DNA from: Cohnella herbarum | Lineage (GTDB): Bacteria; Bacillota; Bacilli; Paenibacillales; Paenibacillaceae | DNA: 64,000 bases | Direction of reading: 5' to 3' | Assembly (NCBI RefSeq): GCF_012849095.1 | Contig: NZ_CP051680.1 | Coordinates: 6,444,001-6,508,000 of the forward strand | Part shown: piece after piece, positions 1 to 64,000 of the stretch | Position numbering within the stretch: the stretch's first letter is position 1 | Layout: the number at the start of each line of letters is the position of its first letter | Position numbers and translations under genes: made by a program | The notes under the pieces: generated by a model | Seen by the model: only the letters and a program-made list of their open reading frames with translations | The model's database searches: none | What the model was told of the DNA's origin: nothing

Positions 1-58
1 TTCTTGTTACTATTTCTCTTAGAGAGAACTTAGAGACGAACAACAAGGAGGAGTTAAA

Positions 59-1048
59 ATGGTTTATTCTGCGGATTCGCAACGATACGACATGATGACA
101 TATCATCGCAGCGGGGAAAGCGGCTTGAAGCTGCCAGCCATTTCGCTTGGCTTGTGGCACAATTTCGGAGGAATCGATACTTTCGAGAATGGCAGGGCGA
201 TGATCGCAAGGGCATTCGACCTGGGCATTACCCACTTCGACTTGGCGAACAACTACGGCCCTCCTCCGGGATCTGCCGAAACGACGTTCGGTAACATCCT
301 GAAGGCGGATTTCGCGGCCTATCGCGACGAGATGATTATTTCGACCAAAGCAGGTTATTATATGTGGCCTGGCCCATATGGGGAATGGGGGTCGAAGAAA
401 AATCTCGTGTCCAGTCTCGACCAAAGCTTGAAGCGGCTTGGGCTTGACTATGTCGACATCTATTATCATCACCGCCCCGATCCGGATACGCCTCTGGAAG
501 AGACGATGTCGGCGCTTGATCTGATCGTGCGTCAAGGGAAGGCGTTGTATGTCGGGTTGTCGAATTATTCTCCGGAGCAGACGAAGGAAGCTTCCCGAAT
601 ATTAAAACGTCTAGGTACGCCGTGTTTGATTCATCAGCCGCAATATTCGATGTTAACTAGGAGACCCGAGAACGGGCTGCTGGATGTGCTGGAAGAGGAA
701 GGAATCGGTTCGATCGCTTTTTCACCGCTGCACAAGGGCATCCTTACGGATCGTTACCTGAACGGAATAGCGCCGGATTCGCGAGCGGCAGGGCCGAGCG
801 TATTCCTGAGGCCGGAAGAGCTGACCGAGCAGACGCTCGGCAAAGTCCGGTTGCTGAACGAGCTTGCTGCGGAAAGAGGACAGAAGCTGTCTCAGATGGC
901 GCTGGCTTGGGTGCTGCGCGGCGGACGAGTGACGTCGGCATTGATCGGAGCGAGCAAAGTCGGCCAGATCGAAGATGCGGTCGGAGCGTTGCGCCAGCCA
1001 AACTTCTCCATCGAGGAATTGGCTCGTATCGACGAAATTTTGAAATAA
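59..1048 (+). CDS. Aldo/keto reductase, YghZ-like
   Basis: A 329-aa cytosolic NADPH-dependent aldo/keto reductase of the group that includes E. coli YghZ (L-glyceraldehyde-3-phosphate reductase) and potassium-channel beta subunits. The catalytic tetrad is visible: Asp61 and Tyr66 in DLANNYGP, Lys97 in STKAGYY and His137 or His138 in YYHHRPD. The C-terminal SALIGASKVGQIEDA segment is the usual cofactor-binding end of the family. The start is set by an AAGGAGGAG ribosome site six bases before the ATG. The gene stands alone and ends at a clear terminator. The substrate cannot be read from the sequence; methylglyoxal or small sugar aldehydes are typical for the family. Confidence 0.93.
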   Translation: MVYSADSQRYDMMTYHRSGESGLKLPAISLGLWHNFGGIDTFENGRAMIARAFDLGITHFDLANNYGPPPGSAETTFGNILKADFAAYRDEMIISTKAGYYMWPGPYGEWGSKKNLVSSLDQSLKRLGLDYVDIYYHHRPDPDTPLEETMSALDLIVRQGKALYVGLSNYSPEQTKEASRILKRLGTPCLIHQPQYSMLTRRPENGLLDVLEEEGIGSIAFSPLHKGILTDRYLNGIAPDSRAAGPSVFLRPEELTEQTLGKVRLLNELAAERGQKLSQMALAWVLRGGRVTSALIGASKVGQIEDAVGALRQPNFSIEELARIDEILK

Positions 1049-1076
1049 CGGTTTTATCCTATCGATGACTTCTCGA

Positions 1077-1107
1077 GATCGCCCGTTACGGCGGTCTTTT
1101 TTTTATT
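1077..1107 (+). terminator. Rho-independent terminator of the aldo/keto reductase gene
   Basis: GATCGCC and GGCGGTC arms close on a short loop and are followed by a run of eight T residues. Confidence 0.85.
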
Positions 1108-1235
1108 TGGTTGTGATGTAATAGGCGAAATTCAGACGTGGATATCTACGGTGATACTTGTTTATCGGTGTTATTACTGCTTTACTAGACTAAGAAGCAA
1201 GGATTAGTCTTCCTAATGAAAGAGGTAAAGAATAG

Positions 1236-1889
1236 ATGGCTAAACAAAAATTTTACGTAGTATGGGTTGGCAGAAAACCCGGAGTTTACGCGAGTTGGGC
1301 GGATTGCCAGGAACAAATCAACAAATTCGACGACGCGAAATTTAAGTCCTACGAGACGAAGGCTGCTGCCGAATTGGCTTATAAAGAAGGCTGGAAGAAG
1401 CATTGGGGAAGCGGAAAGCCGGCGGGAGCAGGTGCTGGAAGCCGCTTCAAACCCGGAACGACCGGCGTGGAAACGACGGAAGAAATCGACTACGACAGTA
1501 TTTCCGTCGATGTAGGGACTAGCGGAAATCCGGGACCGGTCGAATATAAAGGCGTGGATACGCAGACGGGCGAAGTCGTTTTCTCCGTGGGACCTATAAG
1601 GAAAGGGACGAATAATCTCGGAGAATTCCTCGCGATCGTGCACGGATTGGCCTATTTGCAGAAAAAGGGGAGCAACAAAACCGTCTACAGCGATTCGGTT
1701 AACGCGTTGAAATGGGTGAAGCAGAAGGAAGTGTCCTCGACATTGGTCAGAGACGAGTCGACTAAGGAAATATGGGAACTGGTGGACCGCGCCGTCCAAT
1801 GGCTGAAGATGAATAAGTATCCGAACAAGGTCGTCAAATGGCAAACGAAGCAATGGGGCGAGATTAAAGCCGATTACGGACGGAAGTGA
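1236..1889 (+). CDS. Ribonuclease H with N-terminal viroplasmin domain
   Basis: A 217-aa protein. Residues 1-52 form a viroplasmin-type (RNase H1 N-terminal) hybrid-binding domain (FYVVWVGRKPGVYASW, then FKSYETKAAAELAY). A Gly/Ala/Lys linker leads to an RNase H fold from about residue 87. The four acidic catalytic residues are in place: Asp92 (SVDVGTSGNPG), Glu130 (NNLGEFLA), Asp153 (YSDS) and Asp213 (IKADYG). It should cut RNA in RNA:DNA hybrids in the cytosol, for R-loop or primer removal. The ribosome site is AGAGG upstream of ATG 1236. It stands alone between a terminator and a convergent ABC transporter operon. Confidence 0.92.
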   Translation: MAKQKFYVVWVGRKPGVYASWADCQEQINKFDDAKFKSYETKAAAELAYKEGWKKHWGSGKPAGAGAGSRFKPGTTGVETTEEIDYDSISVDVGTSGNPGPVEYKGVDTQTGEVVFSVGPIRKGTNNLGEFLAIVHGLAYLQKKGSNKTVYSDSVNALKWVKQKEVSSTLVRDESTKEIWELVDRAVQWLKMNKYPNKVVKWQTKQWGEIKADYGRK

Positions 1890-1906
1890 GAAATTGAACG
1901 CCGAAT

Positions 1907-1932
1907 AACCCTGAACGATCAAGGTCAGGGTT
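1907..1932. terminator. Possible bidirectional hairpin between convergent genes
   Basis: AACCCTGA and TCAGGGTT are perfect 8-bp arms around a 10-base loop, between the RNase H gene and the end of the permease operon. No T-run follows on either strand, so a terminator role is only likely from position. Confidence 0.45.
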
Positions 1933-1970
1933 AGGGCGGAGCTAGGAAGTTATCCGGGATACCGATTGTC

Positions 1971-2849
1971 CTATTTCAATGATCCTTCCGTTAACCCGCT
2001 TACGATTCGTTTATGAAATACGACGTACGCCAGGATCATTGGAATCGTGATTAAAGCCAGCGCGGAGAATAGCAGCTTATAGTTGGTCACGTAGCGGCTG
2101 GAGAACGCGAGCAGTCCTACGGGGAGCGTCTTCAGACCGTCGTCCTGAATGTAGAGCATGGCTAGCAGCAACTCGTTCCATGCATTCAGCGAAGAGAAAA
2201 TCGCAACGGTAGCTAAACCGGGACCGAGCAACGGAAGGATAATGCGTATAAATAAGATGCGATCACTGCACCCGTCGATCCGAGAGGCTTCGATCAAATC
2301 TTTCGGAATGGAATCAAGAAACGATTTCAATAGAAATACGGCTAAAGGCAATCCTACTCCGATATACGGAAGAATAAGGCCCATGTAGGAATCTTTAAGA
2401 CTCAGCTTGTCGAAAATGTAGCTTTGCGCGATAAAAAAGGATTGCAAAGGCATGAACAGGCCGATGACGAACAGCATGAGCAACCCTTTGCTACCCTTAA
2501 ACGGAAGCTTACTGAACGCGAAAGCCCCCATGCTGGCGAATAACAAAATGAAGATAACGGTCAAGGACGTCACGATGACGCTATTCGTAGCATAGGTGCT
2601 AATATGTCCGATTTGCCAAGCGTCCGCCCAGTTTTGAAAGTTTACTTGTTCGGGAAACCGGAACGGATTCGTGAATATCTCGCGATTTTCCCGAAAAGAG
2701 GACAGGACGAGCCATATCATCGGGTAAAAGTAGAAGCACGAGAGCACGATCATGAACGCGTAATAAGAGATTCGGGACAGCCAACGGCTTCCGCTTCTAT
2801 CGATCTTGCTGTTTTCTCTGCCTTTAGCGCTCCAAGTGGCTGTTGCCAT
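1971..2849 (-). CDS. Carbohydrate ABC transporter permease, MalG type
   Basis: A 292-aa inner-membrane permease with six hydrophobic segments and the EAA loop (EASRIDGCSDRILFIRIILPLL) that docks the shared ATPase. It is the last gene of a binding protein-permease-permease operon. The start was moved three codons in, to ATG 2849, because AGAGGTG sits six bases before it; the upstream GTG lies inside that ribosome site. No ATPase is encoded here, as is usual for Firmicute CUT1 importers that share an MsmX-like ATPase. The substrate is probably an oligosaccharide. Confidence 0.9.
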   Translation of the reverse strand: MATATWSAKGRENSKIDRSGSRWLSRISYYAFMIVLSCFYFYPMIWLVLSSFRENREIFTNPFRFPEQVNFQNWADAWQIGHISTYATNSVIVTSLTVIFILLFASMGAFAFSKLPFKGSKGLLMLFVIGLFMPLQSFFIAQSYIFDKLSLKDSYMGLILPYIGVGLPLAVFLLKSFLDSIPKDLIEASRIDGCSDRILFIRIILPLLGPGLATVAIFSSLNAWNELLLAMLYIQDDGLKTLPVGLLAFSSRYVTNYKLLFSALALITIPMILAYVVFHKRIVSGLTEGSLK

Positions 2850-2894
2850 GGGGTGCACCTCTTTCTCTTTGAATCTTTGCGGTTTAAAGACGGT

Positions 2895-3785
2895 CTAGTA
2901 TTCCAGCGTACCGTTGTCTTTTTTCTTCAATTTGTTCGTCACGATGCCGAGAGTGGCGATGACGATCGACATGATGACAGCCAAAGCGGAGCCGTAACCG
3001 ATGCTCATATTGTTAAATACCACTTTGACTATGTAGGTCGTAACGATCTCCGTCGAGTTATATGGACCGCCGTTGGTCATGACGTAGAAGAGGTCGAAAG
3101 CTTGGAAACCGCCGAGCACGCAGAGCATAATAGCGACGTCCACCAGATCCCGAATCATCGGGATTTTTATTTTGAAGAAAATATCCCAGTTGCTTGCCCC
3201 GTCCAGATAGGCCGATTCGTAGATGTCGTTCGGTATTCGTTGAATGCCGGCGTAGAAGATGGTCATATAGTAGCCCGCAAAAACCCAACCGGAAACGAAA
3301 GTTACGGCATAGATGGCGAATTTGGGATCGCCTAGCCACACGCGGGTCCAGCTTTCCAAACCGATGCTGTTCAGAACCGAATTTATTAATCCGAAATCGG
3401 AATTGTATACGAATTTCCATAGGTAAGAAACTACGATCATCGGAAGCATGACCGGAGTGAAGAAAGCGACCCGGAACAATCCGCTGCCCCGTCTTTTCAT
3501 CGTAATTAAGCCCGCGAGAGCGAGTCCGCAAAATACTTCGAGAATTATCGTAAGCACGATGTAGATGAAGATATGCCAATAGGAGAGTAAGTAAACGCGA
3601 TCCTGGAAAGCGCGAACGTAATTATCGAAGCCGGTAAAGGTCATTTGACCGAAGCCGTTCCAATCGTAGAAGCTGAATACGAAGGTCATAACGATAGGAA
3701 CGAGGATCGTTAGGCTGAACAACAATACGGAAGGGGCTACGAATAAGTAAGGCGAGATGCTGAATCTGTGGTTCTTGCGGTTCAT
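2895..3785 (-). CDS. Carbohydrate ABC transporter permease, MalF type
   Basis: A 296-aa permease with an N-terminal anchor (YLFVAPSVLLFSLTILVPIVM), further membrane segments and an EAA loop (ESAYLDGASNWDIFFKIKIPMI). It pairs with the MalG-type permease 45 bp downstream to form the pore. The start is ATG 3785 (MNRKNHRF), preceded by GGAGGTGG at good spacing; an in-frame ATG seven codons upstream has no ribosome site. A strong hairpin separates it from the binding-protein gene. Confidence 0.9.
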   Translation of the reverse strand: MNRKNHRFSISPYLFVAPSVLLFSLTILVPIVMTFVFSFYDWNGFGQMTFTGFDNYVRAFQDRVYLLSYWHIFIYIVLTIILEVFCGLALAGLITMKRRGSGLFRVAFFTPVMLPMIVVSYLWKFVYNSDFGLINSVLNSIGLESWTRVWLGDPKFAIYAVTFVSGWVFAGYYMTIFYAGIQRIPNDIYESAYLDGASNWDIFFKIKIPMIRDLVDVAIMLCVLGGFQAFDLFYVMTNGGPYNSTEIVTTYIVKVVFNNMSIGYGSALAVIMSIVIATLGIVTNKLKKKDNGTLEY

Positions 3786-3813
3786 TGTTCCACCTCCATA
3801 GTGCATATACGGC

Positions 3814-3852
3814 AGGAGGCCGGCGTCTCGAAAGAGGAAACGTCGGCCTCCT
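3814..3852 (-). other. Intercistronic hairpin between binding-protein and permease genes
   Basis: AGGAGGCCGGCGT pairs with ACGTCGGCCTCCT with one mismatch, and no T-run follows. Such hairpins after a binding-protein gene commonly stabilise its mRNA or reduce read-through, so that the lipoprotein outnumbers the permeases. That role is inferred. Confidence 0.6.
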
Positions 3853-3858
3853 TAACGT

Positions 3859-5127
3859 TTATTTTTTCAAAGGGGCTATCGTGTTGTCCAATTCGGCCAA
3901 AGCTGCAGCGGGCGTTCTAACTCCGCCGAGAACCTGCGAAATCGCCATGTTGAAGGCATTTGCCACTTCGATGTTATATCCCGTGTCCGGAGGCGAAACC
4001 AGCATCGTGGATTGTTTCATCATATCGATCAAACTAAGCGATAGCGCATCCGTCTTCTCCGGGTCGATTCCGCCCTTGGCGATCGGCATTGCGCCTGCAT
4101 CTGCGAGCAGCTTAGAAGATTCGACCGAGCTGTACAGAGCCATGAAATCAACGGCTTCTTGGAAATGAGCCGATTTGGCGTTAATCGCGAAACCGTTTTG
4201 TACGCCAAGCACGCTGGTTTGATCGCCTTTGCCATTCGGCATGGACGGAAGATTGAAGTAGCCTAATTCTAATTCGGGAGCGCTTTCCAAGGCGCTTGAT
4301 ACGAGCCAGCTGCCGATCGGATGCATGGCTGCTTGGCCGTTAAAGAACAGCACGTCTCCTTCGTCATCGGCAATCGCGTTTACGCTATCGTTAATATATT
4401 TGTTTTCCCACAGCTGTTGGACGTAACCGAGAGCGGTTACGAAATCCGGAGAATTAAACGGCTGTTTCAATTGCAATGCATCGCCGTAAGCTTGCTCTCC
4501 TACAACGCGAGAGATAAGATGGGCAATCCAGTTGCCGCCCGGCCATAAGTCCTTGTTGCCCGATGCGAGCGGAGTGATGTTCGCCGCTTTGATTTTCTCG
4601 CAGATTTCAATGAATTGCTCCCACGTTTGCGGCGGCTGAATGCCGAGGTCGGCAAATATCTTTTTGTTGTACCAGATGATGTTGGACACATCGCTAGCGG
4701 TTGGGATCATGTAAGTTTTGCCATCGAACTCCATGCCTTTGAAATCGCCCTCGGAGAATGCATCCTTAAGACCGTCCTGCTTCAACGCCTCGGTTAAATC
4801 CGCTGCGTATCCGCTTTCTATTCTCGTTTTAAGACGTTCTCCGGCCCATTCGAAGTAAATATCCGGCGCGTTTTCCCCGCTAAGAAGGTTGGGAAGGCCG
4901 ATTGACTGATAGATGGCGTCCTCTTGGTAATTCAATTCCACGTTGACATCGGGATGCGCTTCTTCGTATTTCTCTTTGATTTGCTCCCAGACTTTAATGA
5001 CGCCTTCGCCTGGCGAAACCATCGCTATGCGCAGGGTTGTTTCGTCTCCTTTGGATGACGAGCCCGAGCAACCCGCGATTCCCGCGGAGAGTGCGACTAA
5101 CGTAAGACCAATGATCAGCTTTTTCAT
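3859..5127 (-). CDS. Sugar-binding lipoprotein of an ABC importer
   Basis: A 422-aa extracellular solute-binding protein (family 1). The lipoprotein signal MKKLIIGLTLVALSAGIAGC puts the lipidated cysteine at residue 20. Family features include LRIAMVSPGEGVIKVW near the start and ADLTEALKQDGLKDAF in the middle. It is the first gene of the minus-strand importer operon, with ribosome site AAGGGAG. It should capture a sugar at the outer face of the membrane and pass it to the two permeases. It faces the SLH protein gene across a 538-bp regulatory region, which suggests the two divergent units serve the same substrate. Confidence 0.9.
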   Translation of the reverse strand: MKKLIIGLTLVALSAGIAGCSGSSSKGDETTLRIAMVSPGEGVIKVWEQIKEKYEEAHPDVNVELNYQEDAIYQSIGLPNLLSGENAPDIYFEWAGERLKTRIESGYAADLTEALKQDGLKDAFSEGDFKGMEFDGKTYMIPTASDVSNIIWYNKKIFADLGIQPPQTWEQFIEICEKIKAANITPLASGNKDLWPGGNWIAHLISRVVGEQAYGDALQLKQPFNSPDFVTALGYVQQLWENKYINDSVNAIADDEGDVLFFNGQAAMHPIGSWLVSSALESAPELELGYFNLPSMPNGKGDQTSVLGVQNGFAINAKSAHFQEAVDFMALYSSVESSKLLADAGAMPIAKGGIDPEKTDALSLSLIDMMKQSTMLVSPPDTGYNIEVANAFNMAISQVLGGVRTPAAALAELDNTIAPLKK

Positions 5128-5297
5128 CGTTTTATGATCTCCCTTTAATAAATTTCATATTGTAGAGCGCGTCGAATGAGATTCGGACCGGCTGGCCGAG
5201 GTTCAATGGATGAGGTTTCTCAAAGACGAAATGTCGCTCACCGCCTTTAGTGGAGTATTTTGTAAACTAATGTATACAAATCATGAAAATCGACTGA

Positions 5298-5349
5298 TTT
5301 GTAGTAACAATATAATTGCATTGTAATGATCGTAACAACATATTGTCAA
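5298..5349 (-). promoter_or_regulatory. Promoter and putative GntR operator for the sugar importer operon
   Basis: On the minus strand TTGACA (5344-5349), an 18-base spacer and TACAAT (5320-5325) make a good sigma-A promoter. ATTGTTACTACAAA (minus strand, 5298-5311) lies just past the -10, at the expected start of transcription. A related TTGTTACGAT sits in the spacer. The same element recurs before the SLH gene, the GntR gene and the GH4 gene. Confidence 0.6.
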
Positions 5350-5433
5350 TGAGTTTATTCGATATTAACGTGGTTTTTAAGGATTTTTAGAAGGGAAGCA
5401 TAATGTAAGGACAATAGAAAGCCATGAAAAAAG

Positions 5434-5508
5434 ATTGTTATTATAAAATTAACATATTGACAATTTGTTATTATGACTAATAATAAAGTAATGAAATGTT
5501 ACTACAAT
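5434..5508 (+). promoter_or_regulatory. Promoter region and three GntR-type sites before the SLH gene
   Basis: TTGACA at 5457-5462 is a likely -35, with an AT-rich, poorly matched -10 near 5481. Three sites resemble the proposed operator: ATTGTTATTATAAA (5434-5447), TTTGTTATTATGA (5464-5476, in the spacer) and AATGTTACTACAAT (5495-5508). The rest of the 538-bp gap between the divergent genes is AT-rich with no coding sequence. Confidence 0.5.
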
Positions 5509-5542
5509 TAGGCATCGAGGAGGGGTGGGGGAAAAGCGAATG

Positions 5543-5556
5543 TGTAATCGCTTTCT
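5543..5556 (+). promoter_or_regulatory. Possible CcpA (cre) site in the SLH gene leader
   Basis: TGTAATCGCTTTCT matches the cre consensus TGWAANCGNTNWCA at every fixed position but the last. It lies between the promoter and the start codon, where CcpA can block elongation. This would fit catabolite repression of a sugar-use gene. Confidence 0.4.
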
Positions 5557-5665
5557 ATCCGAGGTTAAAGCGCTGAATTTCAGAACGATATTAGAACGTT
5601 CGAGATCGCGAGGCAAGGAGCAGTCGGGTTTCAATGATGAACAAAAAGACGAGGGAGGAACGAAT

Positions 5666-7438
5666 GTGAACAGAAAGCTGAAGAAAAGCGTCGCTATCGC
5701 GATGACTTCGACAATGCTGCTTGCTTATGCGCCGCTGTCGAGCGCGGCTACGACCACAGAAACGATTCCGGCATGGGCATCCGCGGAAATGAGCTCTTGG
5801 AAGGGGCTTGGTCTGCTTCAAGGGGATCGGCAGGGGAACTTGTTGCCGAATCAAACGGTAACGAAGGCGGAATTCCTTGCGTTCGTGAATCGGGTGTTTA
5901 ATTACCGATTAACAAGCGATAAAACGTTCGGCGACGTGTCTCCGACGGCGTGGTATGCCGATGAGATCTCGAAAGCTTACGCGGCTGGGATTCTGCAGGG
6001 TAACGCGAAAGGCGATGTCTCGCCGTTAGCGACATTGACGAGGGAGGAAGCTGCCATTATTCTAAGTCGCGTCTTCGATATCGTATCGTCGGGGTCGACA
6101 AGCTTCAAATTCGCGGACGACGATAAAATCTCGACATGGGCGACCGAGGCCGTCTACGCGATGAAAGATGCGGGATATGTGGAAGGAACGAATGGAGAGT
6201 TTCAACCGCGCAAAGGCTTGACCCGCGCGGAAGCCGTTAAGATGATCAACAACGTCATGGGAACGCTCGTCGCGGATTCTTCGTCCCATGCGAATGTTCA
6301 AGGCGGAAACGTGGTCGTGAATACGGCGGGCGGAACGTTGTCCAATGCCAAGATTAAGGGCAACTTGTACATAACCCCGGGCGTAGGCGAAGGGGACTTC
6401 ACGATCAACGGATCGGAGATCGGCGGAACGGTATTCGTGCTTGGCGGCGGAGAACATAGCATTATCTTTAAGAACAGCAAGGCGAAGAAGGTGAAGATTT
6501 TCAAACCATCCGGTCCTCTTCGTTTTGTCCTTACCGGAACTTCGTCCGCGGACGCTTTCGAAGTGCTCACCGGCGCGCAGATCGTGAACGAGTCGTCGAA
6601 TCCGATCGCAGCCATTAACGTTTCCTCGAATGCGACGGATACGGTTGGCGTGTCGGGTAACGTTATCGAATTGACGTTTAATTCGAACGGTACGCTGAAC
6701 ATCGGGGAAGGAATCATATCTAATCTAATCTTTTCGAAGTTGTCCAAAGGCGGCAAGGCTAAGCTCGACGCGAAAGCTAAAATCGGGAAAATGATTGCGA
6801 ATGCCGCCGTGACCGTAACCGGGGACGGAGAAGTCGCCGAAGTTACGATCAATGCGGATGGCGTTGTTCTGGTTAAAATTCCATTGGCACTGATCCTGAA
6901 TGCCGCTAACGCGAATATCGGCGGCAAAGACGTCACTAAAGGCTGGACCTCGACCGGAGGAACGGGCGGCGGAGGCGGCGGGAGCGGCGGTCCAAAGCCC
7001 GATGATATGAGCACTAAACTCTACGACCGTGCCACGGTACTTAATAGTTTCAGCGATACGGGAGCTCAAGGGAACGTGAAGAAGTATCTTCAGTTCTTGG
7101 GCGATTCTACTTATGATCCCGAGATTGCTAATAATGTGACTTACTTGCCTGAACTGCTGAACGCGGAGACATTCGTTAATAAGGACTTTACGGTTAAACC
7201 TTCGATTTTCCCTTCGATGAGAGGAGTTAACACTTCCGTTCTCACTTTATCCCGCGAATTTTTGTGGATTGGGACCGACGATGGGGTCACGAAAATCAAC
7301 TTATCCAGCAATGCGATGACGAATTATACGAAAGAGAATAAACAATTGCCGGATAATCGCGTGTTGTTATTAATCTCTGACGGAAGCACCGGTGTGTATG
7401 CGATCACGGACACCGGCGTCTCCTATATCCGACAATAA
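5666..7438 (+). CDS. SLH-domain surface protein with solenoid-like body and propeller tail
   Basis: A 590-aa exported protein. A signal peptide (about residues 1-27, ending LSSAA) is followed by three S-layer homology domains (about 33-205), which anchor proteins to pyruvylated wall polymer. A repetitive beta-rich, possibly solenoid region follows (about 205-425; NVVVNTAGGTL, NLYITPGVGEGDF). After a Gly-rich linker (431-442) comes a tail with a propeller motif at about 533 (LWIGTDDGVTKINL). The start is GTG 5666, seven bases after GGGAGG; the reading frame stays open upstream, but that part lacks signal-peptide character. The next gene follows 18 bp later and continues the propeller theme. 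The role is not known; it may present or bind a polysaccharide at the cell surface. Confidence 0.85.
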   Translation: MNRKLKKSVAIAMTSTMLLAYAPLSSAATTTETIPAWASAEMSSWKGLGLLQGDRQGNLLPNQTVTKAEFLAFVNRVFNYRLTSDKTFGDVSPTAWYADEISKAYAAGILQGNAKGDVSPLATLTREEAAIILSRVFDIVSSGSTSFKFADDDKISTWATEAVYAMKDAGYVEGTNGEFQPRKGLTRAEAVKMINNVMGTLVADSSSHANVQGGNVVVNTAGGTLSNAKIKGNLYITPGVGEGDFTINGSEIGGTVFVLGGGEHSIIFKNSKAKKVKIFKPSGPLRFVLTGTSSADAFEVLTGAQIVNESSNPIAAINVSSNATDTVGVSGNVIELTFNSNGTLNIGEGIISNLIFSKLSKGGKAKLDAKAKIGKMIANAAVTVTGDGEVAEVTINADGVVLVKIPLALILNAANANIGGKDVTKGWTSTGGTGGGGGGSGGPKPDDMSTKLYDRATVLNSFSDTGAQGNVKKYLQFLGDSTYDPEIANNVTYLPELLNAETFVNKDFTVKPSIFPSMRGVNTSVLTLSREFLWIGTDDGVTKINLSSNAMTNYTKENKQLPDNRVLLLISDGSTGVYAITDTGVSYIRQ

Positions 7439-7456
7439 GGAAAGGGGATTCAACCC

Positions 7457-10063
7457 ATGTCAAAAGCAACAACTAAAAAGTTCGTGATGGGAGTCGTAGC
7501 TGCTTCCTTGATGTTTACTTTGCCCGTAACCCAAGCTTTCGCGTCAGCGGGAAAGCCGGCCGGAGCCCAGTACTCCACGGTTCAGTTAAAGGCCACTCCA
7601 ACGAAAAAAATGACGTATTACAAAGCCGGAGATAGTTCCATTCCAAGCGATATCGTCTGGGTAACGGAAAAAACGGATCTCGTTTTCCTTCCTACCGCGG
7701 TTACGGACGACGTTACTAGCGTGGTTAAGGACGCGGACGGAGTTTTCTGGATCGGGACGGAGAACGGCCTGCAGCGGGTAGACTTCAAAGAGACCGACGC
7801 GAGAGATATCGTGCAATATTTAGCGGGACCGCGTTACCTCTACGGAGGCGACGATCACATTACCGGATTAGCCTCCGATAATAAAGGCGGCATCTGGGCA
7901 AGAACGGCTACCGGAGTGACTCACATTGAAATGCCGATGAAAACCTTGTACGAAAAATCCGCCGTTTACGAGAAATTAATCGCTCCCGTGAACGATCGGT
8001 TTGGAATGGTAACGGGAACAAGCTTTACGTTCGATGATCCGGAAAACACATACACCGACTATAGTTCTCCGTCGGGGATATTCACGGGCCACCCTTCCAC
8101 AAGCGATAACGACGGTCTATGGACGTCTATGTATGCGTTGGGAGAGATTTTCCGATATTCCACTTTGAAGAGCGAATACGGAGCGGCGCCTACAATCGCT
8201 CAGGCAAACGAGATTAAAACGGCTAAAGACGCCGCCATTAGAGCGACTAAAGCGGTTCTGCTGCTGGATTACGTTTCCGGACGCGGCAACGGGTATCCTG
8301 CTCGTTCCTATATGCTGACCAGCGAGGCAGGGGCAATAACGAACACGGGGGACGATTACGGGTACCAGCCTTATGAAAAAGGCTTCTGGTTCCATCATGT
8401 CGTGAGCGTGTCCGGAGCCGTGTATAATCCTAACGGTATTATTCCGAGCCTGAGAAGGGACGACGCTACTCCGATCGGTTATTCCATAGTGAGGGTTACG
8501 AGGGACTCCTTGACGAAGAAGGGATCGACTTTGTTCCCTTCGGGCGGCACGGATGTCATGAACTACAACGGTATTGCTCTTAGCCAGGCAGCGATCGATG
8601 CTCTTAACGAAACGCGTCCTGACGGTCAAAAGCTGGGAATCGATATCAAGACGAATGTCGGCAAAGCGAATAAACCGGTCTACCAGGTGCTTCCTGTTAT
8701 AACTGCGGCAACAAATAATAACGTTACTTTCGAGGATACGAGTACAAGTAGCGTTAATCGCCCGCTATTCCAACTTACGGCCCCGGTTTACGAGGAGATT
8801 CCGACTTTCTTTAACGATTTATTCCCGGCCGGCGTCGTTGTGAACGGCAAAATCGATATGAATCAGATCGTGTATAAAGCAGACACGTCCTCCGATGAAA
8901 TCGCCGGACATTCCGCGTTGTTCTTCGCGGCGTATAAATTTTTATGCGACGACCCCACCGATGCGGTGACGAATGAAATGAAGAGTTTAATCGCCAAAGC
9001 ATCGAACCGTTTGACTAACCTGATCTTGGAAGACGACCATTATTATATCGAAGACGCGACGGGGAAATCGACTCAGTGGTCTCGTTGGTTGTCGCAATAC
9101 TTTAATGACAGCGTGAGCGTCATGAAGCAGAACTCTCTCTGGACCTTGAAGATCGGGGCGGACGAGAATGGCGACGATGCATTGTCCTATGGCTATGAAG
9201 ACGGTCCGTTGAACGCGCTGGGAGTTATGGGATTGCTTAAGACGGCAATGTACGTTACCGCGGAGGAATATCCGCAAGATCAAGCGAAATTCGCGGCGGC
9301 ATACGATCTGGCGTTCGACGGAGAGTATAGCACGGCACAACCATTCGTGAACGGCAAGGGATATATCCAATTAGCCAACGAATATATTGAGCGTAGATTA
9401 GTGCGCCAAGCGACGAATGCATACAATAACCACGACAACATTCCCGTAACGAGGGAGACCATCGTTTATCCCGAAATTTCCAAAGATATTGACGAAGGCG
9501 ATAAATTACAGATGGATTCCAATGCAAACGCAACCGTACACCAAGATTGGACGCAGTATATCAATTATTCGGATGAAGAGCTCGGATGGTTCCCCGTATT
9601 CCAATTAATTATGTTGGAGAAAGATCCGCAAAGACACAAGCAGATCGTCGACGCGTTCGATCAGTGGTATTCCAATGAGGTACGGGAGGAAAATCCGTTC
9701 TACACTTTCCTCTATCAACTGGCACACCCTGATTATACGAACGTGGATTTGACTTCCGCGGTTAGATTTCTGTACCGTATGCCGGAATATCGCATCACCT
9801 TTAAGTCGCAGTACGACCGTCAAGACGTATTCTATATCGAGCCCGGCGATCGGGACGAGTACTCGCAGACCAACTACGCGCTGCCTCCGGATGAGCGGCT
9901 GATCATTAAGAACAACAACAATCCGTTCGAGACGATCGAAGGCGAGTATTCCGCCAATCCGAATTTTAATTACGAAGTACAAGACGAATTGGAGAGCGCG
10001 ACCGTATTCACCCTCCCTTACTGGATGGGCCGCTACTTCGGCATCATTAAAGAAGCGCAGTAA
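7457..10063 (+). CDS. Large secreted protein with propeller blades and alpha-toroid-like body
   Basis: An 868-aa exported protein with a signal peptide (about 1-30, ending TQAFA). Near residue 98 is a two-component-regulator propeller motif (DGVFWIGTENGLQRVDF), and a second blade follows (DNKGGIWARTATGVTHIEM). The remaining 700 residues are rich in long helices and aromatic residues (STSDNDGLWTSMYALGEI, DTSSDEIAGHSALFF, DEELGWFPVFQLIMLE). These resemble the alpha/alpha-toroid part of uncharacterised secreted carbohydrate-active proteins, but I cannot name a catalytic family. It is probably translated from the same mRNA as the SLH protein (AAGGGG ribosome site) and ends at a strong terminator. 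Confidence 0.8.
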   Translation: MSKATTKKFVMGVVAASLMFTLPVTQAFASAGKPAGAQYSTVQLKATPTKKMTYYKAGDSSIPSDIVWVTEKTDLVFLPTAVTDDVTSVVKDADGVFWIGTENGLQRVDFKETDARDIVQYLAGPRYLYGGDDHITGLASDNKGGIWARTATGVTHIEMPMKTLYEKSAVYEKLIAPVNDRFGMVTGTSFTFDDPENTYTDYSSPSGIFTGHPSTSDNDGLWTSMYALGEIFRYSTLKSEYGAAPTIAQANEIKTAKDAAIRATKAVLLLDYVSGRGNGYPARSYMLTSEAGAITNTGDDYGYQPYEKGFWFHHVVSVSGAVYNPNGIIPSLRRDDATPIGYSIVRVTRDSLTKKGSTLFPSGGTDVMNYNGIALSQAAIDALNETRPDGQKLGIDIKTNVGKANKPVYQVLPVITAATNNNVTFEDTSTSSVNRPLFQLTAPVYEEIPTFFNDLFPAGVVVNGKIDMNQIVYKADTSSDEIAGHSALFFAAYKFLCDDPTDAVTNEMKSLIAKASNRLTNLILEDDHYYIEDATGKSTQWSRWLSQYFNDSVSVMKQNSLWTLKIGADENGDDALSYGYEDGPLNALGVMGLLKTAMYVTAEEYPQDQAKFAAAYDLAFDGEYSTAQPFVNGKGYIQLANEYIERRLVRQATNAYNNHDNIPVTRETIVYPEISKDIDEGDKLQMDSNANATVHQDWTQYINYSDEELGWFPVFQLIMLEKDPQRHKQIVDAFDQWYSNEVREENPFYTFLYQLAHPDYTNVDLTSAVRFLYRMPEYRITFKSQYDRQDVFYIEPGDRDEYSQTNYALPPDERLIIKNNNNPFETIEGEYSANPNFNYEVQDELESATVFTLPYWMGRYFGIIKEAQ

Positions 10064-10072
10064 TGGATAAAA

Positions 10073-10105
10073 CAAAAAAAAGAGGGGTTCGCCCCTCTTT
10101 TTTGT
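10073..10105. terminator. Bidirectional terminator
   Basis: An A-run, then AGAGGGG, a four-base loop, CCCCTCT and a T-run. It can stop transcription from both the secreted-protein operon and the convergent GntR gene. Confidence 0.92.
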
Positions 10106-10113
10106 TTTGCGAT

Positions 10114-10827
10114 TTAGAAGAACCTCTCAATCGTATAGTTCGGGAAGTCTCCGCGAAACACGCCGAAGCTGTATTCCAGCGGGGTGTTGTCGGATAGATA
10201 TGTGAAAGTTTTTATCTGAAGGCAAGGCGAACCTTCCTTGATATTCAGGAGCTTCTTGGCTGTCTTGTCGGCGAGAACCGGCTTAAGCTGCTCTACGGCC
10301 CGATGAACTTTGAGATTGTATTTCGTTTCCAGGAAGTCGAATAAGGAACCGTCCTTGTAGTCATTGATGAGACCCGGAGCCATACTCCAGGCGATGTGCG
10401 TTCTTTCGTAGAGGAGAGGTTCGTTGTCCGCATATCGGACTCTTAATAATTGATTAATAGGGGCGTTAGGCGGGATATGCAGAAACTCGTCTAAGGGAGT
10501 TTCCGCAGGAATGACCTTCGCTTCCAGCAGCTTGCTCTTGGGTTCCTTACCTTGCATCAACACATCTTCGGTAAAACTGCGGGTTTGGATCAATTGAAGC
10601 TCTTTGCGCTTGACGAAGGTGCCTCTGCCTTGAATGCGTTCCAGAATGCCTTGAAATTCAAGTTCGTTCAGCGCGAGTCGAATCGTTGTTCTGCTAGCGT
10701 TGTATAGAATACACAATTCGGCTTCGGTTGGCAATTTCTGACCAACGCTGTAAATGCCTGTTTGGATTTGTTTGAGAATCTTTTCTTTAATGTTATAGTA
10801 CAAGGAACTTTTTTGACGCTTTGTCAC
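10114..10827 (-). CDS. GntR-family repressor with UTRA effector domain
   Basis: A 237-aa regulator. Residues about 8-75 form the winged helix of the GntR family (KEKILKQIQTGIYSVGQKLP, then LYNASRTTIRLALNELEFQG). The rest is a UTRA ligand domain (PLLYERTHIAWSMAPGLI, CLQIKTFTYLSDNTPLEYSFGVFRGD), which usually senses a sugar or sugar phosphate. The start is GTG 10827, preceded by GGAGGT. It lies between the surface operon and a GH4 phospho-glycosidase gene. Shared sites in four nearby promoters suggest it controls them all, itself included. Confidence 0.9.
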   Translation of the reverse strand: MTKRQKSSLYYNIKEKILKQIQTGIYSVGQKLPTEAELCILYNASRTTIRLALNELEFQGILERIQGRGTFVKRKELQLIQTRSFTEDVLMQGKEPKSKLLEAKVIPAETPLDEFLHIPPNAPINQLLRVRYADNEPLLYERTHIAWSMAPGLINDYKDGSLFDFLETKYNLKVHRAVEQLKPVLADKTAKKLLNIKEGSPCLQIKTFTYLSDNTPLEYSFGVFRGDFPNYTIERFF

Positions 10828-10859
10828 TACAAATTACCTCCGAAAGTCAATTTTATATT

Positions 10860-10935
10860 ATTATATCATAGCTATTAACGGTGTTAAAGTAAGCAGTATT
10901 TATGTAGTTTGTTGGGTTTCAATGGTTATTACAAA
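10860..10935 (-). promoter_or_regulatory. GntR gene promoter and an upstream operator-like site
   Basis: On the minus strand TTAACA (10882-10887), a 16-base spacer and TATAAT (10860-10865) form a good promoter. AATGGTTATTACAAA (plus strand, 10921-10935) lies 34 bases upstream of the -35. It differs at one base from the site in the GH4 promoter. Confidence 0.55.
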
Positions 10936-11025
10936 ATCGGAAACTAGTCTGTTTATCTATATCTACGAAAAAGTACGACCAGCATCTTACAGGTGTTTCA
11001 GTATATCGAAATTCCGCATTAATTC

Positions 11026-11077
11026 TTGACTAAATGTTGTATCAAATACTATAATTACGAATAATGGTTATAACAAA
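11026..11077 (+). promoter_or_regulatory. GH4 gene promoter with GntR operator at the start site
   Basis: TTGACT (11026-11031), an 18-base spacer and TATAAT (11050-11055) are followed by AATGGTTATAACAAA (11063-11077), whose centre GTTATAAC is a perfect palindrome. The site covers the expected transcription start, a classic place for repression. The 342-bp gap between the GntR and GH4 genes holds these elements and no gene. Confidence 0.65.
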
Positions 11078-11169
11078 TTAGGGTCGGACGGGCGTCTGAT
11101 TCGGGTAGCGATGGAAGCTTATTATTAGAGAGATTCGACAAAGGTTGCGATCGAGAGGATGAACGGTTA

Positions 11170-12489
11170 ATGAATCACAAGAAACGATTAAAAGTGGTCG
11201 TGATTGGCGGCGGATCGTCATACACTCCGGAATTGGTGGAAGGATTAATTAAGCGTCGGCATGAATTGCCGATCAAAGATTTGTATTTGGTAGATATCGA
11301 ATCCGGTAGAGAGAAGCTGGAGATCGTCGGGGCGCTGGCGAAACGGATGGTGGAGAAAGCGGGCGCGGACATTCGAATCCATCTGACGATGGACAGGGCG
11401 GAGGCGATTCGCGATGCCGATTTCGTGACGACGCAGCTTCGGGTAGGACAATTGGAAGCAAGAGGTAGAGACGAGCGTATTCCGCTTAAATACAACCGCA
11501 TCGGTCAAGAAACGACAGGGGCGGGCGGATTCGCGAAAGCTCTCAGGACGATTCCGGTCATATTGGATATTTGCAAGGAAATGGAACAACTAGCCCCCGA
11601 TGCTTACTTGCTTAACTTTACGAATCCGGCCGGTATCGTTACCGAGGCGGCTTTGAAATACAGTAAGATCCGGACGATCGGATTATGCAATTTGCCGATT
11701 GGCATTAAGATGCAGATCGGAGAGTTTTACGGAGTGGAAGCCTCAAGGGTCGATATCGAGATGATCGGAATAAACCATTTAAATTGGACGACTCGTATTC
11801 TCATAGACGGCGTCGACGTTTCCGAATCTTTCTTGGACAAGGCGGCCGGGGCTAAAGGACTGACGATGAAGAATATTTCCGACCTCGAATGGGACGGACA
11901 ATTCTTGCAATCGTTGGGTGCATTACCTTGCAGCTATCATCGTTATTTCTATATGAAGGATGCTATGCTAGCTGAGCAACTGGAAGACTTGGAAACCCAA
12001 GGGACTCGCGCGGACGTGGTCAAACAAGTGGAGGCGGAATTGTTCGAGCTGTACAAGGACCCGAATCTCGCGATCAAACCTCCTCAACTGGAGCAAAGAG
12101 GCGGCGCGTATTATTCGGAAGTGGCGGTTAATCTCATGACTTCTATTTATAACAACAAGAAGGACATTCAGACCGTGAACGTTAGAAACAACGGTATTAT
12201 TCCTTTTCTGCCGGACGAAGTTTCCGTAGAAGTGAATTCGATCATAGACGCGGACGGCGCCCATCCTATTCAGCTTGGGAAACAAGTAGGTCCTGAAATA
12301 CGAGGGTTGCTCCAATTGGTGAAGGCTTACGAGGAACTAACGGTAGAGGCGGCGGTGCACGGTGATCTCAAGGCGGCTTTGCAGGCTTTAACGATTCATC
12401 CGCTTGTCGGCGACGCTGAAATCGCGCAATCGATCCTGAACGACATCTTGGAACAGAACAGAGAATACCTTCCGCAATTTCAAAGTTGA
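11170..12489 (+). CDS. 6-phospho-beta-glucosidase, GH4 family
   Basis: A 439-aa NAD- and metal-dependent glycosidase. The N-terminal Rossmann motif reads VVVIGGGSSYTPELVEG. NFTNPAGIVTEA, Cys173 (LCNLPIG) and His203 (GINHLNW) match the cofactor and metal-binding residues of GH4. The family cleaves 6-phosphorylated disaccharides by oxidation at C3 and elimination. No PTS component lies in the window, although the nearby importer is an ABC type, so the source of a phosphorylated substrate is open. It is directly divergent from the GntR repressor gene, and an operator covers its promoter. Confidence 0.92.
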   Translation: MNHKKRLKVVVIGGGSSYTPELVEGLIKRRHELPIKDLYLVDIESGREKLEIVGALAKRMVEKAGADIRIHLTMDRAEAIRDADFVTTQLRVGQLEARGRDERIPLKYNRIGQETTGAGGFAKALRTIPVILDICKEMEQLAPDAYLLNFTNPAGIVTEAALKYSKIRTIGLCNLPIGIKMQIGEFYGVEASRVDIEMIGINHLNWTTRILIDGVDVSESFLDKAAGAKGLTMKNISDLEWDGQFLQSLGALPCSYHRYFYMKDAMLAEQLEDLETQGTRADVVKQVEAELFELYKDPNLAIKPPQLEQRGGAYYSEVAVNLMTSIYNNKKDIQTVNVRNNGIIPFLPDEVSVEVNSIIDADGAHPIQLGKQVGPEIRGLLQLVKAYEELTVEAAVHGDLKAALQALTIHPLVGDAEIAQSILNDILEQNREYLPQFQS

Positions 12490-12525
12490 ATAATCAATTC
12501 TATTCCAAATAAAGAAAAGAGCCGT

Positions 12526-12587
12526 GGTACCCATAGACTGGACACTTAGAAAGAGGTGTTCAGGCTGTAGGTACCTTCTTTTATTTT
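12526..12587 (+). terminator. Long hairpin terminator after the GH4 gene, perhaps an IS3-end relic
   Basis: GGTACC repeats close an outer stem and CTGGACAC pairs with GTGTTCAG inside it; TTCTTTTATTTT follows. The inner part resembles the left end of IS3/IS150-type elements, which often carry such a hairpin. No transposase reading frame is present. Confidence 0.6.
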
Positions 12588-12620
12588 ACAAACTATATCA
12601 TCCCGCTTAATTCCTCGGAA

Positions 12621-12635
12621 ATAGAACAGTTCTAT
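12621..12635. promoter_or_regulatory. Perfect palindrome upstream of the organophosphate-type operon
   Basis: ATAGAAC-A-GTTCTAT is a perfect 15-base inverted repeat, 75 bp before the binding-protein gene. It could be the operator of the DeoR regulator encoded in the same operon. No convincing promoter was found around it. Confidence 0.4.
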
Positions 12636-12710
12636 AGTTGTGAAGGGTAGAGATAGCAACAAGACTAAAGAGACACCCCACAAAAAACCACATGGGAGGA
12701 AAAGGGAATC

Positions 12711-13814
12711 ATGAAAAATCGGTTCAAGAAAGAGCTTGCCGTCGGGTTGATCCTTACTTTGCTCGTCGTGCTGCTAGCTGCTTGTGGAGGCGAAAACAAT
12801 AATAAAACGAATAATTCGGGTGCCAAGGAATTGTCTTTAACCGAAATCGAAGCCAAAGCGAAAGAAGAAGGCTCCGTCGTCAGCGTCGGCATGCCGGACT
12901 CTTGGGCGAACTGGAAAGGCACGTGGGAGGATATTCAATCCAAGTACGGACTTAGCCATACCGACACCGATATGTCGAGCGCGGAGGAGATTGCCAAGTT
13001 CGAGGCGGAGAAGGATAAACCGACTGCGGATATCGGCGATGTCGGCATTGCGTTCGGTTCGGTAGCGATCGCGAAAGGCGTCACTCAACCTTATAAAACT
13101 TCATACTGGGACGAAATTCCCGCTTGGGCGAAAGACCAAGACGGACATTGGCTGATCGGTTATCAAGGGACGATCGCATTCCTCACGAATAAGAAACTCG
13201 TAGCGAACCCGCCGCAAAGCTGGGAAGATCTGAAGAACGGCAATTATAAAATCGTTACGGGAGACGTGACGAAAGCCGCTCAAGCGCAAATGGCCGTATT
13301 GGCCGCCGCGATGGCTTTCGGCGGAGACGAGTCGAATATTGAGCCCGGCCTTGCGTTCTTCGAAGATCTGGCGAAGAACGGCCGACTGGCTAACGTAGAA
13401 GCATCGGTCGCTAACATCGAGAAGGGCGAAGTCGAAGTGACTTTGCTGTGGGACTTTAACGCTCTGAACTACAGAGATCAGCTTGGCAAGGATCAGTATG
13501 CGGTAACGATTCCGAAAGAAGGTAGCGTCGTCAGCGGATACGCGACGATCATTAACAAATACGCTCCGCACCCTAACGCGGCTAAGCTGACGCGGGAATA
13601 CATTCTTAGCGACGCGGGACAGATCAATCTGGCTAAAGGCTATGCCAGACCGATCAGAGACAGCGTGAAGCTTCCGGACGACGTGGCGGCGAAGCTGCTG
13701 CCTAAGGAAGATTACGCAAACGCGAAGCCGGTCGGCGATTACAAAGTATGGGAAGAAACGGCTAAGAGCATTCCCGAGCAATGGCAGGAGCGCGTTCTCG
13801 TCCATATCAATTAA
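12711..13814 (+). CDS. ABC importer binding lipoprotein, AfuA/PotD-like
   Basis: A 367-aa lipoprotein with a membrane-anchored signal ending LLAAC (Cys25). The body is like binding proteins for iron, polyamines or 2-aminoethylphosphonate (SVVSVGMPDSWANW, ADIGDVGIAFGSVAIAKGV, SGYATIINKYAPHPNAAKLTREYI). It opens a seven-gene operon containing two permeases, an ATPase, a DeoR regulator and two hydrolases. The phosphoesterase in the operon makes a phosphorylated small molecule the most likely ligand; that is inference. AAGGG lies close to the start codon, with GGGAGG further upstream. Confidence 0.88.
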   Translation: MKNRFKKELAVGLILTLLVVLLAACGGENNNKTNNSGAKELSLTEIEAKAKEEGSVVSVGMPDSWANWKGTWEDIQSKYGLSHTDTDMSSAEEIAKFEAEKDKPTADIGDVGIAFGSVAIAKGVTQPYKTSYWDEIPAWAKDQDGHWLIGYQGTIAFLTNKKLVANPPQSWEDLKNGNYKIVTGDVTKAAQAQMAVLAAAMAFGGDESNIEPGLAFFEDLAKNGRLANVEASVANIEKGEVEVTLLWDFNALNYRDQLGKDQYAVTIPKEGSVVSGYATIINKYAPHPNAAKLTREYILSDAGQINLAKGYARPIRDSVKLPDDVAAKLLPKEDYANAKPVGDYKVWEETAKSIPEQWQERVLVHIN

Positions 13815-13852
13815 CGGATTGCCCGCTTAAAGCGGAGCGGATAGCAGCATTG

Positions 13853-13883
13853 AGGCGCCTTCGTCCGCGTAGCGAGGGCGCCT
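13853..13883 (+). other. Intercistronic hairpin after the binding-protein gene
   Basis: AGGCGCCTTCG pairs with CGAGGGCGCCT (one mismatch), without a following T-run. It sits between the binding-protein gene and the first permease gene, the same layout as at 3814-3852 and 54130-54145. Confidence 0.6.
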
Positions 13884-13914
13884 GCTTTAATACCGCCATA
13901 GGAGAGTGGAAGGC

Positions 13915-14844
13915 ATGAAGGCTAGAAACCGCTGGATGCTGCTCGGATTGGTTCCCTTCGCGCTGATGGTGCTGGCATTCCAATTCGCGCCGCTCCTGTC
14001 CATGCTCACGGGAAGTATAAGCAAGTCGGGCGCATCGGGATTAACGTTCGCCCATTACGATAAAATCTTTCACAGCGCCTATTATTTGAAAGCGATCAAG
14101 AATAGCTTGCTGATCGCTGTATACTCGAGCCTGATTGGGATTGTCGCCGGACTTCTGTTCGCGTATTCGATTACCCGATTTGCGCCCAAAGCTAGAGACA
14201 GGCTGCTCATGTTATCCAACATGACTTCGAATTTCGCCGGCGTTCCGCTTGCCTTCGCTTATATTATTTTACTCGGCAACAATGGGGTGTTCACGCTTCT
14301 GTTCAAGCAGTGGGGCTGGGATATCTTCTCCGGCTTTAACTTGTATAGCTGGACGGGGCTAGTACTCGTGTACGTATATTTTCAAGTGCCGCTTGCTTTG
14401 CTGTTATTGTACCCTTCCTTCTACGGAATCCGAGAACAATGGAGGGAAGCGGCGGAGTTGCTCGGAGCTACCCGATGGCAGTTCTGGACAACCGTCGGAC
14501 TGCCTATGCTGACACCGGCGATATTCGGAACGCTCGGTATCCTGTTCGCGAATGCCATGGGAGCCTACGCAACGGCTTACGCGCTCGTCGGCGGTAATTA
14601 CAATTTGCTGGCGATTCGCATAGGCTCCTTAGTGGCGGGAGATGTCGTGAACCAACCGGAGCTCGGCAGCGCGTTAGCGGTATTGCTGGCACTATCTACG
14701 TTGCTGGCGGTATTCCTGAACCATCAGATGTCTAAGCGTTCCCAGCGCTTTACTGCCGCCTATGCTTCTAATCAGAACCTCAAGGGTCTCCGTTCTCGCA
14801 AGCTAAGGCAAGGCGCTCCGGCTCAGGAGGGGGTGAATCCATGA
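13915..14844 (+). CDS. ABC importer permease 1
   Basis: A 309-aa membrane protein of the binding-protein-dependent permease family, with about six hydrophobic segments and the EAA-like loop EAAELLGATRWQFWTTVGLP. The start was placed at ATG 13915, eight bases after GGAGAG, rather than at the upstream GTG, which overlaps that ribosome site. Its last four bases (ATGA) overlap the next gene, so the two permeases are probably translationally coupled. Confidence 0.9.
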   Translation: MKARNRWMLLGLVPFALMVLAFQFAPLLSMLTGSISKSGASGLTFAHYDKIFHSAYYLKAIKNSLLIAVYSSLIGIVAGLLFAYSITRFAPKARDRLLMLSNMTSNFAGVPLAFAYIILLGNNGVFTLLFKQWGWDIFSGFNLYSWTGLVLVYVYFQVPLALLLLYPSFYGIREQWREAAELLGATRWQFWTTVGLPMLTPAIFGTLGILFANAMGAYATAYALVGGNYNLLAIRIGSLVAGDVVNQPELGSALAVLLALSTLLAVFLNHQMSKRSQRFTAAYASNQNLKGLRSRKLRQGAPAQEGVNP

Positions 14845-15644
14845 TCAAATCCAGATCAAGATGGACGCATCGTACGCTTATGCTGTTGCTCATGACTTAC
14901 TTGCTGCTTCCGCTGCTCGCTACCTTCTTGTACGGATTCGCCAAGGAGTGGCAGACGACGGTTCTTCCCGAGAGCTGGACGCTGGAATGGATCCGGGAGA
15001 TGTTCAAGGACGTCCGATTTCTTGAAGCGTTATGGACGTCTCTCTATCTCTGTCTCATCAGCATCGCGTTAAGCCTTGCGGTAATGTTGCCCGCCGTATT
15101 CGTCATCACGGTGTACTTGCCGAAGTGGGAAACGTTCATGAAAGGATTAGTCGTGCTGCCCTATGCCGTTCCCGGCGTCGTGGCCGCAGTCGGGCTTATC
15201 CGTACCTATTCCTCGGGTCCGATCAATATTGCCGGAACGGCTTATATTTTGATCGGAGCTTACTTCGTCGTCGTGCTTCCCTATATGTACCAAGGAATCC
15301 GCAACAGCTTGCTTACCGTCTCGGCGGTTGAACTGCTTAATGCCGCGGAATTGCTCGGAGCTTCTCGGATGAGGGCGTTCGCGACGATCATTCTGCCGAA
15401 TATATGGCCAGGCGTGATCATCTCGACGTTGCTCAGCTTCTCCGTTCTGTTCGGCGAGTTCGTGCTTACGAATATGCTGGTCGGCGGCCATATTCAGACG
15501 ATTCAGGTGTATTTGTACCAACGGGTCGGGGAAAGCGGACATCTGGCAAGCGCAATCGCGATTTCGTATTTCTTATTCATTCTAGTCATGTCTACGATAC
15601 TGATGAAGCTAGGCAAGAAGGTCAACAGGGAGGTGGAGAGATGA
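14841..15644 (+). CDS. ABC importer permease 2
   Basis: A 267-aa permease with six membrane segments and the loop NAAELLGASRMRAFATIILP that contacts the ATPase. It overlaps both neighbours by ATGA, and GGAGGGGG precedes its ATG. With permease 1 it forms the heteromeric pore of this importer. Confidence 0.9.
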   Translation: MIKSRSRWTHRTLMLLLMTYLLLPLLATFLYGFAKEWQTTVLPESWTLEWIREMFKDVRFLEALWTSLYLCLISIALSLAVMLPAVFVITVYLPKWETFMKGLVVLPYAVPGVVAAVGLIRTYSSGPINIAGTAYILIGAYFVVVLPYMYQGIRNSLLTVSAVELLNAAELLGASRMRAFATIILPNIWPGVIISTLLSFSVLFGEFVLTNMLVGGHIQTIQVYLYQRVGESGHLASAIAISYFLFILVMSTILMKLGKKVNREVER

Positions 15645-16690
15645 ATCCGTCGTATTTGGAGCTTCAGGGCATACGGAAGACGTTCGGGGCTTCGACCGTG
15701 TTGGACAATGTGGATTTAACGATTCGGGAGGGCGAGCTCGTCACTCTGCTAGGGCCTTCGGGATGCGGGAAAAGCACGTTGTTGCGTTGCATCGCGGGCT
15801 TGACCGAACCCGATAGCGGGCGAATTATCCTTGAACGGAAAGATATCGCCAGTCTGCCGCCGCGCAGTCGCGAGGTGGGGATGGTCTTTCAATCGTATGC
15901 TTTGTTTCCGAATTTAACCGTCCGCGAGAATGTAGAATACGGGCTTAAGATGAGAGGCGTCGCCAAAAAGGAAAGAGAGACGCGGTGCGAGGAACTGCTA
16001 GCTCTGGTCGATCTGGCGGATAAGCGGGATGCGTTCCCGCAGCATTTGTCCGGCGGGCAACAGCAGCGGGTCGCGCTTGCGAGGTCGCTAGCCGTGCAGC
16101 CGAAGGTTCTGCTGCTTGATGAGCCGCTCAGCGCGCTCGACGCGAAGATTCGCAAAAGCTTGAGAATGGAAATCCGAGAGATTCAGAAAAGGCTGAAGAT
16201 GACGACGATCTTCGTTACCCATGACCAGGAAGAGGCGCTGACGATATCCGATCGAATCTGCATTATGAACAACGGGCATATCGTTCAGGACGGCTCTCCC
16301 GAAGCCTTGTATTCGACTCCGCGCACCGAATTCGTCGCACGGTTCATGGGCAGCTATAACGTATTGGCTAGAACGGAAGCCGTTCGGCTGTTCGGTCAAG
16401 GGGTCGGTTCCGCGGATAGCTTCGCGTTACGACCGGAGTCGGTGAAGCTGCTTTCGCAGCACGCGGAGGATAGCGAGGGTTCGCAGGGCGAGAAGCGCAT
16501 CGTTGAAGGGTCGATCGAATCGGTGAGCGTCCTCGGCAATATCATTCGTTATTTCGTCCAAGCGGAAGGCGTCCGGTTAACGGTCGATATTCTGAACGAC
16601 GGACGTTCGCGCCGCACGCAAGATGGAGGCGCGGTTCGATTGGCGCTCGATCCTTCCCAGTTGTTGCAATTGGAGAAGGAAGGGGCTTAA
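15641..16690 (+). CDS. ABC importer ATP-binding protein
   Basis: A 349-aa PotA/FbpC-like ATPase. It shows Walker A GPSGCGKST (about residue 38), the Q-loop region MVFQSYALF, signature LSGGQQQRVALARSLA (about 136), Walker B LLLDEPLSALD and the H-loop FVTHDQEEAL. The C-terminal part after about 240 is TOBE-like (FALRPESVKL, IRYFVQAEGVRLTVDI). The start is ATG 15641 within AGGTGGAG-ATG, overlapping the permease stop; the reading frame continues upstream only inside the permease gene. Unlike the sugar importers in this window, this operon carries its own ATPase. Confidence 0.93.
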   Translation: MNPSYLELQGIRKTFGASTVLDNVDLTIREGELVTLLGPSGCGKSTLLRCIAGLTEPDSGRIILERKDIASLPPRSREVGMVFQSYALFPNLTVRENVEYGLKMRGVAKKERETRCEELLALVDLADKRDAFPQHLSGGQQQRVALARSLAVQPKVLLLDEPLSALDAKIRKSLRMEIREIQKRLKMTTIFVTHDQEEALTISDRICIMNNGHIVQDGSPEALYSTPRTEFVARFMGSYNVLARTEAVRLFGQGVGSADSFALRPESVKLLSQHAEDSEGSQGEKRIVEGSIESVSVLGNIIRYFVQAEGVRLTVDILNDGRSRRTQDGGAVRLALDPSQLLQLEKEGA

Positions 16691-16692
16691 GG

Positions 16693-17475
16693 ATGTCGGT
16701 ATCGTCGGAGCAACGCAAACGGAGTATTCTAGAGCAGCTTAGACAGGAAGGCCAAGTGAAGGTTCAGGAGTTGTCGCTTCGGTGCGGAGTTTCGGAAGAA
16801 ACGATCCGGAGGGATCTCGTTCAGTTGGAGAACGAGGGGCAAGTGAAGCGCGTTTACGGAGGAGCGTTAGGAACTAAGCAGGCTAACTTCGAACCTCCGT
16901 ATTTGCTCCGCCAGAAAGTGAAAGCCGAGGAGAAAGCGCAAATCGGCACGAGGGCGGCCGAGCTCATCTCTTCGGGAGATACGATCGTCATCGATGTCGG
17001 GACGACGGCGTTGGAGCTGGCGAAGGCCATCTCGGGCAAGGAACGGCTTACCGTGCTGACGAATTCTATCGCCGTGGCCTACCATCTCATGGAATCGGTC
17101 GTCGAAGGCCGTTTTTCAGGCAAAATCATCGTCATAGGCGGGCAGCTTAATCCGGAGCAGCAGTCCTTGTCCGGAGGGATTGGAGAACGGATGATGGAGC
17201 AATTTCGCGTAGACAAGGCGTTCATCTCGATCGGCGGAATTTCCGTGGAACGAGGAGCTAGCGATTACGACTTGGACGAAACGATGCTCTCCCGGAAGAT
17301 GGTCGCGGCGGCAAGCCAGACGATCGTGCTTGCGGACGATTCGAAGCTGGACAAGGAAGCGTTCATCGAGCTCGCGCCGATTGGCCGGATCGATACGATC
17401 GTAAGCAACGTCGCGCCGCCTAAAGAATGGATGCCTGTTCTAAAATCGCACCGCATTCAATGGATAGAAGCATAA
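16693..17475 (+). CDS. DeoR/GlpR-family transcriptional regulator
   Basis: A 260-aa regulator. The N-terminal DeoR helix-turn-helix reads VKVQELSLRCGVSEETIRRDL, followed by a DeoR-C sensor domain (IDVGTTALELAKAI, VIGGQLNPEQQSLSG, DKAFISIGGIS). Members usually repress sugar or polyol catabolism and respond to a phosphorylated intermediate. It starts two bases after the ATPase stop, inside the operon it most likely controls. The palindrome at 12621-12635 is a candidate operator. Confidence 0.9.
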   Translation: MSVSSEQRKRSILEQLRQEGQVKVQELSLRCGVSEETIRRDLVQLENEGQVKRVYGGALGTKQANFEPPYLLRQKVKAEEKAQIGTRAAELISSGDTIVIDVGTTALELAKAISGKERLTVLTNSIAVAYHLMESVVEGRFSGKIIVIGGQLNPEQQSLSGGIGERMMEQFRVDKAFISIGGISVERGASDYDLDETMLSRKMVAAASQTIVLADDSKLDKEAFIELAPIGRIDTIVSNVAPPKEWMPVLKSHRIQWIEA

Positions 17476-17492
17476 GGAAAGGCGTGAAGAGA

Positions 17493-18365
17493 ATGTCACA
17501 ACCGCAGTCTCCCAAATTGATCGTTATCGTATTGGACGGACTTCGTTACGATACGGCCCGTAGATGCTTAGGTTACATGGAGCACCTCGTCGAACAAGGC
17601 GAAGCGGTCTGTTATCAAGTAAAGTCGGAGCTGCCGAGCCTGTCGAGGCCATTATACGAAGTGTTATTGACGGGCACGCCGGCATACGCGAACGGAATTA
17701 CGACCAATCATATCGTTCGTCTAAGCCAAGAGCAAAGCGTCTTTCATCTTGCTGCCGCCGCGGGTTTAAGAACGGCCGCCGCCGCTTATCATTGGGTTAG
17801 CGAGCTGTATAACTCCGCTCCCTTTCATCCGCTTCGCGACCGTCATCAACATGACGAGAGCAAGCCGATCCAGCATGGCGCCTTTTATTTCGAGGATCAT
17901 TACCCGGATAGCCATTTGTTCGCGGACGCGGAATATTTACGAACGGCGCATGATCCGCATTTTCTATATATTCATTCCATGAATATCGACGACGCCGGCC
18001 ACAAGTTCGGTGGGGAGAGCAAAGGATACGACGGATCCGTGCGAATGGCGGACGGAATACTCGCAATGCTTGTTCCTACCTGGCTGTCGGAAGGTTATCG
18101 CGTAATCGTGACTTCGGATCACGGGATGGATGCGAACGGCCAGCACGGAGGGACGGCTAACGAGGAGCGGCTCGTTCCGCTCTATATCGTCGGAGACCGA
18201 ATCATTCCCCTGAAGGAAGGGCAAACTCTTGGACAGCTAAACGTGGCTCCGTTAATGTGCCGGTGCTTGGGGCTTGAGCCTTCGCCGGTCATGACCGTCC
18301 AACATAATCCGTCGTTCCCGCTCTCGCGAAATACTTGGCTGGGGGAGATAGACGATGAAGGTTGA
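17493..18365 (+). CDS. Alkaline-phosphatase-fold phosphoesterase (NPP/phosphodiesterase type)
   Basis: A 290-aa enzyme of the alkaline phosphatase superfamily. Metal ligands are visible in IVIVLDGLRYD (Asp), in HSMNIDDAGHKFGG and in VTSDHGMDANGQHGG. The nucleophile is probably a serine in LPSLSRPLYE, where nucleotide pyrophosphatases have Thr. There is no signal peptide, so it should act in the cytosol on an imported phosphate ester, phosphodiester or phosphonate. ATG 17493 was chosen (AAAGG ten bases upstream); GTG 17484 is an alternative. Confidence 0.85.
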   Translation: MSQPQSPKLIVIVLDGLRYDTARRCLGYMEHLVEQGEAVCYQVKSELPSLSRPLYEVLLTGTPAYANGITTNHIVRLSQEQSVFHLAAAAGLRTAAAAYHWVSELYNSAPFHPLRDRHQHDESKPIQHGAFYFEDHYPDSHLFADAEYLRTAHDPHFLYIHSMNIDDAGHKFGGESKGYDGSVRMADGILAMLVPTWLSEGYRVIVTSDHGMDANGQHGGTANEERLVPLYIVGDRIIPLKEGQTLGQLNVAPLMCRCLGLEPSPVMTVQHNPSFPLSRNTWLGEIDDEG

Positions 18366-19359
18366 TATGCATTTTCACCTGGAAGAAGGACCCTATTCGT
18401 TGCGCTGGCTTTCGCGTACGATGCAAGCTTTGATCGCTACGGATGCGAGCGCGTCTTCACGGAATGGGGCAGGCCATACTCTGGATTGGGCGGAGGAACT
18501 GTCCTCGAAGCTCGATCTCCGCATGCAGCAAGGCTGTTTCAGTGAGGAATGGCTGGATCGCTATCTGGTAACGGGGCGTTCGCGAGGGATTAGCGCGTTC
18601 GGGGTCGTCGATCATCTCTATCGGTTTCGCGAATGTCGAAGCTATTATGAGAAACACATGCTTCTGGACGACAGTCCCATTGGGCGGCTTCAAGAGGCTT
18701 GGCTCGATCAGGTGTGCGTCGCCTCGTTGGATGAGTTCGTAGCCTTTATCGCGAAGGCAAAGAAAACCCGTCCCGATCTCCTGCTCGGAATAGAGGCGGA
18801 CTTCTTCGAAGGCGGAGAAGAGGAGCTCGGACGGCTGCTTGCGGGGGTTGACTGGGATCATGTTATCGGCTCGGTTCATTTTATTGACGGTTGGGGCTTC
18901 GATAATCCGGAAACGCAGTCGCGTTTCGAAGATTTAAGCCCGATGGAGACTTATGGACGGTATTTCGGACTCCTGCGGCAAGCTTGCCGCTCCGGGTTGT
19001 TCGATATTATTGCCCATCCCGACAATCTCAAAGTATTCGGCTTTCGTCCTGCGATCGAGAAAGAGCTGTTACCCTACTACCGCGAAATGGCGGAAGAGAT
19101 GGTTCTCGCGGGCGTAGCAACGGAGATCAATACCGGTCTAGCCTACCGTTACCCGGTCGCGGAGGCTTGTCCGAGTCCGCTGTTCCTGTCCGTTCTGGCG
19201 GAGCGCGACGTTCCGATAACGCTCTCCTCCGACTCCCACTTTCCCGATGATATCGGGATGCTGTTGGATGAAGCGCGCACGTTGGCCATCGGAGCTGGCT
19301 ATAAGGAACTGACCGTGTTCGAAGGGCGACGGGCCCGCGGAATTCCTATCGGCAAATAA
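18355..19359 (+). CDS. PHP-domain phosphoesterase
   Basis: A 334-aa PHP (polymerase and histidinol phosphatase) protein. Metal ligands appear in the order typical of the family: MHFHLEEG, GVVDH, GIEADF, IGSVHFIDGWGFD, IIAHPDNLK, and SSDSHFPDDIG at the end. It overlaps the preceding phosphoesterase gene by 11 bases, and GGGGGAGA precedes its ATG. It probably dephosphorylates a product of the same pathway. Histidinol-phosphatase is the closest named relative, but the context does not support histidine synthesis. Confidence 0.85.
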   Translation: MKVDMHFHLEEGPYSLRWLSRTMQALIATDASASSRNGAGHTLDWAEELSSKLDLRMQQGCFSEEWLDRYLVTGRSRGISAFGVVDHLYRFRECRSYYEKHMLLDDSPIGRLQEAWLDQVCVASLDEFVAFIAKAKKTRPDLLLGIEADFFEGGEEELGRLLAGVDWDHVIGSVHFIDGWGFDNPETQSRFEDLSPMETYGRYFGLLRQACRSGLFDIIAHPDNLKVFGFRPAIEKELLPYYREMAEEMVLAGVATEINTGLAYRYPVAEACPSPLFLSVLAERDVPITLSSDSHFPDDIGMLLDEARTLAIGAGYKELTVFEGRRARGIPIGK

Positions 19360-19373
19360 AGGCGGAAAATAAA

Positions 19374-19399
19374 AGAGCGCTACGGCGTTCTTTTTTTTT
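19374..19399 (+). terminator. Terminator of the seven-gene operon
   Basis: AGAGCGC and GCGTTCT arms with one wobble pair, followed by nine T residues. Confidence 0.85.
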
Positions 19400-19400
19400 C

Positions 19401-19458
19401 TTGACACATTTATAACCACTGGTTACTATATAACCAACGGTTAGTAACCGATGGTTAC
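19401..19458 (+). promoter_or_regulatory. Promoter with three TetR-type operators
   Basis: TTGACA (19401-19406) and TACTAT (19424-19429) are 17 bases apart. Three 15-base sites of the form RTAACC-N3-GGTTAS lie at 19412-19426, 19430-19444 and 19444-19458. The first covers the -10 and the last two lie at and after the start of transcription. A fourth copy sits in the promoter of the TetR gene at 20180-20194. Confidence 0.75.
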
Positions 19459-19493
19459 AAAAGACCGAAAGAGGGATAAGGAGAGTGAAATCC

Positions 19494-20066
19494 ATGTTCG
19501 CAGGACATTTCGGATTAGCGGCGGGAATTCGGGCGAAGGCTCCGGAAGTACCGCTCTGGGCGCTTATGCTCGCGACTCAATTATTGGATGTGGCGTTTGT
19601 TCCCTTGTTGCTGACGGGGGCCGAAACGTTGGAGGGTGAGCCTGGCAGCGGTTATGGAGATTGGATCATTCATGCGGATTACACGCATTCCTTACTGGGA
19701 GCGTTAATGATTGCAGGGTTGGCGGGCATGTTGGCGATAAGATGGTGGGGTGTTAGGGCAGGGCGCATGATAGGGGCGGTAACCTTTAGTCATTGGCTGC
19801 TGGATCTAATCGTTCACCGCGCGGATATGCCGCTATTGCCGGGTAACATCGGAGATCTTCCGTTGCTCGGATTGGGCGCTTGGAAGATTGAAGGCTTATC
19901 CGTTGCCTTGGAGTTAATCCTAATCGCGGTAGGTCTTACCCTGTATACGCGATCTGTCATGAAGTCATCGGGTGGCGGCAGGAAAAAGGCATCCTACGTT
20001 TCTTCGGCAGTCCTTGGAACACTGCTCGTTTTATCTCTGATTACGGACGTTACGGGAATATTTTAA
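19494..20066 (+). CDS. Polytopic membrane protein, YdjM/YbcI-like
   Basis: A 190-aa membrane protein with about five hydrophobic segments. HADYTHSLLGAL and FSHWLLDLIVHRADMPLLPG carry the conserved His and Asp residues of the membrane-bound metal-dependent hydrolase-like family. AAGGAGAG is nine bases before ATG 19494; an in-frame GTG three codons upstream is too close to it. Expression should be under the TetR protein encoded downstream, because three operators cover its promoter. Its activity is unknown. Confidence 0.75.
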   Translation: MFAGHFGLAAGIRAKAPEVPLWALMLATQLLDVAFVPLLLTGAETLEGEPGSGYGDWIIHADYTHSLLGALMIAGLAGMLAIRWWGVRAGRMIGAVTFSHWLLDLIVHRADMPLLPGNIGDLPLLGLGAWKIEGLSVALELILIAVGLTLYTRSVMKSSGGGRKKASYVSSAVLGTLLVLSLITDVTGIF

Positions 20067-20079
20067 GGGGGGCTGGAGG

Positions 20080-20160
20080 ATGAGCTTTATTGTCTATTTG
20101 CTCTTATTTACAATTTTGTGCGGATGGCTGGACTCGAGATGCTCCCGTTCGCAGGAATAA
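20080..20160 (+). CDS. Possible 26-aa membrane peptide
   Basis: An ATG 13 bases after the previous stop, with AAGGGG upstream, opens a 26-codon frame (MSFIVYLLLFTILCGWLDSR and six more residues). It predicts one hydrophobic helix with a basic end. Coupling to the membrane protein gene in the same TetR-controlled unit is plausible. No homologue is recognised, and chance cannot be excluded. Confidence 0.35.
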   Translation: MSFIVYLLLFTILCGWLDSRCSRSQE

Positions 20161-20168
20161 AGGCGAAA

Positions 20169-20197
20169 TTGACTACTCTGTAACCGTTGGTTACAAT
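20169..20197 (+). promoter_or_regulatory. Autoregulated promoter of the TetR gene
   Basis: TTGACT (20169-20174), a 17-base spacer and TACAAT (20192-20197). The operator GTAACC-GTT-GGTTAC (20180-20194) overlaps spacer and -10. Transcription should begin near 20204, which rules out the in-frame TTG at 20197 as a start codon. Confidence 0.8.
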
Positions 20198-20229
20198 TGG
20201 GGCAAAGAAACGGGACGGAGTGGGAAAAG

Positions 20230-20877
20230 GTGTTAACCAAACAGGAACAACGTTCGGAAGAGACGAAAAGAAGCATTCTGCTCGCCGCGGGACGATTATT
20301 TGCCGGCAGAGGCTACGATGTCGTAACGATGCGCGAAATTGCTAAGGAGGCAGGTTGTTCTCATACGACCATTTATATTTACTTTAAAGACAAGGAGGCG
20401 TTGCTCCAACATCTTTCGCTTCCGCCGCTTCAAACGCTGGCGAGCCGAATGGATGCCTTGTTGGGGAGTAGCGGCGTTCCGGAGGAGAAATTGAAGAACG
20501 TTAGTCTGGCGTTCATTGAATTCTGCCTGGCCAATCGCAATATGTATGGCCTATTCTTCAACGTGAAGTCGGTTCGCGTGGATGAGCAAGCTCCCGAACT
20601 CGAAATAAACAAAGTGCGGAATAGGTTGTTCGGAAAACTAACGGAGGCGCTGCAAACTTGTTTGCGGCTTGAACGGGAGGACGAACGGTTGTTGATGTGC
20701 AGCCGGATCTATTTCTTTACTTTGCATGGAATCGTATCGACCTATACGTTCTCCGAAGAATCGGTCGATCAGTTGATGGGAAGATTGACGCCGACTTTCC
20801 TGGCTGCTTTCGAGGTTCAACTGGACGGATTAAAAGCTATGATAAGTTCAAACAAAAACGGGGTGGAGAGGGGTTAA
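20230..20877 (+). CDS. TetR-family repressor
   Basis: A 215-aa regulator with a TetR DNA-binding domain (TKRSILLAAGRLFAGRGYDV, then MREIAKEAGCSHTTIYIYFKDKEALLQHL) and a divergent ligand domain. GTG 20230, nine bases after GGAG, is the start, since upstream in-frame codons precede the promoter's transcription start. Its operator in its own promoter and three more before the membrane-protein gene define a small, self-contained circuit. The inducer is unknown. Confidence 0.9.
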   Translation: MLTKQEQRSEETKRSILLAAGRLFAGRGYDVVTMREIAKEAGCSHTTIYIYFKDKEALLQHLSLPPLQTLASRMDALLGSSGVPEEKLKNVSLAFIEFCLANRNMYGLFFNVKSVRVDEQAPELEINKVRNRLFGKLTEALQTCLRLEREDERLLMCSRIYFFTLHGIVSTYTFSEESVDQLMGRLTPTFLAAFEVQLDGLKAMISSNKNGVERG

Positions 20878-20906
20878 CCCGATCCATCCCGTTTTTGTTT
20901 GAACTT
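20844..20906. terminator. Very long bidirectional terminator overlapping the TetR gene end
   Basis: AAGTTCAAACAAAAACGGG and its complement form arms of more than 20 bp with a single bulge. A-rich and T-rich halves serve both strands. The 5' arm encodes the last codons of the TetR protein. Confidence 0.85.
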
Positions 20907-20922
20907 ATGTATGCCAAAGGGG

Positions 20923-21105
20923 CTATTTCCTATAGACGACCAATATCGCGCTTCTTTGCTCGCTTAATTTAGTCGGCGTCACTTTGTTGATCGATCCGTA
21001 ACAAATATTAATGACTTGATCGTCGGCGAGTTCCGCAAGAAATTCATTTACCCTTTTCTCCGCAAGAGACATGTCGGTATCTAAAAATTCTTTTACTTGT
21101 ATCAT
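20923..21105 (-). CDS. cse60: Sporulation protein Cse60-like
   Basis: A 60-aa protein beginning MIQVKEFLDTDMSLAEKRVN and ending AILVVYRK. It fits the small Cse60 family of the Bacillales in length and in the NEFLAEL, VINICYGS and VVYRK segments. Cse60 of B. subtilis is made under sigma E in the mother cell; its biochemical role is unknown. ATG 21105 was chosen, with AAGGAG 11 bases upstream; a GTG four codons earlier abuts that ribosome site. Confidence 0.7.
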   Translation of the reverse strand: MIQVKEFLDTDMSLAEKRVNEFLAELADDQVINICYGSINKVTPTKLSEQRSAILVVYRK

Positions 21106-21196
21106 CGTGGCATGCACTCCTTGTACGTGTAATTATAAATAAGGTAGTCATCCGCCCTATCATGCGAAATGCCTAGTTGCGTTCAACATAGCATGG

Positions 21197-22189
21197 TCAG
21201 TTACGAGTGTCAACCTGCCTGTCCGGCTTGGCCGACTTGCCTTGCTCTCGCAGCGTATTCCGTTCCCAGAACACCCCTTCCGAATAACCTTGGATCGAAG
21301 GGTCTTGCTCGGCCGTTTCCAGCCTCTTCTCGGTAAGGCAGCAGTAAGTTTCGTCGATCTCGATGCCCACGTATCGCCTGTTTAACTTCTTCGCGACGAC
21401 CGAGGTCGTTCCCGCTCCGCTGAAAGGATCGAATACGACGTCGTTCTCGTCCGAGCTTGCCAGAATAATCTTCGCGAGCAGCTTCTCCGGCTTCTGCGTC
21501 GGATGGTCGGTATTCTCCGGCATCGACCAGAAGGGGACCGTCAAATCCGTCCACAGATTGGACGGATGCGTGAGTCGGAATTTGCCGTCGGAATCGTCCT
21601 CCCAATCTTTCGGCGCGCCTTCTTCCGTGCGATAGGGGGCGATTACCTTTCTCTTGACCTTCACGCGCTCTACGTAGAACTTATAGTCGCTTGATTTCGT
21701 GCAGTGCCAAATGTCCTCCGAGGCATTTTTCCAGTTGGATAACGCGCCCCGGCCTTTTTCCCGTTCCCAGGTAATGCGGTTGATGACGTTCAAATACTTG
21801 GATGCGACTTCGAAAATCGAGTGGCTTGAACGCCAATCGCCGCAAATATAGACCGTAGCATGGGGTTTCAAGATCCGGACGATACGCGAGAACCACTCGT
21901 CAAGCCATTCCGTATATTGTCGTTGATTCATTTGGTTAAAGGTTTTCCCGTTAAAGGATTTGGTTAAGTTGTAAGGAGGATCGACGAACAGGAGGTCGAC
22001 GAACGCATCCGGCAAATAGTCGAGCGCTTCGAATAGGTTTTGGTGGATCGTGCGGTTAATGATTTCTTCCGGTGCCGCCTTCGCGGTCAACCGGGTCAGT
22101 CGAGCGCCGTACTTTATTTTCTCGGAATCGTTCAGCGTGATCGTCCGGTTTCTTCCGGCTCTTTGCTTATCATTGTCAGACACCTTCAT
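21197..22189 (-). CDS. Site-specific DNA methyltransferase, beta class, orphan
   Basis: A 330-aa DNA adenine-N6 or cytosine-N4 methyltransferase. The catalytic motif DPPY is at residues 70-73 and the AdoMet motif DPFSGAG at 254-260. That motif IV-before-I order, with the target domain between them, defines the beta class. NTDHPTQKPEKLL is the conserved segment before the AdoMet motif. No restriction endonuclease is encoded nearby, so it is more likely an epigenetic or phage-type orphan enzyme than half of an R-M system. The recognition sequence cannot be read from the protein. Confidence 0.88.
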   Translation of the reverse strand: MKVSDNDKQRAGRNRTITLNDSEKIKYGARLTRLTAKAAPEEIINRTIHQNLFEALDYLPDAFVDLLFVDPPYNLTKSFNGKTFNQMNQRQYTEWLDEWFSRIVRILKPHATVYICGDWRSSHSIFEVASKYLNVINRITWEREKGRGALSNWKNASEDIWHCTKSSDYKFYVERVKVKRKVIAPYRTEEGAPKDWEDDSDGKFRLTHPSNLWTDLTVPFWSMPENTDHPTQKPEKLLAKIILASSDENDVVFDPFSGAGTTSVVAKKLNRRYVGIEIDETYCCLTEKRLETAEQDPSIQGYSEGVFWERNTLREQGKSAKPDRQVDTRN

Positions 22190-22228
22190 GCACCGCCTAA
22201 TCTATTCGCTGGGAGCTAGATTTATTAT

Positions 22229-22245
22229 AAAGGAATCGTTCCTTT
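22229..22245. promoter_or_regulatory. Inverted repeat between divergent genes
   Basis: AAAGGAA-TCG-TTCCTTT, a perfect 17-base palindrome between the methyltransferase gene and the secreted-protein gene. It may be an operator. It lies about 40 bp upstream of the methyltransferase start and 100 bp before the other gene. Confidence 0.3.
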
Positions 22246-22346
22246 CTTTCATTGATTATCTCTAGAACTATTATCGCATCTCTATCGTCTATAGTGTGCA
22301 AGGGGTTAGGATTCAACCTAAATCGCATCGAGAAAGGAAGATGAAT

Positions 22347-23420
22347 ATGAAGAAGATATCGGAGCAACAGGGAAAACGAGGATTCATCGCGCTTACGGTC
22401 GCGGCAATGCTGGCGGCGGCTCCACTAGCCGGACCGGTTACGCAACATGCGAGCGCGGCTTCGAATAGCAATTATAAAATCATCGATCAAGCGATCGCTG
22501 TCGAAGGAGTTAAGACAAGCTTGTCCGCGTTAAACACGGACAATACGACCTATATTGCCATACGCAGCTTAAACAAACACGTCGGGTTGACGACGGACTG
22601 GAACAAGGCGAAGCAAACGGTAACGGTGACCGGCCGCGATAGGGAACTCGTGCTTAACCTGAAAGATGGGAGCGCGATGCTGAACGAGCAACAAAATTAC
22701 GGTTTGCCGGCGATCGTGCAGAACAACACGACCTATGTTCCTTTTCGTTTCTTGTTAGAGCGGATGGGATACGGGGTGTCTTTCGATACGGCAACGAAGT
22801 TGATCGGGGTAGAAGCGATCAAGGAGAACGACCTCAAGATCTCGACGGCAGCCCTTAAGGAAGTCGGCGACAAGAAATCGCTGATCATCCATTACCCGCA
22901 AATCTCGGGCTACGCGAACGCGGACGTTCAGAAGAAAATCAATGACTTGTTGAAATCCGAAGCGGAAACGAATGCCGCCGCTGCCCGGGATTCGCTGAAT
23001 GAAGCGCTGGGAGACGGGGATGATTCCCTTCCGGATGTTTCCTTTGACGGAACCTACACGATCACGTATAACGAGCAAGGGAAACTCAGCTTGTATGTAG
23101 ACTATTATATCTACACGGGAGGCGCTCATGGTTCGACCGCCCGCGTGCCCTATACGTTCGATCTGACGACGGGCGAGTTGTTGAAGCTGAAGGACGTTAC
23201 GGAGGGCAATGCCAAGTACGTGTCGATCATCAACGATAAAATCAAGAGTCAGATCAAAGCGCGCGGGCTTGGATTGATTAGCCCTTTCGAGACGATCGAA
23301 CCGGACAGAGACTTTTTCCTGAAACATAACGGCGTCGTTATCTATTTCGGGCAGTACGAGTATACGCCGTATGCGGCGGGGATGCCGGAGTTCGAGATTA
23401 CGTACGGGGAGCTCAAATAA
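22347..23420 (+). CDS. Secreted protein: copper-amine-oxidase N-like domain plus DUF4163/DUF3298
   Basis: A 357-aa exported protein with a signal peptide (to about residue 38, APLAGPVTQHASA). A copper-amine-oxidase N-terminal-like repeat follows (TYIAIRSLNKHVGLTTDWN, TYVPFRFLLERMGYGVSF), common in Paenibacillus wall proteins. The C-terminal half looks like DUF4163/DUF3298 (FDGTYTITYNEQGKLSLYVDYYIYTGGAHG), as in RsiV and the deacetylase PdaC, but no deacetylase domain is present. ATG 22347 was chosen because GGA lies eight bases upstream; ATG 22341 is possible. Confidence 0.8.
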   Translation: MKKISEQQGKRGFIALTVAAMLAAAPLAGPVTQHASAASNSNYKIIDQAIAVEGVKTSLSALNTDNTTYIAIRSLNKHVGLTTDWNKAKQTVTVTGRDRELVLNLKDGSAMLNEQQNYGLPAIVQNNTTYVPFRFLLERMGYGVSFDTATKLIGVEAIKENDLKISTAALKEVGDKKSLIIHYPQISGYANADVQKKINDLLKSEAETNAAAARDSLNEALGDGDDSLPDVSFDGTYTITYNEQGKLSLYVDYYIYTGGAHGSTARVPYTFDLTTGELLKLKDVTEGNAKYVSIINDKIKSQIKARGLGLISPFETIEPDRDFFLKHNGVVIYFGQYEYTPYAAGMPEFEITYGELK

Positions 23421-23524
23421 TTCGATAACGTTGTTGATGGCCGACCTTTAAGTTGGTTTCCACTGTTGTAGATAGACAATCTGTGCTATTTTAAAGTAGA
23501 AATCTATACGGACGTGAAGCACAC

Positions 23525-23567
23525 GCCGCTAGTTTTCCCTTAATCGGGGAAGACGTAGCGGCTTTTT
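23525..23567 (+). terminator. Rho-independent terminator
   Basis: GCCGCTA and TAGCGGC outer arms with inner pairing TTTTCCC/GGGGAAG, then five T residues. It lies 105 bp after the secreted-protein gene. Confidence 0.8.
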
Positions 23568-23611
23568 CATGTTTTGTTACAGCTATCTGAAATGTTATAC
23601 TGAGGGGGATA

Positions 23612-24096
23612 ATGATGATTGTTGACCATGCTATGGATAAGAGAACGCTCTTCTACCTTAGCAAGCTATTCGTTGGCTCGATTAATTTCGCTTGATGCAG
23701 CATGATCTGAATAATCCGTTACACCGATGGTTATTGTTTCTGGACGAGAAGATCACAGAACAACAATTAGAGGAGTTGGTTACTATGGATTCCACGATTA
23801 AAACAGCTGAGGAACGCCTGCAACGGCTAAGTTGCGATGAGGAAACGCTTCGTTTGTATGAAGCTCGAGAAGAAGCGTTCATCGAATACAATAGCGCGAT
23901 GTCAGCCGCGAGAAGAGCGGGAATCAGAGAAGGAATTGAAATCGGCGAGCAAAAGGGTATTCAGCAAGGTAAGCGAGATGGAAGGATTGAAGGGAAACAA
24001 GAGATCGCAAGAAACATGTTCGCGATCGGATTGGACATCGAGACAATAATGAAGCTCACCGGTCTTACGATTGAAGAATTAAACAAACTCAAATAA
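23612..24096 (+). pseudogene. Rpn-family nuclease/putative transposase, internally deleted
   Basis: The first 27 codons after a good GAGGGGG ribosome site encode the family's early segment (DKRTLFYLSKLFVGSI) and stop at 23695. The next frame, overlapping from 23692, encodes the usual C-terminal part (NPLHRWLLFLDEKITEQQLE, AREEAFIEYNSAMSAARRAG, then coiled GEQKGIQQGKRDGRIEG). The PD-(D/E)XK catalytic core expected between them is missing and the frame is shifted. It is a dead copy of a recombination-promoting nuclease gene. The C-terminal 134-codon frame is still open. Confidence 0.75.
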
Positions 24097-24128
24097 TCAT
24101 TTGCAAGTAGCAACCGGTTAACCCGGAA

Positions 24129-24194
24129 GTGTTGCTAACCCGCGCCGAAGCGGCGGAGTTGCTAATTGGGGTTCACGGGTATTTGCATAAATAA
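24129..24194 (+). other. Possible excisionase-like helix-turn-helix relic
   Basis: A 21-codon frame reads VLLTRAEAAELLIGVHGYLH and Lys before a stop. It resembles the first helices of excisionase-type DNA-binding domains (LLTxxEAAELLGV). It directly follows the broken Rpn gene and may be another mobile-element remnant. The similarity is short and could be chance. Confidence 0.2.
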
Positions 24195-24242
24195 AACAAG
24201 GATCACTCTTAGGGTAAGGTTTACCGAGGAGTGATCCTTGTT
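24195..24242 (-). terminator. Terminator of the cyclophilin gene
   Basis: AACAAGGATCACTC and GAGTGATCCTTGTT are 14-bp arms with a 20-base loop. On the minus strand a TTTTATTT tail follows. Confidence 0.8.
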
Positions 24243-24275
24243 AGGTAGAAAGAGCTTCAAGCTCTATTCTTGCAT

Positions 24276-24968
24276 TTACTTAATGATTTCCGGTTCCGGA
24301 ACGGCGGCGCCGCGGGTATCCACGGTCACTTTCTTCATGACCGGAGGCGTGTTCGGGCGATCGTTGGAGTTTCTAGGCAGCGCTACGATCTCGTTCACGA
24401 CATCCATACCCTCGGTAACTTTGCCGAAAGCGGCATAGGCTCCGTCTAGATGCGGAGAGTCCGCGACCATCAAGAAGAACTGCGATCCGGCGCTGTCCGG
24501 ATTTTGCGCGCGCGCCATGGAGAGAACGCCGGCCGTATGTTTCAGCTTGTTCTCGAAGCCGTTTTGCGTGAATTCTCCGGCGATCGAGTAGTCGGGTCCG
24601 CCCATTCCCGTACCGTCAGGGTCGCCGCCCTGAATCATGAAGCCGGGGATGATCCGATGGAAGATCGTGCCGTCGTAGAAGCCTTTGTTCACGAGGGAGA
24701 CAAAGTTGTTTACCGTATTCGGCGCTACTTTAGGGTAAAGCTCGACTTTGATGATTTTGCCGCTGTCCATTTCAATGGTGACGATCGGGTTGTCGCCGGA
24801 TGTGTCTACTTCGCTCATTGGGGAAGCCTCCTGTGTGGATGCCGCGCCGTTACCTGTGGCCGATGCATCGGTTTGATTTTTTTCCTTGCCGCCGCATCCC
24901 GTTACGATAGCCAATAACGCAATGATCGTAAGCAGCGAGACGGTAAATCGAATTTTTGCGGATTTCAA
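24276..24968 (-). CDS. Peptidyl-prolyl isomerase (cyclophilin) lipoprotein
   Basis: A 230-aa cyclophilin anchored outside the membrane. The lipobox ends AIVTGC (Cys25). The catalytic domain shows IFHRIIPGFMIQGGDPDG with the active-site Arg, NSAGSQFF-like NPDSAGSQFFLMVADSPHLDG and AAFGKVTEGMDVV. It should assist folding of exported proteins. The start is TTG 24968, eight bases after AAGGGGG on the coding strand; an in-frame ATG at 25007 has no ribosome site and would bury the signal peptide. Confidence 0.88.
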   Translation of the reverse strand: MKSAKIRFTVSLLTIIALLAIVTGCGGKEKNQTDASATGNGAASTQEASPMSEVDTSGDNPIVTIEMDSGKIIKVELYPKVAPNTVNNFVSLVNKGFYDGTIFHRIIPGFMIQGGDPDGTGMGGPDYSIAGEFTQNGFENKLKHTAGVLSMARAQNPDSAGSQFFLMVADSPHLDGAYAAFGKVTEGMDVVNEIVALPRNSNDRPNTPPVMKKVTVDTRGAAVPEPEIIK

Positions 24969-25121
24969 TTTCAAATCCCCCTTGTCCTCTATATCCTCTC
25001 GTATCATAACATTTGCTCGAAAAGGATTCCACCGCGGCTTAGTTAACAAACGTTTATGTCATGTCAAAGCCGCGATCCGGGGGATCGCGGCGAGGCGAAT
25101 CATAGCGTGCCCAAACTATAA

Positions 25122-25562
25122 TTACACGATTTCATAATGAGCCCGACAATGCTCCATTAATGAAGCGGGATCCATGGAGTAGCGATACGCGGAAGGCCCT
25201 CGGCGTTGATGAGATCCGCTATTGTCGTTCTGAAACTGGGAATTCAGATCGTTCAGCGCCGATCGGACCAGCTCCGATTTCGTATCCCCCCATCTATCAT
25301 GGAGATGATCTACCGTTTCATAGGCTTCCGTTAAAGTAGGCTTATGGAAATATTGCAGGAAAGCGGCCCATTGGGCTAAGTCGAAATACTTTTTGTTCTC
25401 GGACAGCACGCATTCGCTCCATCCGACCCGGCCACAGCAGGAGATTCTGAGCAAACCGTACCGGCAGTTCGCGTCGTTTTTGGCGCATGCGCCATCGGGT
25501 AAATCGCGGGGATCTTCGAACAGATACAATTGAAAGCTCGTAATTCTGATTTCTTCCGCCAT
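25122..25562 (-). CDS. Unknown protein under a c-di-AMP riboswitch
   Basis: A 146-aa protein that I cannot assign. It begins MAEEIRITSFQLYLFEDPRD, is rich in Cys in the first half (CAKNDANCRYGLLRISCCGR) and has WAAFLQYFHKPTLTEAYETV further on. The first half faintly recalls the N-terminal cap of enolase-superfamily enzymes, but no catalytic barrel follows. No signal peptide or membrane segment is seen. ATG 25562 lies eight bases after AAGGAG. A c-di-AMP riboswitch occupies its leader, so it is probably linked to potassium, osmotic or wall homeostasis. Confidence 0.75.
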   Translation of the reverse strand: MAEEIRITSFQLYLFEDPRDLPDGACAKNDANCRYGLLRISCCGRVGWSECVLSENKKYFDLAQWAAFLQYFHKPTLTEAYETVDHLHDRWGDTKSELVRSALNDLNSQFQNDNSGSHQRRGPSAYRYSMDPASLMEHCRAHYEIV

Positions 25563-25592
25563 CCTAAGCACTCCTTGAATTCTCTCAAATTA

Positions 25593-25727
25593 CGCTTGCG
25601 AGGTTAGCTGTCGGATTCGGGCGCGAGAGTCGCCCTACCTTCGGATATCATTATCCTTCCGGATTCACCCCAGCGGCCGCGGCCGCGATGGTTCCCCCGC
25701 TTCCCGTTAAGGAATTCAGCGTTAGAC
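25593..25727 (-). ncRNA. Cyclic-di-AMP (ydaO-type) riboswitch
   Basis: The minus strand carries the conserved blocks of the ydaO class in order: GCTGA, GGGGGAACCA, GGGGTGAATCCGG, AGGGCGACTCTC, and CCGACAGCTAACCTCG closing with CAAGCG. It ends about 30 bases before the start codon. No terminator hairpin follows, so control may act at the ribosome site. In this class c-di-AMP binding usually turns expression off. Confidence 0.92.
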
Positions 25728-25762
25728 AAATCCGAATATAACTCCAGTCGGGATGCTTTGTA

Positions 25763-25790
25763 AATATAGAGGCAATTCCAAATCTGTCCA
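25763..25790 (-). promoter_or_regulatory. Promoter for the minus-strand riboswitch
   Basis: On the minus strand TGGACA (25785-25790), a 16-base spacer and TATATT (25763-25768), each one base from consensus. Transcription would start just before the riboswitch. The stretch 25791-26056 between the two divergent promoters shows no gene. Confidence 0.55.
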
Positions 25791-26056
25791 CCTAATGGCG
25801 ATTTCGTGCAAATTACGGATATTTAATCCGATAAAACCACTTCTTTCGTGCATTTGGGAGGCTTAAGCTCGCTCTAGCTTTCATTCACGGTTTTCGGGTT
25901 GAAAAGCGATCGGGACGGTGATCGGGATATATGCTGACTTTTGTTAAAAACCGAGAAATAGAGAGATAAAAAGAGTATTCTGGAGATCGCGTCAATTGTA
26001 AGCGGTACGATTTACCACGTTGACGTAATTTGCTCTACAGGCGGAATTGGGATTGC

Positions 26057-26085
26057 TTTACAAAGGTTGGGGGCAGGAGTAATAT
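26057..26085 (+). promoter_or_regulatory. Promoter of the kdp leader
   Basis: TTTACA (26057-26062), a 17-base spacer and TAATAT (26080-26085), about 30 bases before the first plus-strand riboswitch. Confidence 0.5.
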
Positions 26086-26116
26086 TCGATTCATGATTTT
26101 GATATTGTTCCATTCG

Positions 26117-26292
26117 TAATCGCTGAGTTTTCCGAAATGGGAAAACGGGGGAACCAATCGATGGCGTTCATTCGGTGTGAGAGCCGAACGTCGCCGTCCG
26201 GGGTGAATCCCGAAGCGACCGCACCTAGGATGCGGCCGCTTCGGGTAGGGCGACTCTCACCGCCCGAATCCGACAGCTAACCTCGTAAGCGT
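26117..26292 (+). ncRNA. Cyclic-di-AMP riboswitch 1 of the kdp leader
   Basis: The ydaO-class blocks appear in order: CGCTGAGT, GGGGGAACCAA, GGGGTGAATCCCG, AGGGCGACTCTCAC, and CCGACAGCTAACCTCG closing with TAAGCG. A longer variable helix makes it larger than the second copy. It is followed 75 bases later by its own terminator. Confidence 0.95.
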
Positions 26293-26366
26293 TGATGCGT
26301 GCAACCGATCGTCGTTTCATGGACGCGCGCAGTGGAGAGAGGATGATGAACTTGTGACCGAATAGG

Positions 26367-26395
26367 CCGCAGGGGATTATTCCTTGCGGTTTTTG
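26367..26395 (+). terminator. Terminator of riboswitch 1
   Basis: CCGCAGGGGA pairs with TCCTTGCGG around a TTAT loop, followed by TTTTTG. It is probably the first expression platform. Confidence 0.8.
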
Positions 26396-26405
26396 TTATG
26401 TTTAT

Positions 26406-26566
26406 TGATCGCTGAGTTTCCGGTAGTAGACCGGGAAGCGGGGGAACCAAACGGATTCCGGAACGAGGAATTCATGGGGTGAATCCGGAAGGCAAGGAGC
26501 TCCAGCTCCGGGCCGGAAGGTAGGGCGACTCTCACGCCCGAATCCGACAGCTAACCTCGTAAGCGT
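26406..26566 (+). ncRNA. Cyclic-di-AMP riboswitch 2 of the kdp leader
   Basis: A second complete ydaO-class aptamer begins 11 bases after the first terminator, with all conserved blocks (CGCTGAGTTTCC, GGGGGAACCAAA, GGGGTGAATCCGG, AGGGCGACTCTCAC, CCGACAGCTAACCTCG, TAAGCG). Confidence 0.95.
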
Positions 26567-26620
26567 ACCGAGAGAGGCAACGATGATCGTGATTGGAGAC
26601 GGCTTCTATAGCCGCGCCCA

Positions 26621-26664
26621 AGAAGCCACGAGAAGAGTTCCTCTTCACTGGGCTTCTTTTTTGT
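26621..26664 (+). terminator. Terminator of riboswitch 2
   Basis: AGAAGCC pairs with GGGCTTCT around an inner GAAGAG/CTCTTC stem, followed by a T-run and TTGTTGCC plus six more T residues. It ends 35 bases before the first gene of the kdp unit. Confidence 0.85.
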
Positions 26665-26699
26665 TGCCTTTTTTCGACTGAGAACAGGAGATGAACGGA

Positions 26700-27110
26700 A
26701 TGGTTAACCGGGACGTCGTGCTCGTATCGGCCCCTAATGTTGCTGGCGAACGATTCATGAAGTTATTGAAGCAGAAAAATATCCCGTATGCGGCGATCGT
26801 TAATAACACGGCCGAATACGAACGTATAAGAGGCCTCGGGGCTGAACACATTATTGTGGTAAATACGACCAAAGAAGATTCTTGGTTAATCCCCGAGGTC
26901 GGAGTCGGTAAAGTATATCTTTTCGAGAAAAGTTTGAATTTATGCTGCAGGTACGTCCAGATTTGCCGGAGTTGGACATCCAAACCGATTTACGTCATTA
27001 CGGGCAGCCAGAATCCCCGAAACGTATACAAAAGCTTAGGCGTCGATTACGTCATTCACAGCGGCGCGCAAGACTACGGATTTCTTATTACGGACGATTT
27101 GAAATCGTAA
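26700..27110 (+). CDS. Small Rossmann-like protein at the head of the kdp operon
   Basis: A 136-aa protein with an alternating strand-helix pattern. It starts VNRDVVLVSAPNVAGERFMK and continues IPYAAIVNNTAEYERIRGLGAEHIIVVN, which resembles the nucleotide-binding fold of TrkA/KtrA regulators without a full GxGxxG. No membrane segment is seen. ATG 26700 is nine bases after AGGAG; an upstream ATG abuts that site. It is the first gene behind the two c-di-AMP riboswitches and precedes kdpFABC by 37 bp, so a regulatory role in potassium uptake is likely but unproven. Confidence 0.7.
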   Translation: MVNRDVVLVSAPNVAGERFMKLLKQKNIPYAAIVNNTAEYERIRGLGAEHIIVVNTTKEDSWLIPEVGVGKVYLFEKSLNLCCRYVQICRSWTSKPIYVITGSQNPRNVYKSLGVDYVIHSGAQDYGFLITDDLKS

Positions 27111-27147
27111 GACGTTTAGTTCTATTAACCTTTGAGGAGGCTGCTTC

Positions 27148-27258
27148 ATGCTAGATCTTTATATGGTTTTGCTGCTGGCGGCAACGTTCGCGATATTTTA
27201 CGGCTTTATGGCTTGGTGCGACCGGGTCGTCAACGATGCGGGAGGCGAGCGAAAATGA
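27148..27258 (+). CDS. 36-aa membrane peptide before kdpF
   Basis: A short frame with a strong GAGGAGG ribosome site encodes MLDLYMVLLLAATFAIFYGF followed by MAWCDRVVNDAGGERK. It has one hydrophobic helix ending in WCDR. Its stop overlaps the kdpF start (ATGA), which implies coupled translation. Small proteins with a similar CDR-type ending sit before kdpF in other bacteria. It may be an extra Kdp subunit; no function is established here. Confidence 0.7.
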   Translation: MLDLYMVLLLAATFAIFYGFMAWCDRVVNDAGGERK

Positions 27259-27332
27259 TCATCGTATCGATCTTCACCGTATTCATCTTTCTATATTTAA
27301 TTTACGCCTTAGTGAATCCAGAGAAGTTCTAA
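27255..27332 (+). CDS. kdpF: KdpF, small subunit of the Kdp potassium pump
   Basis: A 25-aa peptide, MIIVSIFTVFIFLYLIYALV and NPEKF. One membrane helix ending in ALVNPEKF is the standard KdpF signature. KdpF stabilises the KdpABC complex in the membrane. It overlaps the preceding 36-aa frame by four bases and lies 80 bp before kdpA. Confidence 0.9.
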   Translation: MIIVSIFTVFIFLYLIYALVNPEKF

Positions 27333-27412
27333 TCCGTTCGTTGCATGTGCAACCGATAGCCGGTCTTGAACGAGACGCTCGGTTGTCATAAAGATAGAGG
27401 AGGAAAGGCTAT

Positions 27413-29092
27413 ATGGGCATTCTGCAAATCGTTATCGTGATCGCGGTTCTTGTCTTGCTCGTGAAACCGGTCGGATCGTACGTCTATCACGTATTCTCCA
27501 ATGAACCGAACCGGCAAGACCGCATTTTCGGACCGTTCGAAAGATTTATTTACCTGCTGATCGGACTTAAGAACCGGAGCGGGATGACATGGAAAAAGTA
27601 CGCTTTAAGCTTTCTATTGACCAACATCGTGCTCGTGGCCGTCGGATACTTAATCTTGCGGCTGCAGAAGTACTTGCCGTTTAATCCGAGCGGCATAGAT
27701 AACATGGAACAGACGCTTTCTTTTAACACCATCGTCAGTTTTATTACGAATACGAACTTACAGCATTACAGCGGCGAATCCGGCTTGTCCTATTTCTCGC
27801 AGATGGCCGTTATCACGATGATGATGTTCACCTCGGCCGCTACCGGTTTTTCGGTTGCCATGGCGTTTATTAGAGGGATTACGACCAAGGGAGAAACGCT
27901 AGGGAACTTTTTCGAAGATTTCGTCAAAGCGCATACCCGTATTTTCCTTCCGGCGGCCGTCGTGGTCACATTGCTGCTTGTCTCCCTGCAAGTACCGCTA
28001 ACGCTAGATCCGACGTTAACCGTGACTACGCTTGAAGGCGCAGTGCAGAACATTGCCATCGGTCCGGTAGCGGCATTGGAATCCATTAAGCATCTGGGCA
28101 CGAATGGCGGCGGATTCTTCGGAGTGAACTCGGCGCATCCGTTCGAGAATCCGAATCCTCTGACGAACATCGTCGAGATCTTGTCCATGTGGGTTCTGCC
28201 AGCATCTCTTCCTTATGTATATGGACGGTTCGCAAAGAACGGCAAGCAAGGCTGGGTCGTATTCAGCGCGATGATGACGTTGTTCCTCTTATTCCTCTCG
28301 CTGATCTATTTCTCGGAGCTTCGCGGAAATCCGGCCATCAGCGCTATGGGGATCGATTCTTCGCAAGGCAGCATGGAAGGCAAGGAAGTCCGATTCGGCA
28401 TTCCGCAGTCCTCGCTCTTCTCCGCGGTCACGACGGCGGCGACGACGGGAACGGTCAACAACATGCACGATACGCTCACTCCGCTCGGAGGTCTCGGAAC
28501 GCTAGGAGAAATGATGCTGAACGTCGTGTTCGGGGGCAAAGGCGTCGGACTGATCAATATGCTAATGTACGCAATGCTGGGCGTATTCTTATGCGGATTA
28601 ATGGTGGGAAGGACACCGGAGTTTCTGGGGCGGAAAATCGAGCCTCGGGAGATGAAGCTGATCGCGATCGCCATTCTGGCGCATCCTTTCATTATTCTCG
28701 TGCCGACCGCGATATCCTTCCTGACGGACCTGGGTCAAGGGTCCATTACGAATCCGGGATCGCACGGCATCACTCAAGTGTTATACGAATATACGTCTTC
28801 CGCGGCCAATAACGGTTCGGGTTTCGAGGGATTGGCGGACAATACGCCGTTCTGGAACATTATGACGGGGCTCGTTATGCTGCTGGGGCGTTACGTTTCG
28901 ATGATTGCGATGCTAGCCGTCGCGGGATCCTTGGTACGCAAGCAATGGGTGCCTGAGACGGTCGGTACTTTCCGGACGGATAACAAGTTGTTTTACGGCA
29001 TTCTGATCGGAACGGTATTGATTATCGGCGCGTTGACGTTCCTGCCCGCTATCGTGCTGGGACCTGTCGCAGAGCATTTGAAGTTAGGCTAA
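27413..29092 (+). CDS. kdpA: KdpA, potassium-translocating subunit
   Basis: A 559-aa polytopic membrane protein of the usual KdpA length. Selectivity-filter segments of the four repeated units are visible: NTNLQHYSGESG, GTNGGGFFGVNSAHPFENP, TTGTVNNMHDTLTPLGG and SSAANNGSGFEG. It binds and passes potassium with high affinity, driven by KdpB. The ribosome site GAGGAGG precedes ATG 27413. Transcription should come from the riboswitch-controlled leader at 26.1-26.7 kb. Confidence 0.97.
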   Translation: MGILQIVIVIAVLVLLVKPVGSYVYHVFSNEPNRQDRIFGPFERFIYLLIGLKNRSGMTWKKYALSFLLTNIVLVAVGYLILRLQKYLPFNPSGIDNMEQTLSFNTIVSFITNTNLQHYSGESGLSYFSQMAVITMMMFTSAATGFSVAMAFIRGITTKGETLGNFFEDFVKAHTRIFLPAAVVVTLLLVSLQVPLTLDPTLTVTTLEGAVQNIAIGPVAALESIKHLGTNGGGFFGVNSAHPFENPNPLTNIVEILSMWVLPASLPYVYGRFAKNGKQGWVVFSAMMTLFLLFLSLIYFSELRGNPAISAMGIDSSQGSMEGKEVRFGIPQSSLFSAVTTAATTGTVNNMHDTLTPLGGLGTLGEMMLNVVFGGKGVGLINMLMYAMLGVFLCGLMVGRTPEFLGRKIEPREMKLIAIAILAHPFIILVPTAISFLTDLGQGSITNPGSHGITQVLYEYTSSAANNGSGFEGLADNTPFWNIMTGLVMLLGRYVSMIAMLAVAGSLVRKQWVPETVGTFRTDNKLFYGILIGTVLIIGALTFLPAIVLGPVAEHLKLG

Positions 29093-29110
29093 GGATGAGG
29101 TGAATCGTTC

Positions 29111-31141
29111 ATGAATGCTAATCGCAAATCGATGCTGACCTCCGCGATCGTAAGCCGTGCGGTAAAGGAAAGCTTCACTAAATTAAATCCCGTAAGCATG
29201 ATGCGAAATCCCGTCATGTTCGTCGTCGAAGTCGGAACGGTCGTCGTTCTGTTGATGACGTTGTTTCCCGGATATTTTAATACGCAAGACGATATTGGGT
29301 TTAACCTGACCGTGTTCTTCATTCTTCTGTTCACCGTGTTGTTCGCGAACTTCGCGGAAGCATTGGCCGAAGGCAGGGGAAAGGCACAAGCGGATTCATT
29401 GAAAAATACGAAAAAAGAGATCAACGCGAACAAATTGGTCGGGGGCGTCATTAAGGTCGTCTCTTCTGCGGATTTGCGCAAAGGCGACGTGGTCATTGTG
29501 TCTCAAGGAGAGATGATTCCCGGAGACGGCGAAGTGGTCGAAGGGTTGGCGTCCGTCGACGAATCGGCCATTACCGGCGAATCCGCGCCCGTCATTAAGG
29601 AAGCCGGAGGGGATTTTAGCTCCGTCACCGGCGGAACCCGGGTCGTCAGCGATAAGATTAAGGTGCGGATCACGAGCGATCCGGGCGAATCTTTCATCGA
29701 TCGAATGATCTCACTGGTGGAAGGGGCCAAACGTCAGAAAACGCCGAACGAGCTTGCTCTTAATACCTTGCTTACTAGCTTAACGATTATTTTCCTCATC
29801 GTTGTCGTAACGTTAGGGCCTATCGCGGGCTACTTGGATATTGATCTGCAGGTGCCCGTGCTTATCGCTTTGCTAGTTTGTCTTATTCCGACGACGATCG
29901 GCGGATTGCTCTCCGCGATCGGAATCGCCGGAATGGATCGGGTGACGCAGTTTAACGTGCTGGCCATGTCCGGTAAAGCGGTCGAAGCGGCCGGGGACAT
30001 CAACACGATGATTTTGGATAAAACGGGCACGATCACTTACGGGAACCGGATGGCTAGCGAGTTCGTTCCGGTGGGTGGAGCAGACGCTCGGACGGTAGGG
30101 GAATGGGCGGCGATCGGTTCCGTGCAAGACGAGACGCCGGAAGGCCGTTCGGTGCTGGAGCTTATGAAGAAACAAGGGATGGCATATGATGCGTCGCTAG
30201 CTTCCGGAGCGGAGTTCGTCGAGTTCAAAGCGGAGACGCGGATGAGCGGTATGGACCTTCGGGATGGGAGAAAAGTACGCAAGGGTGCCGTTGATGCGAT
30301 GAAAAAATGGGTTGCGGCGCAAGGAGGAACCATTCCGGAAGATTTGGATGCGAACGGGGATGCGATCGCTCGAGAAGGAGGAACTCCCCTCGCGGTAGCG
30401 GTCGATAATCGGATCTTCGGACTCATTTACTTGAAGGATACGGTTAAGCCGGGCATGCGCGAACGGTTCGATCAATTGCGCCAGATGGGCATCAAGACGA
30501 TCATGTGCACGGGCGACAATCCTCTGACGGCGGCAACGATCGCCCGCGAAGCCGGGGTCGACGACTTCGTAGCGGAGAGCAAACCGGAAGATAAAATCGC
30601 TTTGATCCGCCGCGAGCAGGCCGAAGGCAAGCTTGTCGCGATGACCGGCGACGGCACGAACGATGCGCCGGCATTGGCCCAGGCGGACGTGGGATTGGCG
30701 ATGAACAGTGGAACGATTGCCGCCAAGGAAGCCGCCAACATGGTCGATTTGGATTCCGACCCTTCCAAGATTATCGAGGTCGTATCCATCGGAAAGCAGC
30801 TTCTCATGACTCGCGGCGCGCTTACGACTTTCAGTATCGCGAACGATATTGCCAAGTATTTCGCGATTATCCCGGCGATGTTCATATTGGCGATTCCCGA
30901 GATGAGCGTTCTTAACGTCATGGGATTGGGCTCTCCGATGTCGGCGATCTTATCGGCGTTAATCTTTAACGCCATTATTATTCCGTTGCTCATCCCGCTC
31001 GCGATGAAGGGCGTAGCCTACAAGCCGATGAGCGCGTCGAAGCTGCTTAGCCGCAACATCCTCGTCTACGGTCTCGGCGGCGTCATCGTGCCGTTCATCG
31101 GAATCAAAGTCATCGATTTAGTCGTCCATTTATGGGTATAA
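29111..31141 (+). CDS. kdpB: KdpB, P-type ATPase subunit
   Basis: A 676-aa P-type ATPase. The phosphorylated aspartate is Asp303 in DKTGTITYG. The actuator motif [12 protein letters not shown] and the hinge motif [17 protein letters not shown] are intact. It hydrolyses ATP to power potassium import by KdpA. It starts 18 bp after kdpA, with AGGTGA upstream. Confidence 0.97.
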
Positions 31142-31159
31142 TTTGCACGAACATGTCGA

Positions 31160-31194
31160 CCGACTATCCTCGCGTTTGCGCGCGTGGTAGTCGG
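31160..31194 (+). other. Hairpin between kdpB and kdpC
   Basis: CCGACTA and TAGTCGG arms with inner CGCG pairing, no T-run. Probably an mRNA-stability or spacing hairpin. Confidence 0.5.
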
Positions 31195-31220
31195 ATCGCA
31201 TAGGAGGAAGGGGAAATAAG

Positions 31221-31829
31221 ATGAGTAATCGAACAGCTAGTTATCCCGGTGCTACCGGAGTTTCTTATGTTGGAATTGCTATACGGGCTAGTATCGTGTT
31301 TATCATTCTGTGCGGGATTCTGTACCCGCTAGCGACTACCGGAATCGCGCAGCTGATTATGCCGCATAACGCAAACGGGAGTCTAATCAAGGATTCTGCG
31401 GGTAACGTGGTCGGTTCCGAACTGATCGGCCAGAAATTCGCCGATCCTAAGTACTTCCAAGGGCGCGTATCGAGTATCGATTATAATGCGGCAGGTTCGG
31501 GCTCCAACAACTATGCTCCGTCCAACCCCGATATGCTGCAACGTACGCAGGATTCCATCGAGGCTTGGAAGAAGGATAATCCGGATGTGCCGATTTCCAA
31601 ATTGCCGATCGCTCTCATCACCAACTCCGGCTCGGGGCTCGATCCTCACATCACTCCGGAATCCGCCGAGGTTCAAGTTTCCCGTATCAGCAAGCTGACG
31701 GGCGTGGCGGCAACGGACTTGGAGAAGCTGGTCGAGAAGCACACCGAAGGCCGCGATTTGGGCGTGTTCGGAGAACCTCGCGTTAACGTTCTGAAGCTGA
31801 ACCTTGATTTACAAACTTTAATTAAATAA
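31221..31829 (+). CDS. kdpC: KdpC, accessory subunit
   Basis: A 202-aa protein with one N-terminal membrane helix ([21 protein letters not shown]). It has conserved KdpC blocks: [54 protein letters not shown] and [15 protein letters not shown]. It completes the KdpFABC pump. The ribosome site is AGGAGGAAGGGG. The coding part of the pump ends here at a perfect hairpin. Confidence 0.96.
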
Positions 31830-31840
31830 TAGAGGGAAGG

Positions 31841-31874
31841 CAGCTTATGATGTGAGTAACCACATCATAAGCTG
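31841..31874 (+). terminator. Hairpin at the end of kdpFABC
   Basis: CAGCTTATGATGTG and CACATCATAAGCTG are perfect 14-bp arms around AGTAAC. Only TT follows the stem, so termination may be incomplete. Confidence 0.6.
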
Positions 31875-31920
31875 TTGGACTGTTGGGCTTGCGGCTTGAG
31901 TTTGTTCGGTAGAGAATGAA

Positions 31921-32595
31921 ATCTCTGGAGGGAGAATAGGGCGGCTGGACCGAGTTAGAGCGGACGGAAGTGGCGATTTGGAGGAAATAGCCCGGCTGGG
32001 CCGGGTTAGAGCGGACGGAAGTGGCGAATTGGAGGAAATAGGGCGGCTGGGCCGGGTTAGAGCGGATGGAAGAGGCACTATTGGAGGAAATAGGGCGGCT
32101 GGGCCGGGTTAGAGCGGATGGAAGAGGCACTTTTGGAGGAAATAGGGCGGCTGGGCCGGGTTAGAGCGGATGGAAGAGGCACTATTGGAGGAAATAGAGC
32201 GGCTGGGCCGGGTTAGAGCGGATGGAAGAGGCACTATTGGAGGAAATAGAGCGACTACGCCGCTTTAAATTGACGGAAGAGGCACTATTGGAGGAAATAG
32301 AGCGGCTACGCCGCTTTAAATCGACGGAAGAGGCACTATTGGAGGAAATAGAGCGGCTACGCCGCTTTAAATCGACGGAAGAGGCACTATTGGAGGAAAT
32401 AGAGCGGCTACGCCGCTTTAAATCGACGGAAGAGGCACTATTGGAAGAAATAGAGCGGTTACGCCGCTTTAAATTGACGGAAGAGGCACTATTGGAGGAA
32501 ATAGAGCGGCTACACCGCTTTAAATCGACGGAAGAGGCACTATTGGAGGAAATAGAGCGGCTACGCCGCTTTAAATGGACGGAAGAGGCTGTGCC
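31921..32595. repeat. Tandem array A, about 13 units of 51-52 bp
   Basis: Units start at GGAGGAAATAG near 31928, 31980, 32031, 32083, 32135 and so on to 32545. Early units carry GGCTGGGCCGGGTTAGAGCG; later ones carry AGCGGC-TAC-GCCGCT, a short perfect hairpin, plus TTTAAATCGACGG. Because 51 is a multiple of three, several frames stay open (17-residue repeats such as TEEALLEEIERLRRFKS), but no ribosome site or family supports translation. The array fills the gap between kdpC and the KdpD-like gene. Confidence 0.9.
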
Positions 32596-32724
32596 TGTCA
32601 AGAAATATTGGTTTTATATGGTAAATAGTGAATCTGTCGAGTGCAAGGAAGTTGGATCGGGTGAATTGTGTTAGTACGCTAAGGGAGGTTGAAACGGATG
32701 ACGAATTAGCTGCTAGTAAGATCC

Positions 32725-33176
32725 AACAACACCAGCACCAACCAACTAGCACCAACCAACTAGCACCAACCAACTAGCACCAACCAACTAGCACCAACCA
32801 ACTAGCACCAACCAACTAGCACCAACCAACAAGCACCACCAACCAACAAGCACCAACCAACTAGCACCAACCAACTAGCACCAACCAACTAGCACAACCA
32901 ACTAGCACAACAAACAAACAACTAGCACAACCAACTAGCACAACCAACTAGCACAACCAACTAGCACAACCAACTAGCACAACCAACTAGCACAACCAAC
33001 TAGCACAACCAACTAGCACAACCAACTAGCACAACCAACTAGCACAACCAACTAGCACAACCAACTAACACAACCAACTAGCACAACCAACTAGCACAAC
33101 CAACTAGCACAACCAACTAGCACCAACCAACCAGCACTAACCAACCAGCACCAACCAACTAGCACCACCAACCAGT
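32725..33176. repeat. Minisatellite of 13/14-bp units
   Basis: About 30 head-to-tail copies of CACCAACCAACTAG (14 bp), then mainly CACAACCAACTAG (13 bp), then the 14-bp form again. The plus strand is almost only A and C apart from TAG. The minus strand is rich in GGTTG-type steps. Mixed 13- and 14-base units shift the frame, so it is not coding. It lies 80 bp before the KdpD-like gene. Confidence 0.92.
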
Positions 33177-33258
33177 ACCCTCTAGCAAGCACATATAGCC
33201 ACGATTAGCTGTCTATAGCGGTCTATCGCCACCACGAAGAAAGGAGAGACAACGAACA

Positions 33259-35601
33259 ATGGACAGTTTCCGCCGGAAGACGCCGGAAGAGCTCTTATAT
33301 TCGATATTCAAGATCCAGAACGGCCGGTTAAAAATATATATCGGCGCCGTTAGCGGCTCCGGAAAAACCTATCATATGTTGCGAGAAGGCCAGACGCTGC
33401 GCAACCAAGGCATCGATGTCGTCGTCTGCGCCGTCTCGACGATGCGCCGTCCGGAAACGGCGGAGCAACTGAAAGGGTTGGAGAGAATTCCGAGCATCCA
33501 TTGGATGAAGGGCGAAACGGAGAAAAAGGATCTTAATCTCGAGGCGTTAATGCAACGGAATCCCGAGGTCGTGCTCGTTGACGGACTCGCTCACCGGAAT
33601 CGGCCCGATGCCAAATTCGCGACCCGGTTGGAAGACATCCAGTACTTGCTCGGTCGCGGCATCAGCGTCATCACGACCGTGAACGTCTACGAATTGGAGG
33701 GCGTCACCGAGCTTGCGCAGAAGCTGACCGGCATCGAAGCGGAGGCGACGGTTCCGGCCGACACGCTCGATCTCGCGGACGAAGTGCGTCTCATCGACGT
33801 TAGCCCCGAGACGATATTGAAGCGTCTGGACGAAGGGAACCTTCCCAACCTGAACCTGAAGGATCCGAGACTTCTGAGGAGAGGGAATATCGGCAAGCTG
33901 CGGGAGCTGGCTCTCAGGCTTATGGCCGAAGACGTGAACGAGTCGCTGGAGAAGCATCGCGAGAAGGAAGGGCTGCTTGGCCCGTCCGGCGCAACCGAGC
34001 GCATCCTTGTTTCGGCGCAATACCATTGGAACGGGTCGATCCACATTCGGCGCGGGCAGCAGATTGCGAAGAGGCTCGGCGGAGATCTGAAGATCGTGAC
34101 GCTCGCGAATCCGCGTAAAACCCTTTCGAAGGAGTCGGCGCAATTCAAGCGTTCCATCGAGAAGCTGGCGGACAAGATCGATGCGTCGTTCGAGGAATTA
34201 CCGTTACCTACCAGGCGCCGGCTCCCAGCGATCTTGGTCCGATACGCGACGCTCAACAATGTCACTCGCATCGTGCTCGGCCACTCGAAACAAAGCTCCT
34301 GGCAAGACTTCTGGCACGGTTCCATCGCGGACGGTATTTTGAAAAAAACAAAAAACGTCGACGTGTTCTTCGTAGCGGATAGAGCCGACTACGACGGGGA
34401 AAGGGTACTGCCCACGAAAACCTCCGCTCCCCAAGCGGCTTCCGACCCTTATCGCCGTTTAAGCCCGGAGGAAATCGAGCAGAAGATTGAACGGATCAAG
34501 CGCGGCAAGTTCAAAGTATACATCGGCGCGGCTCCCGGCGTCGGCAAAACCTACATGATGCTGCGGGAAGGCAATGATCTATTACGCAAGAAGATCGACG
34601 TTGCCGTCGGGCTGTTGGAAACGCACGGCAGGGAGGAAACTTTGGCGCAAGTGGGAGATCTCCACGTCATTCCCCGCGCGACGATCAGCTACAAAGGAGC
34701 TAAGCTCGAAGAAATGGACGTCCCGGCAATTCTCATCCGCGATCCGGAAGTGGTCCTGATCGACGAGCTTGCCCATACGAACGTTCCCGGCAGCAAAAAC
34801 AAGAAGAGATACGATGACGTCCTCGAAGTGTTGGAAGCGGGCATATCGGTCATCTCGACGATGAACGTGCAGCATCTGGAAAGCTTGAACGATGCGGTCG
34901 AACAGATTACGGGAGTGCGGGTCCGCGAAACGGTGCCCGACAGTATTCTGAGGCTGGCGGACGAAGTGGAATTGATCGACGTCGCTCCCAAAGCCTTGCA
35001 GCAGAGAATGCGCGAAGGCAAAGTGTACGCGATGGACAAAGTGGCACAGGCGCTTGGCAACTTCTTCAAGACGGGCAACTTGATCGCTTTAAGGGAAATG
35101 GCGCTTAGGGAAATTGCGGACGACGTGGACGAAAGGTTGGAATCTTGGGAGCAGAACGGCTCGCTCAGAGGGCCCTGGAGAAGGCGCGAAAGCATATTCG
35201 TGTGCGTAACGACGAGCGGAAACGCGGACCGGCTTATTCGGCGGGGATTCCGGATCGCCCATCGTTTGAAGGCGGACTGGCATGTCATGTACGTCCACGT
35301 GGGTCAATCGATTAACGACGAAACGAACAAGAGAATTCAAGCTTTGCAAGACTTGACCGGCAGATTAGGCGGGAAATACGAGACCGAACGCGCGAGTACG
35401 TCTAAACAGCTGCCGGAGGTTATTTTACGCAAGGCGGCCGAATATCGCAGTACCCAGATGATCGTCGGCCAGTCGGCGCGCGGCTTCTGGCAATCGCTTC
35501 TGCGGAAGCCCGTCGTGAAATCGATTTTGCGGCACGGACGCCACATGGATGTGCTCGTCGTAGCCGACTACGATCCGAATATACGCATAGAGGATAATTA
35601 A
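33259..35601 (+). CDS. KdpD sensor-half protein, tandemly duplicated, no kinase
   Basis: A 780-aa protein made of two copies of the KdpD N-terminal module: KdpD P-loop domain (1-230), Usp-like domain (245-375), KdpD domain (about 400-610) and Usp-like domain (about 635-770). The second copy is canonical (GAAPGVGKTYMMLREG, VVLIDELAHTNVPGSKN, ISTMNVQHLESLND). The first is divergent (GAVSGSGKTYHMLREG, VVLVDGLAHRNRPDAK). The membrane helices, GAF-like part and histidine kinase of full KdpD are absent, and no kdpE follows. It may sense potassium, ATP or c-di-AMP and act on the pump directly. Ribosome site AAAGGAGAG. Confidence 0.9.
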   Translation: MDSFRRKTPEELLYSIFKIQNGRLKIYIGAVSGSGKTYHMLREGQTLRNQGIDVVVCAVSTMRRPETAEQLKGLERIPSIHWMKGETEKKDLNLEALMQRNPEVVLVDGLAHRNRPDAKFATRLEDIQYLLGRGISVITTVNVYELEGVTELAQKLTGIEAEATVPADTLDLADEVRLIDVSPETILKRLDEGNLPNLNLKDPRLLRRGNIGKLRELALRLMAEDVNESLEKHREKEGLLGPSGATERILVSAQYHWNGSIHIRRGQQIAKRLGGDLKIVTLANPRKTLSKESAQFKRSIEKLADKIDASFEELPLPTRRRLPAILVRYATLNNVTRIVLGHSKQSSWQDFWHGSIADGILKKTKNVDVFFVADRADYDGERVLPTKTSAPQAASDPYRRLSPEEIEQKIERIKRGKFKVYIGAAPGVGKTYMMLREGNDLLRKKIDVAVGLLETHGREETLAQVGDLHVIPRATISYKGAKLEEMDVPAILIRDPEVVLIDELAHTNVPGSKNKKRYDDVLEVLEAGISVISTMNVQHLESLNDAVEQITGVRVRETVPDSILRLADEVELIDVAPKALQQRMREGKVYAMDKVAQALGNFFKTGNLIALREMALREIADDVDERLESWEQNGSLRGPWRRRESIFVCVTTSGNADRLIRRGFRIAHRLKADWHVMYVHVGQSINDETNKRIQALQDLTGRLGGKYETERASTSKQLPEVILRKAAEYRSTQMIVGQSARGFWQSLLRKPVVKSILRHGRHMDVLVVADYDPNIRIEDN

Positions 35602-35704
35602 CGGGTTCCCACGAGGGGGGAATTATGGGTAAAATAGAAAGGCGAGGATATGTATATGCGGACATAGCCAACGATAGAGGGCACAATTCACCGGAGGGCA
35701 AGGG

Positions 35705-37447
35705 ATGCAATCATTTTTCCGTTTTTTAGGGAAATATCGAATAGCTGCCTTAATGGCAGTTTTTCTTATGCTGGTCGAACTGGCGGTAGAGCTCGTTCAA
35801 CCATTGCTGATTTCCAAAATTATCGACGACGGAATCGCCCGGCAAGACTCTGGCGTAGTTCTCTTATGGAGCGGAGTTCTCGTAGCCGGCACTCTATTGG
35901 CTTTCGGAGCGGGAATATTAAGTTCGTTCTTCGCGGCGCACGTGAGCCAGAGTCTAGGGTACGACATGCGTGAAAAGCTTTACGGCAAAGTTCAAGCTTT
36001 CTCTTATGCGGTGTTCAACCGATTCGCCACCTCGTCGCTCATTACGCGCTTAACGAACGACGTCAACCAGGTTCAAGACACGACGTTCATGGGACTTCGT
36101 TTTATGCTTCGGGTACCGTTAGTGGTGTTGGGGAGCATGATAATGGCGCTTGTCGTCCATGCGGGGCTTGGATTTTTGCTGTTGCTGACCGTTCCCGCGC
36201 TGATTTTGTTTATTATCTGGATCGTAAAAAAAGCGGCTTTCCTGTTCAAGAGGGTTCAGCAGCGACTCGATAACGTCAATGGGGTCATGCAGGAAAATCT
36301 AACGGGCATGCGGCTTATTCGCGTTTTCGTGCGCAGAGAGCAAGAAGCGGCGAGATTCGCCCGGCATAGCGGAGAGCTAATGCAAAGCTCTTCATCTGCT
36401 TTGCGTTTAACCGAGATTACGCTCCCGTTCATCGTACTGATCATGAACGCGGGAATTATCGCGGTTCTGTGGTTCGGCCAGCTTGAAATTCGCGCGGGCA
36501 GCGCGACGACCGGCGAGGTGATCGCGATCGTGAATTATTCGCTTCGGACCGCAGGCGCCTTATCGGCTCTGTCGATGTTGGTCTCGGCATTCTCGAGAGC
36601 GCGAGCTTCGGCGCAGCGCATTAACGAAGCGTTGGAAACGGACAGCGGAACGCGAGTCGGTCAAGAAACCGGAAAGTCGCCAGACCGGATCAGCGAAGGA
36701 ACGGTTGAATTCGAGAAGGTTACTTTTCAATATCCGAATACGGCAGCTCCGATCTTGGAAGAAATTTCGTTCCGGGCGAATCCGGGCGAAACGATAGCGC
36801 TATTGGGCGCTACCGGCTCCGGGAAATCCTCGCTCGTTCAGCTTATTCTTCGTCTATATGAAGAAGATAGCGGCAGTATTCGAATCGACGGGCGTAACGC
36901 TCGCGAATGGGATATCCGACAGCTTCACGATTCTATCGGTTACGTGCCGCAGGAGGTTCTATTGTTCACGGGAACGATAAGCGACAATATCGCTTGGGGA
37001 CTTGAGGACGTAAGCCGCGAACGGATCGTTGAGGCGGCCCGACTGGCGCAGATCCACGATACGATCATTCAGCTTCCGAACGGTTACGACACGTTGCTCG
37101 GACAGCGTGGCATTAATCTGTCGGGAGGCCAGAAGCAGCGAATTTCCATCGCCCGGGCGCTTATCCGGAAGCCCGCGATATTGGTACTCGACGATAGCAC
37201 GAGCGCGTTGGATGTTCGTACCGAAAGCGCTCTTCTGCAGGCGATCGAAAGCTTGTCCTGCACGACGTTCCTCATTACGCAGAAAATCAGCTCGACCCTG
37301 AACGCGGACCTTATTTTACTGCTCGATGACGGTCATCTTATCGCTCAAGGGAATCATCGGCAGCTCATGTCCGTCAGCAACCTATACCGTCGCATCTATG
37401 AATCGCAATTCGGGGAGGAGGGGTCGCATGTGGGAAGCATTAAGTGA
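35705..37447 (+). CDS. ABC exporter half-transporter, degenerate-site subunit
   Basis: A 580-aa fused membrane and ATPase half-transporter of the multidrug exporter family (YheI/BmrC-like). Six membrane helices come first, then Walker A GATGSGKSS (about 368), signature LSGGQKQR (about 470) and Walker B LVLDDSTSALD (about 494). The last has Asp in place of the catalytic Glu, so this subunit's own nucleotide site should be weak. The next gene overlaps by 20 bases and supplies the active site, giving a heterodimer. The substrate is unknown; drugs or lipids are typical. Confidence 0.92.
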   Translation: MQSFFRFLGKYRIAALMAVFLMLVELAVELVQPLLISKIIDDGIARQDSGVVLLWSGVLVAGTLLAFGAGILSSFFAAHVSQSLGYDMREKLYGKVQAFSYAVFNRFATSSLITRLTNDVNQVQDTTFMGLRFMLRVPLVVLGSMIMALVVHAGLGFLLLLTVPALILFIIWIVKKAAFLFKRVQQRLDNVNGVMQENLTGMRLIRVFVRREQEAARFARHSGELMQSSSSALRLTEITLPFIVLIMNAGIIAVLWFGQLEIRAGSATTGEVIAIVNYSLRTAGALSALSMLVSAFSRARASAQRINEALETDSGTRVGQETGKSPDRISEGTVEFEKVTFQYPNTAAPILEEISFRANPGETIALLGATGSGKSSLVQLILRLYEEDSGSIRIDGRNAREWDIRQLHDSIGYVPQEVLLFTGTISDNIAWGLEDVSRERIVEAARLAQIHDTIIQLPNGYDTLLGQRGINLSGGQKQRISIARALIRKPAILVLDDSTSALDVRTESALLQAIESLSCTTFLITQKISSTLNADLILLLDDGHLIAQGNHRQLMSVSNLYRRIYESQFGEEGSHVGSIK

Positions 37448-39263
37448 GCCCTTCCGCTATCGGAGGCCGAAAACTCTTGTCGAAGAAGCGGATCGAGGGG
37501 CGACGGTTAAACGTCCCAAGCAGAAGGCGAAGGATTGGCGCGCGACATTAAGGCGAATATGGCATTATCTTTCGCACCGCAAAGGGCGATTAAGTCTCGT
37601 ATTGCTTATGGTTCTGCTCAGCTCCGCGTTAACCCTTCTCGGCCCCTATCTGATCGGACGGGCGATCGACCATTATCTCGAGGGGCCGGGCGGCAAACCA
37701 TGGCTTCTTTTCCTCGGGGGGCTCGTTGCCGTATATGTGTTAAGTTCGGTCGTAAGTTGGCTGCAAAATATATGGATGATCTCGATCGCGCAGGAAACGG
37801 TCTATCGGATGCGCGTCGATTTGTTCGGCCATCTGCATAAGCTGCCTATTCCTTTCTTCGCCAAGCGTCAGCGCGGAGAGCTGATGAGCCGGATGACCAA
37901 TGACATGGACAACGTGAGCTCTACGTTGAACAGTTCCGCGATCCAGATTTTTTCCAGCGTGCTCATTCTCGTCGGAACGGTAATCGTGATGCTGCTGCTT
38001 AGCCCGCTGCTTACGTTGCTGACCTTCCTTGTCGTGCCGCTCATGGCGATCGGCATGAGATGGATTACGCGCAGAACCGGCGTCCTGTTCAAGGAGCGTC
38101 AACGCAATTTAGGGGAATTGAATGGCTACATCGAGGAAACGCTGTCCGGTCAGCGTATCGTAAAAGCATTTTCTCAAGAAGAGAGGGTCATTCGGGAGTT
38201 CGAAGATCGAAACTTGCGGATTAAGCTGTCGGGCTTCTGGGCTCAGGCGATTTCGGGTTTTATTCCGAAGGTGATGAACGGGCTTAACAATTTAAGCTTC
38301 GCGATTATTGCGGGGATCGGGGGAATTCTCGCTATCCGCGGGGCGATAACGGTTGGGGTTATCGTTATTTTCGTGGAATACGCCAGACAATTCACCAGAC
38401 CGCTTAACGATCTGGCGAATCAATGGAACACGCTGTTATCGGCTATTGCGGGAGCGGAGCGGGTATTCGAGATTCTGGATGAAGACGTCGAGGCCAAGGA
38501 TGAAGCGGCGTCCCGATCGCTTGATTCGGTACAAGGAGCCGTCGCGTTCTCTAACGTCTCGTTCTCTTACAATCCAGGGGAGCAGACGCTTAAGGACATC
38601 ACCTTCGAAGCGCGTCCCGGAGAAACGATCGCCATTATCGGACCTACCGGCGCGGGCAAAACTTCGCTTATACAGCTGCTCTCGCGTTTCTATGAAGCGG
38701 ATTCCGGGACCATCACGGTAGACGGTCATGAGATCACGTCGATCCGGCGGGAGAGCCTGCGCTCTCATATGGCTTTCGTGTTGCAAGATTCCTTCCTTTT
38801 CGAAGGCACAATACGCGAAAATATCCGTTACGGTAAGCTGGATGCGACGGACGAGCAAGTCGAGGCGGCCGCGAAGCTCGCGAATGCCCATTCGTTCATC
38901 GTGCGTCTGCCCGGCGGGTATGATAAGATTCTGCAGGGAGACGGAAGCGGGATCAGCCAAGGGCAGAAGCAGTTGCTGGCGATCGCCCGGGCGATTCTGG
39001 CGGACCCTGCGATTCTGGTACTGGACGAGGCAACGAGCAGCATCGATACCGTAACCGAAATCAAGATCCAGGAAGGCCTGCAGCGATTGATGGAAGGGCG
39101 CACGAGCTTCGTCATCGCCCATCGCCTCAATACGATTCGCCGCGCGGATCAAATTCTTGTCCTGAAGGACGGAAGGCTGCTGGAGAGAGGCTCTCACGAG
39201 GAACTGCTAGCAAAACCGGGCTTGTACAGCGAACTATTCCATGGAAACGTGCAGCTCAGTTAG
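37428..39263 (+). CDS. ABC exporter half-transporter, catalytic subunit
   Basis: A 611-aa partner of the preceding half-transporter (YheH/BmrD-like). It has a basic N-terminal extension, six membrane helices, Walker A GPTGAGKTS (about 404), a non-standard signature ISQGQKQL in place of LSGGQ (about 508), and a normal Walker B LVLDEATSSID. The altered signature faces the partner's weak Walker B, which is the expected asymmetry of heterodimeric exporters. ATG 37428 is preceded by GGGGAGGAGGGG. Confidence 0.92.
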   Translation: MWEALSEPFRYRRPKTLVEEADRGATVKRPKQKAKDWRATLRRIWHYLSHRKGRLSLVLLMVLLSSALTLLGPYLIGRAIDHYLEGPGGKPWLLFLGGLVAVYVLSSVVSWLQNIWMISIAQETVYRMRVDLFGHLHKLPIPFFAKRQRGELMSRMTNDMDNVSSTLNSSAIQIFSSVLILVGTVIVMLLLSPLLTLLTFLVVPLMAIGMRWITRRTGVLFKERQRNLGELNGYIEETLSGQRIVKAFSQEERVIREFEDRNLRIKLSGFWAQAISGFIPKVMNGLNNLSFAIIAGIGGILAIRGAITVGVIVIFVEYARQFTRPLNDLANQWNTLLSAIAGAERVFEILDEDVEAKDEAASRSLDSVQGAVAFSNVSFSYNPGEQTLKDITFEARPGETIAIIGPTGAGKTSLIQLLSRFYEADSGTITVDGHEITSIRRESLRSHMAFVLQDSFLFEGTIRENIRYGKLDATDEQVEAAAKLANAHSFIVRLPGGYDKILQGDGSGISQGQKQLLAIARAILADPAILVLDEATSSIDTVTEIKIQEGLQRLMEGRTSFVIAHRLNTIRRADQILVLKDGRLLERGSHEELLAKPGLYSELFHGNVQLS

Positions 39264-39313
39264 ACCGCTCGCAGCGGCTTGCAGCAACGATTAAAAAAGG
39301 AGTGAACCGTTAG

Positions 39314-39565
39314 ATGAACCATACAACAGTCGAGGTTGCGGAGTGGATGTTCTCGGAATTGAAAAATGCGGGTGTTTTGTATCAAACGGCAGCCGTTAAC
39401 CATATTAAGGAACAGTTCGGAGAACAATTCATTTACGTTAATGACAATGGTCATGAATCAATCGACAAAGAAGTAAAAAAGGCGTTCAAAAGGCTGCACG
39501 GCGGCAAAGCGGCTTGGGATCGCGACGCTTTCTATTGGGGCTGGACTTCGGCGATCAAGGATTAA
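39314..39565 (+). CDS. Small conserved protein, DUF6953-like
   Basis: An 83-aa soluble protein (EVAEWMFSELKNAGVLYQTA, GEQFIYVNDNGHESIDKEV, then WDRDAFYWGW). The pattern fits the small DUF6953 family of Bacillales, whose role is unknown. AAAAAGGAGTG lies before the ATG. It follows the ABC exporter by 50 bp and might be cotranscribed with it. Confidence 0.7.
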   Translation: MNHTTVEVAEWMFSELKNAGVLYQTAAVNHIKEQFGEQFIYVNDNGHESIDKEVKKAFKRLHGGKAAWDRDAFYWGWTSAIKD

Positions 39566-39654
39566 TTTTCGCCGACGTCTCAGGAGTATAGGCAAGGGAT
39601 ATTTCGGGGCAAGTGGGATGGACCGCATCACTAGAAATACCCAGTCATCATGAT

Positions 39655-40386
39655 CTAACGCCCCTTTGGCTTACTTTTTACAAACTTCTTATATTTCCGA
39701 ACATTCGGGATTTTTCTATGGAGTGCTAATAGTTTTTTATCGTCGATGATCCATGTATGGTTTGATGAGTTTTTCCTGCGTATTGCGACAAAATTATACT
39801 TCTGTGCAGAATAAATTTTGTACCCCTTCTTAATACTTCTCTTGCAAAAAATATCGTCTTCGCCAACGTTCTTATTAGGAAATCGAACTTTGTTAAATAC
39901 CTTGCGTTTTATGACGAGTGTAGCACCAGGAAGTGTGGATACGTATCGATTTTCATCGTTTTCGAAACGAAGGATAAGAGTCTTGGACCCGCGTAAATAC
40001 ATATAGTGAGCACGTTTTCCTATGATATCGGCGCTTGTTCTTTTAAATGCCTGCAAGTTGCCTGTCAAATAGTAGGGAGCGTAATAATCATCATCATCGA
40101 ACTTGGCAATGTAACTGTACTTCGTTTTCCTAATTGCGTAGTTTAAACAAGCACCAAGAGAGTATTGCTCCGGCAAGCGGAAAACTCGGACGTTTCGAAG
40201 CTTTTTGGCTAAGTGTTGATAAGCTGAAAGAGGTGCTTTATTGTTATTGACAATAATGATGAGTTCTTTCTTTGGGTGGCGTTGTCGGATGAAATTTCGA
40301 AACAGGTTCTTTAAACAATTTTGGCGATTCGTACAGGTAATAATGGAAACACCCGGCTTGTTTGATCTTTCTGGGCTTAATTCCAT
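39655..40386 (-). CDS. Glycosyltransferase family 2
   Basis: A 243-aa GT-A fold transferase (VSIITCTNRQNCLKNLFRNF; LIIIVNNNKAP). The metal and nucleotide-sugar motif is KFDDDDYYAPYYL, and VGEDDIFCKRSIKKG is the later acidic motif. There is no membrane segment. The coding sequence is clearly more AT-rich than its neighbours and basic in composition, which suggests transfer. AAGGAG is seven bases before the ATG. It stands alone; acceptor and donor are unknown. Confidence 0.85.
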   Translation of the reverse strand: MELSPERSNKPGVSIITCTNRQNCLKNLFRNFIRQRHPKKELIIIVNNNKAPLSAYQHLAKKLRNVRVFRLPEQYSLGACLNYAIRKTKYSYIAKFDDDDYYAPYYLTGNLQAFKRTSADIIGKRAHYMYLRGSKTLILRFENDENRYVSTLPGATLVIKRKVFNKVRFPNKNVGEDDIFCKRSIKKGYKIYSAQKYNFVAIRRKNSSNHTWIIDDKKLLALHRKIPNVRKYKKFVKSKPKGR

Positions 40387-40681
40387 TACATCACTCCTTT
40401 ATAAAAGGATGTTTAATAATCTCTCGCAATAGAATATGAATATGGAAAATGAGGGTAACGGCTTATTCAACAATTGAGTAAGAAGTCTAGGGCGAAATTT
40501 TATGGTGAGTGGGTAGGGCAAGAGAGGCGGACGGTGAATTCCAAATAATACTCCGATTGTATAAATTCACCCATTATTGAGGCCGGTATTTTTGATCTCA
40601 ATATTCAATCCACGACGTTCTTGAAGGCCATATCGCTCCACATATATTTAAGAATGCGGCGTTCTCAGAGCAGAGGCAACG

Positions 40682-40738
40682 ACGAAGCTTAATGAAGAGT
40701 TCTCCTATTGACGGGGACTCTTCATTAATTTCTTCGTA
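40682..40738. terminator. Long inverted repeat downstream of the DUF gene
   Basis: TTAATGAAGAGT and ACTCTTCATTAA arms, extended by ACGAAG/CTTCGT, give a stem of about 20 bp. No T-run follows. It ends 27 bases before the convergently read end of the next minus-strand gene. The rest of 40387-40764 shows nothing I can support. Confidence 0.5.
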
Positions 40739-40764
40739 AAGTAGGATTTCTCCCCAATCCATTG

Positions 40765-41808
40765 TTACAACCTATCTTCAATCGCGTATTTCGCTTCTAA
40801 TAATGCTTCAAGATGAGGGTTGACTCTAATCGGAATTGCCAATCGCTCAGCGCTGTCTTGCAGAGCGAGGAACGCTTTGTTCGAGCCCACTTCGATCTTT
40901 GCTGGCTTATAGTTCACTTTTTCTAGCAGCCGAATCAACTGTTGAACGAACAACTCCCGGCAGTCAGCCTCTTGTCCGAGCTTTACGTCCATGATCATGC
41001 TGTTTCCCTTGTTGACCCACAAGCATAGCCGGGGATAGTAAGGGCGTTCCTCACGGGTGTCCCCGATGGCAATGACGGCATAGTCGAAATCGGCTTCCCA
41101 TGTCTCTTTTGATTTTTTGAGCTTTTTTAGAGACTGAAGCTTTACCTCGTCCGGATAAACGTAAGGCTCTATCAGTTGTCCCTTAGTTCGCCATGGGAGC
41201 CATTCGTCCCGCCACTCGATTCCATGATCGGTTTTCTGCGGAACTCGATGCAGCCGTTTCTCGCCGAATCCATTGTCCGCTTCATCATGTTCGAAATATA
41301 ACTCCCGATCTTCACGAAACCGTTCAGCCACATGAATTCCCTGCTCCAAAGCTATTGTGAGAAAGCCAACCTGTTGACTATTTAAGCTCCAAGGACTTCT
41401 CCCAGGCTCGTAGCTTCGGAAGAGAGGCCATTGTTGCGAGCCTCGGAATTTCAGACCTTGCTCGCGAAGGATTCGCAGGTCTTCCTTATCAAGTTCGGAT
41501 CGATCTTCAAAGGTTAAGGAGATAGCGTTCGTATTTAACGATAACTCCTGTTGATCGTCGTTGAGCACTCCCATTGAATCGGTGATCTCTTGCAGAAAGA
41601 GATTGGCGTCTGAGCCGATATAAACATTGAAACCGAAGTTCATTCCTCCTGCTCCCAGAACGACGCAATAGCCGACTTCTCCGGTATCGGGGTTGGTTAC
41701 CGCAAAATAATCTTCATTCTCCATCCACTGCCAGCAACCTAGCTTTTTATAACGAACGACGGTTTCTAGCAAGCGGCGCCATTCTTCTGGCGTTGGCGAA
41801 GCGGTCAT
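40765..41808 (-). CDS. Conserved hypothetical protein, DUF7309/DUF6930-like
   Basis: A 347-aa soluble protein. The N-terminal half has WRRLLETVVRYKKLGCWQWM and GYCVVLGAGGMNFGFNVYIG. The C-terminal half has PYYPRLCLWVNKGNSMIMDV and KPAKIEVGSNKAFLALQDSA. I recall this type as paired DUF7309 and DUF6930 domains, but that is from memory. ATG 41808 is seven bases after GGAGG; the ATG two codons upstream is too close. Function unknown. Confidence 0.7.
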   Translation of the reverse strand: MTASPTPEEWRRLLETVVRYKKLGCWQWMENEDYFAVTNPDTGEVGYCVVLGAGGMNFGFNVYIGSDANLFLQEITDSMGVLNDDQQELSLNTNAISLTFEDRSELDKEDLRILREQGLKFRGSQQWPLFRSYEPGRSPWSLNSQQVGFLTIALEQGIHVAERFREDRELYFEHDEADNGFGEKRLHRVPQKTDHGIEWRDEWLPWRTKGQLIEPYVYPDEVKLQSLKKLKKSKETWEADFDYAVIAIGDTREERPYYPRLCLWVNKGNSMIMDVKLGQEADCRELFVQQLIRLLEKVNYKPAKIEVGSNKAFLALQDSAERLAIPIRVNPHLEALLEAKYAIEDRL

Positions 41809-41893
41809 GCGCATTCCTCCATTCCTTTAAATGAATGAAGTCATTATGCTTGACGGCTTTCCAAAATGCAAGTTGTTACTTTTGTATGTGTTC

Positions 41894-42403
41894 TTACTTC
41901 TGTATGAGCACCGGAGTGGAAGATTTGATCTGATCGAAGAGCCAGCGAACTTCCTTGTTATGCATTCGGATACATCCCGCCGAGACGTACTTGCCTATCG
42001 ATTTCTCGTTGTTATTGCCATGTATTCCGTAAGCGTAGGAGGTTTTGCCGTTGCGGGTGACTTCTAAGCCAAGCCAACGATCTCCGAGCGGGTTTTTGGG
42101 ATCTCCGCCTTTGATCTTTTCCTTGTAATAGGGACGGTTTTTGATTTTCTCATGGATGGTAAACAGCCCTTCAGGCGTATAGGAGGGTTTCTTTCCCGTG
42201 GCTACGGAAAATGATTTGGTTAACTTTCCCGATTCATAAAAATAGAGCTTGTTAGACGATTTGTCGATTAGGATGAATTGCTCGTGTTTGGCGTATTTTT
42301 GCGCCAGCTGAACCGATTCCGCGTGGGCGGTAACGACGGCGGTCGGAAGGAGAAACATGGCGACTAGAAAAAGCATGAATCGAATCCAAAATGCAACCCT
42401 CAT
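41894..42403 (-). CDS. Secreted L,D-transpeptidase (YkuD family)
   Basis: A 169-aa exported enzyme. A signal peptide (to about residue 28, TAVVTAHAES) precedes a YkuD domain. The active site is YGIHGNNNEKSIGKYVSAGCIRMHN, with the nucleophilic Cys in AGCIRM and the catalytic His in GIHG. It cross-links or attaches groups to peptidoglycan outside the membrane. There is no LysM domain. The ribosome site GGGGAGGG is nine bases from the ATG. Confidence 0.92.
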   Translation of the reverse strand: MRVAFWIRFMLFLVAMFLLPTAVVTAHAESVQLAQKYAKHEQFILIDKSSNKLYFYESGKLTKSFSVATGKKPSYTPEGLFTIHEKIKNRPYYKEKIKGGDPKNPLGDRWLGLEVTRNGKTSYAYGIHGNNNEKSIGKYVSAGCIRMHNKEVRWLFDQIKSSTPVLIQK

Positions 42404-42570
42404 ATAAATAGCCCTCCCCGAAGGATTTGACTATTATATATGCGCGACAAACGGGAATATGGTTACTATCGTTAGGTTGCGGAGCGGAAAAAACGCCCTT
42501 CCTCGCATGGTGACGAAGGAGTCGAATTCGATGCGCGGAAGCAAGCTTTGGGAGGGAGAGATTGGCAAGT

Positions 42571-42606
42571 CGAATAGGAGCCCGAGCATACGTGGGCTCC
42601 TATTCG
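42571..42606 (-). terminator. Hairpin after the 71-aa protein gene
   Basis: CGAATAGGAGCCC and GGGCTCCTATTCG are perfect 13-bp arms around a 10-base loop. It lies just past the gene's stop on the minus strand. Confidence 0.65.
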
Positions 42607-42618
42607 GGCAACAATCGC

Positions 42619-42834
42619 CTAGCGCTTCTTGTGCTCGAAGAACTCGCAATCGCCTCTCGGGTGATAAGCCAGATCTCCGACTCCGGATTGAACGACGATG
42701 GTCTGGCTGTCGTAGCGGACGATAATGCCGTTGGTGTCGACAATATGGTCATTCTTGAAGACGCGCAGGCGAGCTTGGCGCTGCATCGCTTCTTCGAAAT
42801 CTTGATCGGTGATCAGACGAATGTTTAATGCCAT
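42619..42834 (-). CDS. Small conserved hypothetical protein
   Basis: A 71-aa protein (MALNIRLITDQDFEEAMQRQ, VFKNDHIVDTNGIIVRYDSQ, ending with a Cys and EFFEHKKR). It looks like a small beta-rich protein, somewhat reminiscent of Sm-like proteins, but I cannot name a family. AAGGAG is nine bases before the ATG, and a perfect hairpin ends the unit. It is transcribed alone between the transpeptidase and the secreted coiled-coil gene. Confidence 0.65.
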   Translation of the reverse strand: MALNIRLITDQDFEEAMQRQARLRVFKNDHIVDTNGIIVRYDSQTIVVQSGVGDLAYHPRGDCEFFEHKKR

Positions 42835-42928
42835 GTGGATGAACTCCTTCTACCTGCGTGCCGAAGATGCTTGCGGTTATCTTCGCGACAGGGTGGTGGA
42901 GTCTATTATACCTTATCCTGAATTGGCG

Positions 42929-43762
42929 TTATAGGAATCGGGCTTTTGTTTGAGCGATGATGTCGGAGTTTTTTTGTTCCAGGGCATAAATTTTCCGTTG
43001 TTGCTCCACGATCTGTCGAGCGAGCATGACCAGAGTGGACAGGGAGTCTAGCGTACCCTTGACTTCGCTTTTCTTGATCGCGTATTTGAAGTTCGTCCAT
43101 ACGGGAGATAAGCTGCTACGCGGCAAGCTTGCCGCGCTTCGCTGCGCCCTGATCTGAACCATGACCGGATCCATGGCATCCAACGACTCTCTAGCGGCCG
43201 CGATCTTGGCGGAAGTCGACTTCTTCGCCGAACTGAGCGCGGCTTCCTTAGATCTGATATCCTCCCGGGCATACTGGGTGGAGAGCTTGAGCGCGTCGGC
43301 CTGTGTTCGGAGGAGGGCGTTCAACGTCTTGTTCTTGAGCGGTTTGGCGATCGTAATCTGCTTGTTAACCGAGGCGTACGCATCGAATAAAGGTTGATAA
43401 CGATCCTTCGTCTGTTGGACTTGGGCGGTCAGCTTGCTGATTTGATCCGAGTTAATCAAACGAATTTGTTTGCGCAGCGCGATAGCCGCTTCTTCGTTAC
43501 GGTAGCGGAGCGCTTTGATCGTTGCCTCTGTGTCCTTGTCTTGCTTAAGCAAGGTGCCGAGCTCGCCGTATAGCGAGTTTAGTTTCGTTGCCGTCTGAGC
43601 GTCCGCCGTCGTTACGGCTTTGTCGAAAGAAATTTTGACGGGCACCGTCAGTTCGACGGTCCCCGCGGAAACCGGGGCGGCGGGCAAAGCGGTCATGGAG
43701 ACGACGAACGACAGCAACAATACAACGAACAAGAACAACCGGACGGGCTTTCTTGGCGACAT
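42929..43762 (-). CDS. Secreted coiled-coil protein of unknown function
   Basis: A 277-aa exported protein. The signal peptide ends near residue 33 (ALPAAPVSAG). The rest is almost all helix-forming: YGELGTLLKQDKDTEATIKA, YQPLFDAYASVNKQ, and a final ARQIVEQQRKIYALEQKNSD. No enzyme motif is seen. ATG 43762 is preceded by AAAGGAGG; the frame continues 15 codons upstream without a better start. Its leader contains an attenuator-like hairpin, so expression is probably tuned to a signal. Wall-associated or structural roles are possible. Confidence 0.75.
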   Translation of the reverse strand: MSPRKPVRLFLFVVLLLSFVVSMTALPAAPVSAGTVELTVPVKISFDKAVTTADAQTATKLNSLYGELGTLLKQDKDTEATIKALRYRNEEAAIALRKQIRLINSDQISKLTAQVQQTKDRYQPLFDAYASVNKQITIAKPLKNKTLNALLRTQADALKLSTQYAREDIRSKEAALSSAKKSTSAKIAAARESLDAMDPVMVQIRAQRSAASLPRSSLSPVWTNFKYAIKKSEVKGTLDSLSTLVMLARQIVEQQRKIYALEQKNSDIIAQTKARFL

Positions 43763-43784
43763 GCGAATTCCTCCTTTGGTTTGG

Positions 43785-43845
43785 ATACGACAAAAAAGCA
43801 CCTGCAAGAAAGGCTTAAATCAGCCTTATCTTACGGGTGCTTCCA
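43785..43845 (-). promoter_or_regulatory. Attenuator-like leader hairpin
   Basis: On the minus strand AAGCACC and GGTGCTTTTTT form the outer stem, with inner GTAAG/CTTGC and AAGGCT/AGCCTT pairs: a full intrinsic terminator between promoter and gene. Upstream CTTACG can pair instead with CGTAAG in its 5' arm, giving a competing antiterminator. No known riboswitch class was recognised. Confidence 0.6.
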
Positions 43846-43891
43846 TCGTAAGCGTTGAGAATTTAGTTGTGAAAATTAGTTGTGTTTGTCC

Positions 43892-43920
43892 AATATACCG
43901 AACTGTTCGAGGAGTGTCAA
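43892..43920 (-). promoter_or_regulatory. Promoter of the coiled-coil protein gene, with palindrome in the spacer
   Basis: On the minus strand TTGACA (43915-43920), a 17-base spacer and TATATT (43892-43897). CGAAC-T-GTTCG (plus strand, 43899-43909) is a perfect palindrome inside the spacer. The leader would be about 120 bases long. The remainder of 43921-44145 has no gene. Confidence 0.65.
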
Positions 43921-44145
43921 GATGCCATTTTCCGTTTCCAATCCGAACTGCGGACGATGCTCATTCGTTCCTCTTTTATTATAAGAAAATAGGTCAAAGG
44001 CACGTCAACATGAGCAATAGATCGTAAAGACAGGCGAAATTATTGCATCGGAGTTACCAATATGGCACTCTTAGTTTAAAGCTGCTGGCAATTTAACTGA
44101 AACGAAACGCAGCCATTCATAAGATGTCGGGAAGGGTGTATCGAA

Positions 44146-44934
44146 TTGGATTTGATGTTATCGGGTAAATCCGTTTTCGTGGCGGCGTCGAGCAAAGGCT
44201 TGGGCAAAGCGGTCGCGCTTCAATATGCGAGAGAAGGGGCACGCGTCACGATCGCGAGCCGAAGCTTGGAGCAGCTTGCGCAAGCGCGCGAGGAAATCCG
44301 GGCGTTGACCGGGGCCGAAGTGGGGATTTTTCAGATGGATGTCTCGAAAGACGAGGATATCCGCAACGCGATCCGGACGGCTGCCGCGGGAAGCGACGGC
44401 TTGGACGTACTGGTTACGAACGCCGGGGGACCGCAAGGTGGTTTTTTCTCAGATATGGCGGATAAAGATTGGACGGGAGGATTCGAGCTTAGCTTGCTCA
44501 GCACCATTCGCATGATTCGCGAAGCGTTGCCCTTCCTGAAAGCGTCAGGGGGAGGTCGAATCGTGAATTTGACGTCCACCTCCATTAAGCAGCCGATCGA
44601 TGGACTTATTCTATCGAACGTATTCCGGGCGGGCGTTAATGCCTTAACGAAAAGCCTGGCATCGGAATTGGCCGGGGACGGCATTCTGATCAACACGGTC
44701 GCGCCGGGCAGAATCGGGACGGACCGGATTGCGGAATTGGATATGAAGAGAGCGGCTAATCAAGGACGGACAGTAGACGATATTCAAGCGGAAGCGATCA
44801 AGCAAATTCCTCTCGGCAGAACGGGGACGCCCGAGGAATTCGCGCGTCACGTCGTATTCTACGGTTCGTTCGCCAACACCTACGTGACCGGACAGTCGTT
44901 GCTCGTGGACGGCGGTATGGTTAAGGGGTTGTAA
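44146..44934 (+). CDS. Short-chain dehydrogenase/reductase lacking the YxxxK pair
   Basis: A 262-aa SDR. The cofactor motif is ASSKGLGKAVALQYAREG, with NAG in LVTNAGGPQGG and the catalytic Ser region in IVNLTSTS. Where classical members have YxxxK this protein reads LSNVFRAGVNALTKSLA. That is a known FabG-like subfamily feature and leaves the activity uncertain. The start is TTG 44146, nine bases after GAAGGG. The C-terminal VTGQSLLVDGGM is intact. The substrate is unknown. Confidence 0.88.
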   Translation: MDLMLSGKSVFVAASSKGLGKAVALQYAREGARVTIASRSLEQLAQAREEIRALTGAEVGIFQMDVSKDEDIRNAIRTAAAGSDGLDVLVTNAGGPQGGFFSDMADKDWTGGFELSLLSTIRMIREALPFLKASGGGRIVNLTSTSIKQPIDGLILSNVFRAGVNALTKSLASELAGDGILINTVAPGRIGTDRIAELDMKRAANQGRTVDDIQAEAIKQIPLGRTGTPEEFARHVVFYGSFANTYVTGQSLLVDGGMVKGL

Positions 44935-45074
44935 CCTAGCCAAGCCCGAATTAGTCGAAGAAGCCATCCATTCATCCCAGCGTTATGCATAATTTTCCTG
45001 CTTTCGGAGCATTCTCAATGGTGTTTCCGCTCGCGAAAAGCTGTGGGAAAACCGTACATAACGAGGTGCATGGA

Positions 45075-47159
45075 TTGCGCGGAAAATGGAAAGCGATTTT
45101 GCTGTGGAGTTGCGTTTCGTTAGCGGGGGCGGCTTCTTTTGCGGTTGTGGCCCTCATGAGAGGAGAGACGGTAAACGCGGTATGGCTCGTCGCGGCTTCC
45201 GTGTGCTTCTATGCCGTCGCTTACCGATTCTATGCCAGGTTCATGGCAAGGAAAGTGCTCGAGATCGATGACCGGCGGAAGACTCCCGCGGAAGTGCATA
45301 ATGACGGCAAAGATTTCGTGCCTACGCACAAAGGAGTTCTGTTCGGACATCATTTTGCCGCGATCGCGGGAGCCGGCCCGCTCGTCGGCCCCGTACTCGC
45401 GGCGCAAATGGGCTATTTGCCGGGCGCTTTGTGGATCATCGTCGGCGTAATCGTGGCAGGCGCGGTGCAGGACTTTATCGTGCTGTTCGCCTCGACGCGT
45501 CGGGACGGCAAATCGTTGGGAGATATGATCAAGGAAGAGATGGGACGGGTCACGGGCCTCATCGCGATGATCGGCATATTGGGGATCATGATTATTTTGC
45601 TGGCCGTATTGGCGCTTATCGTAGTGAAGGCATTAATCGGAAGCCCTTGGGGGATGTTCACGATCGCGTGCACGATCCCGATTGCCTTGCTTATGGGCGT
45701 CTATATGCGCTATATCCGTCCGGGAAGGGTTACCGAAGCATCGGTCGTCGGATTCGTTCTGTTGATTGCGGCGCTGATCTACGGGCAGTCGGTAGCCGAA
45801 AGCGCGACGCTTGCTCCTCTGTTTACATATCAAGGGGAAACGATCGCTTATTTGCTCATCGGTTACGGATTCGTCGCCTCGGTCATGCCGGTATGGTTGT
45901 TGCTGGCTCCGCGCGATTATTTAAGCACGTTCCTGAAAATCGGCACGATTACGGCGCTCGCCATCGGCATTCTCGTTGTCATGCCGGATATGTTGATGCC
46001 TTACGCTTCGAAATTCGTGGACGGTACGGGTCCCGTTTTCTCCGGTAACGTATTTCCGTTTCTGTTCATTACGATCGCTTGCGGCTCCGTGTCCGGATTT
46101 CACGCGTTAATCGCCTCCGGCACGACTCCGAAAATGATCGAGCGCGAATCGCACATGACGTCCATCGGATACGGCGCTATGCTGACCGAGTCCTTCGTGG
46201 CGATGATGGCCTTAATTGCCGCATGCATTATTACGCCCGGCATTTATTTCGCTATTAACAGTCCTGCCTCGGTCATCGGAGCGGACGCGCTGCAAGCGGC
46301 TTCGACGATTTCTTCCTGGGGTTACTCCGTTTCGGCGGAGGAACTTACGACGCTTGCCCGGGACATCGGAGAATCTACGGTGCTGTCCAGGACGGGCGGC
46401 GCGCCGACGCTTGCCGTAGGGATGGCGAATATTTTGTCCAACGTCGTCGGAGGCAAAGCTTTGATGTCTTTCTGGTACCACTTCGCGATCTTGTTCGAAG
46501 CGTTGTTCATTCTGACGACGGTCGATGCCGGGACAAGGGTAGGAAGGTTCATGGTTCAGGAATTATTGGGTACAGTAAATAAGCGGCTCGGAAATACGGA
46601 ATCGTTCATGGGGAATATGATCGCCACGGCGATCTGCGTATTCGCTTGGGGATATTTTCTCGTTCAGGGGGTGATCGATCCTCTTGGCGGCATTAATTCC
46701 TTGTGGGCGCTGTTCGGGATCGCGAATCAGATGCTCGCCGGCATAGCTTTGATCTTCGGTACGACGATTCTGTTCAAAATGGGCAAAAAAGCTTATGTAT
46801 GGGTGACGCTCTTGCCTGCTTCGGGGCTGCTAGTCGTGACGATGACCGCGGGGTATCAGAAGCTGTTTCATGCTAAGCCCGCTATCGGATTTTTGGCTCA
46901 GGCCAGACAGTTCCAGAATGCGAAGAATAAAGGGGAAGTCATCGGAGCCGCCGCGAACTTGGGCCAGATGGCGCAAATCGTGAGGAACAACTACGTGAAC
47001 GCGGTCATCTGCGGAATGTTCATGCTTGTCGTTATCGTCGTGTTCATCGCCGCGATCCGGATATGGGCACGCATTCTGTCGGGGCGATCCTTTACGCTCC
47101 ATGAAGCGCCTTACGTCGTTCGAGATCCCGAACCTTTGGAGGGGAAAGCGCATGTTTGA
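45075..47159 (+). CDS. cstA: Carbon starvation protein CstA, pyruvate/peptide transporter
   Basis: A polytopic membrane protein of about 694 aa. CstA-family blocks include VHNDGKDFVPTHKGVLFGHH, AAIAGAGPLVGPVLAAQMGY, FHALIASGTTPKMIERE and WALFGIANQMLAGIAL. Relatives (CstA, BtsT) import pyruvate or peptides. TTG 45075 is proposed as the start (GAGGTG six bases upstream). The frame is open for 30 more codons to ATG 44985, but those lack a ribosome site. The small YbdD-like gene overlaps its end. Confidence 0.9.
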   Translation: MRGKWKAILLWSCVSLAGAASFAVVALMRGETVNAVWLVAASVCFYAVAYRFYARFMARKVLEIDDRRKTPAEVHNDGKDFVPTHKGVLFGHHFAAIAGAGPLVGPVLAAQMGYLPGALWIIVGVIVAGAVQDFIVLFASTRRDGKSLGDMIKEEMGRVTGLIAMIGILGIMIILLAVLALIVVKALIGSPWGMFTIACTIPIALLMGVYMRYIRPGRVTEASVVGFVLLIAALIYGQSVAESATLAPLFTYQGETIAYLLIGYGFVASVMPVWLLLAPRDYLSTFLKIGTITALAIGILVVMPDMLMPYASKFVDGTGPVFSGNVFPFLFITIACGSVSGFHALIASGTTPKMIERESHMTSIGYGAMLTESFVAMMALIAACIITPGIYFAINSPASVIGADALQAASTISSWGYSVSAEELTTLARDIGESTVLSRTGGAPTLAVGMANILSNVVGGKALMSFWYHFAILFEALFILTTVDAGTRVGRFMVQELLGTVNKRLGNTESFMGNMIATAICVFAWGYFLVQGVIDPLGGINSLWALFGIANQMLAGIALIFGTTILFKMGKKAYVWVTLLPASGLLVVTMTAGYQKLFHAKPAIGFLAQARQFQNAKNKGEVIGAAANLGQMAQIVRNNYVNAVICGMFMLVVIVVFIAAIRIWARILSGRSFTLHEAPYVVRDPEPLEGKAHV

Positions 47160-47355
47160 AAAAATAGTCGGAGCGTTGAAGGTACGGCGGCAATTTCTCG
47201 ATTTGCTTGTAGGGGTGCCCCATTACGAAACCTATGTCCGGCATCGCCGGACGCACCATCCCGATGAGCCGATCAAGTCGCGCGATCGGTTTTTCCGCGA
47301 GGCTCAGGAAGCGCGGTACAACGCGAAAGGCGGCAAAATCTCTCGTTGCTGTTAA
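47152..47355 (+). CDS. YbdD/YjiX-family small protein, CstA partner
   Basis: A 67-aa protein of the YbdD/YjiX (CstX) family: GVPHYETYVRHRRTHHPDEP, RDRFFREAQEARYN and the Cys-Cys end ISRCC. GGAGGGG is before the ATG, and the gene overlaps the cstA stop by eight bases, so translation is coupled. The family is consistently encoded with CstA/BtsT and is thought to be needed for transport. Confidence 0.9.
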   Translation: MFEKIVGALKVRRQFLDLLVGVPHYETYVRHRRTHHPDEPIKSRDRFFREAQEARYNAKGGKISRCC

Positions 47356-47375
47356 ACGTCAAGAGCCTCCCCGAG

Positions 47376-48059
47376 TTAGAACAGCACCGTTTGCTCCACG
47401 ATACATTCCGCAGTATCGTTCTTGACGTTCCCGACGATCGGTGAAACCGGGTACGCCTTCATCGTATCTGCCGGATAAGGAAGCAACAGACCCGTGAGCC
47501 GCTCGACGTCGTCGTTACGGCGGTCCAGCCATAAGGCTTCGTCTTCGGGGCGGAGTATGACCGGCATCCGATCGTGGATGTCGGCCATTAAGCTGTTCGG
47601 AGTCGTCGTTATGATCGTGCAAGTGCTGATTTTGCGTCCATCGGGCGAGGACCATGTATCGTACAAGGCGGCCATGGAGAAAAGGGCACCATCCTTCATC
47701 GTAATGCGCATCGGTTGTTTTTTGCCCCCGTGGGGCTTCCACTCGTAGAAACCGTCCGCGGGAACGATCGCTCTTTTTCGCCGGATTAAGGTCTTAAACG
47801 AATTTTTCTCGAGCAGCGTTTCCGCGCGCGCGTTGATCATCTTGCTTCCGATTTTGTCATCCGAAGCCCATGAAGGCACGAGTCCCCAGCGCAACTCCCC
47901 TAGTCTGTTTTTCTCCCCGTCATGAATGACCGCCAGGATGTTCTGCATGGGAGCGACGTTGTATCGGGGCAAATGATAGCGGCTTCCGGCAGGCAACTCG
48001 TCCAGATACTTCAGCATAAGCTCTTCCATCGTCACTACGATCGTATATCTTCCGCACAT
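47376..48059 (-). CDS. SOS response-associated peptidase, YedK/HMCES
   Basis: A 227-aa protein. Mature Cys2 (MCGRYT) forms the thiazolidine crosslink to abasic sites in single-stranded DNA. Supporting residues are in RYNVAP, WGLVPSWA, MINARAET, the catalytic Glu in DGFYEWK and the His in IHDRMPVIL. It shields abasic sites during replication. AGGAGGG lies before the ATG. A LexA-type box 84 bp upstream is shared with the divergent yolD-like gene. Confidence 0.95.
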   Translation of the reverse strand: MCGRYTIVVTMEELMLKYLDELPAGSRYHLPRYNVAPMQNILAVIHDGEKNRLGELRWGLVPSWASDDKIGSKMINARAETLLEKNSFKTLIRRKRAIVPADGFYEWKPHGGKKQPMRITMKDGALFSMAALYDTWSSPDGRKISTCTIITTTPNSLMADIHDRMPVILRPEDEALWLDRRNDDVERLTGLLLPYPADTMKAYPVSPIVGNVKNDTAECIVEQTVLF

Positions 48060-48142
48060 CGCTTGTCCCTCCTGCCTCTAGACTCTTACAACCCTCTTTT
48101 CCAGTATAAGCTCGAAAATACAAAAAATAAACATGGATTAAA

Positions 48143-48163
48143 GAACGTTTGTTCGCATATAAT
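48143..48163 (+). promoter_or_regulatory. LexA/DinR box in the yolD-like promoter
   Basis: GAAC-GTTT-GTTC (48143-48154), followed by G, fits the Gram-positive DinR box (CGAACRNRYGTTYG). It sits directly before TATAAT (48158-48163), so LexA would block the promoter. The divergent HMCES gene lies on the other side and may share it. Confidence 0.75.
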
Positions 48164-48205
48164 GAATTATACAGACCGGACGAATAGGATCGGAGGACAC
48201 TATAA

Positions 48206-48532
48206 ATGAGCAAAAAGCTGGAGGATTCCGGATTATGGGAGTCAAGTCGGATGATGCTTACGGAGTACAAGGAACGAATGATCGCCGAGAACTCGGATTT
48301 CAAGCTGAAGCGGTCGATGAAGCCCGTGTTAGATGAGCAACAATGGGAAGAGATCATGCGGGTGCTTATGGAGTCGCTGGGAATGAGGGTCGTGGCGCAT
48401 TTTAAGCTGTACCATGAATATGAAGACTGCGCGGCGATCGGTATCGTCGATAAGGTGGATCCGTATACCCGCACATTCCTAATCGATGGGGAACGGTTTA
48501 AGATGGAGGATATTATCGGCGCAAAATTGTAA
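48206..48532 (+). CDS. YolD-like family protein
   Basis: A 108-aa protein with YolD-like features: KLEDSGLWESSRMMLTEYKE, a helix with QWEEIMRVLMES, and the ending VDPYTRTFLIDGERFKMEDI. YolD proteins are usually encoded next to Y-family polymerases of the SOS response; no polymerase is present here. GGAGG precedes the ATG, and a LexA box overlaps its promoter. The function is unknown. Confidence 0.85.
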   Translation: MSKKLEDSGLWESSRMMLTEYKERMIAENSDFKLKRSMKPVLDEQQWEEIMRVLMESLGMRVVAHFKLYHEYEDCAAIGIVDKVDPYTRTFLIDGERFKMEDIIGAKL

Positions 48533-48579
48533 TTAGGAAAACAAGGCGTCCATGAAGCGATTAATAAGGTAAAACAATT

Positions 48580-48617
48580 AGCCAATCAGCGTCGGGGGAT
48601 TAATAGGCTGAGTGGCT
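48580..48617 (+). terminator. Probable terminator of the yolD-like gene
   Basis: AGCCA-AT-CAGC pairs with GCTG-AG-TGGCT. ATTT and, later, ATTTT follow. A weak T-tract lowers confidence. Confidence 0.4.
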
Positions 48618-48693
48618 ATTTGGCGCTATTTTAACTGGGAATACGATACTCAGACAACGGGGGAGATGTTGAATGGGGGAGCTACTCAGTCCT

Positions 48694-49269
48694 TCAGTAA
48701 CCGTCAATATCCGAACTGATAATATCCGAACTGATAATATCCTGAGCAACTTCGGTCATATCGTTGTTGAACTGATGTCCGCGCCCATCGAATGGACGAA
48801 TAACGGCATGAGGAAGCTTCTCGGCGTATAGCGAAAGATGAGCAAACGGCACCCATTCATCGTCGCGGCTATGATAAAAGAATAGCGGGTGAACTTTGGA
48901 AAGCTTTGAAGCAAACTGTTCATTAAGCGCATACTCTTCCACTTCCCAATCCTCGGCACCCCAGTAGGGAGAAGCGACAAGGAACACGCCGGCAATGCGA
49001 TTCGCGGTATCTACTTCGGAAAGATATTTCAGCAAAAATGAAGCTCCTAAAGAATGCCCGACAAGGAGCACTTCTCCATCTCGCGAGGCTATGTATTGGA
49101 TAATTTGTTCTTTCCATGCTGCATAGTCGGGCTTGTCTTCTTCAGGCATTCTTGGAAAACACACCTCGTAACCGGAGCCCAAAACTTCTTGAAGATGCGC
49201 TGCCAACTTCACGTCCGCATCGTATGCTCCTTCTCCGCCACCTTGAATGAATAACAATTGTTTTGTCAC
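48694..49269 (-). CDS. Alpha/beta hydrolase, RBBP9/YdeN type
   Basis: A 191-aa small serine hydrolase (QLLFIQGGGEGAYDAD; nucleophile elbow GHSLGAS; acid in HSRDDEWVPF; His in DGRGHQFNND). The start is GTG 49269, nine bases after GGGAGG; the frame extends much further upstream through non-coding repeat DNA. The end carries a recent 15-bp duplication (IISSDIISSD). The substrate is unknown. Confidence 0.88.
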   Translation of the reverse strand: MTKQLLFIQGGGEGAYDADVKLAAHLQEVLGSGYEVCFPRMPEEDKPDYAAWKEQIIQYIASRDGEVLLVGHSLGASFLLKYLSEVDTANRIAGVFLVASPYWGAEDWEVEEYALNEQFASKLSKVHPLFFYHSRDDEWVPFAHLSLYAEKLPHAVIRPFDGRGHQFNNDMTEVAQDIISSDIISSDIDGY

Positions 49270-49439
49270 TGTTGTCTTCCTCCCATGCAAAATTATCATC
49301 TTTATTTTAACTATAAATAATAATAGAGGTTTCTTATTGATTGCTATCTTTCCGCTTCTGCTAAGAGTTTCGATCGTCCAATAGCGGTCATAACTTTCCA
49401 ATCCTCGGAGTTTCGAGCCGATAATCTGCATGGGATGTG

Positions 49440-49760
49440 GGGGCGGTAGCGAGGGATAGGCGGAAAATCGGGCTAACTCGGTCACGGATGAGCAGAGTAG
49501 CGGGGAGATAGGCTGAAAATCCGGCCTAGGTAGCAGGGAGTTAGACGGAAAATCAGGCGAAGTCGGGCATGGGTCGGCTCGGTTGCGGGAATTAGACGAA
49601 AAATCAGGCGAATTCGGTCACGAATGGGCTGGGTAGCGGGGAGATAGGCTGAAAATCCGGCTAACTCGGTCACGGATGGGCTGGGTAGCGGGGTATAGGC
49701 TGAAAATCCGGCTAATTCGGTCACGGATGAGCAGGGTAGCGGGAGTTAGGCGGAGAATCG
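49440..49760. repeat. Tandem array B, six to seven units of about 51-52 bp
   Basis: GAAAATC followed by CGGCTAACTCGG or close variants recurs near 49463, 49515, 49548 (short unit), 49599, 49651, 49702 and 49753. Most spacings are 51-52 bp. Units also share GGGCTGGGTAGCGGGGAGATAGG. It fills most of the 493-bp gap between the hydrolase and acetyltransferase genes and reaches the latter's stop codon. The remaining 49270-49440 holds no recognised element. Confidence 0.85.
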
Positions 49761-49762
49761 CT

Positions 49763-50206
49763 CTAAGTCCGATGTATGCCGCCATACTCCATCAAATAAT
49801 ACGCCCCATTCGAGGATACGCCGTCCCCTTTAATGTGCCAGCCCTGCGAGCGATAGAAGCGTAGGGCTTTCGCATTTTCTTTGATGCATTTTAGCGTAAG
49901 CGGCGGGGAAGCGTCGAAAGTTTCATAGCAGGTTTGCAGGAGCTTCGTGCCCACCTGTTGCCCTGTATAGTCGGGATGGACGTAAAGATGGTGAATGAAG
50001 TGATCGGGAATCCATACCGCGACGAATCCAATTATCCTTGCGCCGTTGGTCGCGACAAGCACGAGTTCGCCTTCGGTGTCCCGATCGAAGTCTTCGGGCG
50101 CGAGCTTGGAGGAATCCATCCAAGTAAAATATTGCGCGCGGGATTTCAAATAAATTTCCCTTAGGGCGCTATGGTCTTGTTTGGTAGCTTGCCTGACCCG
50201 CAGCAT
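49763..50206 (-). CDS. GNAT-family N-acetyltransferase
   Basis: A 147-aa acetyltransferase. Acetyl-CoA-binding residues lie in HHLYVHPDYTGQQVGTKLLQ; the final strands are TLKCIKENAKALRFYRSQGW and the end is AYYLMEYG. The start is ATG 50206, seven bases after GGAGG. The substrate cannot be told from the sequence. Confidence 0.9.
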   Translation of the reverse strand: MLRVRQATKQDHSALREIYLKSRAQYFTWMDSSKLAPEDFDRDTEGELVLVATNGARIIGFVAVWIPDHFIHHLYVHPDYTGQQVGTKLLQTCYETFDASPPLTLKCIKENAKALRFYRSQGWHIKGDGVSSNGAYYLMEYGGIHRT

Positions 50207-50471
50207 CGCCACTCCTCCAGTTCATCGTTGGTCGATCCAACACATATAACGTAATTGAATCACAGAGCGGCTTGGCGTTCAAGGAGGAAGTAGTCGGCGG
50301 GTGAGCATAAACTTCGGAATTGAGTGGTCAAAAAGGTGCATGACCGAAGACCTAATTTAAACGCTATGCGTTATACGAGTGTGGTATACTAGGTTAAAAT
50401 AGCGTTTGCAATTCTGTTGGTCTATCGTTACACGGGCGCGCATCTATAGAGTCGATCGTCGGAGGTCCATC

Positions 50472-51323
50472 ATGTTCGAGAAAGTACTGCCCCCAATTCA
50501 AACCTATGAAGCAAGGGACGGAAGGTCGTTGTGCTACCGTCATTATTTGGCGGATTCGAATAAAGTCGTCATTCTGCTGCATGGAATCTCGGAGGACGGG
50601 CAATATTTGCATCCGCTGGCCGAATTTATTTCCAAACGGCAATTGGCTCAAGTCATCGTGCCCGATCTTAGAGGTTACGGATTACATCCGGTCCGCAGGG
50701 GCGACGTGGAATATATTGGCCAGCATGACGACGATATCGAGGATTTGATAAAATGGCTCAGATCGCGCGCGTCCTCTCCGCTTACTTTGATCATGGCGGG
50801 ACATTCCGGCGGAGGAGGGAATGCGATTCGCCTGGCCGTCCATCGGGTTTCCCGGGAGATCGCCGCATTCCTGCTGCTCGCGCCTTCCGTTCATCCGAAA
50901 GCGCCGATCAGCCACGAGAAGGAACCGTGGAGCACGATTCAGATCGACAAGCAGAGGGTTCGCATCTTGACTGTTCTGAGCGCTGTTGGTATCCGACATC
51001 TGAATAAATGGGTCGTCATGCGCAACGACAAGCCGATTGCGAGCAGACATGGGCGAGAAACTTTGGAGCTCAGCTACAGGTTGATGCTGTCCAGAACGCC
51101 GAAAGCCAAGTACGAGCGTTATTTGCGGGCGATGACCCAACCGACGCTCGTATTGGTCGGAGATAAAGAGGAAGTATTCATTCCCGGTCAATATGCGCCG
51201 ATGTTCGCCCAATACAATCAAGCCAAGGTAGAGACGGTACTGGATTGCGATCACGACGGCATCCTCGCGAACAAGGGGACATTCCGTGAAGTCGAGAGCT
51301 GGCTTCGGGCTTTGAAGGTTTAG
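50472..51323 (+). CDS. Alpha/beta hydrolase, lysophospholipase-like
   Basis: A 283-aa hydrolase (VVILLHGISEDGQYLHPLAE oxyanion region; nucleophile in AGHSGGGGNA; acid in LVGDKEEVF; His in DCDHDGILA). The elbow GHSGGG and the cap region fit monoglyceride-lipase-like enzymes. There is no signal peptide. GGAGGT lies five bases before ATG 50472. It stands alone and ends at a strong terminator. The substrate is unknown. Confidence 0.88.
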   Translation: MFEKVLPPIQTYEARDGRSLCYRHYLADSNKVVILLHGISEDGQYLHPLAEFISKRQLAQVIVPDLRGYGLHPVRRGDVEYIGQHDDDIEDLIKWLRSRASSPLTLIMAGHSGGGGNAIRLAVHRVSREIAAFLLLAPSVHPKAPISHEKEPWSTIQIDKQRVRILTVLSAVGIRHLNKWVVMRNDKPIASRHGRETLELSYRLMLSRTPKAKYERYLRAMTQPTLVLVGDKEEVFIPGQYAPMFAQYNQAKVETVLDCDHDGILANKGTFREVESWLRALKV

Positions 51324-51362
51324 AGAATGAGGGATTAACCATAGCTATAAATGAGAATAGGG

Positions 51363-51392
51363 AACCCCGACGCATTACGGTCGGGTTTTTTT
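51363..51392 (+). terminator. Rho-independent terminator
   Basis: AACCCCGAC and GTCGGGTT arms followed by a run of T residues. Confidence 0.9.
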
Positions 51393-51425
51393 GCGCGCGG
51401 TTCAGGAGAGGGGGATCTCAAAAGT

Positions 51426-51457
51426 TGTGGACAGGCTGTGCATAAGTCTGTGGATAA
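51426..51457 (+). promoter_or_regulatory. Cluster of three DnaA-box-like sites
   Basis: TGTGGACAG (51426), TGTGCATAA (51437) and TGTGGATAA (51449) lie in the same orientation, 11 and 12 bases apart. The last is a perfect DnaA box, the second has one mismatch and the first two. It sits between a terminator and tandem array C. Confidence 0.5.
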
Positions 51458-51496
51458 GTTGGTGGATTACAAACTCTAGAGCGCAGGATAGAGTAT

Positions 51497-51930
51497 CAGC
51501 GAGAGTTACACGAAAAAATCGACTAATTCGGGAGTAGTGGCTAGTTTCAGCGAGAGTTACACGAAAAAATCGACTAATTCGGAAGCAGTAGCTAGTTTCG
51601 GAGAGAGTTACACGAAAAAATCGACTAATTCTGGAGTAGTGGCTAGTTTCGGCGAGAGTTACACGAAAAAATCGACTAATTCGGGAGTAGTGGCTAGTTT
51701 CAGCGAGAGTTACTCGAAAGAATCGACTAATTCGGGAGTAGTAGCAAGTTTCAGCGAGAGTTACACGAAAAAATCGACTAATTCTGGAGTAGTAGCAAGT
51801 TTCAGCGAGAGTTACACGAAAAAATCGACTAATTCTGAAGTAGTAGCTAGTTTCAGCGAGAGTTGCTCGAAAAAATCGACTAATTCGGGAGTAGTGGCTA
51901 GTTTCAGCTAGAGTTACTCGAAAGAATCGA
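51497..51930. repeat. Tandem array C, eight and a half units of exactly 51 bp
   Basis: Units begin CAGCGAGAGTTAC at 51497, 51548, 51599 and every 51 bp to 51905. Each holds CGAAAAAATCGACTAATTC and GTGGCTAGTTTC, with few base changes. The 17-residue repeated frame (SYTKKSTNSGVVASFSE) has no ribosome site and is not considered a gene. Confidence 0.95.
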
Positions 51931-51993
51931 TATGAACTTCGGCGCTAAGCCAAAGGCACAACTTTGTCAGGTCATTCCTAAGAGTTTGAACGG

Positions 51994-52022
51994 TTAAAAC
52001 CGCTTACATATCGCCCTATAAT
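51994..52022 (+). promoter_or_regulatory. Promoter with cre-like site for the galactan locus
   Basis: TTAAAA (51994-51999), a 17-base spacer and TATAAT (52017-52022). TAAAACCGCTTACA (51995-52008) matches the CcpA consensus TGWAANCGNTNWCA at all fixed positions but one, and overlaps the -35. Confidence 0.55.
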
Positions 52023-52111
52023 GAAGCCATGACAGACAACTTAAGCAACGGATTGCAGGAAAAACCACGAACCGCGCTGATGAGCTCACAATACGCATTA
52101 ATCGAACCACG

Positions 52112-52172
52112 CACCGCGCTAAAGAACCGCGCTAAAGAACCGCACTAACGAACCGCACTAACGAACCGCAAA
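52112..52172. repeat. Four direct repeats of 13 bp before the permease gene
   Basis: CACCGCGCTAAAG, AACCGCGCTAAAG and two AACCGCACTAACG copies run head to tail, followed by a partial copy. They lie in the leader between promoter and first gene. Confidence 0.8.
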
Positions 52173-52238
52173 GCCCTATCAACAAGTTGCCCGTCAACAA
52201 CCGCCCAACAACCCGCCCGAGCAAGGAGTGAGCAAACG

Positions 52239-53204
52239 ATGAAAACCGGCGTCCCGCCGCTTCCCGGGAAGAAACCGCTTCGGCCGATCAAGCCGGCGGG
52301 CGTATTCCTTCGCTTGATGAAACAGAAGGAGCTTCTTCTCATGACAATTCCGCTCATGGCGCTTGTCATCGTCTTCAACTATATGCCTTTGTACGGATGG
52401 ATCATGGCGATCCAAGATTACAAGGTAGTGAAAGGAATTTCCGGCAGTCCGTTCGTCGGCGCGGACAAGTTCGTGCAACTGTTCCAGGACGACCAATTCT
52501 ATCTTGTCCTGCGAAATACGCTGGTGATGGGTTTCCTCAATTTGATCTCCGGTTTCATCGGGGCAATCGTGCTCGCGTTAGCCTTAAACGAGATTCGCGT
52601 GAAATGGTTCAAGCGCACGGTGCAGACGATCACGTATATCCCCCATTTCGTGTCATGGGTCGTCATCGCCAATATTGCCCATATGGTGCTTTCCCCGGAC
52701 GGAGGTTTGTTGAACGTCCTTCTGCAGAAAGTCGGCCTGCTCGAAAGCCCGTTCTATTTCATGGCGAAGGAGCAATGGTTCTGGCCGATCCATACGTTCC
52801 TGAGCTTCTGGAAGGAGGTCGGGTGGAGCTCGATCATCTATCTGGCGGTGCTCAGCGGAATTAATCCCGACCTATACGAGGCCGCGGACGTGGACGGAGC
52901 GGGAAGACTGCGTAAAATCTGGCACATCTCCATTCCCGGACTTATGCCCACGGCGATCATCCTGCTTACCTTGTCGGTCGGTTGGATTATCCAGAGCGGT
53001 TACGAGTCGCAATTCCTGCTCGGCAACCCGATCGTGCTCGATTACTCGGAAGTGCTCGACCTTTACGCGATGCGCTACTCGTTCCAGATCGGCGATTATT
53101 CGATCGGCGCTGCCATCAGTATTTTCAAATCCTTTGTCAGTATTCTAATGGTGCTGTCGATCAATTACTTAGCCAGACGGACCGGCTCCGGCAGGCTGAT
53201 CTAG
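52239..53204 (+). CDS. Sugar ABC transporter permease, LplB-like
   Basis: A 321-aa permease with six hydrophobic segments (LLMTIPLMALVIVFNYMPLYG first) and the ATPase-docking loop EAADVDGAGRLRKIWHISIPG. The LplB/YtcP/LplA group carries oligosaccharides in Paenibacillus and Bacillus and shares an external ATPase. AAGGAG precedes the ATG. It starts a seven-gene locus with a binding protein, a YesM/YesN pair and glycosidases. Confidence 0.92.
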   Translation: MKTGVPPLPGKKPLRPIKPAGVFLRLMKQKELLLMTIPLMALVIVFNYMPLYGWIMAIQDYKVVKGISGSPFVGADKFVQLFQDDQFYLVLRNTLVMGFLNLISGFIGAIVLALALNEIRVKWFKRTVQTITYIPHFVSWVVIANIAHMVLSPDGGLLNVLLQKVGLLESPFYFMAKEQWFWPIHTFLSFWKEVGWSSIIYLAVLSGINPDLYEAADVDGAGRLRKIWHISIPGLMPTAIILLTLSVGWIIQSGYESQFLLGNPIVLDYSEVLDLYAMRYSFQIGDYSIGAAISIFKSFVSILMVLSINYLARRTGSGRLI

Positions 53205-53219
53205 GGGGAGGGCGCGAGG

Positions 53220-54113
53220 ATGAGAACAAACAAACACGGCACGGCGGATTTTTTCATCAATGTCGTCCTATACGCGGGATTGGCCTTATTCGGAGCGATG
53301 ACGGTATATCCGTTCCTTAATCTGTTCGCGATCTCGTTTAACGATCCGCTTGACACGATCAGAGGGGGAATCTATCTCCTGCCGCGCATTTGGTCGCTCG
53401 ATAACTATTCCATTATCTTCTCCAACGACAGGCTGCTCGGCGCATTCCTCCTGTCCATCGCCCGTACGATCGCCGGAACGGTGTTGGGCATCCTATGTAC
53501 GGCGATGTTCGCCTACGCCCTTAGCTTGAAAGAGTTCATGCTCCGCAAGGCCTTCAACAGCGCGTTGGTGTTTACGCTCTATATTAACGGCGGCCTAATC
53601 CCGACTTATTTGCTGATTAAAAACCTGCACCTGATGAACAACTTTCTCGTCTATTTGCTGCCTTTGTTGGTGAACGCTTTCTTCATTATCATCATGCGCA
53701 GCTACTTCGAGACTTTACCTTCGGGGCTTACGGAATCGGCCAAGATCGACGGGGCAGGCCATTTCCAGACTCTGTTCCGAATTCTGCTCCCGGTCAGTTT
53801 GCCGGTTCTGGCCACGATTACGCTGTTCGTCGCGGTCACGCATTGGAACTCGTGGTTCGACAACTATTTGTACGCGAGTCGGTCGCCTCATCTGAGTCTG
53901 CTGCAATACGAGCTGATGAAAATACTGCTGAGCGCCATGAACCAATCCGTAGCGCAGCAAGCCCACATCGGGGAAAGCACCGTCAGCGCCGTGACGCCGC
54001 AGGCGATACGCGCAGCCATGACGATCGTCGTTACCGTACCGATTCTGGTCGTCTATCCGTTCCTTCAGAACTATTTTATCCAGGGGATGACCGTCGGAGC
54101 GATGAAAGAATAG
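53220..54113 (+). CDS. Sugar ABC transporter permease, YtcP-like
   Basis: A 297-aa permease pairing with the LplB-like protein. Features are YPFLNLFAISFNDPLDTIRG near the start, the loop ESAKIDGAGHFQTLFRILLP and the YtcP-type end YPFLQNYFIQGMTVGAMKE. The ribosome site GGGGAGGG is in the 15-bp gap after the first permease gene. Confidence 0.92.
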   Translation: MRTNKHGTADFFINVVLYAGLALFGAMTVYPFLNLFAISFNDPLDTIRGGIYLLPRIWSLDNYSIIFSNDRLLGAFLLSIARTIAGTVLGILCTAMFAYALSLKEFMLRKAFNSALVFTLYINGGLIPTYLLIKNLHLMNNFLVYLLPLLVNAFFIIIMRSYFETLPSGLTESAKIDGAGHFQTLFRILLPVSLPVLATITLFVAVTHWNSWFDNYLYASRSPHLSLLQYELMKILLSAMNQSVAQQAHIGESTVSAVTPQAIRAAMTIVVTVPILVVYPFLQNYFIQGMTVGAMKE

Positions 54114-54129
54114 CGATTAATGATGTATC

Positions 54130-54145
54130 TAAGGCTTAGGCCTTA
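54130..54145 (+). other. Short hairpin before the binding-protein gene
   Basis: TAAGGC and GCCTTA arms around TTAG. It may protect the 5' end of the lipoprotein mRNA after processing. Confidence 0.4.
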
Positions 54146-54179
54146 AGATAAAATGAAGACAAGAAGAGGGGTAATACTC

Positions 54180-55895
54180 ATGCGTAAGGGGAAATGGTTT
54201 ACCGGCATCGTTCTTGCGTCAATAACGGCTCTAGCGGTTGCGGGATGCACGTCCGGCAACGGGAACAACGGCGGCGGTACGGACAAAGCTTCGCCCGCGG
54301 CATCCGCTTCCTCCAATTCGCCATCGGAGAGTAACGAGAAAACCGTCTACTCGATGGGCGTTGGGGATAGCAAGCTCGTTTGGGGCGGGCCGATTACCCA
54401 GAAGCTGACGGAGAAGACCGGCGTGGAGTTGAAATACGACGAAGTCGTCGGGGACCTGTTCCAGAAGTGGGATCTATGGCTTGCGGCTAGCGATTTCCCG
54501 GACATCGTTCGTCTCGATAACGAGCATTTGCAGAAATACATCGATGCCGGCGCCGTCATCCCCCTGGATGACCTGATCGACCAATACGGCCCGAACATTA
54601 AGGAGAAGTGGGGAGATTATCTGAATTTGCTTCGCCACGACGACGGCCATATTTACTCCTTATATTCGCTTAATCTGACCAAAGAAGCGCCGGCGAATGC
54701 CAAAGCGGGATTCGTCGTTCAGTACGACGTGCTGAGAGAAGCCGGATTTCCTACAATCAAAACGCTAGAGCAATTGTACGATGTCGTTAAAGCCTATGCC
54801 GACAAGTATCCGAAGATCGATGGCAAGGACACGGTCGCTTACGGTGCGGCAATGAATTCTTGGACGATTAATATATTTTTCAACAATCCGGCGACGAGCG
54901 CTTCGGGCAACCCCGATCACGGCAACTTTATCATCGACGCGGACGGTAACGTGCAGTGGAACCCGGTATCGGACTTCACGAAGCAATACTATAAATTTTT
55001 GAACAGATTGTTCAACGACAACATGCTGGACAAGGAAGCTTTCTCGATGGGCGATCAGGAGCTCCAAGCGAAAATGGCCCAAGGGCGAGTGCTCGCGGCC
55101 TATGCCCCGGCTTGGTTCTCGTCGGCGCCGGAGGCGTCGCTGCGCGCGGCAGGGCAACTCAATCGCCAGTATGCGCATATTCCGGTTTATTTCGACGAAT
55201 CGGTCAGCGATCATAGCAATGCCATGACTCCGGCGAACGGAGGAACGCATGAATTCGCCATTACGACGAACGCCAAGAACCCGGAGAAAATCATGAAATT
55301 TTTCGACTATCTGTTCTCCGACGAAGGACAAATCCTTACGCAATGGGGCGTCGAAGGCGTACATTACGAGGTCAAGGACGGCAAGCGCGTTCAGAAGCCG
55401 GAATGGATCCAGAAGAAGCTATCCGATCCCGATGCGATCTATAAGGAAGGCTTCCGCAGCGAGTATACCGGTCAGACGACCAATTGGTTCAGCATCGGGG
55501 ACGGCGCCAAGCTGGCGGATGGCGACTTCGCAACGCCGATCACCCAGGAGTCCGTCCGCAGCGAGTACGACGAGATGACTTTGGAAGTACTGAGCAAATA
55601 CAACATTTCCACATGGGCCGAACTTCTGCCTCCCGTAGAGAAAGTGCCCGGTTATCTATGGCAACTGCCGCCGCCGAGCGACTCTAAGTTCAAGGTGATC
55701 GATCAGAAGCTGGACGATCTGAGAAGGAAAACGACGTCCGAGATCGTCATGGCCAAGAACGATGCCGAATTCGAGAAGGCTTTCGGGGATTTCGTCAAAT
55801 CGGCCAAGGATATCGGATTGGAAAGCTATGAAGCTTCCTTTACTAAGGTATGGAAGGATTACGTCGCGAATTATCAATCAACGCTGGGCCAATAA
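54180..55895 (+). CDS. Sugar-binding lipoprotein, LplA-like
   Basis: A 571-aa lipoprotein (lipobox ALAVAGC, Cys23) with a Gly/Asn/Ser linker and the large family-1 binding fold (YSMGVGDSKLVWGGPITQKL, AASDFPDIVRLDNEHLQKYI, FFDYLFSDEGQILTQWGVEG). The long, two-lobed form is typical of LplA-type proteins that bind oligosaccharides. ATG 54180 is eight bases after GAGGGG; the ATG at 54153 lacks a site. It should deliver substrate to the two permeases encoded upstream. Confidence 0.92.
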   Translation: MRKGKWFTGIVLASITALAVAGCTSGNGNNGGGTDKASPAASASSNSPSESNEKTVYSMGVGDSKLVWGGPITQKLTEKTGVELKYDEVVGDLFQKWDLWLAASDFPDIVRLDNEHLQKYIDAGAVIPLDDLIDQYGPNIKEKWGDYLNLLRHDDGHIYSLYSLNLTKEAPANAKAGFVVQYDVLREAGFPTIKTLEQLYDVVKAYADKYPKIDGKDTVAYGAAMNSWTINIFFNNPATSASGNPDHGNFIIDADGNVQWNPVSDFTKQYYKFLNRLFNDNMLDKEAFSMGDQELQAKMAQGRVLAAYAPAWFSSAPEASLRAAGQLNRQYAHIPVYFDESVSDHSNAMTPANGGTHEFAITTNAKNPEKIMKFFDYLFSDEGQILTQWGVEGVHYEVKDGKRVQKPEWIQKKLSDPDAIYKEGFRSEYTGQTTNWFSIGDGAKLADGDFATPITQESVRSEYDEMTLEVLSKYNISTWAELLPPVEKVPGYLWQLPPPSDSKFKVIDQKLDDLRRKTTSEIVMAKNDAEFEKAFGDFVKSAKDIGLESYEASFTKVWKDYVANYQSTLGQ

Positions 55896-55973
55896 GCCCG
55901 GGAGGACTCCTCGGCCGATCGGGCCGGGGAATCCGTCTTTGCGGATATTGCCCCGAACGGACGGAGGATCGCC

Positions 55974-57794
55974 GTGAGAATTCAGACCAAATTATTCGTC
56001 GTGTACTTGCTCGCGGCGATCCTGCTAATGGGAGCTTTGACGTATTTCCTGACGGAGAGAAGCGCAAGCTTGCTATTCGAAGCGATCACGGAGACGAAGG
56101 AGCAGACCCTTGCGCAAATTACGTCCAATCTGGACAACGAGCTGCGGTCCTACGAAGAAACGGCCAACTCTTTTTATCTGAACATTACGCTTCAGCAGAT
56201 GCTGACCGAAAGATATGCGGACAAGAGGCTGGCCTACCGGGAGTATTTCGGTTTTTTGCAGCCTTATCTTTCCCTGCTTCAGGGGACGAAGGATATTTAT
56301 CGCGTTAATTTTTACTCCGACAACCCGACCCTCCCTTTCGCCAACGTGATTCTCTTGGATGACGAAATCCGCGGGGAAGCGTGGTACAAGGCATTAATGG
56401 CGAAGCCTTCGGGCATGTACTGGACGAATTCGTATCCGGTGCCGATGTTCGACGAACGGGTATTCAGCTTGCGGCAGAAACTGGATTACTTGGAACCGGG
56501 GACGGAGTTGTACGCCTCGATTGAAGTACGGGAGAGAGAACTGCGCCAACTCGTTGCCGAGGAGAGCCGCGATGCGCGAATATTGTTCGTGTTGAAAGAC
56601 GGCCATGTGCTGCTGGATAGCGCGGATCCCGAGAAAAAACGAGCCAAGCTGGAGCAATATTCGTTCGCTGCGGAGATCGGAGAAGGGGACGGACATTTTC
56701 AACTGGAGGAAGACGGGAGCTCGTCCTTGGTGTTGTACCGCCATCTGAATAGCCGAAGCGCGTTAAGGGATATGCAGGTGATCCTTCTCGTACCCTTGGA
56801 CGAGCTAATGCCGAAAGTCGAACGAATGCGCTGGCTCGCTTACGTGATGTTATCCGTTTCCTGCGTGCTCGCGGCATTGCTCGTATACGGGCTATCGATC
56901 GGACTGACCAAGAGGCTGACGACGCTCGCGAAAAAAATGAGGAACGTGCATCAGGATCGATACCGCGGTTATGTGGAAGTAAAAGGGAACGACGAAATCA
57001 GCCAACTCGGCCGAATCTTCAACGAGATGGTCAAGCAACTGGAACGGCTGATTCGGGAAGTCTATCAGGCTGAGATAGACAGCAAGGAACTGGCTCTAAG
57101 AACTCGCGAAGCGGAATTTTACGCGCTTCAAGCGCAGATTAACCCGCATTATTTGTTTAACGTTCTGAATATGCTCCGTGCGAATCTGCTCGATCTTCAG
57201 GACGGCAAAAACGCGGATATCGTCGATATGATCGCCCGTACCTTCCGTTTTCTACTGCACAACAAATCGGAAAGGATCACGGTCCGGGAAGAGCTCGAAC
57301 TGGTGGGGACGTATCTTAAGATACAGAAGCTGAGGTACGAGCACCGGCTGCAATTCCGGATCGAGGTACCCGAAGACGCGTTGGATCTGCTTATTCCCAA
57401 GCTGACCCTTCAGCCTTTGGTCGAGAACGCCTTGGCGCATGGGCTTGAACCGAATGCGGAACCTACGTTGATCCAAGTTTGCGGGGTAAAGAAAGGTGAC
57501 GGCTGGCTCATTAGCGTCGAGGATAACGGGATCGGCATCGGCGAGGAACGGTTGACGGAAATCGGGGAGTGGTTATCTGGCAAGCAGTCCGTCCTATCCG
57601 AGAACCACATCGGCATAAGAAACGTGCATTATCGGTTGACGGCCATATTCGGGGCAGAGAGCGGTCTCCGGATAAGCAGCGAAGGCCGAGGCGCGAGGGC
57701 AGCATTTTATGTGCCGGCGAACGCGGCGGAATTGAGACGGGATGAGGGTTCGGAAGGAGCGATGCAAGATGCTGGACGTGCTCATCGTGGATGA
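55974..57794 (+). CDS. YesM-type sensor histidine kinase
   Basis: A 606-aa membrane kinase. Two membrane helices (about 8-25 and 285-310) flank an extracellular sensor region, followed by a HAMP linker and a His_kinase domain. The phosphorylated His392 lies in QINPHYLFNVLNML, with ATP-binding motifs QPLVENALAHGLEP and ISVEDNGIGIGEERL. The start is GTG 55974, six bases after GGAGG. It is coupled to the AraC-type response regulator by a 26-base overlap. It probably senses a sugar or the loaded binding protein encoded before it. Confidence 0.93.
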   Translation: MRIQTKLFVVYLLAAILLMGALTYFLTERSASLLFEAITETKEQTLAQITSNLDNELRSYEETANSFYLNITLQQMLTERYADKRLAYREYFGFLQPYLSLLQGTKDIYRVNFYSDNPTLPFANVILLDDEIRGEAWYKALMAKPSGMYWTNSYPVPMFDERVFSLRQKLDYLEPGTELYASIEVRERELRQLVAEESRDARILFVLKDGHVLLDSADPEKKRAKLEQYSFAAEIGEGDGHFQLEEDGSSSLVLYRHLNSRSALRDMQVILLVPLDELMPKVERMRWLAYVMLSVSCVLAALLVYGLSIGLTKRLTTLAKKMRNVHQDRYRGYVEVKGNDEISQLGRIFNEMVKQLERLIREVYQAEIDSKELALRTREAEFYALQAQINPHYLFNVLNMLRANLLDLQDGKNADIVDMIARTFRFLLHNKSERITVREELELVGTYLKIQKLRYEHRLQFRIEVPEDALDLLIPKLTLQPLVENALAHGLEPNAEPTLIQVCGVKKGDGWLISVEDNGIGIGEERLTEIGEWLSGKQSVLSENHIGIRNVHYRLTAIFGAESGLRISSEGRGARAAFYVPANAAELRRDEGSEGAMQDAGRAHRG

Positions 57795-59013
57795 CGAGCC
57801 GGCTGCCTTAAGAGCGATGCGAGGCTTGATCCCTTGGGAGCAATACGGATTTCGAATCAGAGGGGAAGCGGCAAACGGGGAAGAGGCTCTTGAGCGCTTC
57901 AAGCAGTTCAAATTCGAACTGATCATTAGCGATATCCGCATGCCCCGGATGGACGGACTTCAGTTGATCGCGAGCATTCGCGAGCAATCGCAGGTGCCCA
58001 TATTCGTGTTAAGCGGATACGGGGAATTCGAATACGCGCGCAGGGCGATGCAACTCGGCGTGAAAGATTATTTGCTTAAGCCCGTTAGCGCCGACGAATT
58101 GAGGGAGAAGCTGCTTGCGGTCAAATCCTTCATCGAGCAAGAAGCGATGGAGCGGACGAAGTGGCATCGCGGAATGCCGCTTGTTCGCGAGCAGTTGGTG
58201 CGGCGTTGGGCGCGCGGGTTGCTCGTCGACTCTCCGGCATTCCAAGAGTTCAAATTGCCGGGTCGAAGCGCAGGGAGCGAAACTCCGTTCTGCGTGTTCA
58301 TCGTAGAGCTGACGGAGTTGCAACGCCTGAAGGAAGTTCAGTCCCGTACCGAGATTCAGCTTCGCAGGTTCGCCGTTCGCAATGTCGTAGAGGAACTGTT
58401 CGGCAGCGAGGGGATGTTGTTCGAGGAATCGTTGGAGCGTTTCGGCGTGATCTATATGCCTTCTTCGGAAATGCGAGACACGGAAGCCTTATTCAACAAG
58501 GCAACCGAGCTCCATAACCAGGTCATGCAGTTCGCCAAGGCCGATATCGCGGTTTCCGTCGGCCCGCTCGTCCTCTCGCCCGAGGATGTGCCGGATTCCT
58601 ACGAGGCTGCTCTCGAGGTCATGAACAAGAAGGAGCTGCTTCGATCGGAGAAACCGGTATGGCTGGCGGAGCGGGTCAATCAAAGAAAAGACAGCCATTA
58701 CTTGCTGGTCGAGGAAGTGAAGCAGATCGTTAAGGAACGCTACGCGACCAACCTCGAGCTCAAGCATATCGCAGGAGAATTGTTCGCCAATCCGAATCAA
58801 TTGGGGCAGCTTTTTCGAGCGTACGCGGGGGTTTCCTTCAAGGATTATTTGTTGCGCAAAAGATTGGAAGCCGCTAAGGATCTACTGATTTTTACCGATA
58901 AAAAAGTATATGAGATCGCCGAAGAAGTCGGGTTTAAGGAGATCGATTGGTTCTACAAAAAGTTCAAGCTGCATACGGGAAAGAGCGCCAACGAATTCCG
59001 CACGAAAAGTTGA
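57769..59013 (+). CDS. YesN-type response regulator, AraC family
   Basis: A 414-aa regulator with an N-terminal receiver domain (LIVDDEPAALRAM; phosphorylated Asp55 in ISDIRMPRMDG; LLKPVSADEL). A middle region of unknown fold is followed by two AraC helix-turn-helix motifs (LELKHIAGELFANPNQLGQL; KVYEIAEEVGFKEIDWFYKK). GGAAGGAG is nine bases before ATG 57769. It should activate the transporter and glycosidase genes around it. Confidence 0.93.
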   Translation: MLDVLIVDDEPAALRAMRGLIPWEQYGFRIRGEAANGEEALERFKQFKFELIISDIRMPRMDGLQLIASIREQSQVPIFVLSGYGEFEYARRAMQLGVKDYLLKPVSADELREKLLAVKSFIEQEAMERTKWHRGMPLVREQLVRRWARGLLVDSPAFQEFKLPGRSAGSETPFCVFIVELTELQRLKEVQSRTEIQLRRFAVRNVVEELFGSEGMLFEESLERFGVIYMPSSEMRDTEALFNKATELHNQVMQFAKADIAVSVGPLVLSPEDVPDSYEAALEVMNKKELLRSEKPVWLAERVNQRKDSHYLLVEEVKQIVKERYATNLELKHIAGELFANPNQLGQLFRAYAGVSFKDYLLRKRLEAAKDLLIFTDKKVYEIAEEVGFKEIDWFYKKFKLHTGKSANEFRTKS

Positions 59014-59050
59014 GGCTGCAAGGGGCATTAACCATCGAGGAGGGGCGAGA

Positions 59051-61045
59051 ATGTATTTCGGAGCTTGTTATTACGCCGAGCATTGGCCGGAGGAACGCTG
59101 GGAGCGCGACGCCGAATTGATGCGGGAGGCCGGGTTCAATCTGGTGCGGTTGACCGAATTCGCATGGAATAGGATCGAAAGAACCGAAGGGAATTTCACT
59201 TTCGATTGGTTGGACAGGTGCATGGATACTTTCGCGTCCCGGGGTATTCGGGTCATTCTCGGCACGCCGACCGCCAGTCCGCCGAAGTGGATCATGGACC
59301 GCCATCCCGAGATGTACAAAAGGGATATGTACGGGCATGTCAGAGGTTTCGGTACGCGGATGCACTATTGTTTTAACAGCGAGGCATACCCCGGTTACGT
59401 TCGAAAGATCGTGGGGGCGATGACGGAGCGATACAAGGATCACCCGCATGTCGTCGGTTGGCAAATCGACAACGAGTTCGGTTGCGTGGATACGACTTGG
59501 TGTTATTGCGATACGTGCAAAGTAGCTTTCCAGCAGTGGTTAAAGGAAAAGTATGCCACGATCGACGCCTTGAACGAAAGCTGGGGGACGATAGTATGGA
59601 ACAACATGTACAATTCGTTCGAGGAAATCGAGACGCCTAAGTTAACCGTTTATCAACTTCATAACCCGAGTTATCAGCTTGATTTTCGAAGATTTTCTTC
59701 CGATGCCGTCTGCAGGTTCCAAGACATTCAGATCGACGTTATCCGGAGCGCGGCGCCGCATCAGACCATAACGCACAACATGATGGGTACCTTTAACGAA
59801 ATCGATTACTATAAGCTCGCGCAACCGCTAGACGTCGCGGGGCTCGACGTATACCCGAACTTCCCGGACAACGAGCCGATCAATCCGTATACTCCCGCGC
59901 TTCACCATGATATGACGAGAGGCTTCAAGCAGGCGAACTATTGGATACTCGAGCATCAGAGCGGTACGCCGGGCGCGCATATCTTAAAAGCTACTCCGAA
60001 GCCGGGGGAATTGAGACGCTGGACGTATCAGTCCATCGCCCGCGGCGCGGATGCGCTCCTTTATTTCCGCTGGAGAACCGCCGTCGTCGGGGCCGAGCAG
60101 CATTGGCACGGCATTCTGCAGCATAGCGGGGTACCCGGGCGCAAATACGAGGAGGTCCGGCACGTCGGGGCCGAGTTGAATAAGCTGTTCCCGTATTTGG
60201 AAGGGAGCACGGTCCGACACAATGCCGCTATCGTCCGCTGCTTCGAGAACGATTGGGTGTTCGACATCCAGCCGCATAATCCGGGGTATAAGTATCTTCG
60301 CGGGGTGAAGAAGTATCATCGCTACTTTTTCGAGAAGCATACGGGAGTCGACGTGATCTCTCCGGAAGCCGACTTCTCCGGCTATCGGCTTCTGATCTTG
60401 CCTCATCTTGCTTTGGTAGACGAGTCATTGGCGAATAAAATCTATCGATACGTCGAAGCCGGAGGCACGGTCGTGATGGATTTCCGCGCCGGGGCCAAGC
60501 TGCCGGACAATCGGATGCGTTCCGAGGTGTTGCCGGGTCCGTTCAAGGAGCTGCTCGGCATCGAGATCGACGATTACGGGATTATCGCCGAGGGAGAGGA
60601 GCAGAAACTGAGATTCGAGGGCGATGCGGTCGCGGATTACGGCGCTCGCGTCTGGTACGATGTCATTCAACCGCGGGGAGCTTCAGAGACGATCGCCGAA
60701 TTCGCGTCTGACTACTTCGCGGGAGCTCCCGCGGTTACGCGAAACTCGCATGGTCGAGGGCAAGCGTATTACATTGGCACTGAGCTCGGCGCCGCCGCGC
60801 TTACTCGGCTGTTGGACCTAATCTGCGAGGAAACCGGAGCGCTTCCGGAATGGAGCGTCGACCATCCCGAGGTGGAGGTATCCGTTCGTCGCCGAGGGGA
60901 TCGCAGCGTGTATTTCGTCATCAACCATTCCACGGAAACCGTTGAGGTCGTACCTCCGGCCGGAGGTCGGCATTTGCTTGAGGATAGGCAGTTGGAGCAG
61001 GTTGAAACTCTTAAGCCGAACGATGTGCTTATTTATAGCGTTTAG
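59051..61045 (+). CDS. Beta-galactosidase, GH42 family
   Basis: A 664-aa intracellular glycosidase. The acid/base Glu142 is in VGWQIDNEFGC and the nucleophile Glu301 in WILEHQSGTPG. The trimerisation-type middle domain (YRLLILPHLALVDESLANKI) and short C-terminal beta domain are present. The Cys cluster near residue 150 (WCYCDTC) fits the zinc site of many members. It would cut galactose from imported galacto-oligosaccharides. The start is ATG 59051 after GAGGAGGGG. Confidence 0.95.
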   Translation: MYFGACYYAEHWPEERWERDAELMREAGFNLVRLTEFAWNRIERTEGNFTFDWLDRCMDTFASRGIRVILGTPTASPPKWIMDRHPEMYKRDMYGHVRGFGTRMHYCFNSEAYPGYVRKIVGAMTERYKDHPHVVGWQIDNEFGCVDTTWCYCDTCKVAFQQWLKEKYATIDALNESWGTIVWNNMYNSFEEIETPKLTVYQLHNPSYQLDFRRFSSDAVCRFQDIQIDVIRSAAPHQTITHNMMGTFNEIDYYKLAQPLDVAGLDVYPNFPDNEPINPYTPALHHDMTRGFKQANYWILEHQSGTPGAHILKATPKPGELRRWTYQSIARGADALLYFRWRTAVVGAEQHWHGILQHSGVPGRKYEEVRHVGAELNKLFPYLEGSTVRHNAAIVRCFENDWVFDIQPHNPGYKYLRGVKKYHRYFFEKHTGVDVISPEADFSGYRLLILPHLALVDESLANKIYRYVEAGGTVVMDFRAGAKLPDNRMRSEVLPGPFKELLGIEIDDYGIIAEGEEQKLRFEGDAVADYGARVWYDVIQPRGASETIAEFASDYFAGAPAVTRNSHGRGQAYYIGTELGAAALTRLLDLICEETGALPEWSVDHPEVEVSVRRRGDRSVYFVINHSTETVEVVPPAGGRHLLEDRQLEQVETLKPNDVLIYSV

Positions 61046-61049
61046 GGAT

Positions 61050-61089
61050 GAACCGGGTTGCGTGATTTACGCTCCCGGTTCTTTTTTTT
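61050..61089 (+). terminator. Terminator of the GH42 gene
   Basis: GAACCGGG-TT-GCG pairs with CGC-TC-CCGGTTC and is followed by eight T residues. Confidence 0.9.
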
Positions 61090-61136
61090 GCCTACTTAGA
61101 AAGTGTGAATTGGCTCCCAGCTAGACCAACCAACGG

Positions 61137-61323
61137 CTAAGTGTAAAAATGGCACTTAGATCGAGATGAGTTTTCCCGAAGAGTGAACTAAATGTAAAAC
61201 ATGCAACTAGTTTGAACGGTTTGCTCGAATCGAGTCAATGAACCGCCAACTAGTTGTATATTTTCCACTTAGATGTTGAAGATGCAAAGTTTCCGGGAAT
61301 CTAAGTGTACATTATGCACCTAG
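61137..61323. repeat. Array D, four spaced near-palindromes
   Basis: Four 23-base elements of the form CTARNTGTA-N6-TGCAMYTAG lie at 61137, 61188, 61250 and 61301 (some with changes). Starts are 51, 62 and 51 bp apart. Each begins and ends with CTA(A/G)-type half-sites. It lies between two terminators with no coding sequence. Confidence 0.65.
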
Positions 61324-61368
61324 AGTAAACCTCTAGCCTTAGGAAAGAGCGATAACCTCTAAACCGTG

Positions 61369-61408
61369 CCTTCGAGTCTCGCTATCATGGCGGACTCGAA
61401 GGTTTTTT
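61369..61408 (+). terminator. Orphan terminator after array D
   Basis: CCTTCGAGTC and GACTCGAAGG perfect arms, then six T residues. No gene lies between it and the terminator 280 bp upstream, so it may end a short non-coding transcript. The rest of 61409-61547 shows nothing recognisable. Confidence 0.8.
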
Positions 61409-61547
61409 GGCGTTTTGCCGGAGCTTGGTAAACAGAGTTGCCGAAAGTAAAAATGTTTCCGTATAACCGCCGGAGCGACATGGGCTATCATGAAGTTGCG
61501 AAAACCCGGGACTATAGGCCGCAGGGGTGAAAGGAGACGTCGCTGGC

Positions 61548-62516
61548 ATGAAATTAATCGTGGAAACAAGCTTGGAGCGGCCGTTGTTGAAAAAAGGGGA
61601 CGCGGGCACCGAGGGCATCGAGTTCGGGTTCGAGGGCGGCCGAGTCGTGCGAGCAGACGGAAAACTCCATCTGTTTACGTCGGAGATGCTTGGCAAGCCA
61701 AGATTCGTCAAAATGCGCCTTGCGCATTGGAGCAGCGTCGACGGGCTCGAGTGGGAACGGGTATCGACGTTGTTCGAATCCAGCGGCGAATATCTCGGGC
61801 AGGATCCGCGAGCATCGCTGTGGTCGCCTATGCCGATATACGATCCAGCTGCGGAGAGGTGGAATTTATTTTACGTGGCGTATAATTCGATGCCGAGCAC
61901 GGATCAGGCTTGGTATGAGAACTTCGAGGGGAAAATCTGGCGCGCGGTTTCCGAAAAAGGGGGCCAGGAGGGCATCGGGGGACCGTACGCGAACGTCGGA
62001 ATCGTGATGGAACCGAGCGCGGAATCGGAACCGTGGGAAGGCCTTCAAGGGACGGATTCGTTCTTTCCGTTCCAAGCCGGCGGCCGATGGCTCGCGTTCT
62101 ATGGCAGCGCGAAAACAGAAAAGCTTCCGGTGTCTTTCTGGGGCGTCGGTCTAGCGGAGTCGGATAGGCTGGACGGCGGTTGGACGAGGTGTTCCGGCCT
62201 TAATCCGGTTCGTATCGACGAGACGTGGGTGGAGAATCCCGTCGTGACACGGCTAGATAACGGAACTTACGTCGCGCTGTTCGACGGGGGTCCGGACCAT
62301 GGCACATTCGGTTACTCGGTTTCCGAAGACGGTTACCGCTGGTCCAAGGGAGAGTACGTGTTTTTTCGGAAAGGGGGGTGGGTAAGGGACGTGCGTACTC
62401 CGCTGTGCCTCCTGTCTAACGAGGATGACACGTACGCGATTTACTACACGGCGTTCGATCACGGATTGTACGGCAGCTTGGGCAAAGTTATCGTTCGAAT
62501 CGAAAACAATTCATAG
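61548..62516 (+). CDS. Five-bladed-propeller glycosidase-like protein
   Basis: A 322-aa protein without a signal peptide, with repeated blade motifs typical of GH43/GH32/GH130-like folds (RADGKLHLFTSEML, SLWSPMPIYDPAAERWNLFY, DSFFPFQAGGRWLAFYGSAK, WVENPVVTRLDNGTYVALFD). I cannot place it in a named family, though the Asp and Glu residues at blade starts look catalytic-like. AAGGAG is 11 bases before ATG 61548. It lies between GH42 and a GH53-like gene, so it probably acts on the same polysaccharide. Confidence 0.75.
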   Translation: MKLIVETSLERPLLKKGDAGTEGIEFGFEGGRVVRADGKLHLFTSEMLGKPRFVKMRLAHWSSVDGLEWERVSTLFESSGEYLGQDPRASLWSPMPIYDPAAERWNLFYVAYNSMPSTDQAWYENFEGKIWRAVSEKGGQEGIGGPYANVGIVMEPSAESEPWEGLQGTDSFFPFQAGGRWLAFYGSAKTEKLPVSFWGVGLAESDRLDGGWTRCSGLNPVRIDETWVENPVVTRLDNGTYVALFDGGPDHGTFGYSVSEDGYRWSKGEYVFFRKGGWVRDVRTPLCLLSNEDDTYAIYYTAFDHGLYGSLGKVIVRIENNS

Positions 62517-62528
62517 GAGGTTTTCCTT

Positions 62529-64000
62529 ATGTTTCGGAGAGGTTCATTCAAGCTTGTTCTAACCGCGGCTCTTGCTTTGGCCGTTAGTTTTCCGGCTTTC
62601 GGTTCGCAGGTCGCGAACGCCACTACGCCTTTTCGCGTGGGCATGTCGATTAGTCCGTTCGCGGACTCGCAGTTGGCCGCGGGAGTGAAGTACACCGACG
62701 GCTCGATGACCGCCGACGATATCGGAGAGCTTACGACGATGTACAAGAACCACGGGGCGAACGAAGTATTCGTTCGGGTATCGACAGACTCCGCGTATCC
62801 GTCGGTCGGTACGAACCATAGTCTCGCCCGTGCGCTCGAACGCGCCGATACGGCGATCGCGGCCAGCTTGCCGCTGAACGTGGAACTCGGATTATGGAAG
62901 CACTACGGGGATTTCGCCGGACAGCCGCAGCCGGACTTCTCGGAGTATCCGTCCATTACGCTGCCTGGCGCGTGGGAGACGTTAACGATCGGGCAGATGG
63001 TTGACGCGCTGGAGCAATACGGGGCGCTCGTCGCGCAAAAGTTCGAAGACAAGGGAGTCACGGTGAACGTGTGGGATTTGGGCAACGAGGTCGATTTCGG
63101 AACGGCGGGCGTTTCCGTGGCGCCTATGCCCGGAGCGTACGAATCGGAGCAGGGACCGAATTGGTACAAAGCGCCGAACGCCGTTAATCCGACGATCGGC
63201 ACGGAAAGCGTCAATTCGCTGCTGGCGATGACGGAGCCCGCCCGGATCGCTTGGCTGGAAACGAACCTGTGGCCTTACGAAGCACAATTGTTGAACGCCG
63301 TCAGAGAAGGGATTCTTACCGTATTTCCGGACGCCAAGTTTTCCACGCATATCTCTCAATCGCTGAGCGGCAACTTCGCGATCGCCTTCTACGAGGCGAT
63401 GGAGGACAACGGCTTCCCGGTCGACGAGCTTGGCTTCTCTTTCTTCCCGAGTGCCTTCGCTTCGTCGAACGATAGCATTCTCGTCTTCCAATATGCGATG
63501 AAAGCGGTCAAGGCTCACTTCGCGAAGCCGATTTTCCTTGCGGAATTCGCGTATCCGTCCGGAGCGATGAGCGGTACGTACGCCGCTTGGGGCAATCAGC
63601 AGAAAGGGTATCTGCTGAAGCCCGAAGGCCAGAGCGAGCTTCTGAGGGACTTGTCCAGTTGGGCGGCGGCGCTCGGCTTCTCCGGTATCAGGCCGTGGGC
63701 GCCCGATCTTGTCTATGGCGGATACGGATGGGAGCCGCTCGCGCTGTTCAGCTCGAATCCGTCCTCCAGTCTGACGAAAACGGCGCACGGAACAATCGAT
63801 TCGATCGCTCTAGGCGCCGCATCTCCGGCAATCGACGCCGTACCCGCTTTAATGGATGGATTCGAAAATAATAATTTTACGCAGATCGGTTGGACCAATA
63901 GCGGGGCGGACATTCAATCCACCTATAAGTACGAGGGCAACTATGCCGCAAGGTTTAATTGGAGCGACTCGATCACCCATCCGCTTCTGTACGGCACTTA
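62529..64000 (+). CDS. Secreted GH53-like endo-galactanase, incomplete at window end
   Basis: The first 490 codons of an exported enzyme, open to the end of the window. A signal peptide (to about residue 36, SQVANA) precedes a GH53-like barrel (FRVGMSISPFADSQLAAGVK). The acid/base Glu187 is in WDLGNEVDFG and the nucleophile Glu339 in IFLAEFAYPSG, where GH53 has ETxYP. After about residue 435 a further domain begins (MDGFENNNFTQIGW), probably carbohydrate-binding. GGAGG precedes the ATG, 12 bp after the propeller gene. With GH42 it would break down beta-galactan outside the cell. Confidence 0.8.
   Translation, partial: MFRRGSFKLVLTAALALAVSFPAFGSQVANATTPFRVGMSISPFADSQLAAGVKYTDGSMTADDIGELTTMYKNHGANEVFVRVSTDSAYPSVGTNHSLARALERADTAIAASLPLNVELGLWKHYGDFAGQPQPDFSEYPSITLPGAWETLTIGQMVDALEQYGALVAQKFEDKGVTVNVWDLGNEVDFGTAGVSVAPMPGAYESEQGPNWYKAPNAVNPTIGTESVNSLLAMTEPARIAWLETNLWPYEAQLLNAVREGILTVFPDAKFSTHISQSLSGNFAIAFYEAMEDNGFPVDELGFSFFPSAFASSNDSILVFQYAMKAVKAHFAKPIFLAEFAYPSGAMSGTYAAWGNQQKGYLLKPEGQSELLRDLSSWAAALGFSGIRPWAPDLVYGGYGWEPLALFSSNPSSSLTKTAHGTIDSIALGAASPAIDAVPALMDGFENNNFTQIGWTNSGADIQSTYKYEGNYAARFNWSDSITHPLLYGT

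Follow-up and report, generated by a model that had tools for sequence, protein, structure and literature searches.

Extragenic palindromic repeats sharing a dyad unit, in 51-bp arrays and as a dispersed four-dyad element, in Cohnella herbarum

In this study, we report that tandem arrays A and C, array B marginally, and the dispersed element D, all located in one 64,000-nucleotide stretch of the Cohnella herbarum chromosome (the window), are members of a single superfamily of extragenic palindromic repeats. The dispersed form, of which D is one example, consists of four dyads spaced at 51-62-51 bp and is, as a whole, an inverted repeat about 193 bp long. Palindromes of this kind lie between genes as single copies, as groups of four and as long arrays, here and in some relatives. 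We give a probability of about one half to the reading as a whole, namely one superfamily with arrays made by duplication, a geometry selected by an enzyme and mobility resembling that of REPINs. As a rule, bacterial palindromic repeats are associated with RAYT transposases or conserved motifs. In this genome, which gave no RAYT match, geometry and symmetry are kept and the letters are free, and spacing, helical phase and hairpin provide a directly testable handle on how repeats are recognised and spread. The element model also accounts for a single period among tandem arrays that differ in sequence within one genus.

Tandem arrays and the 51-bp period

The window was drawn from the 8.5-Mb genome of Cohnella, a soil bacterium. 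Array A (31921..32595, plus strand) was delimited by TRF at 31963-32589 (period 51, 12.2 copies) and contains 13 dyad units with centres from 31947 to 32563, spaced 51 bp (n = 8) or 52 bp (n = 4) and bearing two arm types, CCCGGC/GCCGGG and AGCGGC/GCCGCT. Its neighbours are the co-directional genes kdpC and kdpD. Array B (49440..49772, minus strand; TRF 49529-49759, period 51 or 103, 4.5 copies) has dyad centres at 49551, 49602, 49654, 49705 and 49756, in steps of 51-52 bp, and two weaker units at 49466 and 49518, from which a 33-bp step (an 18-bp loss) leads to the remaining units. Array C (51492..51940, minus strand; TRF 51492-51930, period 51, 8.6 copies) lies 3' of an alpha/beta-hydrolase gene, with dyad centres every 51 bp from 51516 to 51873 and a ninth and last unit at 51924; arrays related to C are present elsewhere in the same genome. 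The repeat of 51-52 bp that an earlier note had described in A, B and C was thus borne out by both TRF and dyad centres.

The period is not peculiar to the window. In a TRF survey of 81 stretches totalling 1.664 Mb of this genome, window included (rows of score at least 60 and period at least 9), 18 of 51 rows had period 51, arrays A and C being two of them, and any other period accounted for at most four rows, an excess far beyond chance. Autocorrelation gave its highest peak at 51 and the next at 102, and a broad spread of periods was not seen. As a point on the other side, a 52-bp array was found outside the family, in Rossellomorea.

The earlier note had placed arrays A, B and C and element D between genes. 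This held with a simple ORF caller, which disregards any ORF with more than 30% of its length in repeats and placed 39 of 41 arrays outside ORFs; small ORFs nevertheless overlap A and C, and a GTG-started hydrolase ORF extends to 49485, inside the start of B. A coding repeat was considered and set aside. The period, being 3 x 17, keeps some frames open, and a 150-aa ORF across array A reached a whole-protein Pfam score of 27.8 for ATR1_N against a cut-off of 27, with no single stretch passing. A CRISPR array was rejected, because the spacers repeat together with the dyads (in A and C, entire units match the TRF consensus at 92-93%). In the window, the curated Rfam families that matched at gathering score were limited to three c-di-AMP riboswitches, all of them away from A-D, and a search of phage sequences with array A gave zero matches.

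A shared dyad unit

The basic unit is a quasi-palindrome of about 25 bp, comprising T-W-R at positions -10 to -8, an arm of about 5 bp whose sequence is free, a 5-bp loop, the complementary arm and Y-W-A at +8 to +10. Many units share it (A and C clearly, B marginally), with arms that vary by compensatory substitution and a T-W-R/Y-W-A foot that is kept while they do so. Judged by eye, the GAAA...CGRCTA likeness seen earlier among A, B and C corresponds to the foot of this dyad. An imperfect palindrome of 20-40 bp in many copies, as used to recognise REP/RAYT systems, is present, and the dyad pattern gave 445 matches in the whole genome against 146 for its reversed control.

Array units matched at 27 or more of 51 positions in 64 of 861 pairs (0.6 expected), and their joint alignment scored 644 bits, compared with 322-363 for 12 shuffled sets. 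Arrays A, B and C fell into one single-linkage cluster; in the joint alignment A (20.7) and C (16.5) exceeded the shuffled 95% point of 14.3, and B (12.2) fell below it. The earlier description of the arrays as different in sequence was thus only half right; the fit of B is marginal. Its idea of a free sequence overstates the case, as many units are partly related and have the dyad core in common, although 17 of 44 arrays, including L211 (C. rhizosphaerae), G012 L090 and G010 L176, scored below 12 and fit that core poorly.

The pairing of the arms was assessed on 26 of 27 array units with a leave-one-out score of at least 12. The remaining unit, L075:1344, lacked a dyad in the register used and was omitted, a choice that raises the pairing figure slightly (pairing in the L075 array was 24%). 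Watson-Crick pairing was 70% at the true centre and 16-30% at 20 alternative centres (24 arrays). The covariation score of the 26 units was 0.626, against 0.272 +- 0.032 after shuffling (0/500) and at most 0.214 when slid, and the covarying stem of 8 pairs was common to all 26. Within arrays the arms varied less than the spacers (0.078 vs 0.186; lower in 18 of 24 arrays), the six arrays in which they did not including C. On the other side, only 6 of the 18 held-out arrays (the 17 below 12, and L075) obeyed the dyad rule at P < 0.05, and its P values were 0.050 for B and 0.064 for C. Searching each unit for its best palindrome of any kind gave a modest excess only (mean 5.9 vs 4.5; 41 arrays).

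These results bear on two other explanations. Unrelated arrays of independent origin, with only the period in common, would suit the 17 poorly fitting arrays, one of which, G010 L176, differs from C in sequence and was found 3' of the same hydrolase gene; clustering of A, B and C, the fit of A and C to a shared alignment, one covarying stem in 26 units and the same dyad rule in D make this scarcely credible. Selection on RNA hairpins in 3' regions, acting as mRNA stabilisers or attenuators, would explain the covarying 8-pair stems, positions often close to 3' ends and the placement of array A between two kdp genes of one direction. RNA should favour G.U, but A.C mismatches on the sense strand were as frequent as G.T (0.82 vs 0.68 array-equivalents; 15 arrays with co-directional genes), and in the absence of this bias a sense-strand hairpin was rejected. 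Only some units gave more stable folds than their shuffled versions (mean z -0.8 and -1.1; 41 arrays), and nothing at the RNA level would call for hairpins spaced at exactly 51/62 when the spacers are unrelated; we regard RNA-level selection as very unlikely.

Spacing geometry, element D and a proposed origin of the arrays

Element D (61134..61326, no strand assigned), recognised by profile match, related copies and dyads, has CTAAGTG half-sites. Its dyads occupy 61136..61160 (centre 61148), 61187..61211 (centre 61199, 51 bp further), 61249..61273 (centre 61261, 62 bp further) and 61300..61324 (centre 61312, 51 bp further), and the whole four-dyad element is inverted-symmetric. It had been taken for a 51-bp tandem array, but it is absent from TRF at score 40 or above and is one 193-bp element. 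Pair-model scores of its dyads were low (2.8-8.4); it was the simple rule and the template scan that detected them. Copies of at least 120 bp numbered 12 further in this genome, one in G010 (near full length) and two in G015; plasmid sequences searched with D gave zero matches. A clean empty site was not found: among relatives that have the D locus, the closest (G048, 78% aa) is without D, but its intergenic DNA is divergent throughout. Upstream of D lies an evident hairpin with eight T; a crude scan for terminator signals near elements (6 of 27 gene ends) missed it and was set aside as uninformative.

Selection on spacing, one of the two proposals of the earlier note, is well supported by dyads outside the TRF arrays. 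Of 24 neighbouring pairs at most 160 bp apart, 12 were spaced at 50-52, seven at 61-62, four at 112-114 and one at 56 bp, with spacers matching at only 1-10 of 21 positions; with the first class narrowed to 51-52 bp, 22 of the 24 pairs fall in the three classes. Around 130 non-array anchors, the offsets with at least four matches were 51, 52, 62, 112, 113 and 165 only (mean 0.39 per offset), and five other genomes of the genus together with two named Cohnella stretches gave offset peaks at 51 and 114. With a four-dyad template, right and wrong spacing gave 30 and 6 matches in this genome, the 30 including shifted readings of the same element and representing 18 distinct loci; by eye, 13 of these have four dyads and one has three, while two more are half elements and the last two seem to be spurious. 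The same comparison gave 7 vs 2 in other Cohnella (the 7 being 5 loci), 7 vs 1 in other Paenibacillaceae and 0 vs 0 in the rest, and similar four-dyad elements occur in three Paenibacillus genomes. At 10 incomplete loci a further dyad stood above the 99% background at the predicted place in five, was borderline in one (L064) and was absent in four. Spacings within one family are non-independent, because families share copies. Families of different letters hold 51-62-51. With 10.3 bp to the helical turn, about 51.5 and 62 bp correspond to 5 and 6 turns, so that an arrangement on one helix face, as suggested earlier, is a fair inference, although no protein was identified.

Families differ in arm sequence, keep the same geometry and are largely species-restricted. 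One family had 40 counted matches besides the query in this genome (40 of 42 non-self rows; of the two dropped, one was only 30 bp long and the other had E 1.56), of which 30 showed no net length change; in 15 of the 40 the alignment spans less than 170 columns and may end at indels. Inside one copy of this family an insertion of about 1.8 kb is suggested (G000:C1:1241679-1243464). Half-sites were more conserved (0.842) than spacers (0.618). All 22 elements examined lay outside called ORFs, with flanking genes mostly convergent or codirectional. A MITE of a DDE transposase, with terminal inverted repeats and a target-site duplication, was also considered: the element is inverted-symmetric as a whole, but inspection of 10 copies by eye revealed no such duplication. 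Length conservation in old copies suits host use and mobility equally.

The tandem arrays appear to derive from such elements. At L161 an element runs into an array, with a chain of 52-61-52-61-51-51-51, and the 51-bp arrays are read on this basis as amplified dyad-plus-spacer units. A, B and C would have arisen as slippage, or unequal exchange involving dyads separated by 51 bp, duplicated this unit, and the period would then be the element's own spacing. Differences in unit number at the kdp locus (13 in this genome, G000; 3 in G015; judged by eye, one in G010 and none in G048) also speak for the reading as a whole. The earlier suggestion of a copying mechanism that makes the unit length is supported to this extent. 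Overall, the observation in that note is confirmed in part, and its interpretation is supported in part.

A neutral satellite is another reading: descent from one ancestor, with unequal exchange holding the unit length and quasi-palindrome template switching holding arm complementarity, and no selection. Correction of quasi-palindromes by template switch is established in bacteria, array units are partly related, and unit number at the kdp locus varies among species. This reading is unlikely, since 51 and 62 are kept by non-tandem dyads with unrelated spacers, 51-62-51 is kept across Cohnella and Paenibacillus families, and the T-W-R/Y-W-A foot survives arm change.

The selected geometry could alternatively mark a host architectural site, with the four dyads serving a nucleoid protein or gyrase as a platform for wrapping or bridging and the arrays serving as larger platforms; E. 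coli BIMEs have been reported as such platforms. Dispersed copies that hardly change length, the better conserved half-sites, the extragenic and mostly convergent or codirectional setting and the compatibility of a wrapped complex with a 10.3-bp register are in its favour. A single sequence-specific protein would not, however, explain arms that vary between families within one genome; moreover, families are largely species-restricted (D with one near-full-length match in G010), and the kdp-locus copy number runs from 13 to 0. We consider a host site possible but doubtful and favour a REPIN-like mobile element over it. In the favoured reading, a dimeric enzyme would engage the dyads in helical register (5-6-5 turns), on duplex DNA or hairpins, and the geometry would be kept by selection for this reason. 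The least certain step is that the element may be non-autonomous and REPIN-like, moved by a putative non-RAYT enzyme; none that moves or binds the elements was found.

Comparison with known repeat systems

The repeats may tentatively be regarded as an undescribed Paenibacillaceae element class, with four palindromes at 5-6-5 turns, drifting arms, a held geometry and T-W-R/Y-W-A foot, a putative non-RAYT enzyme and growth into 51-bp arrays. No comparable repeat in Paenibacillus or Cohnella was reported among the matches listed in open-licence PMC (titles and abstract openings). Within Bacillota, bcr1 of the Bacillus cereus group is a non-coding dispersed repeat of about 150 bp with stem-loops, which the Cohnella element resembles by description only; we know of no four-dyad geometry in bcr1. 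REP tags (GTAG/CGTC) within 6 nt of the stem were found in 0 of 26 array units and 0 of 55 element dyads. The Y1/RAYT transposase domain (PF01797) was matched in 5 of the 30 genomes covered, including three Cohnella genomes (G002, G012, G013), but had 0 matches in this genome, for which a RAYT/IS200 origin was therefore rejected.

REP/BIME sequences of gammaproteobacteria are short imperfect extragenic palindromes in clusters and regular arrays, with compensatory stem changes, and BIMEs hold palindromes at regular spacing in alternating orientation (PMC2817692, PMC3733652). The Cohnella repeats are likewise short, imperfect, extragenic, clustered or arrayed and compensated in their stems, but differ in lacking the GTAG/CGTC tag and a Y1/RAYT match in the genome, in the four-dyad 51-62-51 arrangement and in arms that vary between families. 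CGTC-tagged REPs have a stem of 8-9 bp with A/T pairs at the foot, a loop of 4-5 and no known dedicated transposase, and are described from five other phyla, with Paenibacillus and Firmicutes unmentioned in that text (PMC3733652); the Cohnella dyads are without the CGTC tag and resemble them in stem, A/T foot and loop and in having no known dedicated transposase. REPINs of Pseudomonas fluorescens are dispersed inverted doublets in which spacer length and hairpin capacity are kept and compensatory changes are common, with singlets as remnants and some tandem arrays at set distances of 112/72 bp (PMC3116915). The Cohnella element has four dyads instead of two terminal REPs, a different spacing and no RAYT partner found, and movement was not seen. 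Its dispersal, inverted symmetry, conserved length, compensatory changes and partial occurrence in tandem arrays recall REPINs.

The 51-bp period in the genome and its relatives

Analysis with TRF gave a period of 51 bp for the intergenic arrays A (12.2 copies), B (4.5 copies) and C (8.6 copies); D (61134-61326) was absent from the TRF listing of the window. Periods were surveyed without choosing loci in 80 stretches of 20 kb plus the window (1.664 Mb, including 7500 N, of the 8.52 Mb genome), counting non-redundant TRF rows of period at least 9 and score at least 60. Period 51 was found in 18 of the 51 rows, arrays A and C among them, periods 50 and 103 in one each, and every period other than 51 in at most four. 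One of the 18 (L031:8997) lay within a 581-aa ORF. The period of about 51 bp claimed in the earlier note was upheld for A, B and C and recurs in the genome sample; it was not upheld for D.

Periods of 50-52 (or 102-104, 153) were present in all five relatives of the genus sampled (10 x 20 kb each), with a single such row, of period 50, in the Cohnella genome G003. No repeat of period 50-52 was found in 200 kb sampled from G025, a genome of another family of the order; three tandem repeats of 45-46 bp were seen there (L121-L130), perhaps a different fixed period. At the kdp loci of 35 Paenibacillaceae (0.74 Mb), the only period-51 row came from Cohnella rhizosphaerae, with one row of period 102 in P. 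mendelii; the KdpB of the window has a 92% match in Cohnella sp. WQ 127256. Among 45 other loci there was one row of period 52, a 12-copy array in Rossellomorea vietnamensis (L208 15341-15977), outside Paenibacillaceae. Other Cohnella hold arrays of period 82/162 (autocorrelation lag 41) and 62 bp (L117 18521-18788 and L116 9906-10280 in G009; L081 16374-18623 in G012), close to 4 and 6 helical turns.

Relatedness of the arrays and the shared dyad

When 42 array units from C. rhizosphaerae and six genomes of the genus were compared all against all, on both strands and in every rotation, 64 of 861 unit pairs had at least 27/51 matches (0.6 expected), and one single-linkage cluster comprised 23 arrays from four genomes, including A, B and C. 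Joint circular alignment of 44 units reached 644 bits (leave-one-out) vs 322-363 in 12 shuffled sets. Against a per-array shuffled 95% point of 14.3, A scored 20.7, C 16.5 and B 12.2, and 17 of the 44 units scored below 12. Judged by sequence, the arrays are not wholly unrelated, though not all join the shared alignment; the earlier note's reading of unrelated arrays has the low-scoring units in its favour and the clustering of A, B and C against it.

The shared feature is a dyad, a quasi-palindrome of ~25 bp with a T-W-R foot, an arm, a 5-bp loop, the complementary arm and a Y-W-A foot. At one alignment centre, 70% of arm positions were Watson-Crick complementary in the 24 arrays scoring at least 14 (54% in all 44), and at 20 other centres 16-30% (18-29% in all 44). 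The observed 167/243 pairs were never reached in 5000 re-dealings of whole right arms among 27 arrays. For an 8-pair stem in 26 real units, one per array (set A1), pairing was 85.1% vs 62.0 +- 2.5% in shuffled and 27-44% in slid stems, and the covariation score 0.626 vs 0.272 +- 0.032 and at most 0.214; two measures counting pairs and pair types were not above the shuffles (n=26). Full pair-type switches occurred in A1 (A-U/G-C 11/11; G-C/U-A/C-G 11/6/5; C-G/G-C 12/9; A-U/U-A 16/9). The T...A foot was almost invariant, and the adjoining R...Y pair showed no covariation.

Units of the same array differed less in the arms than in the spacers (0.078 vs 0.186; lower in 18/24 arrays, P 0.0005); in array C the arms were not less variable. 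The dyad rule held at P < 0.05 in 20/26 training arrays and in 6/18 held-out arrays (0.9 expected); A gave 0.002, B 0.050 and C 0.064. Some of the 12 held-out arrays in which it failed, the ATTGTCGC...GCGACAAT group, carry a dyad whose foot differs. A.C and G.T mismatches were similarly frequent on the sense strand, which, with the strict spacing, argues for dyads acting as DNA rather than RNA.

The four-dyad element and its relation to the arrays

Non-array dyads, located with the A1-built score outside TRF arrays in the 1.664 Mb, formed 24 neighbour pairs within 160 bp, at 50 (1), 51 (6), 52 (5), 56 (1), 61 (2), 62 (5), 112 (3) and 114 bp (1). Spacers of neighbouring dyads agreed at 1-10 of 21 positions, mostly chance level. 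When offsets were counted from 130 anchors outside arrays, at least four partners were reached at 51, 52, 62, 112, 113 and 165 (mean per offset 0.39); the top offsets in other Cohnella were 51, 114, 61 and 50, and genomes outside Paenibacillaceae gave no offset above 1 at the same thresholds. Whole-genome pattern search in C. herbarum returned 445 sites vs 146 for the reversed control. Among the exact matches listed, distances up to 165 outside 51-runs were, by eye, 62, 165, 113, 59, 52, 61, 165, 114, 51, 113, 51 and 164; two of these loci also fall within the 1.664-Mb sample.

These dyads belong to a single module with four dyads spaced 51-62-51 (the spacings ranging over 50-52 and 60-63) and ~164 bp from the first centre to the last. 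D is one such module, with dyad centres at 61148, 61199, 61261 and 61312. Further elements include those in C. herbarum at L044, L060, L063 (two), L064, L134, L159, L160 and L161, in other Cohnella at L110 (G003) and L096 (G015), and in Paenibacillus at L203, L225 and L233. Five of 10 incomplete loci had an extra dyad above 99% of background where the geometry predicts it, L064 was borderline, and four had none. None of the 22 elements examined lay in a called ORF; the flanking genes were convergent at 8, codirectional at 11 and divergent at 2, and one element was at the edge of its locus. Folding of three elements as single-stranded DNA was better than that of shuffles (z -4.2, -3.6, -3.2).

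Copies of one half-site class are homologous across ~193 bp, and profiles match both strands. The CTAACGG family has 40 counted matches besides the query in C. herbarum (69-87% identity), with a net length change of 0 in 30/40 and in 18/25 of those aligned over at least 170 columns. A search of 36 further genomes of the genus gave, among the candidates scored and at E <= 0.001, no match longer than 137 bp (G003, 67%); G006 gave ~75 bp. Across 10 copies, half-sites were the most alike (0.842), ahead of spacers (0.618) and of the loop with the inner arms (0.564). Relatives of D comprise 12 more matches of at least 120 bp in C. herbarum; outside it, G010 has a 182-bp match and G015 two partial matches. 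A family-1 element (G000:C1:1241627-1243599) is apparently split by ~1.8 kb at query position 67, either an insertion or, possibly, an autonomous version.

The four-dyad element at L161 passes without a break into tandem repeats (52-61-52-61-51-51-51); the dyad that directly follows the element is weak (score 0.8). The kdpC-kdpD gap holds 13 dyad units in C. herbarum and three in G015, and by eye one in G010 and none in G048; in G022 the gap is occupied by a different inverted repeat. The array-C locus retains a single similar dyad in G015 (by eye) and in G010 a 51-bp array of 15 copies of other sequence. Given the continuity at L161 and the differing unit numbers at the kdp and array-C loci, the array period is most simply the dyad spacing of the element, copied.

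Arrays of 13-bp period adjoin A (32734-33172, 33 copies) and C (52113-52170, 4.5 copies). Three c-di-AMP riboswitches lie 5' of the kdp genes, at 25577-25731 (-), 26111-26306 (+) and 26400-26581 (+), two of them in tandem. For a KdpD-like protein of 780 aa (33259-35601), Pfam reports a Usp domain besides two KdpD sensor stretches, but no kinase domain. Just before array C (51425-51465) are repeated TGTGGATAA-like words, resembling DnaA boxes; the same locus in G015 (L175 2565-2656) has a 21-bp repeat of similar words.

Possible mechanism and comparison with known repeats

The compensating dyads, set at quantised spacings, dispersed in copies and at one locus continuous with an array, may be recognised in helical register: 10.3 bp per turn results from 51.5/5 as well as from 61.7/6. 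Arrays would grow via slippage or unequal exchange, and the elements are candidates for REPIN-like mobility. The tag that defines REPs was found in 0/26 array units and 0/55 element dyads, and a search of the C. herbarum genome for the second defining feature, RAYT, found no Y1 transposase; the repeats are therefore not classed among REPs. The likeness is one of form: BIMEs are described as inverted REPs at regular spacing, and REPINs as holding spacer length and hairpin capacity through compensatory changes and sometimes forming tandem arrays, both of which the Cohnella repeats resemble.
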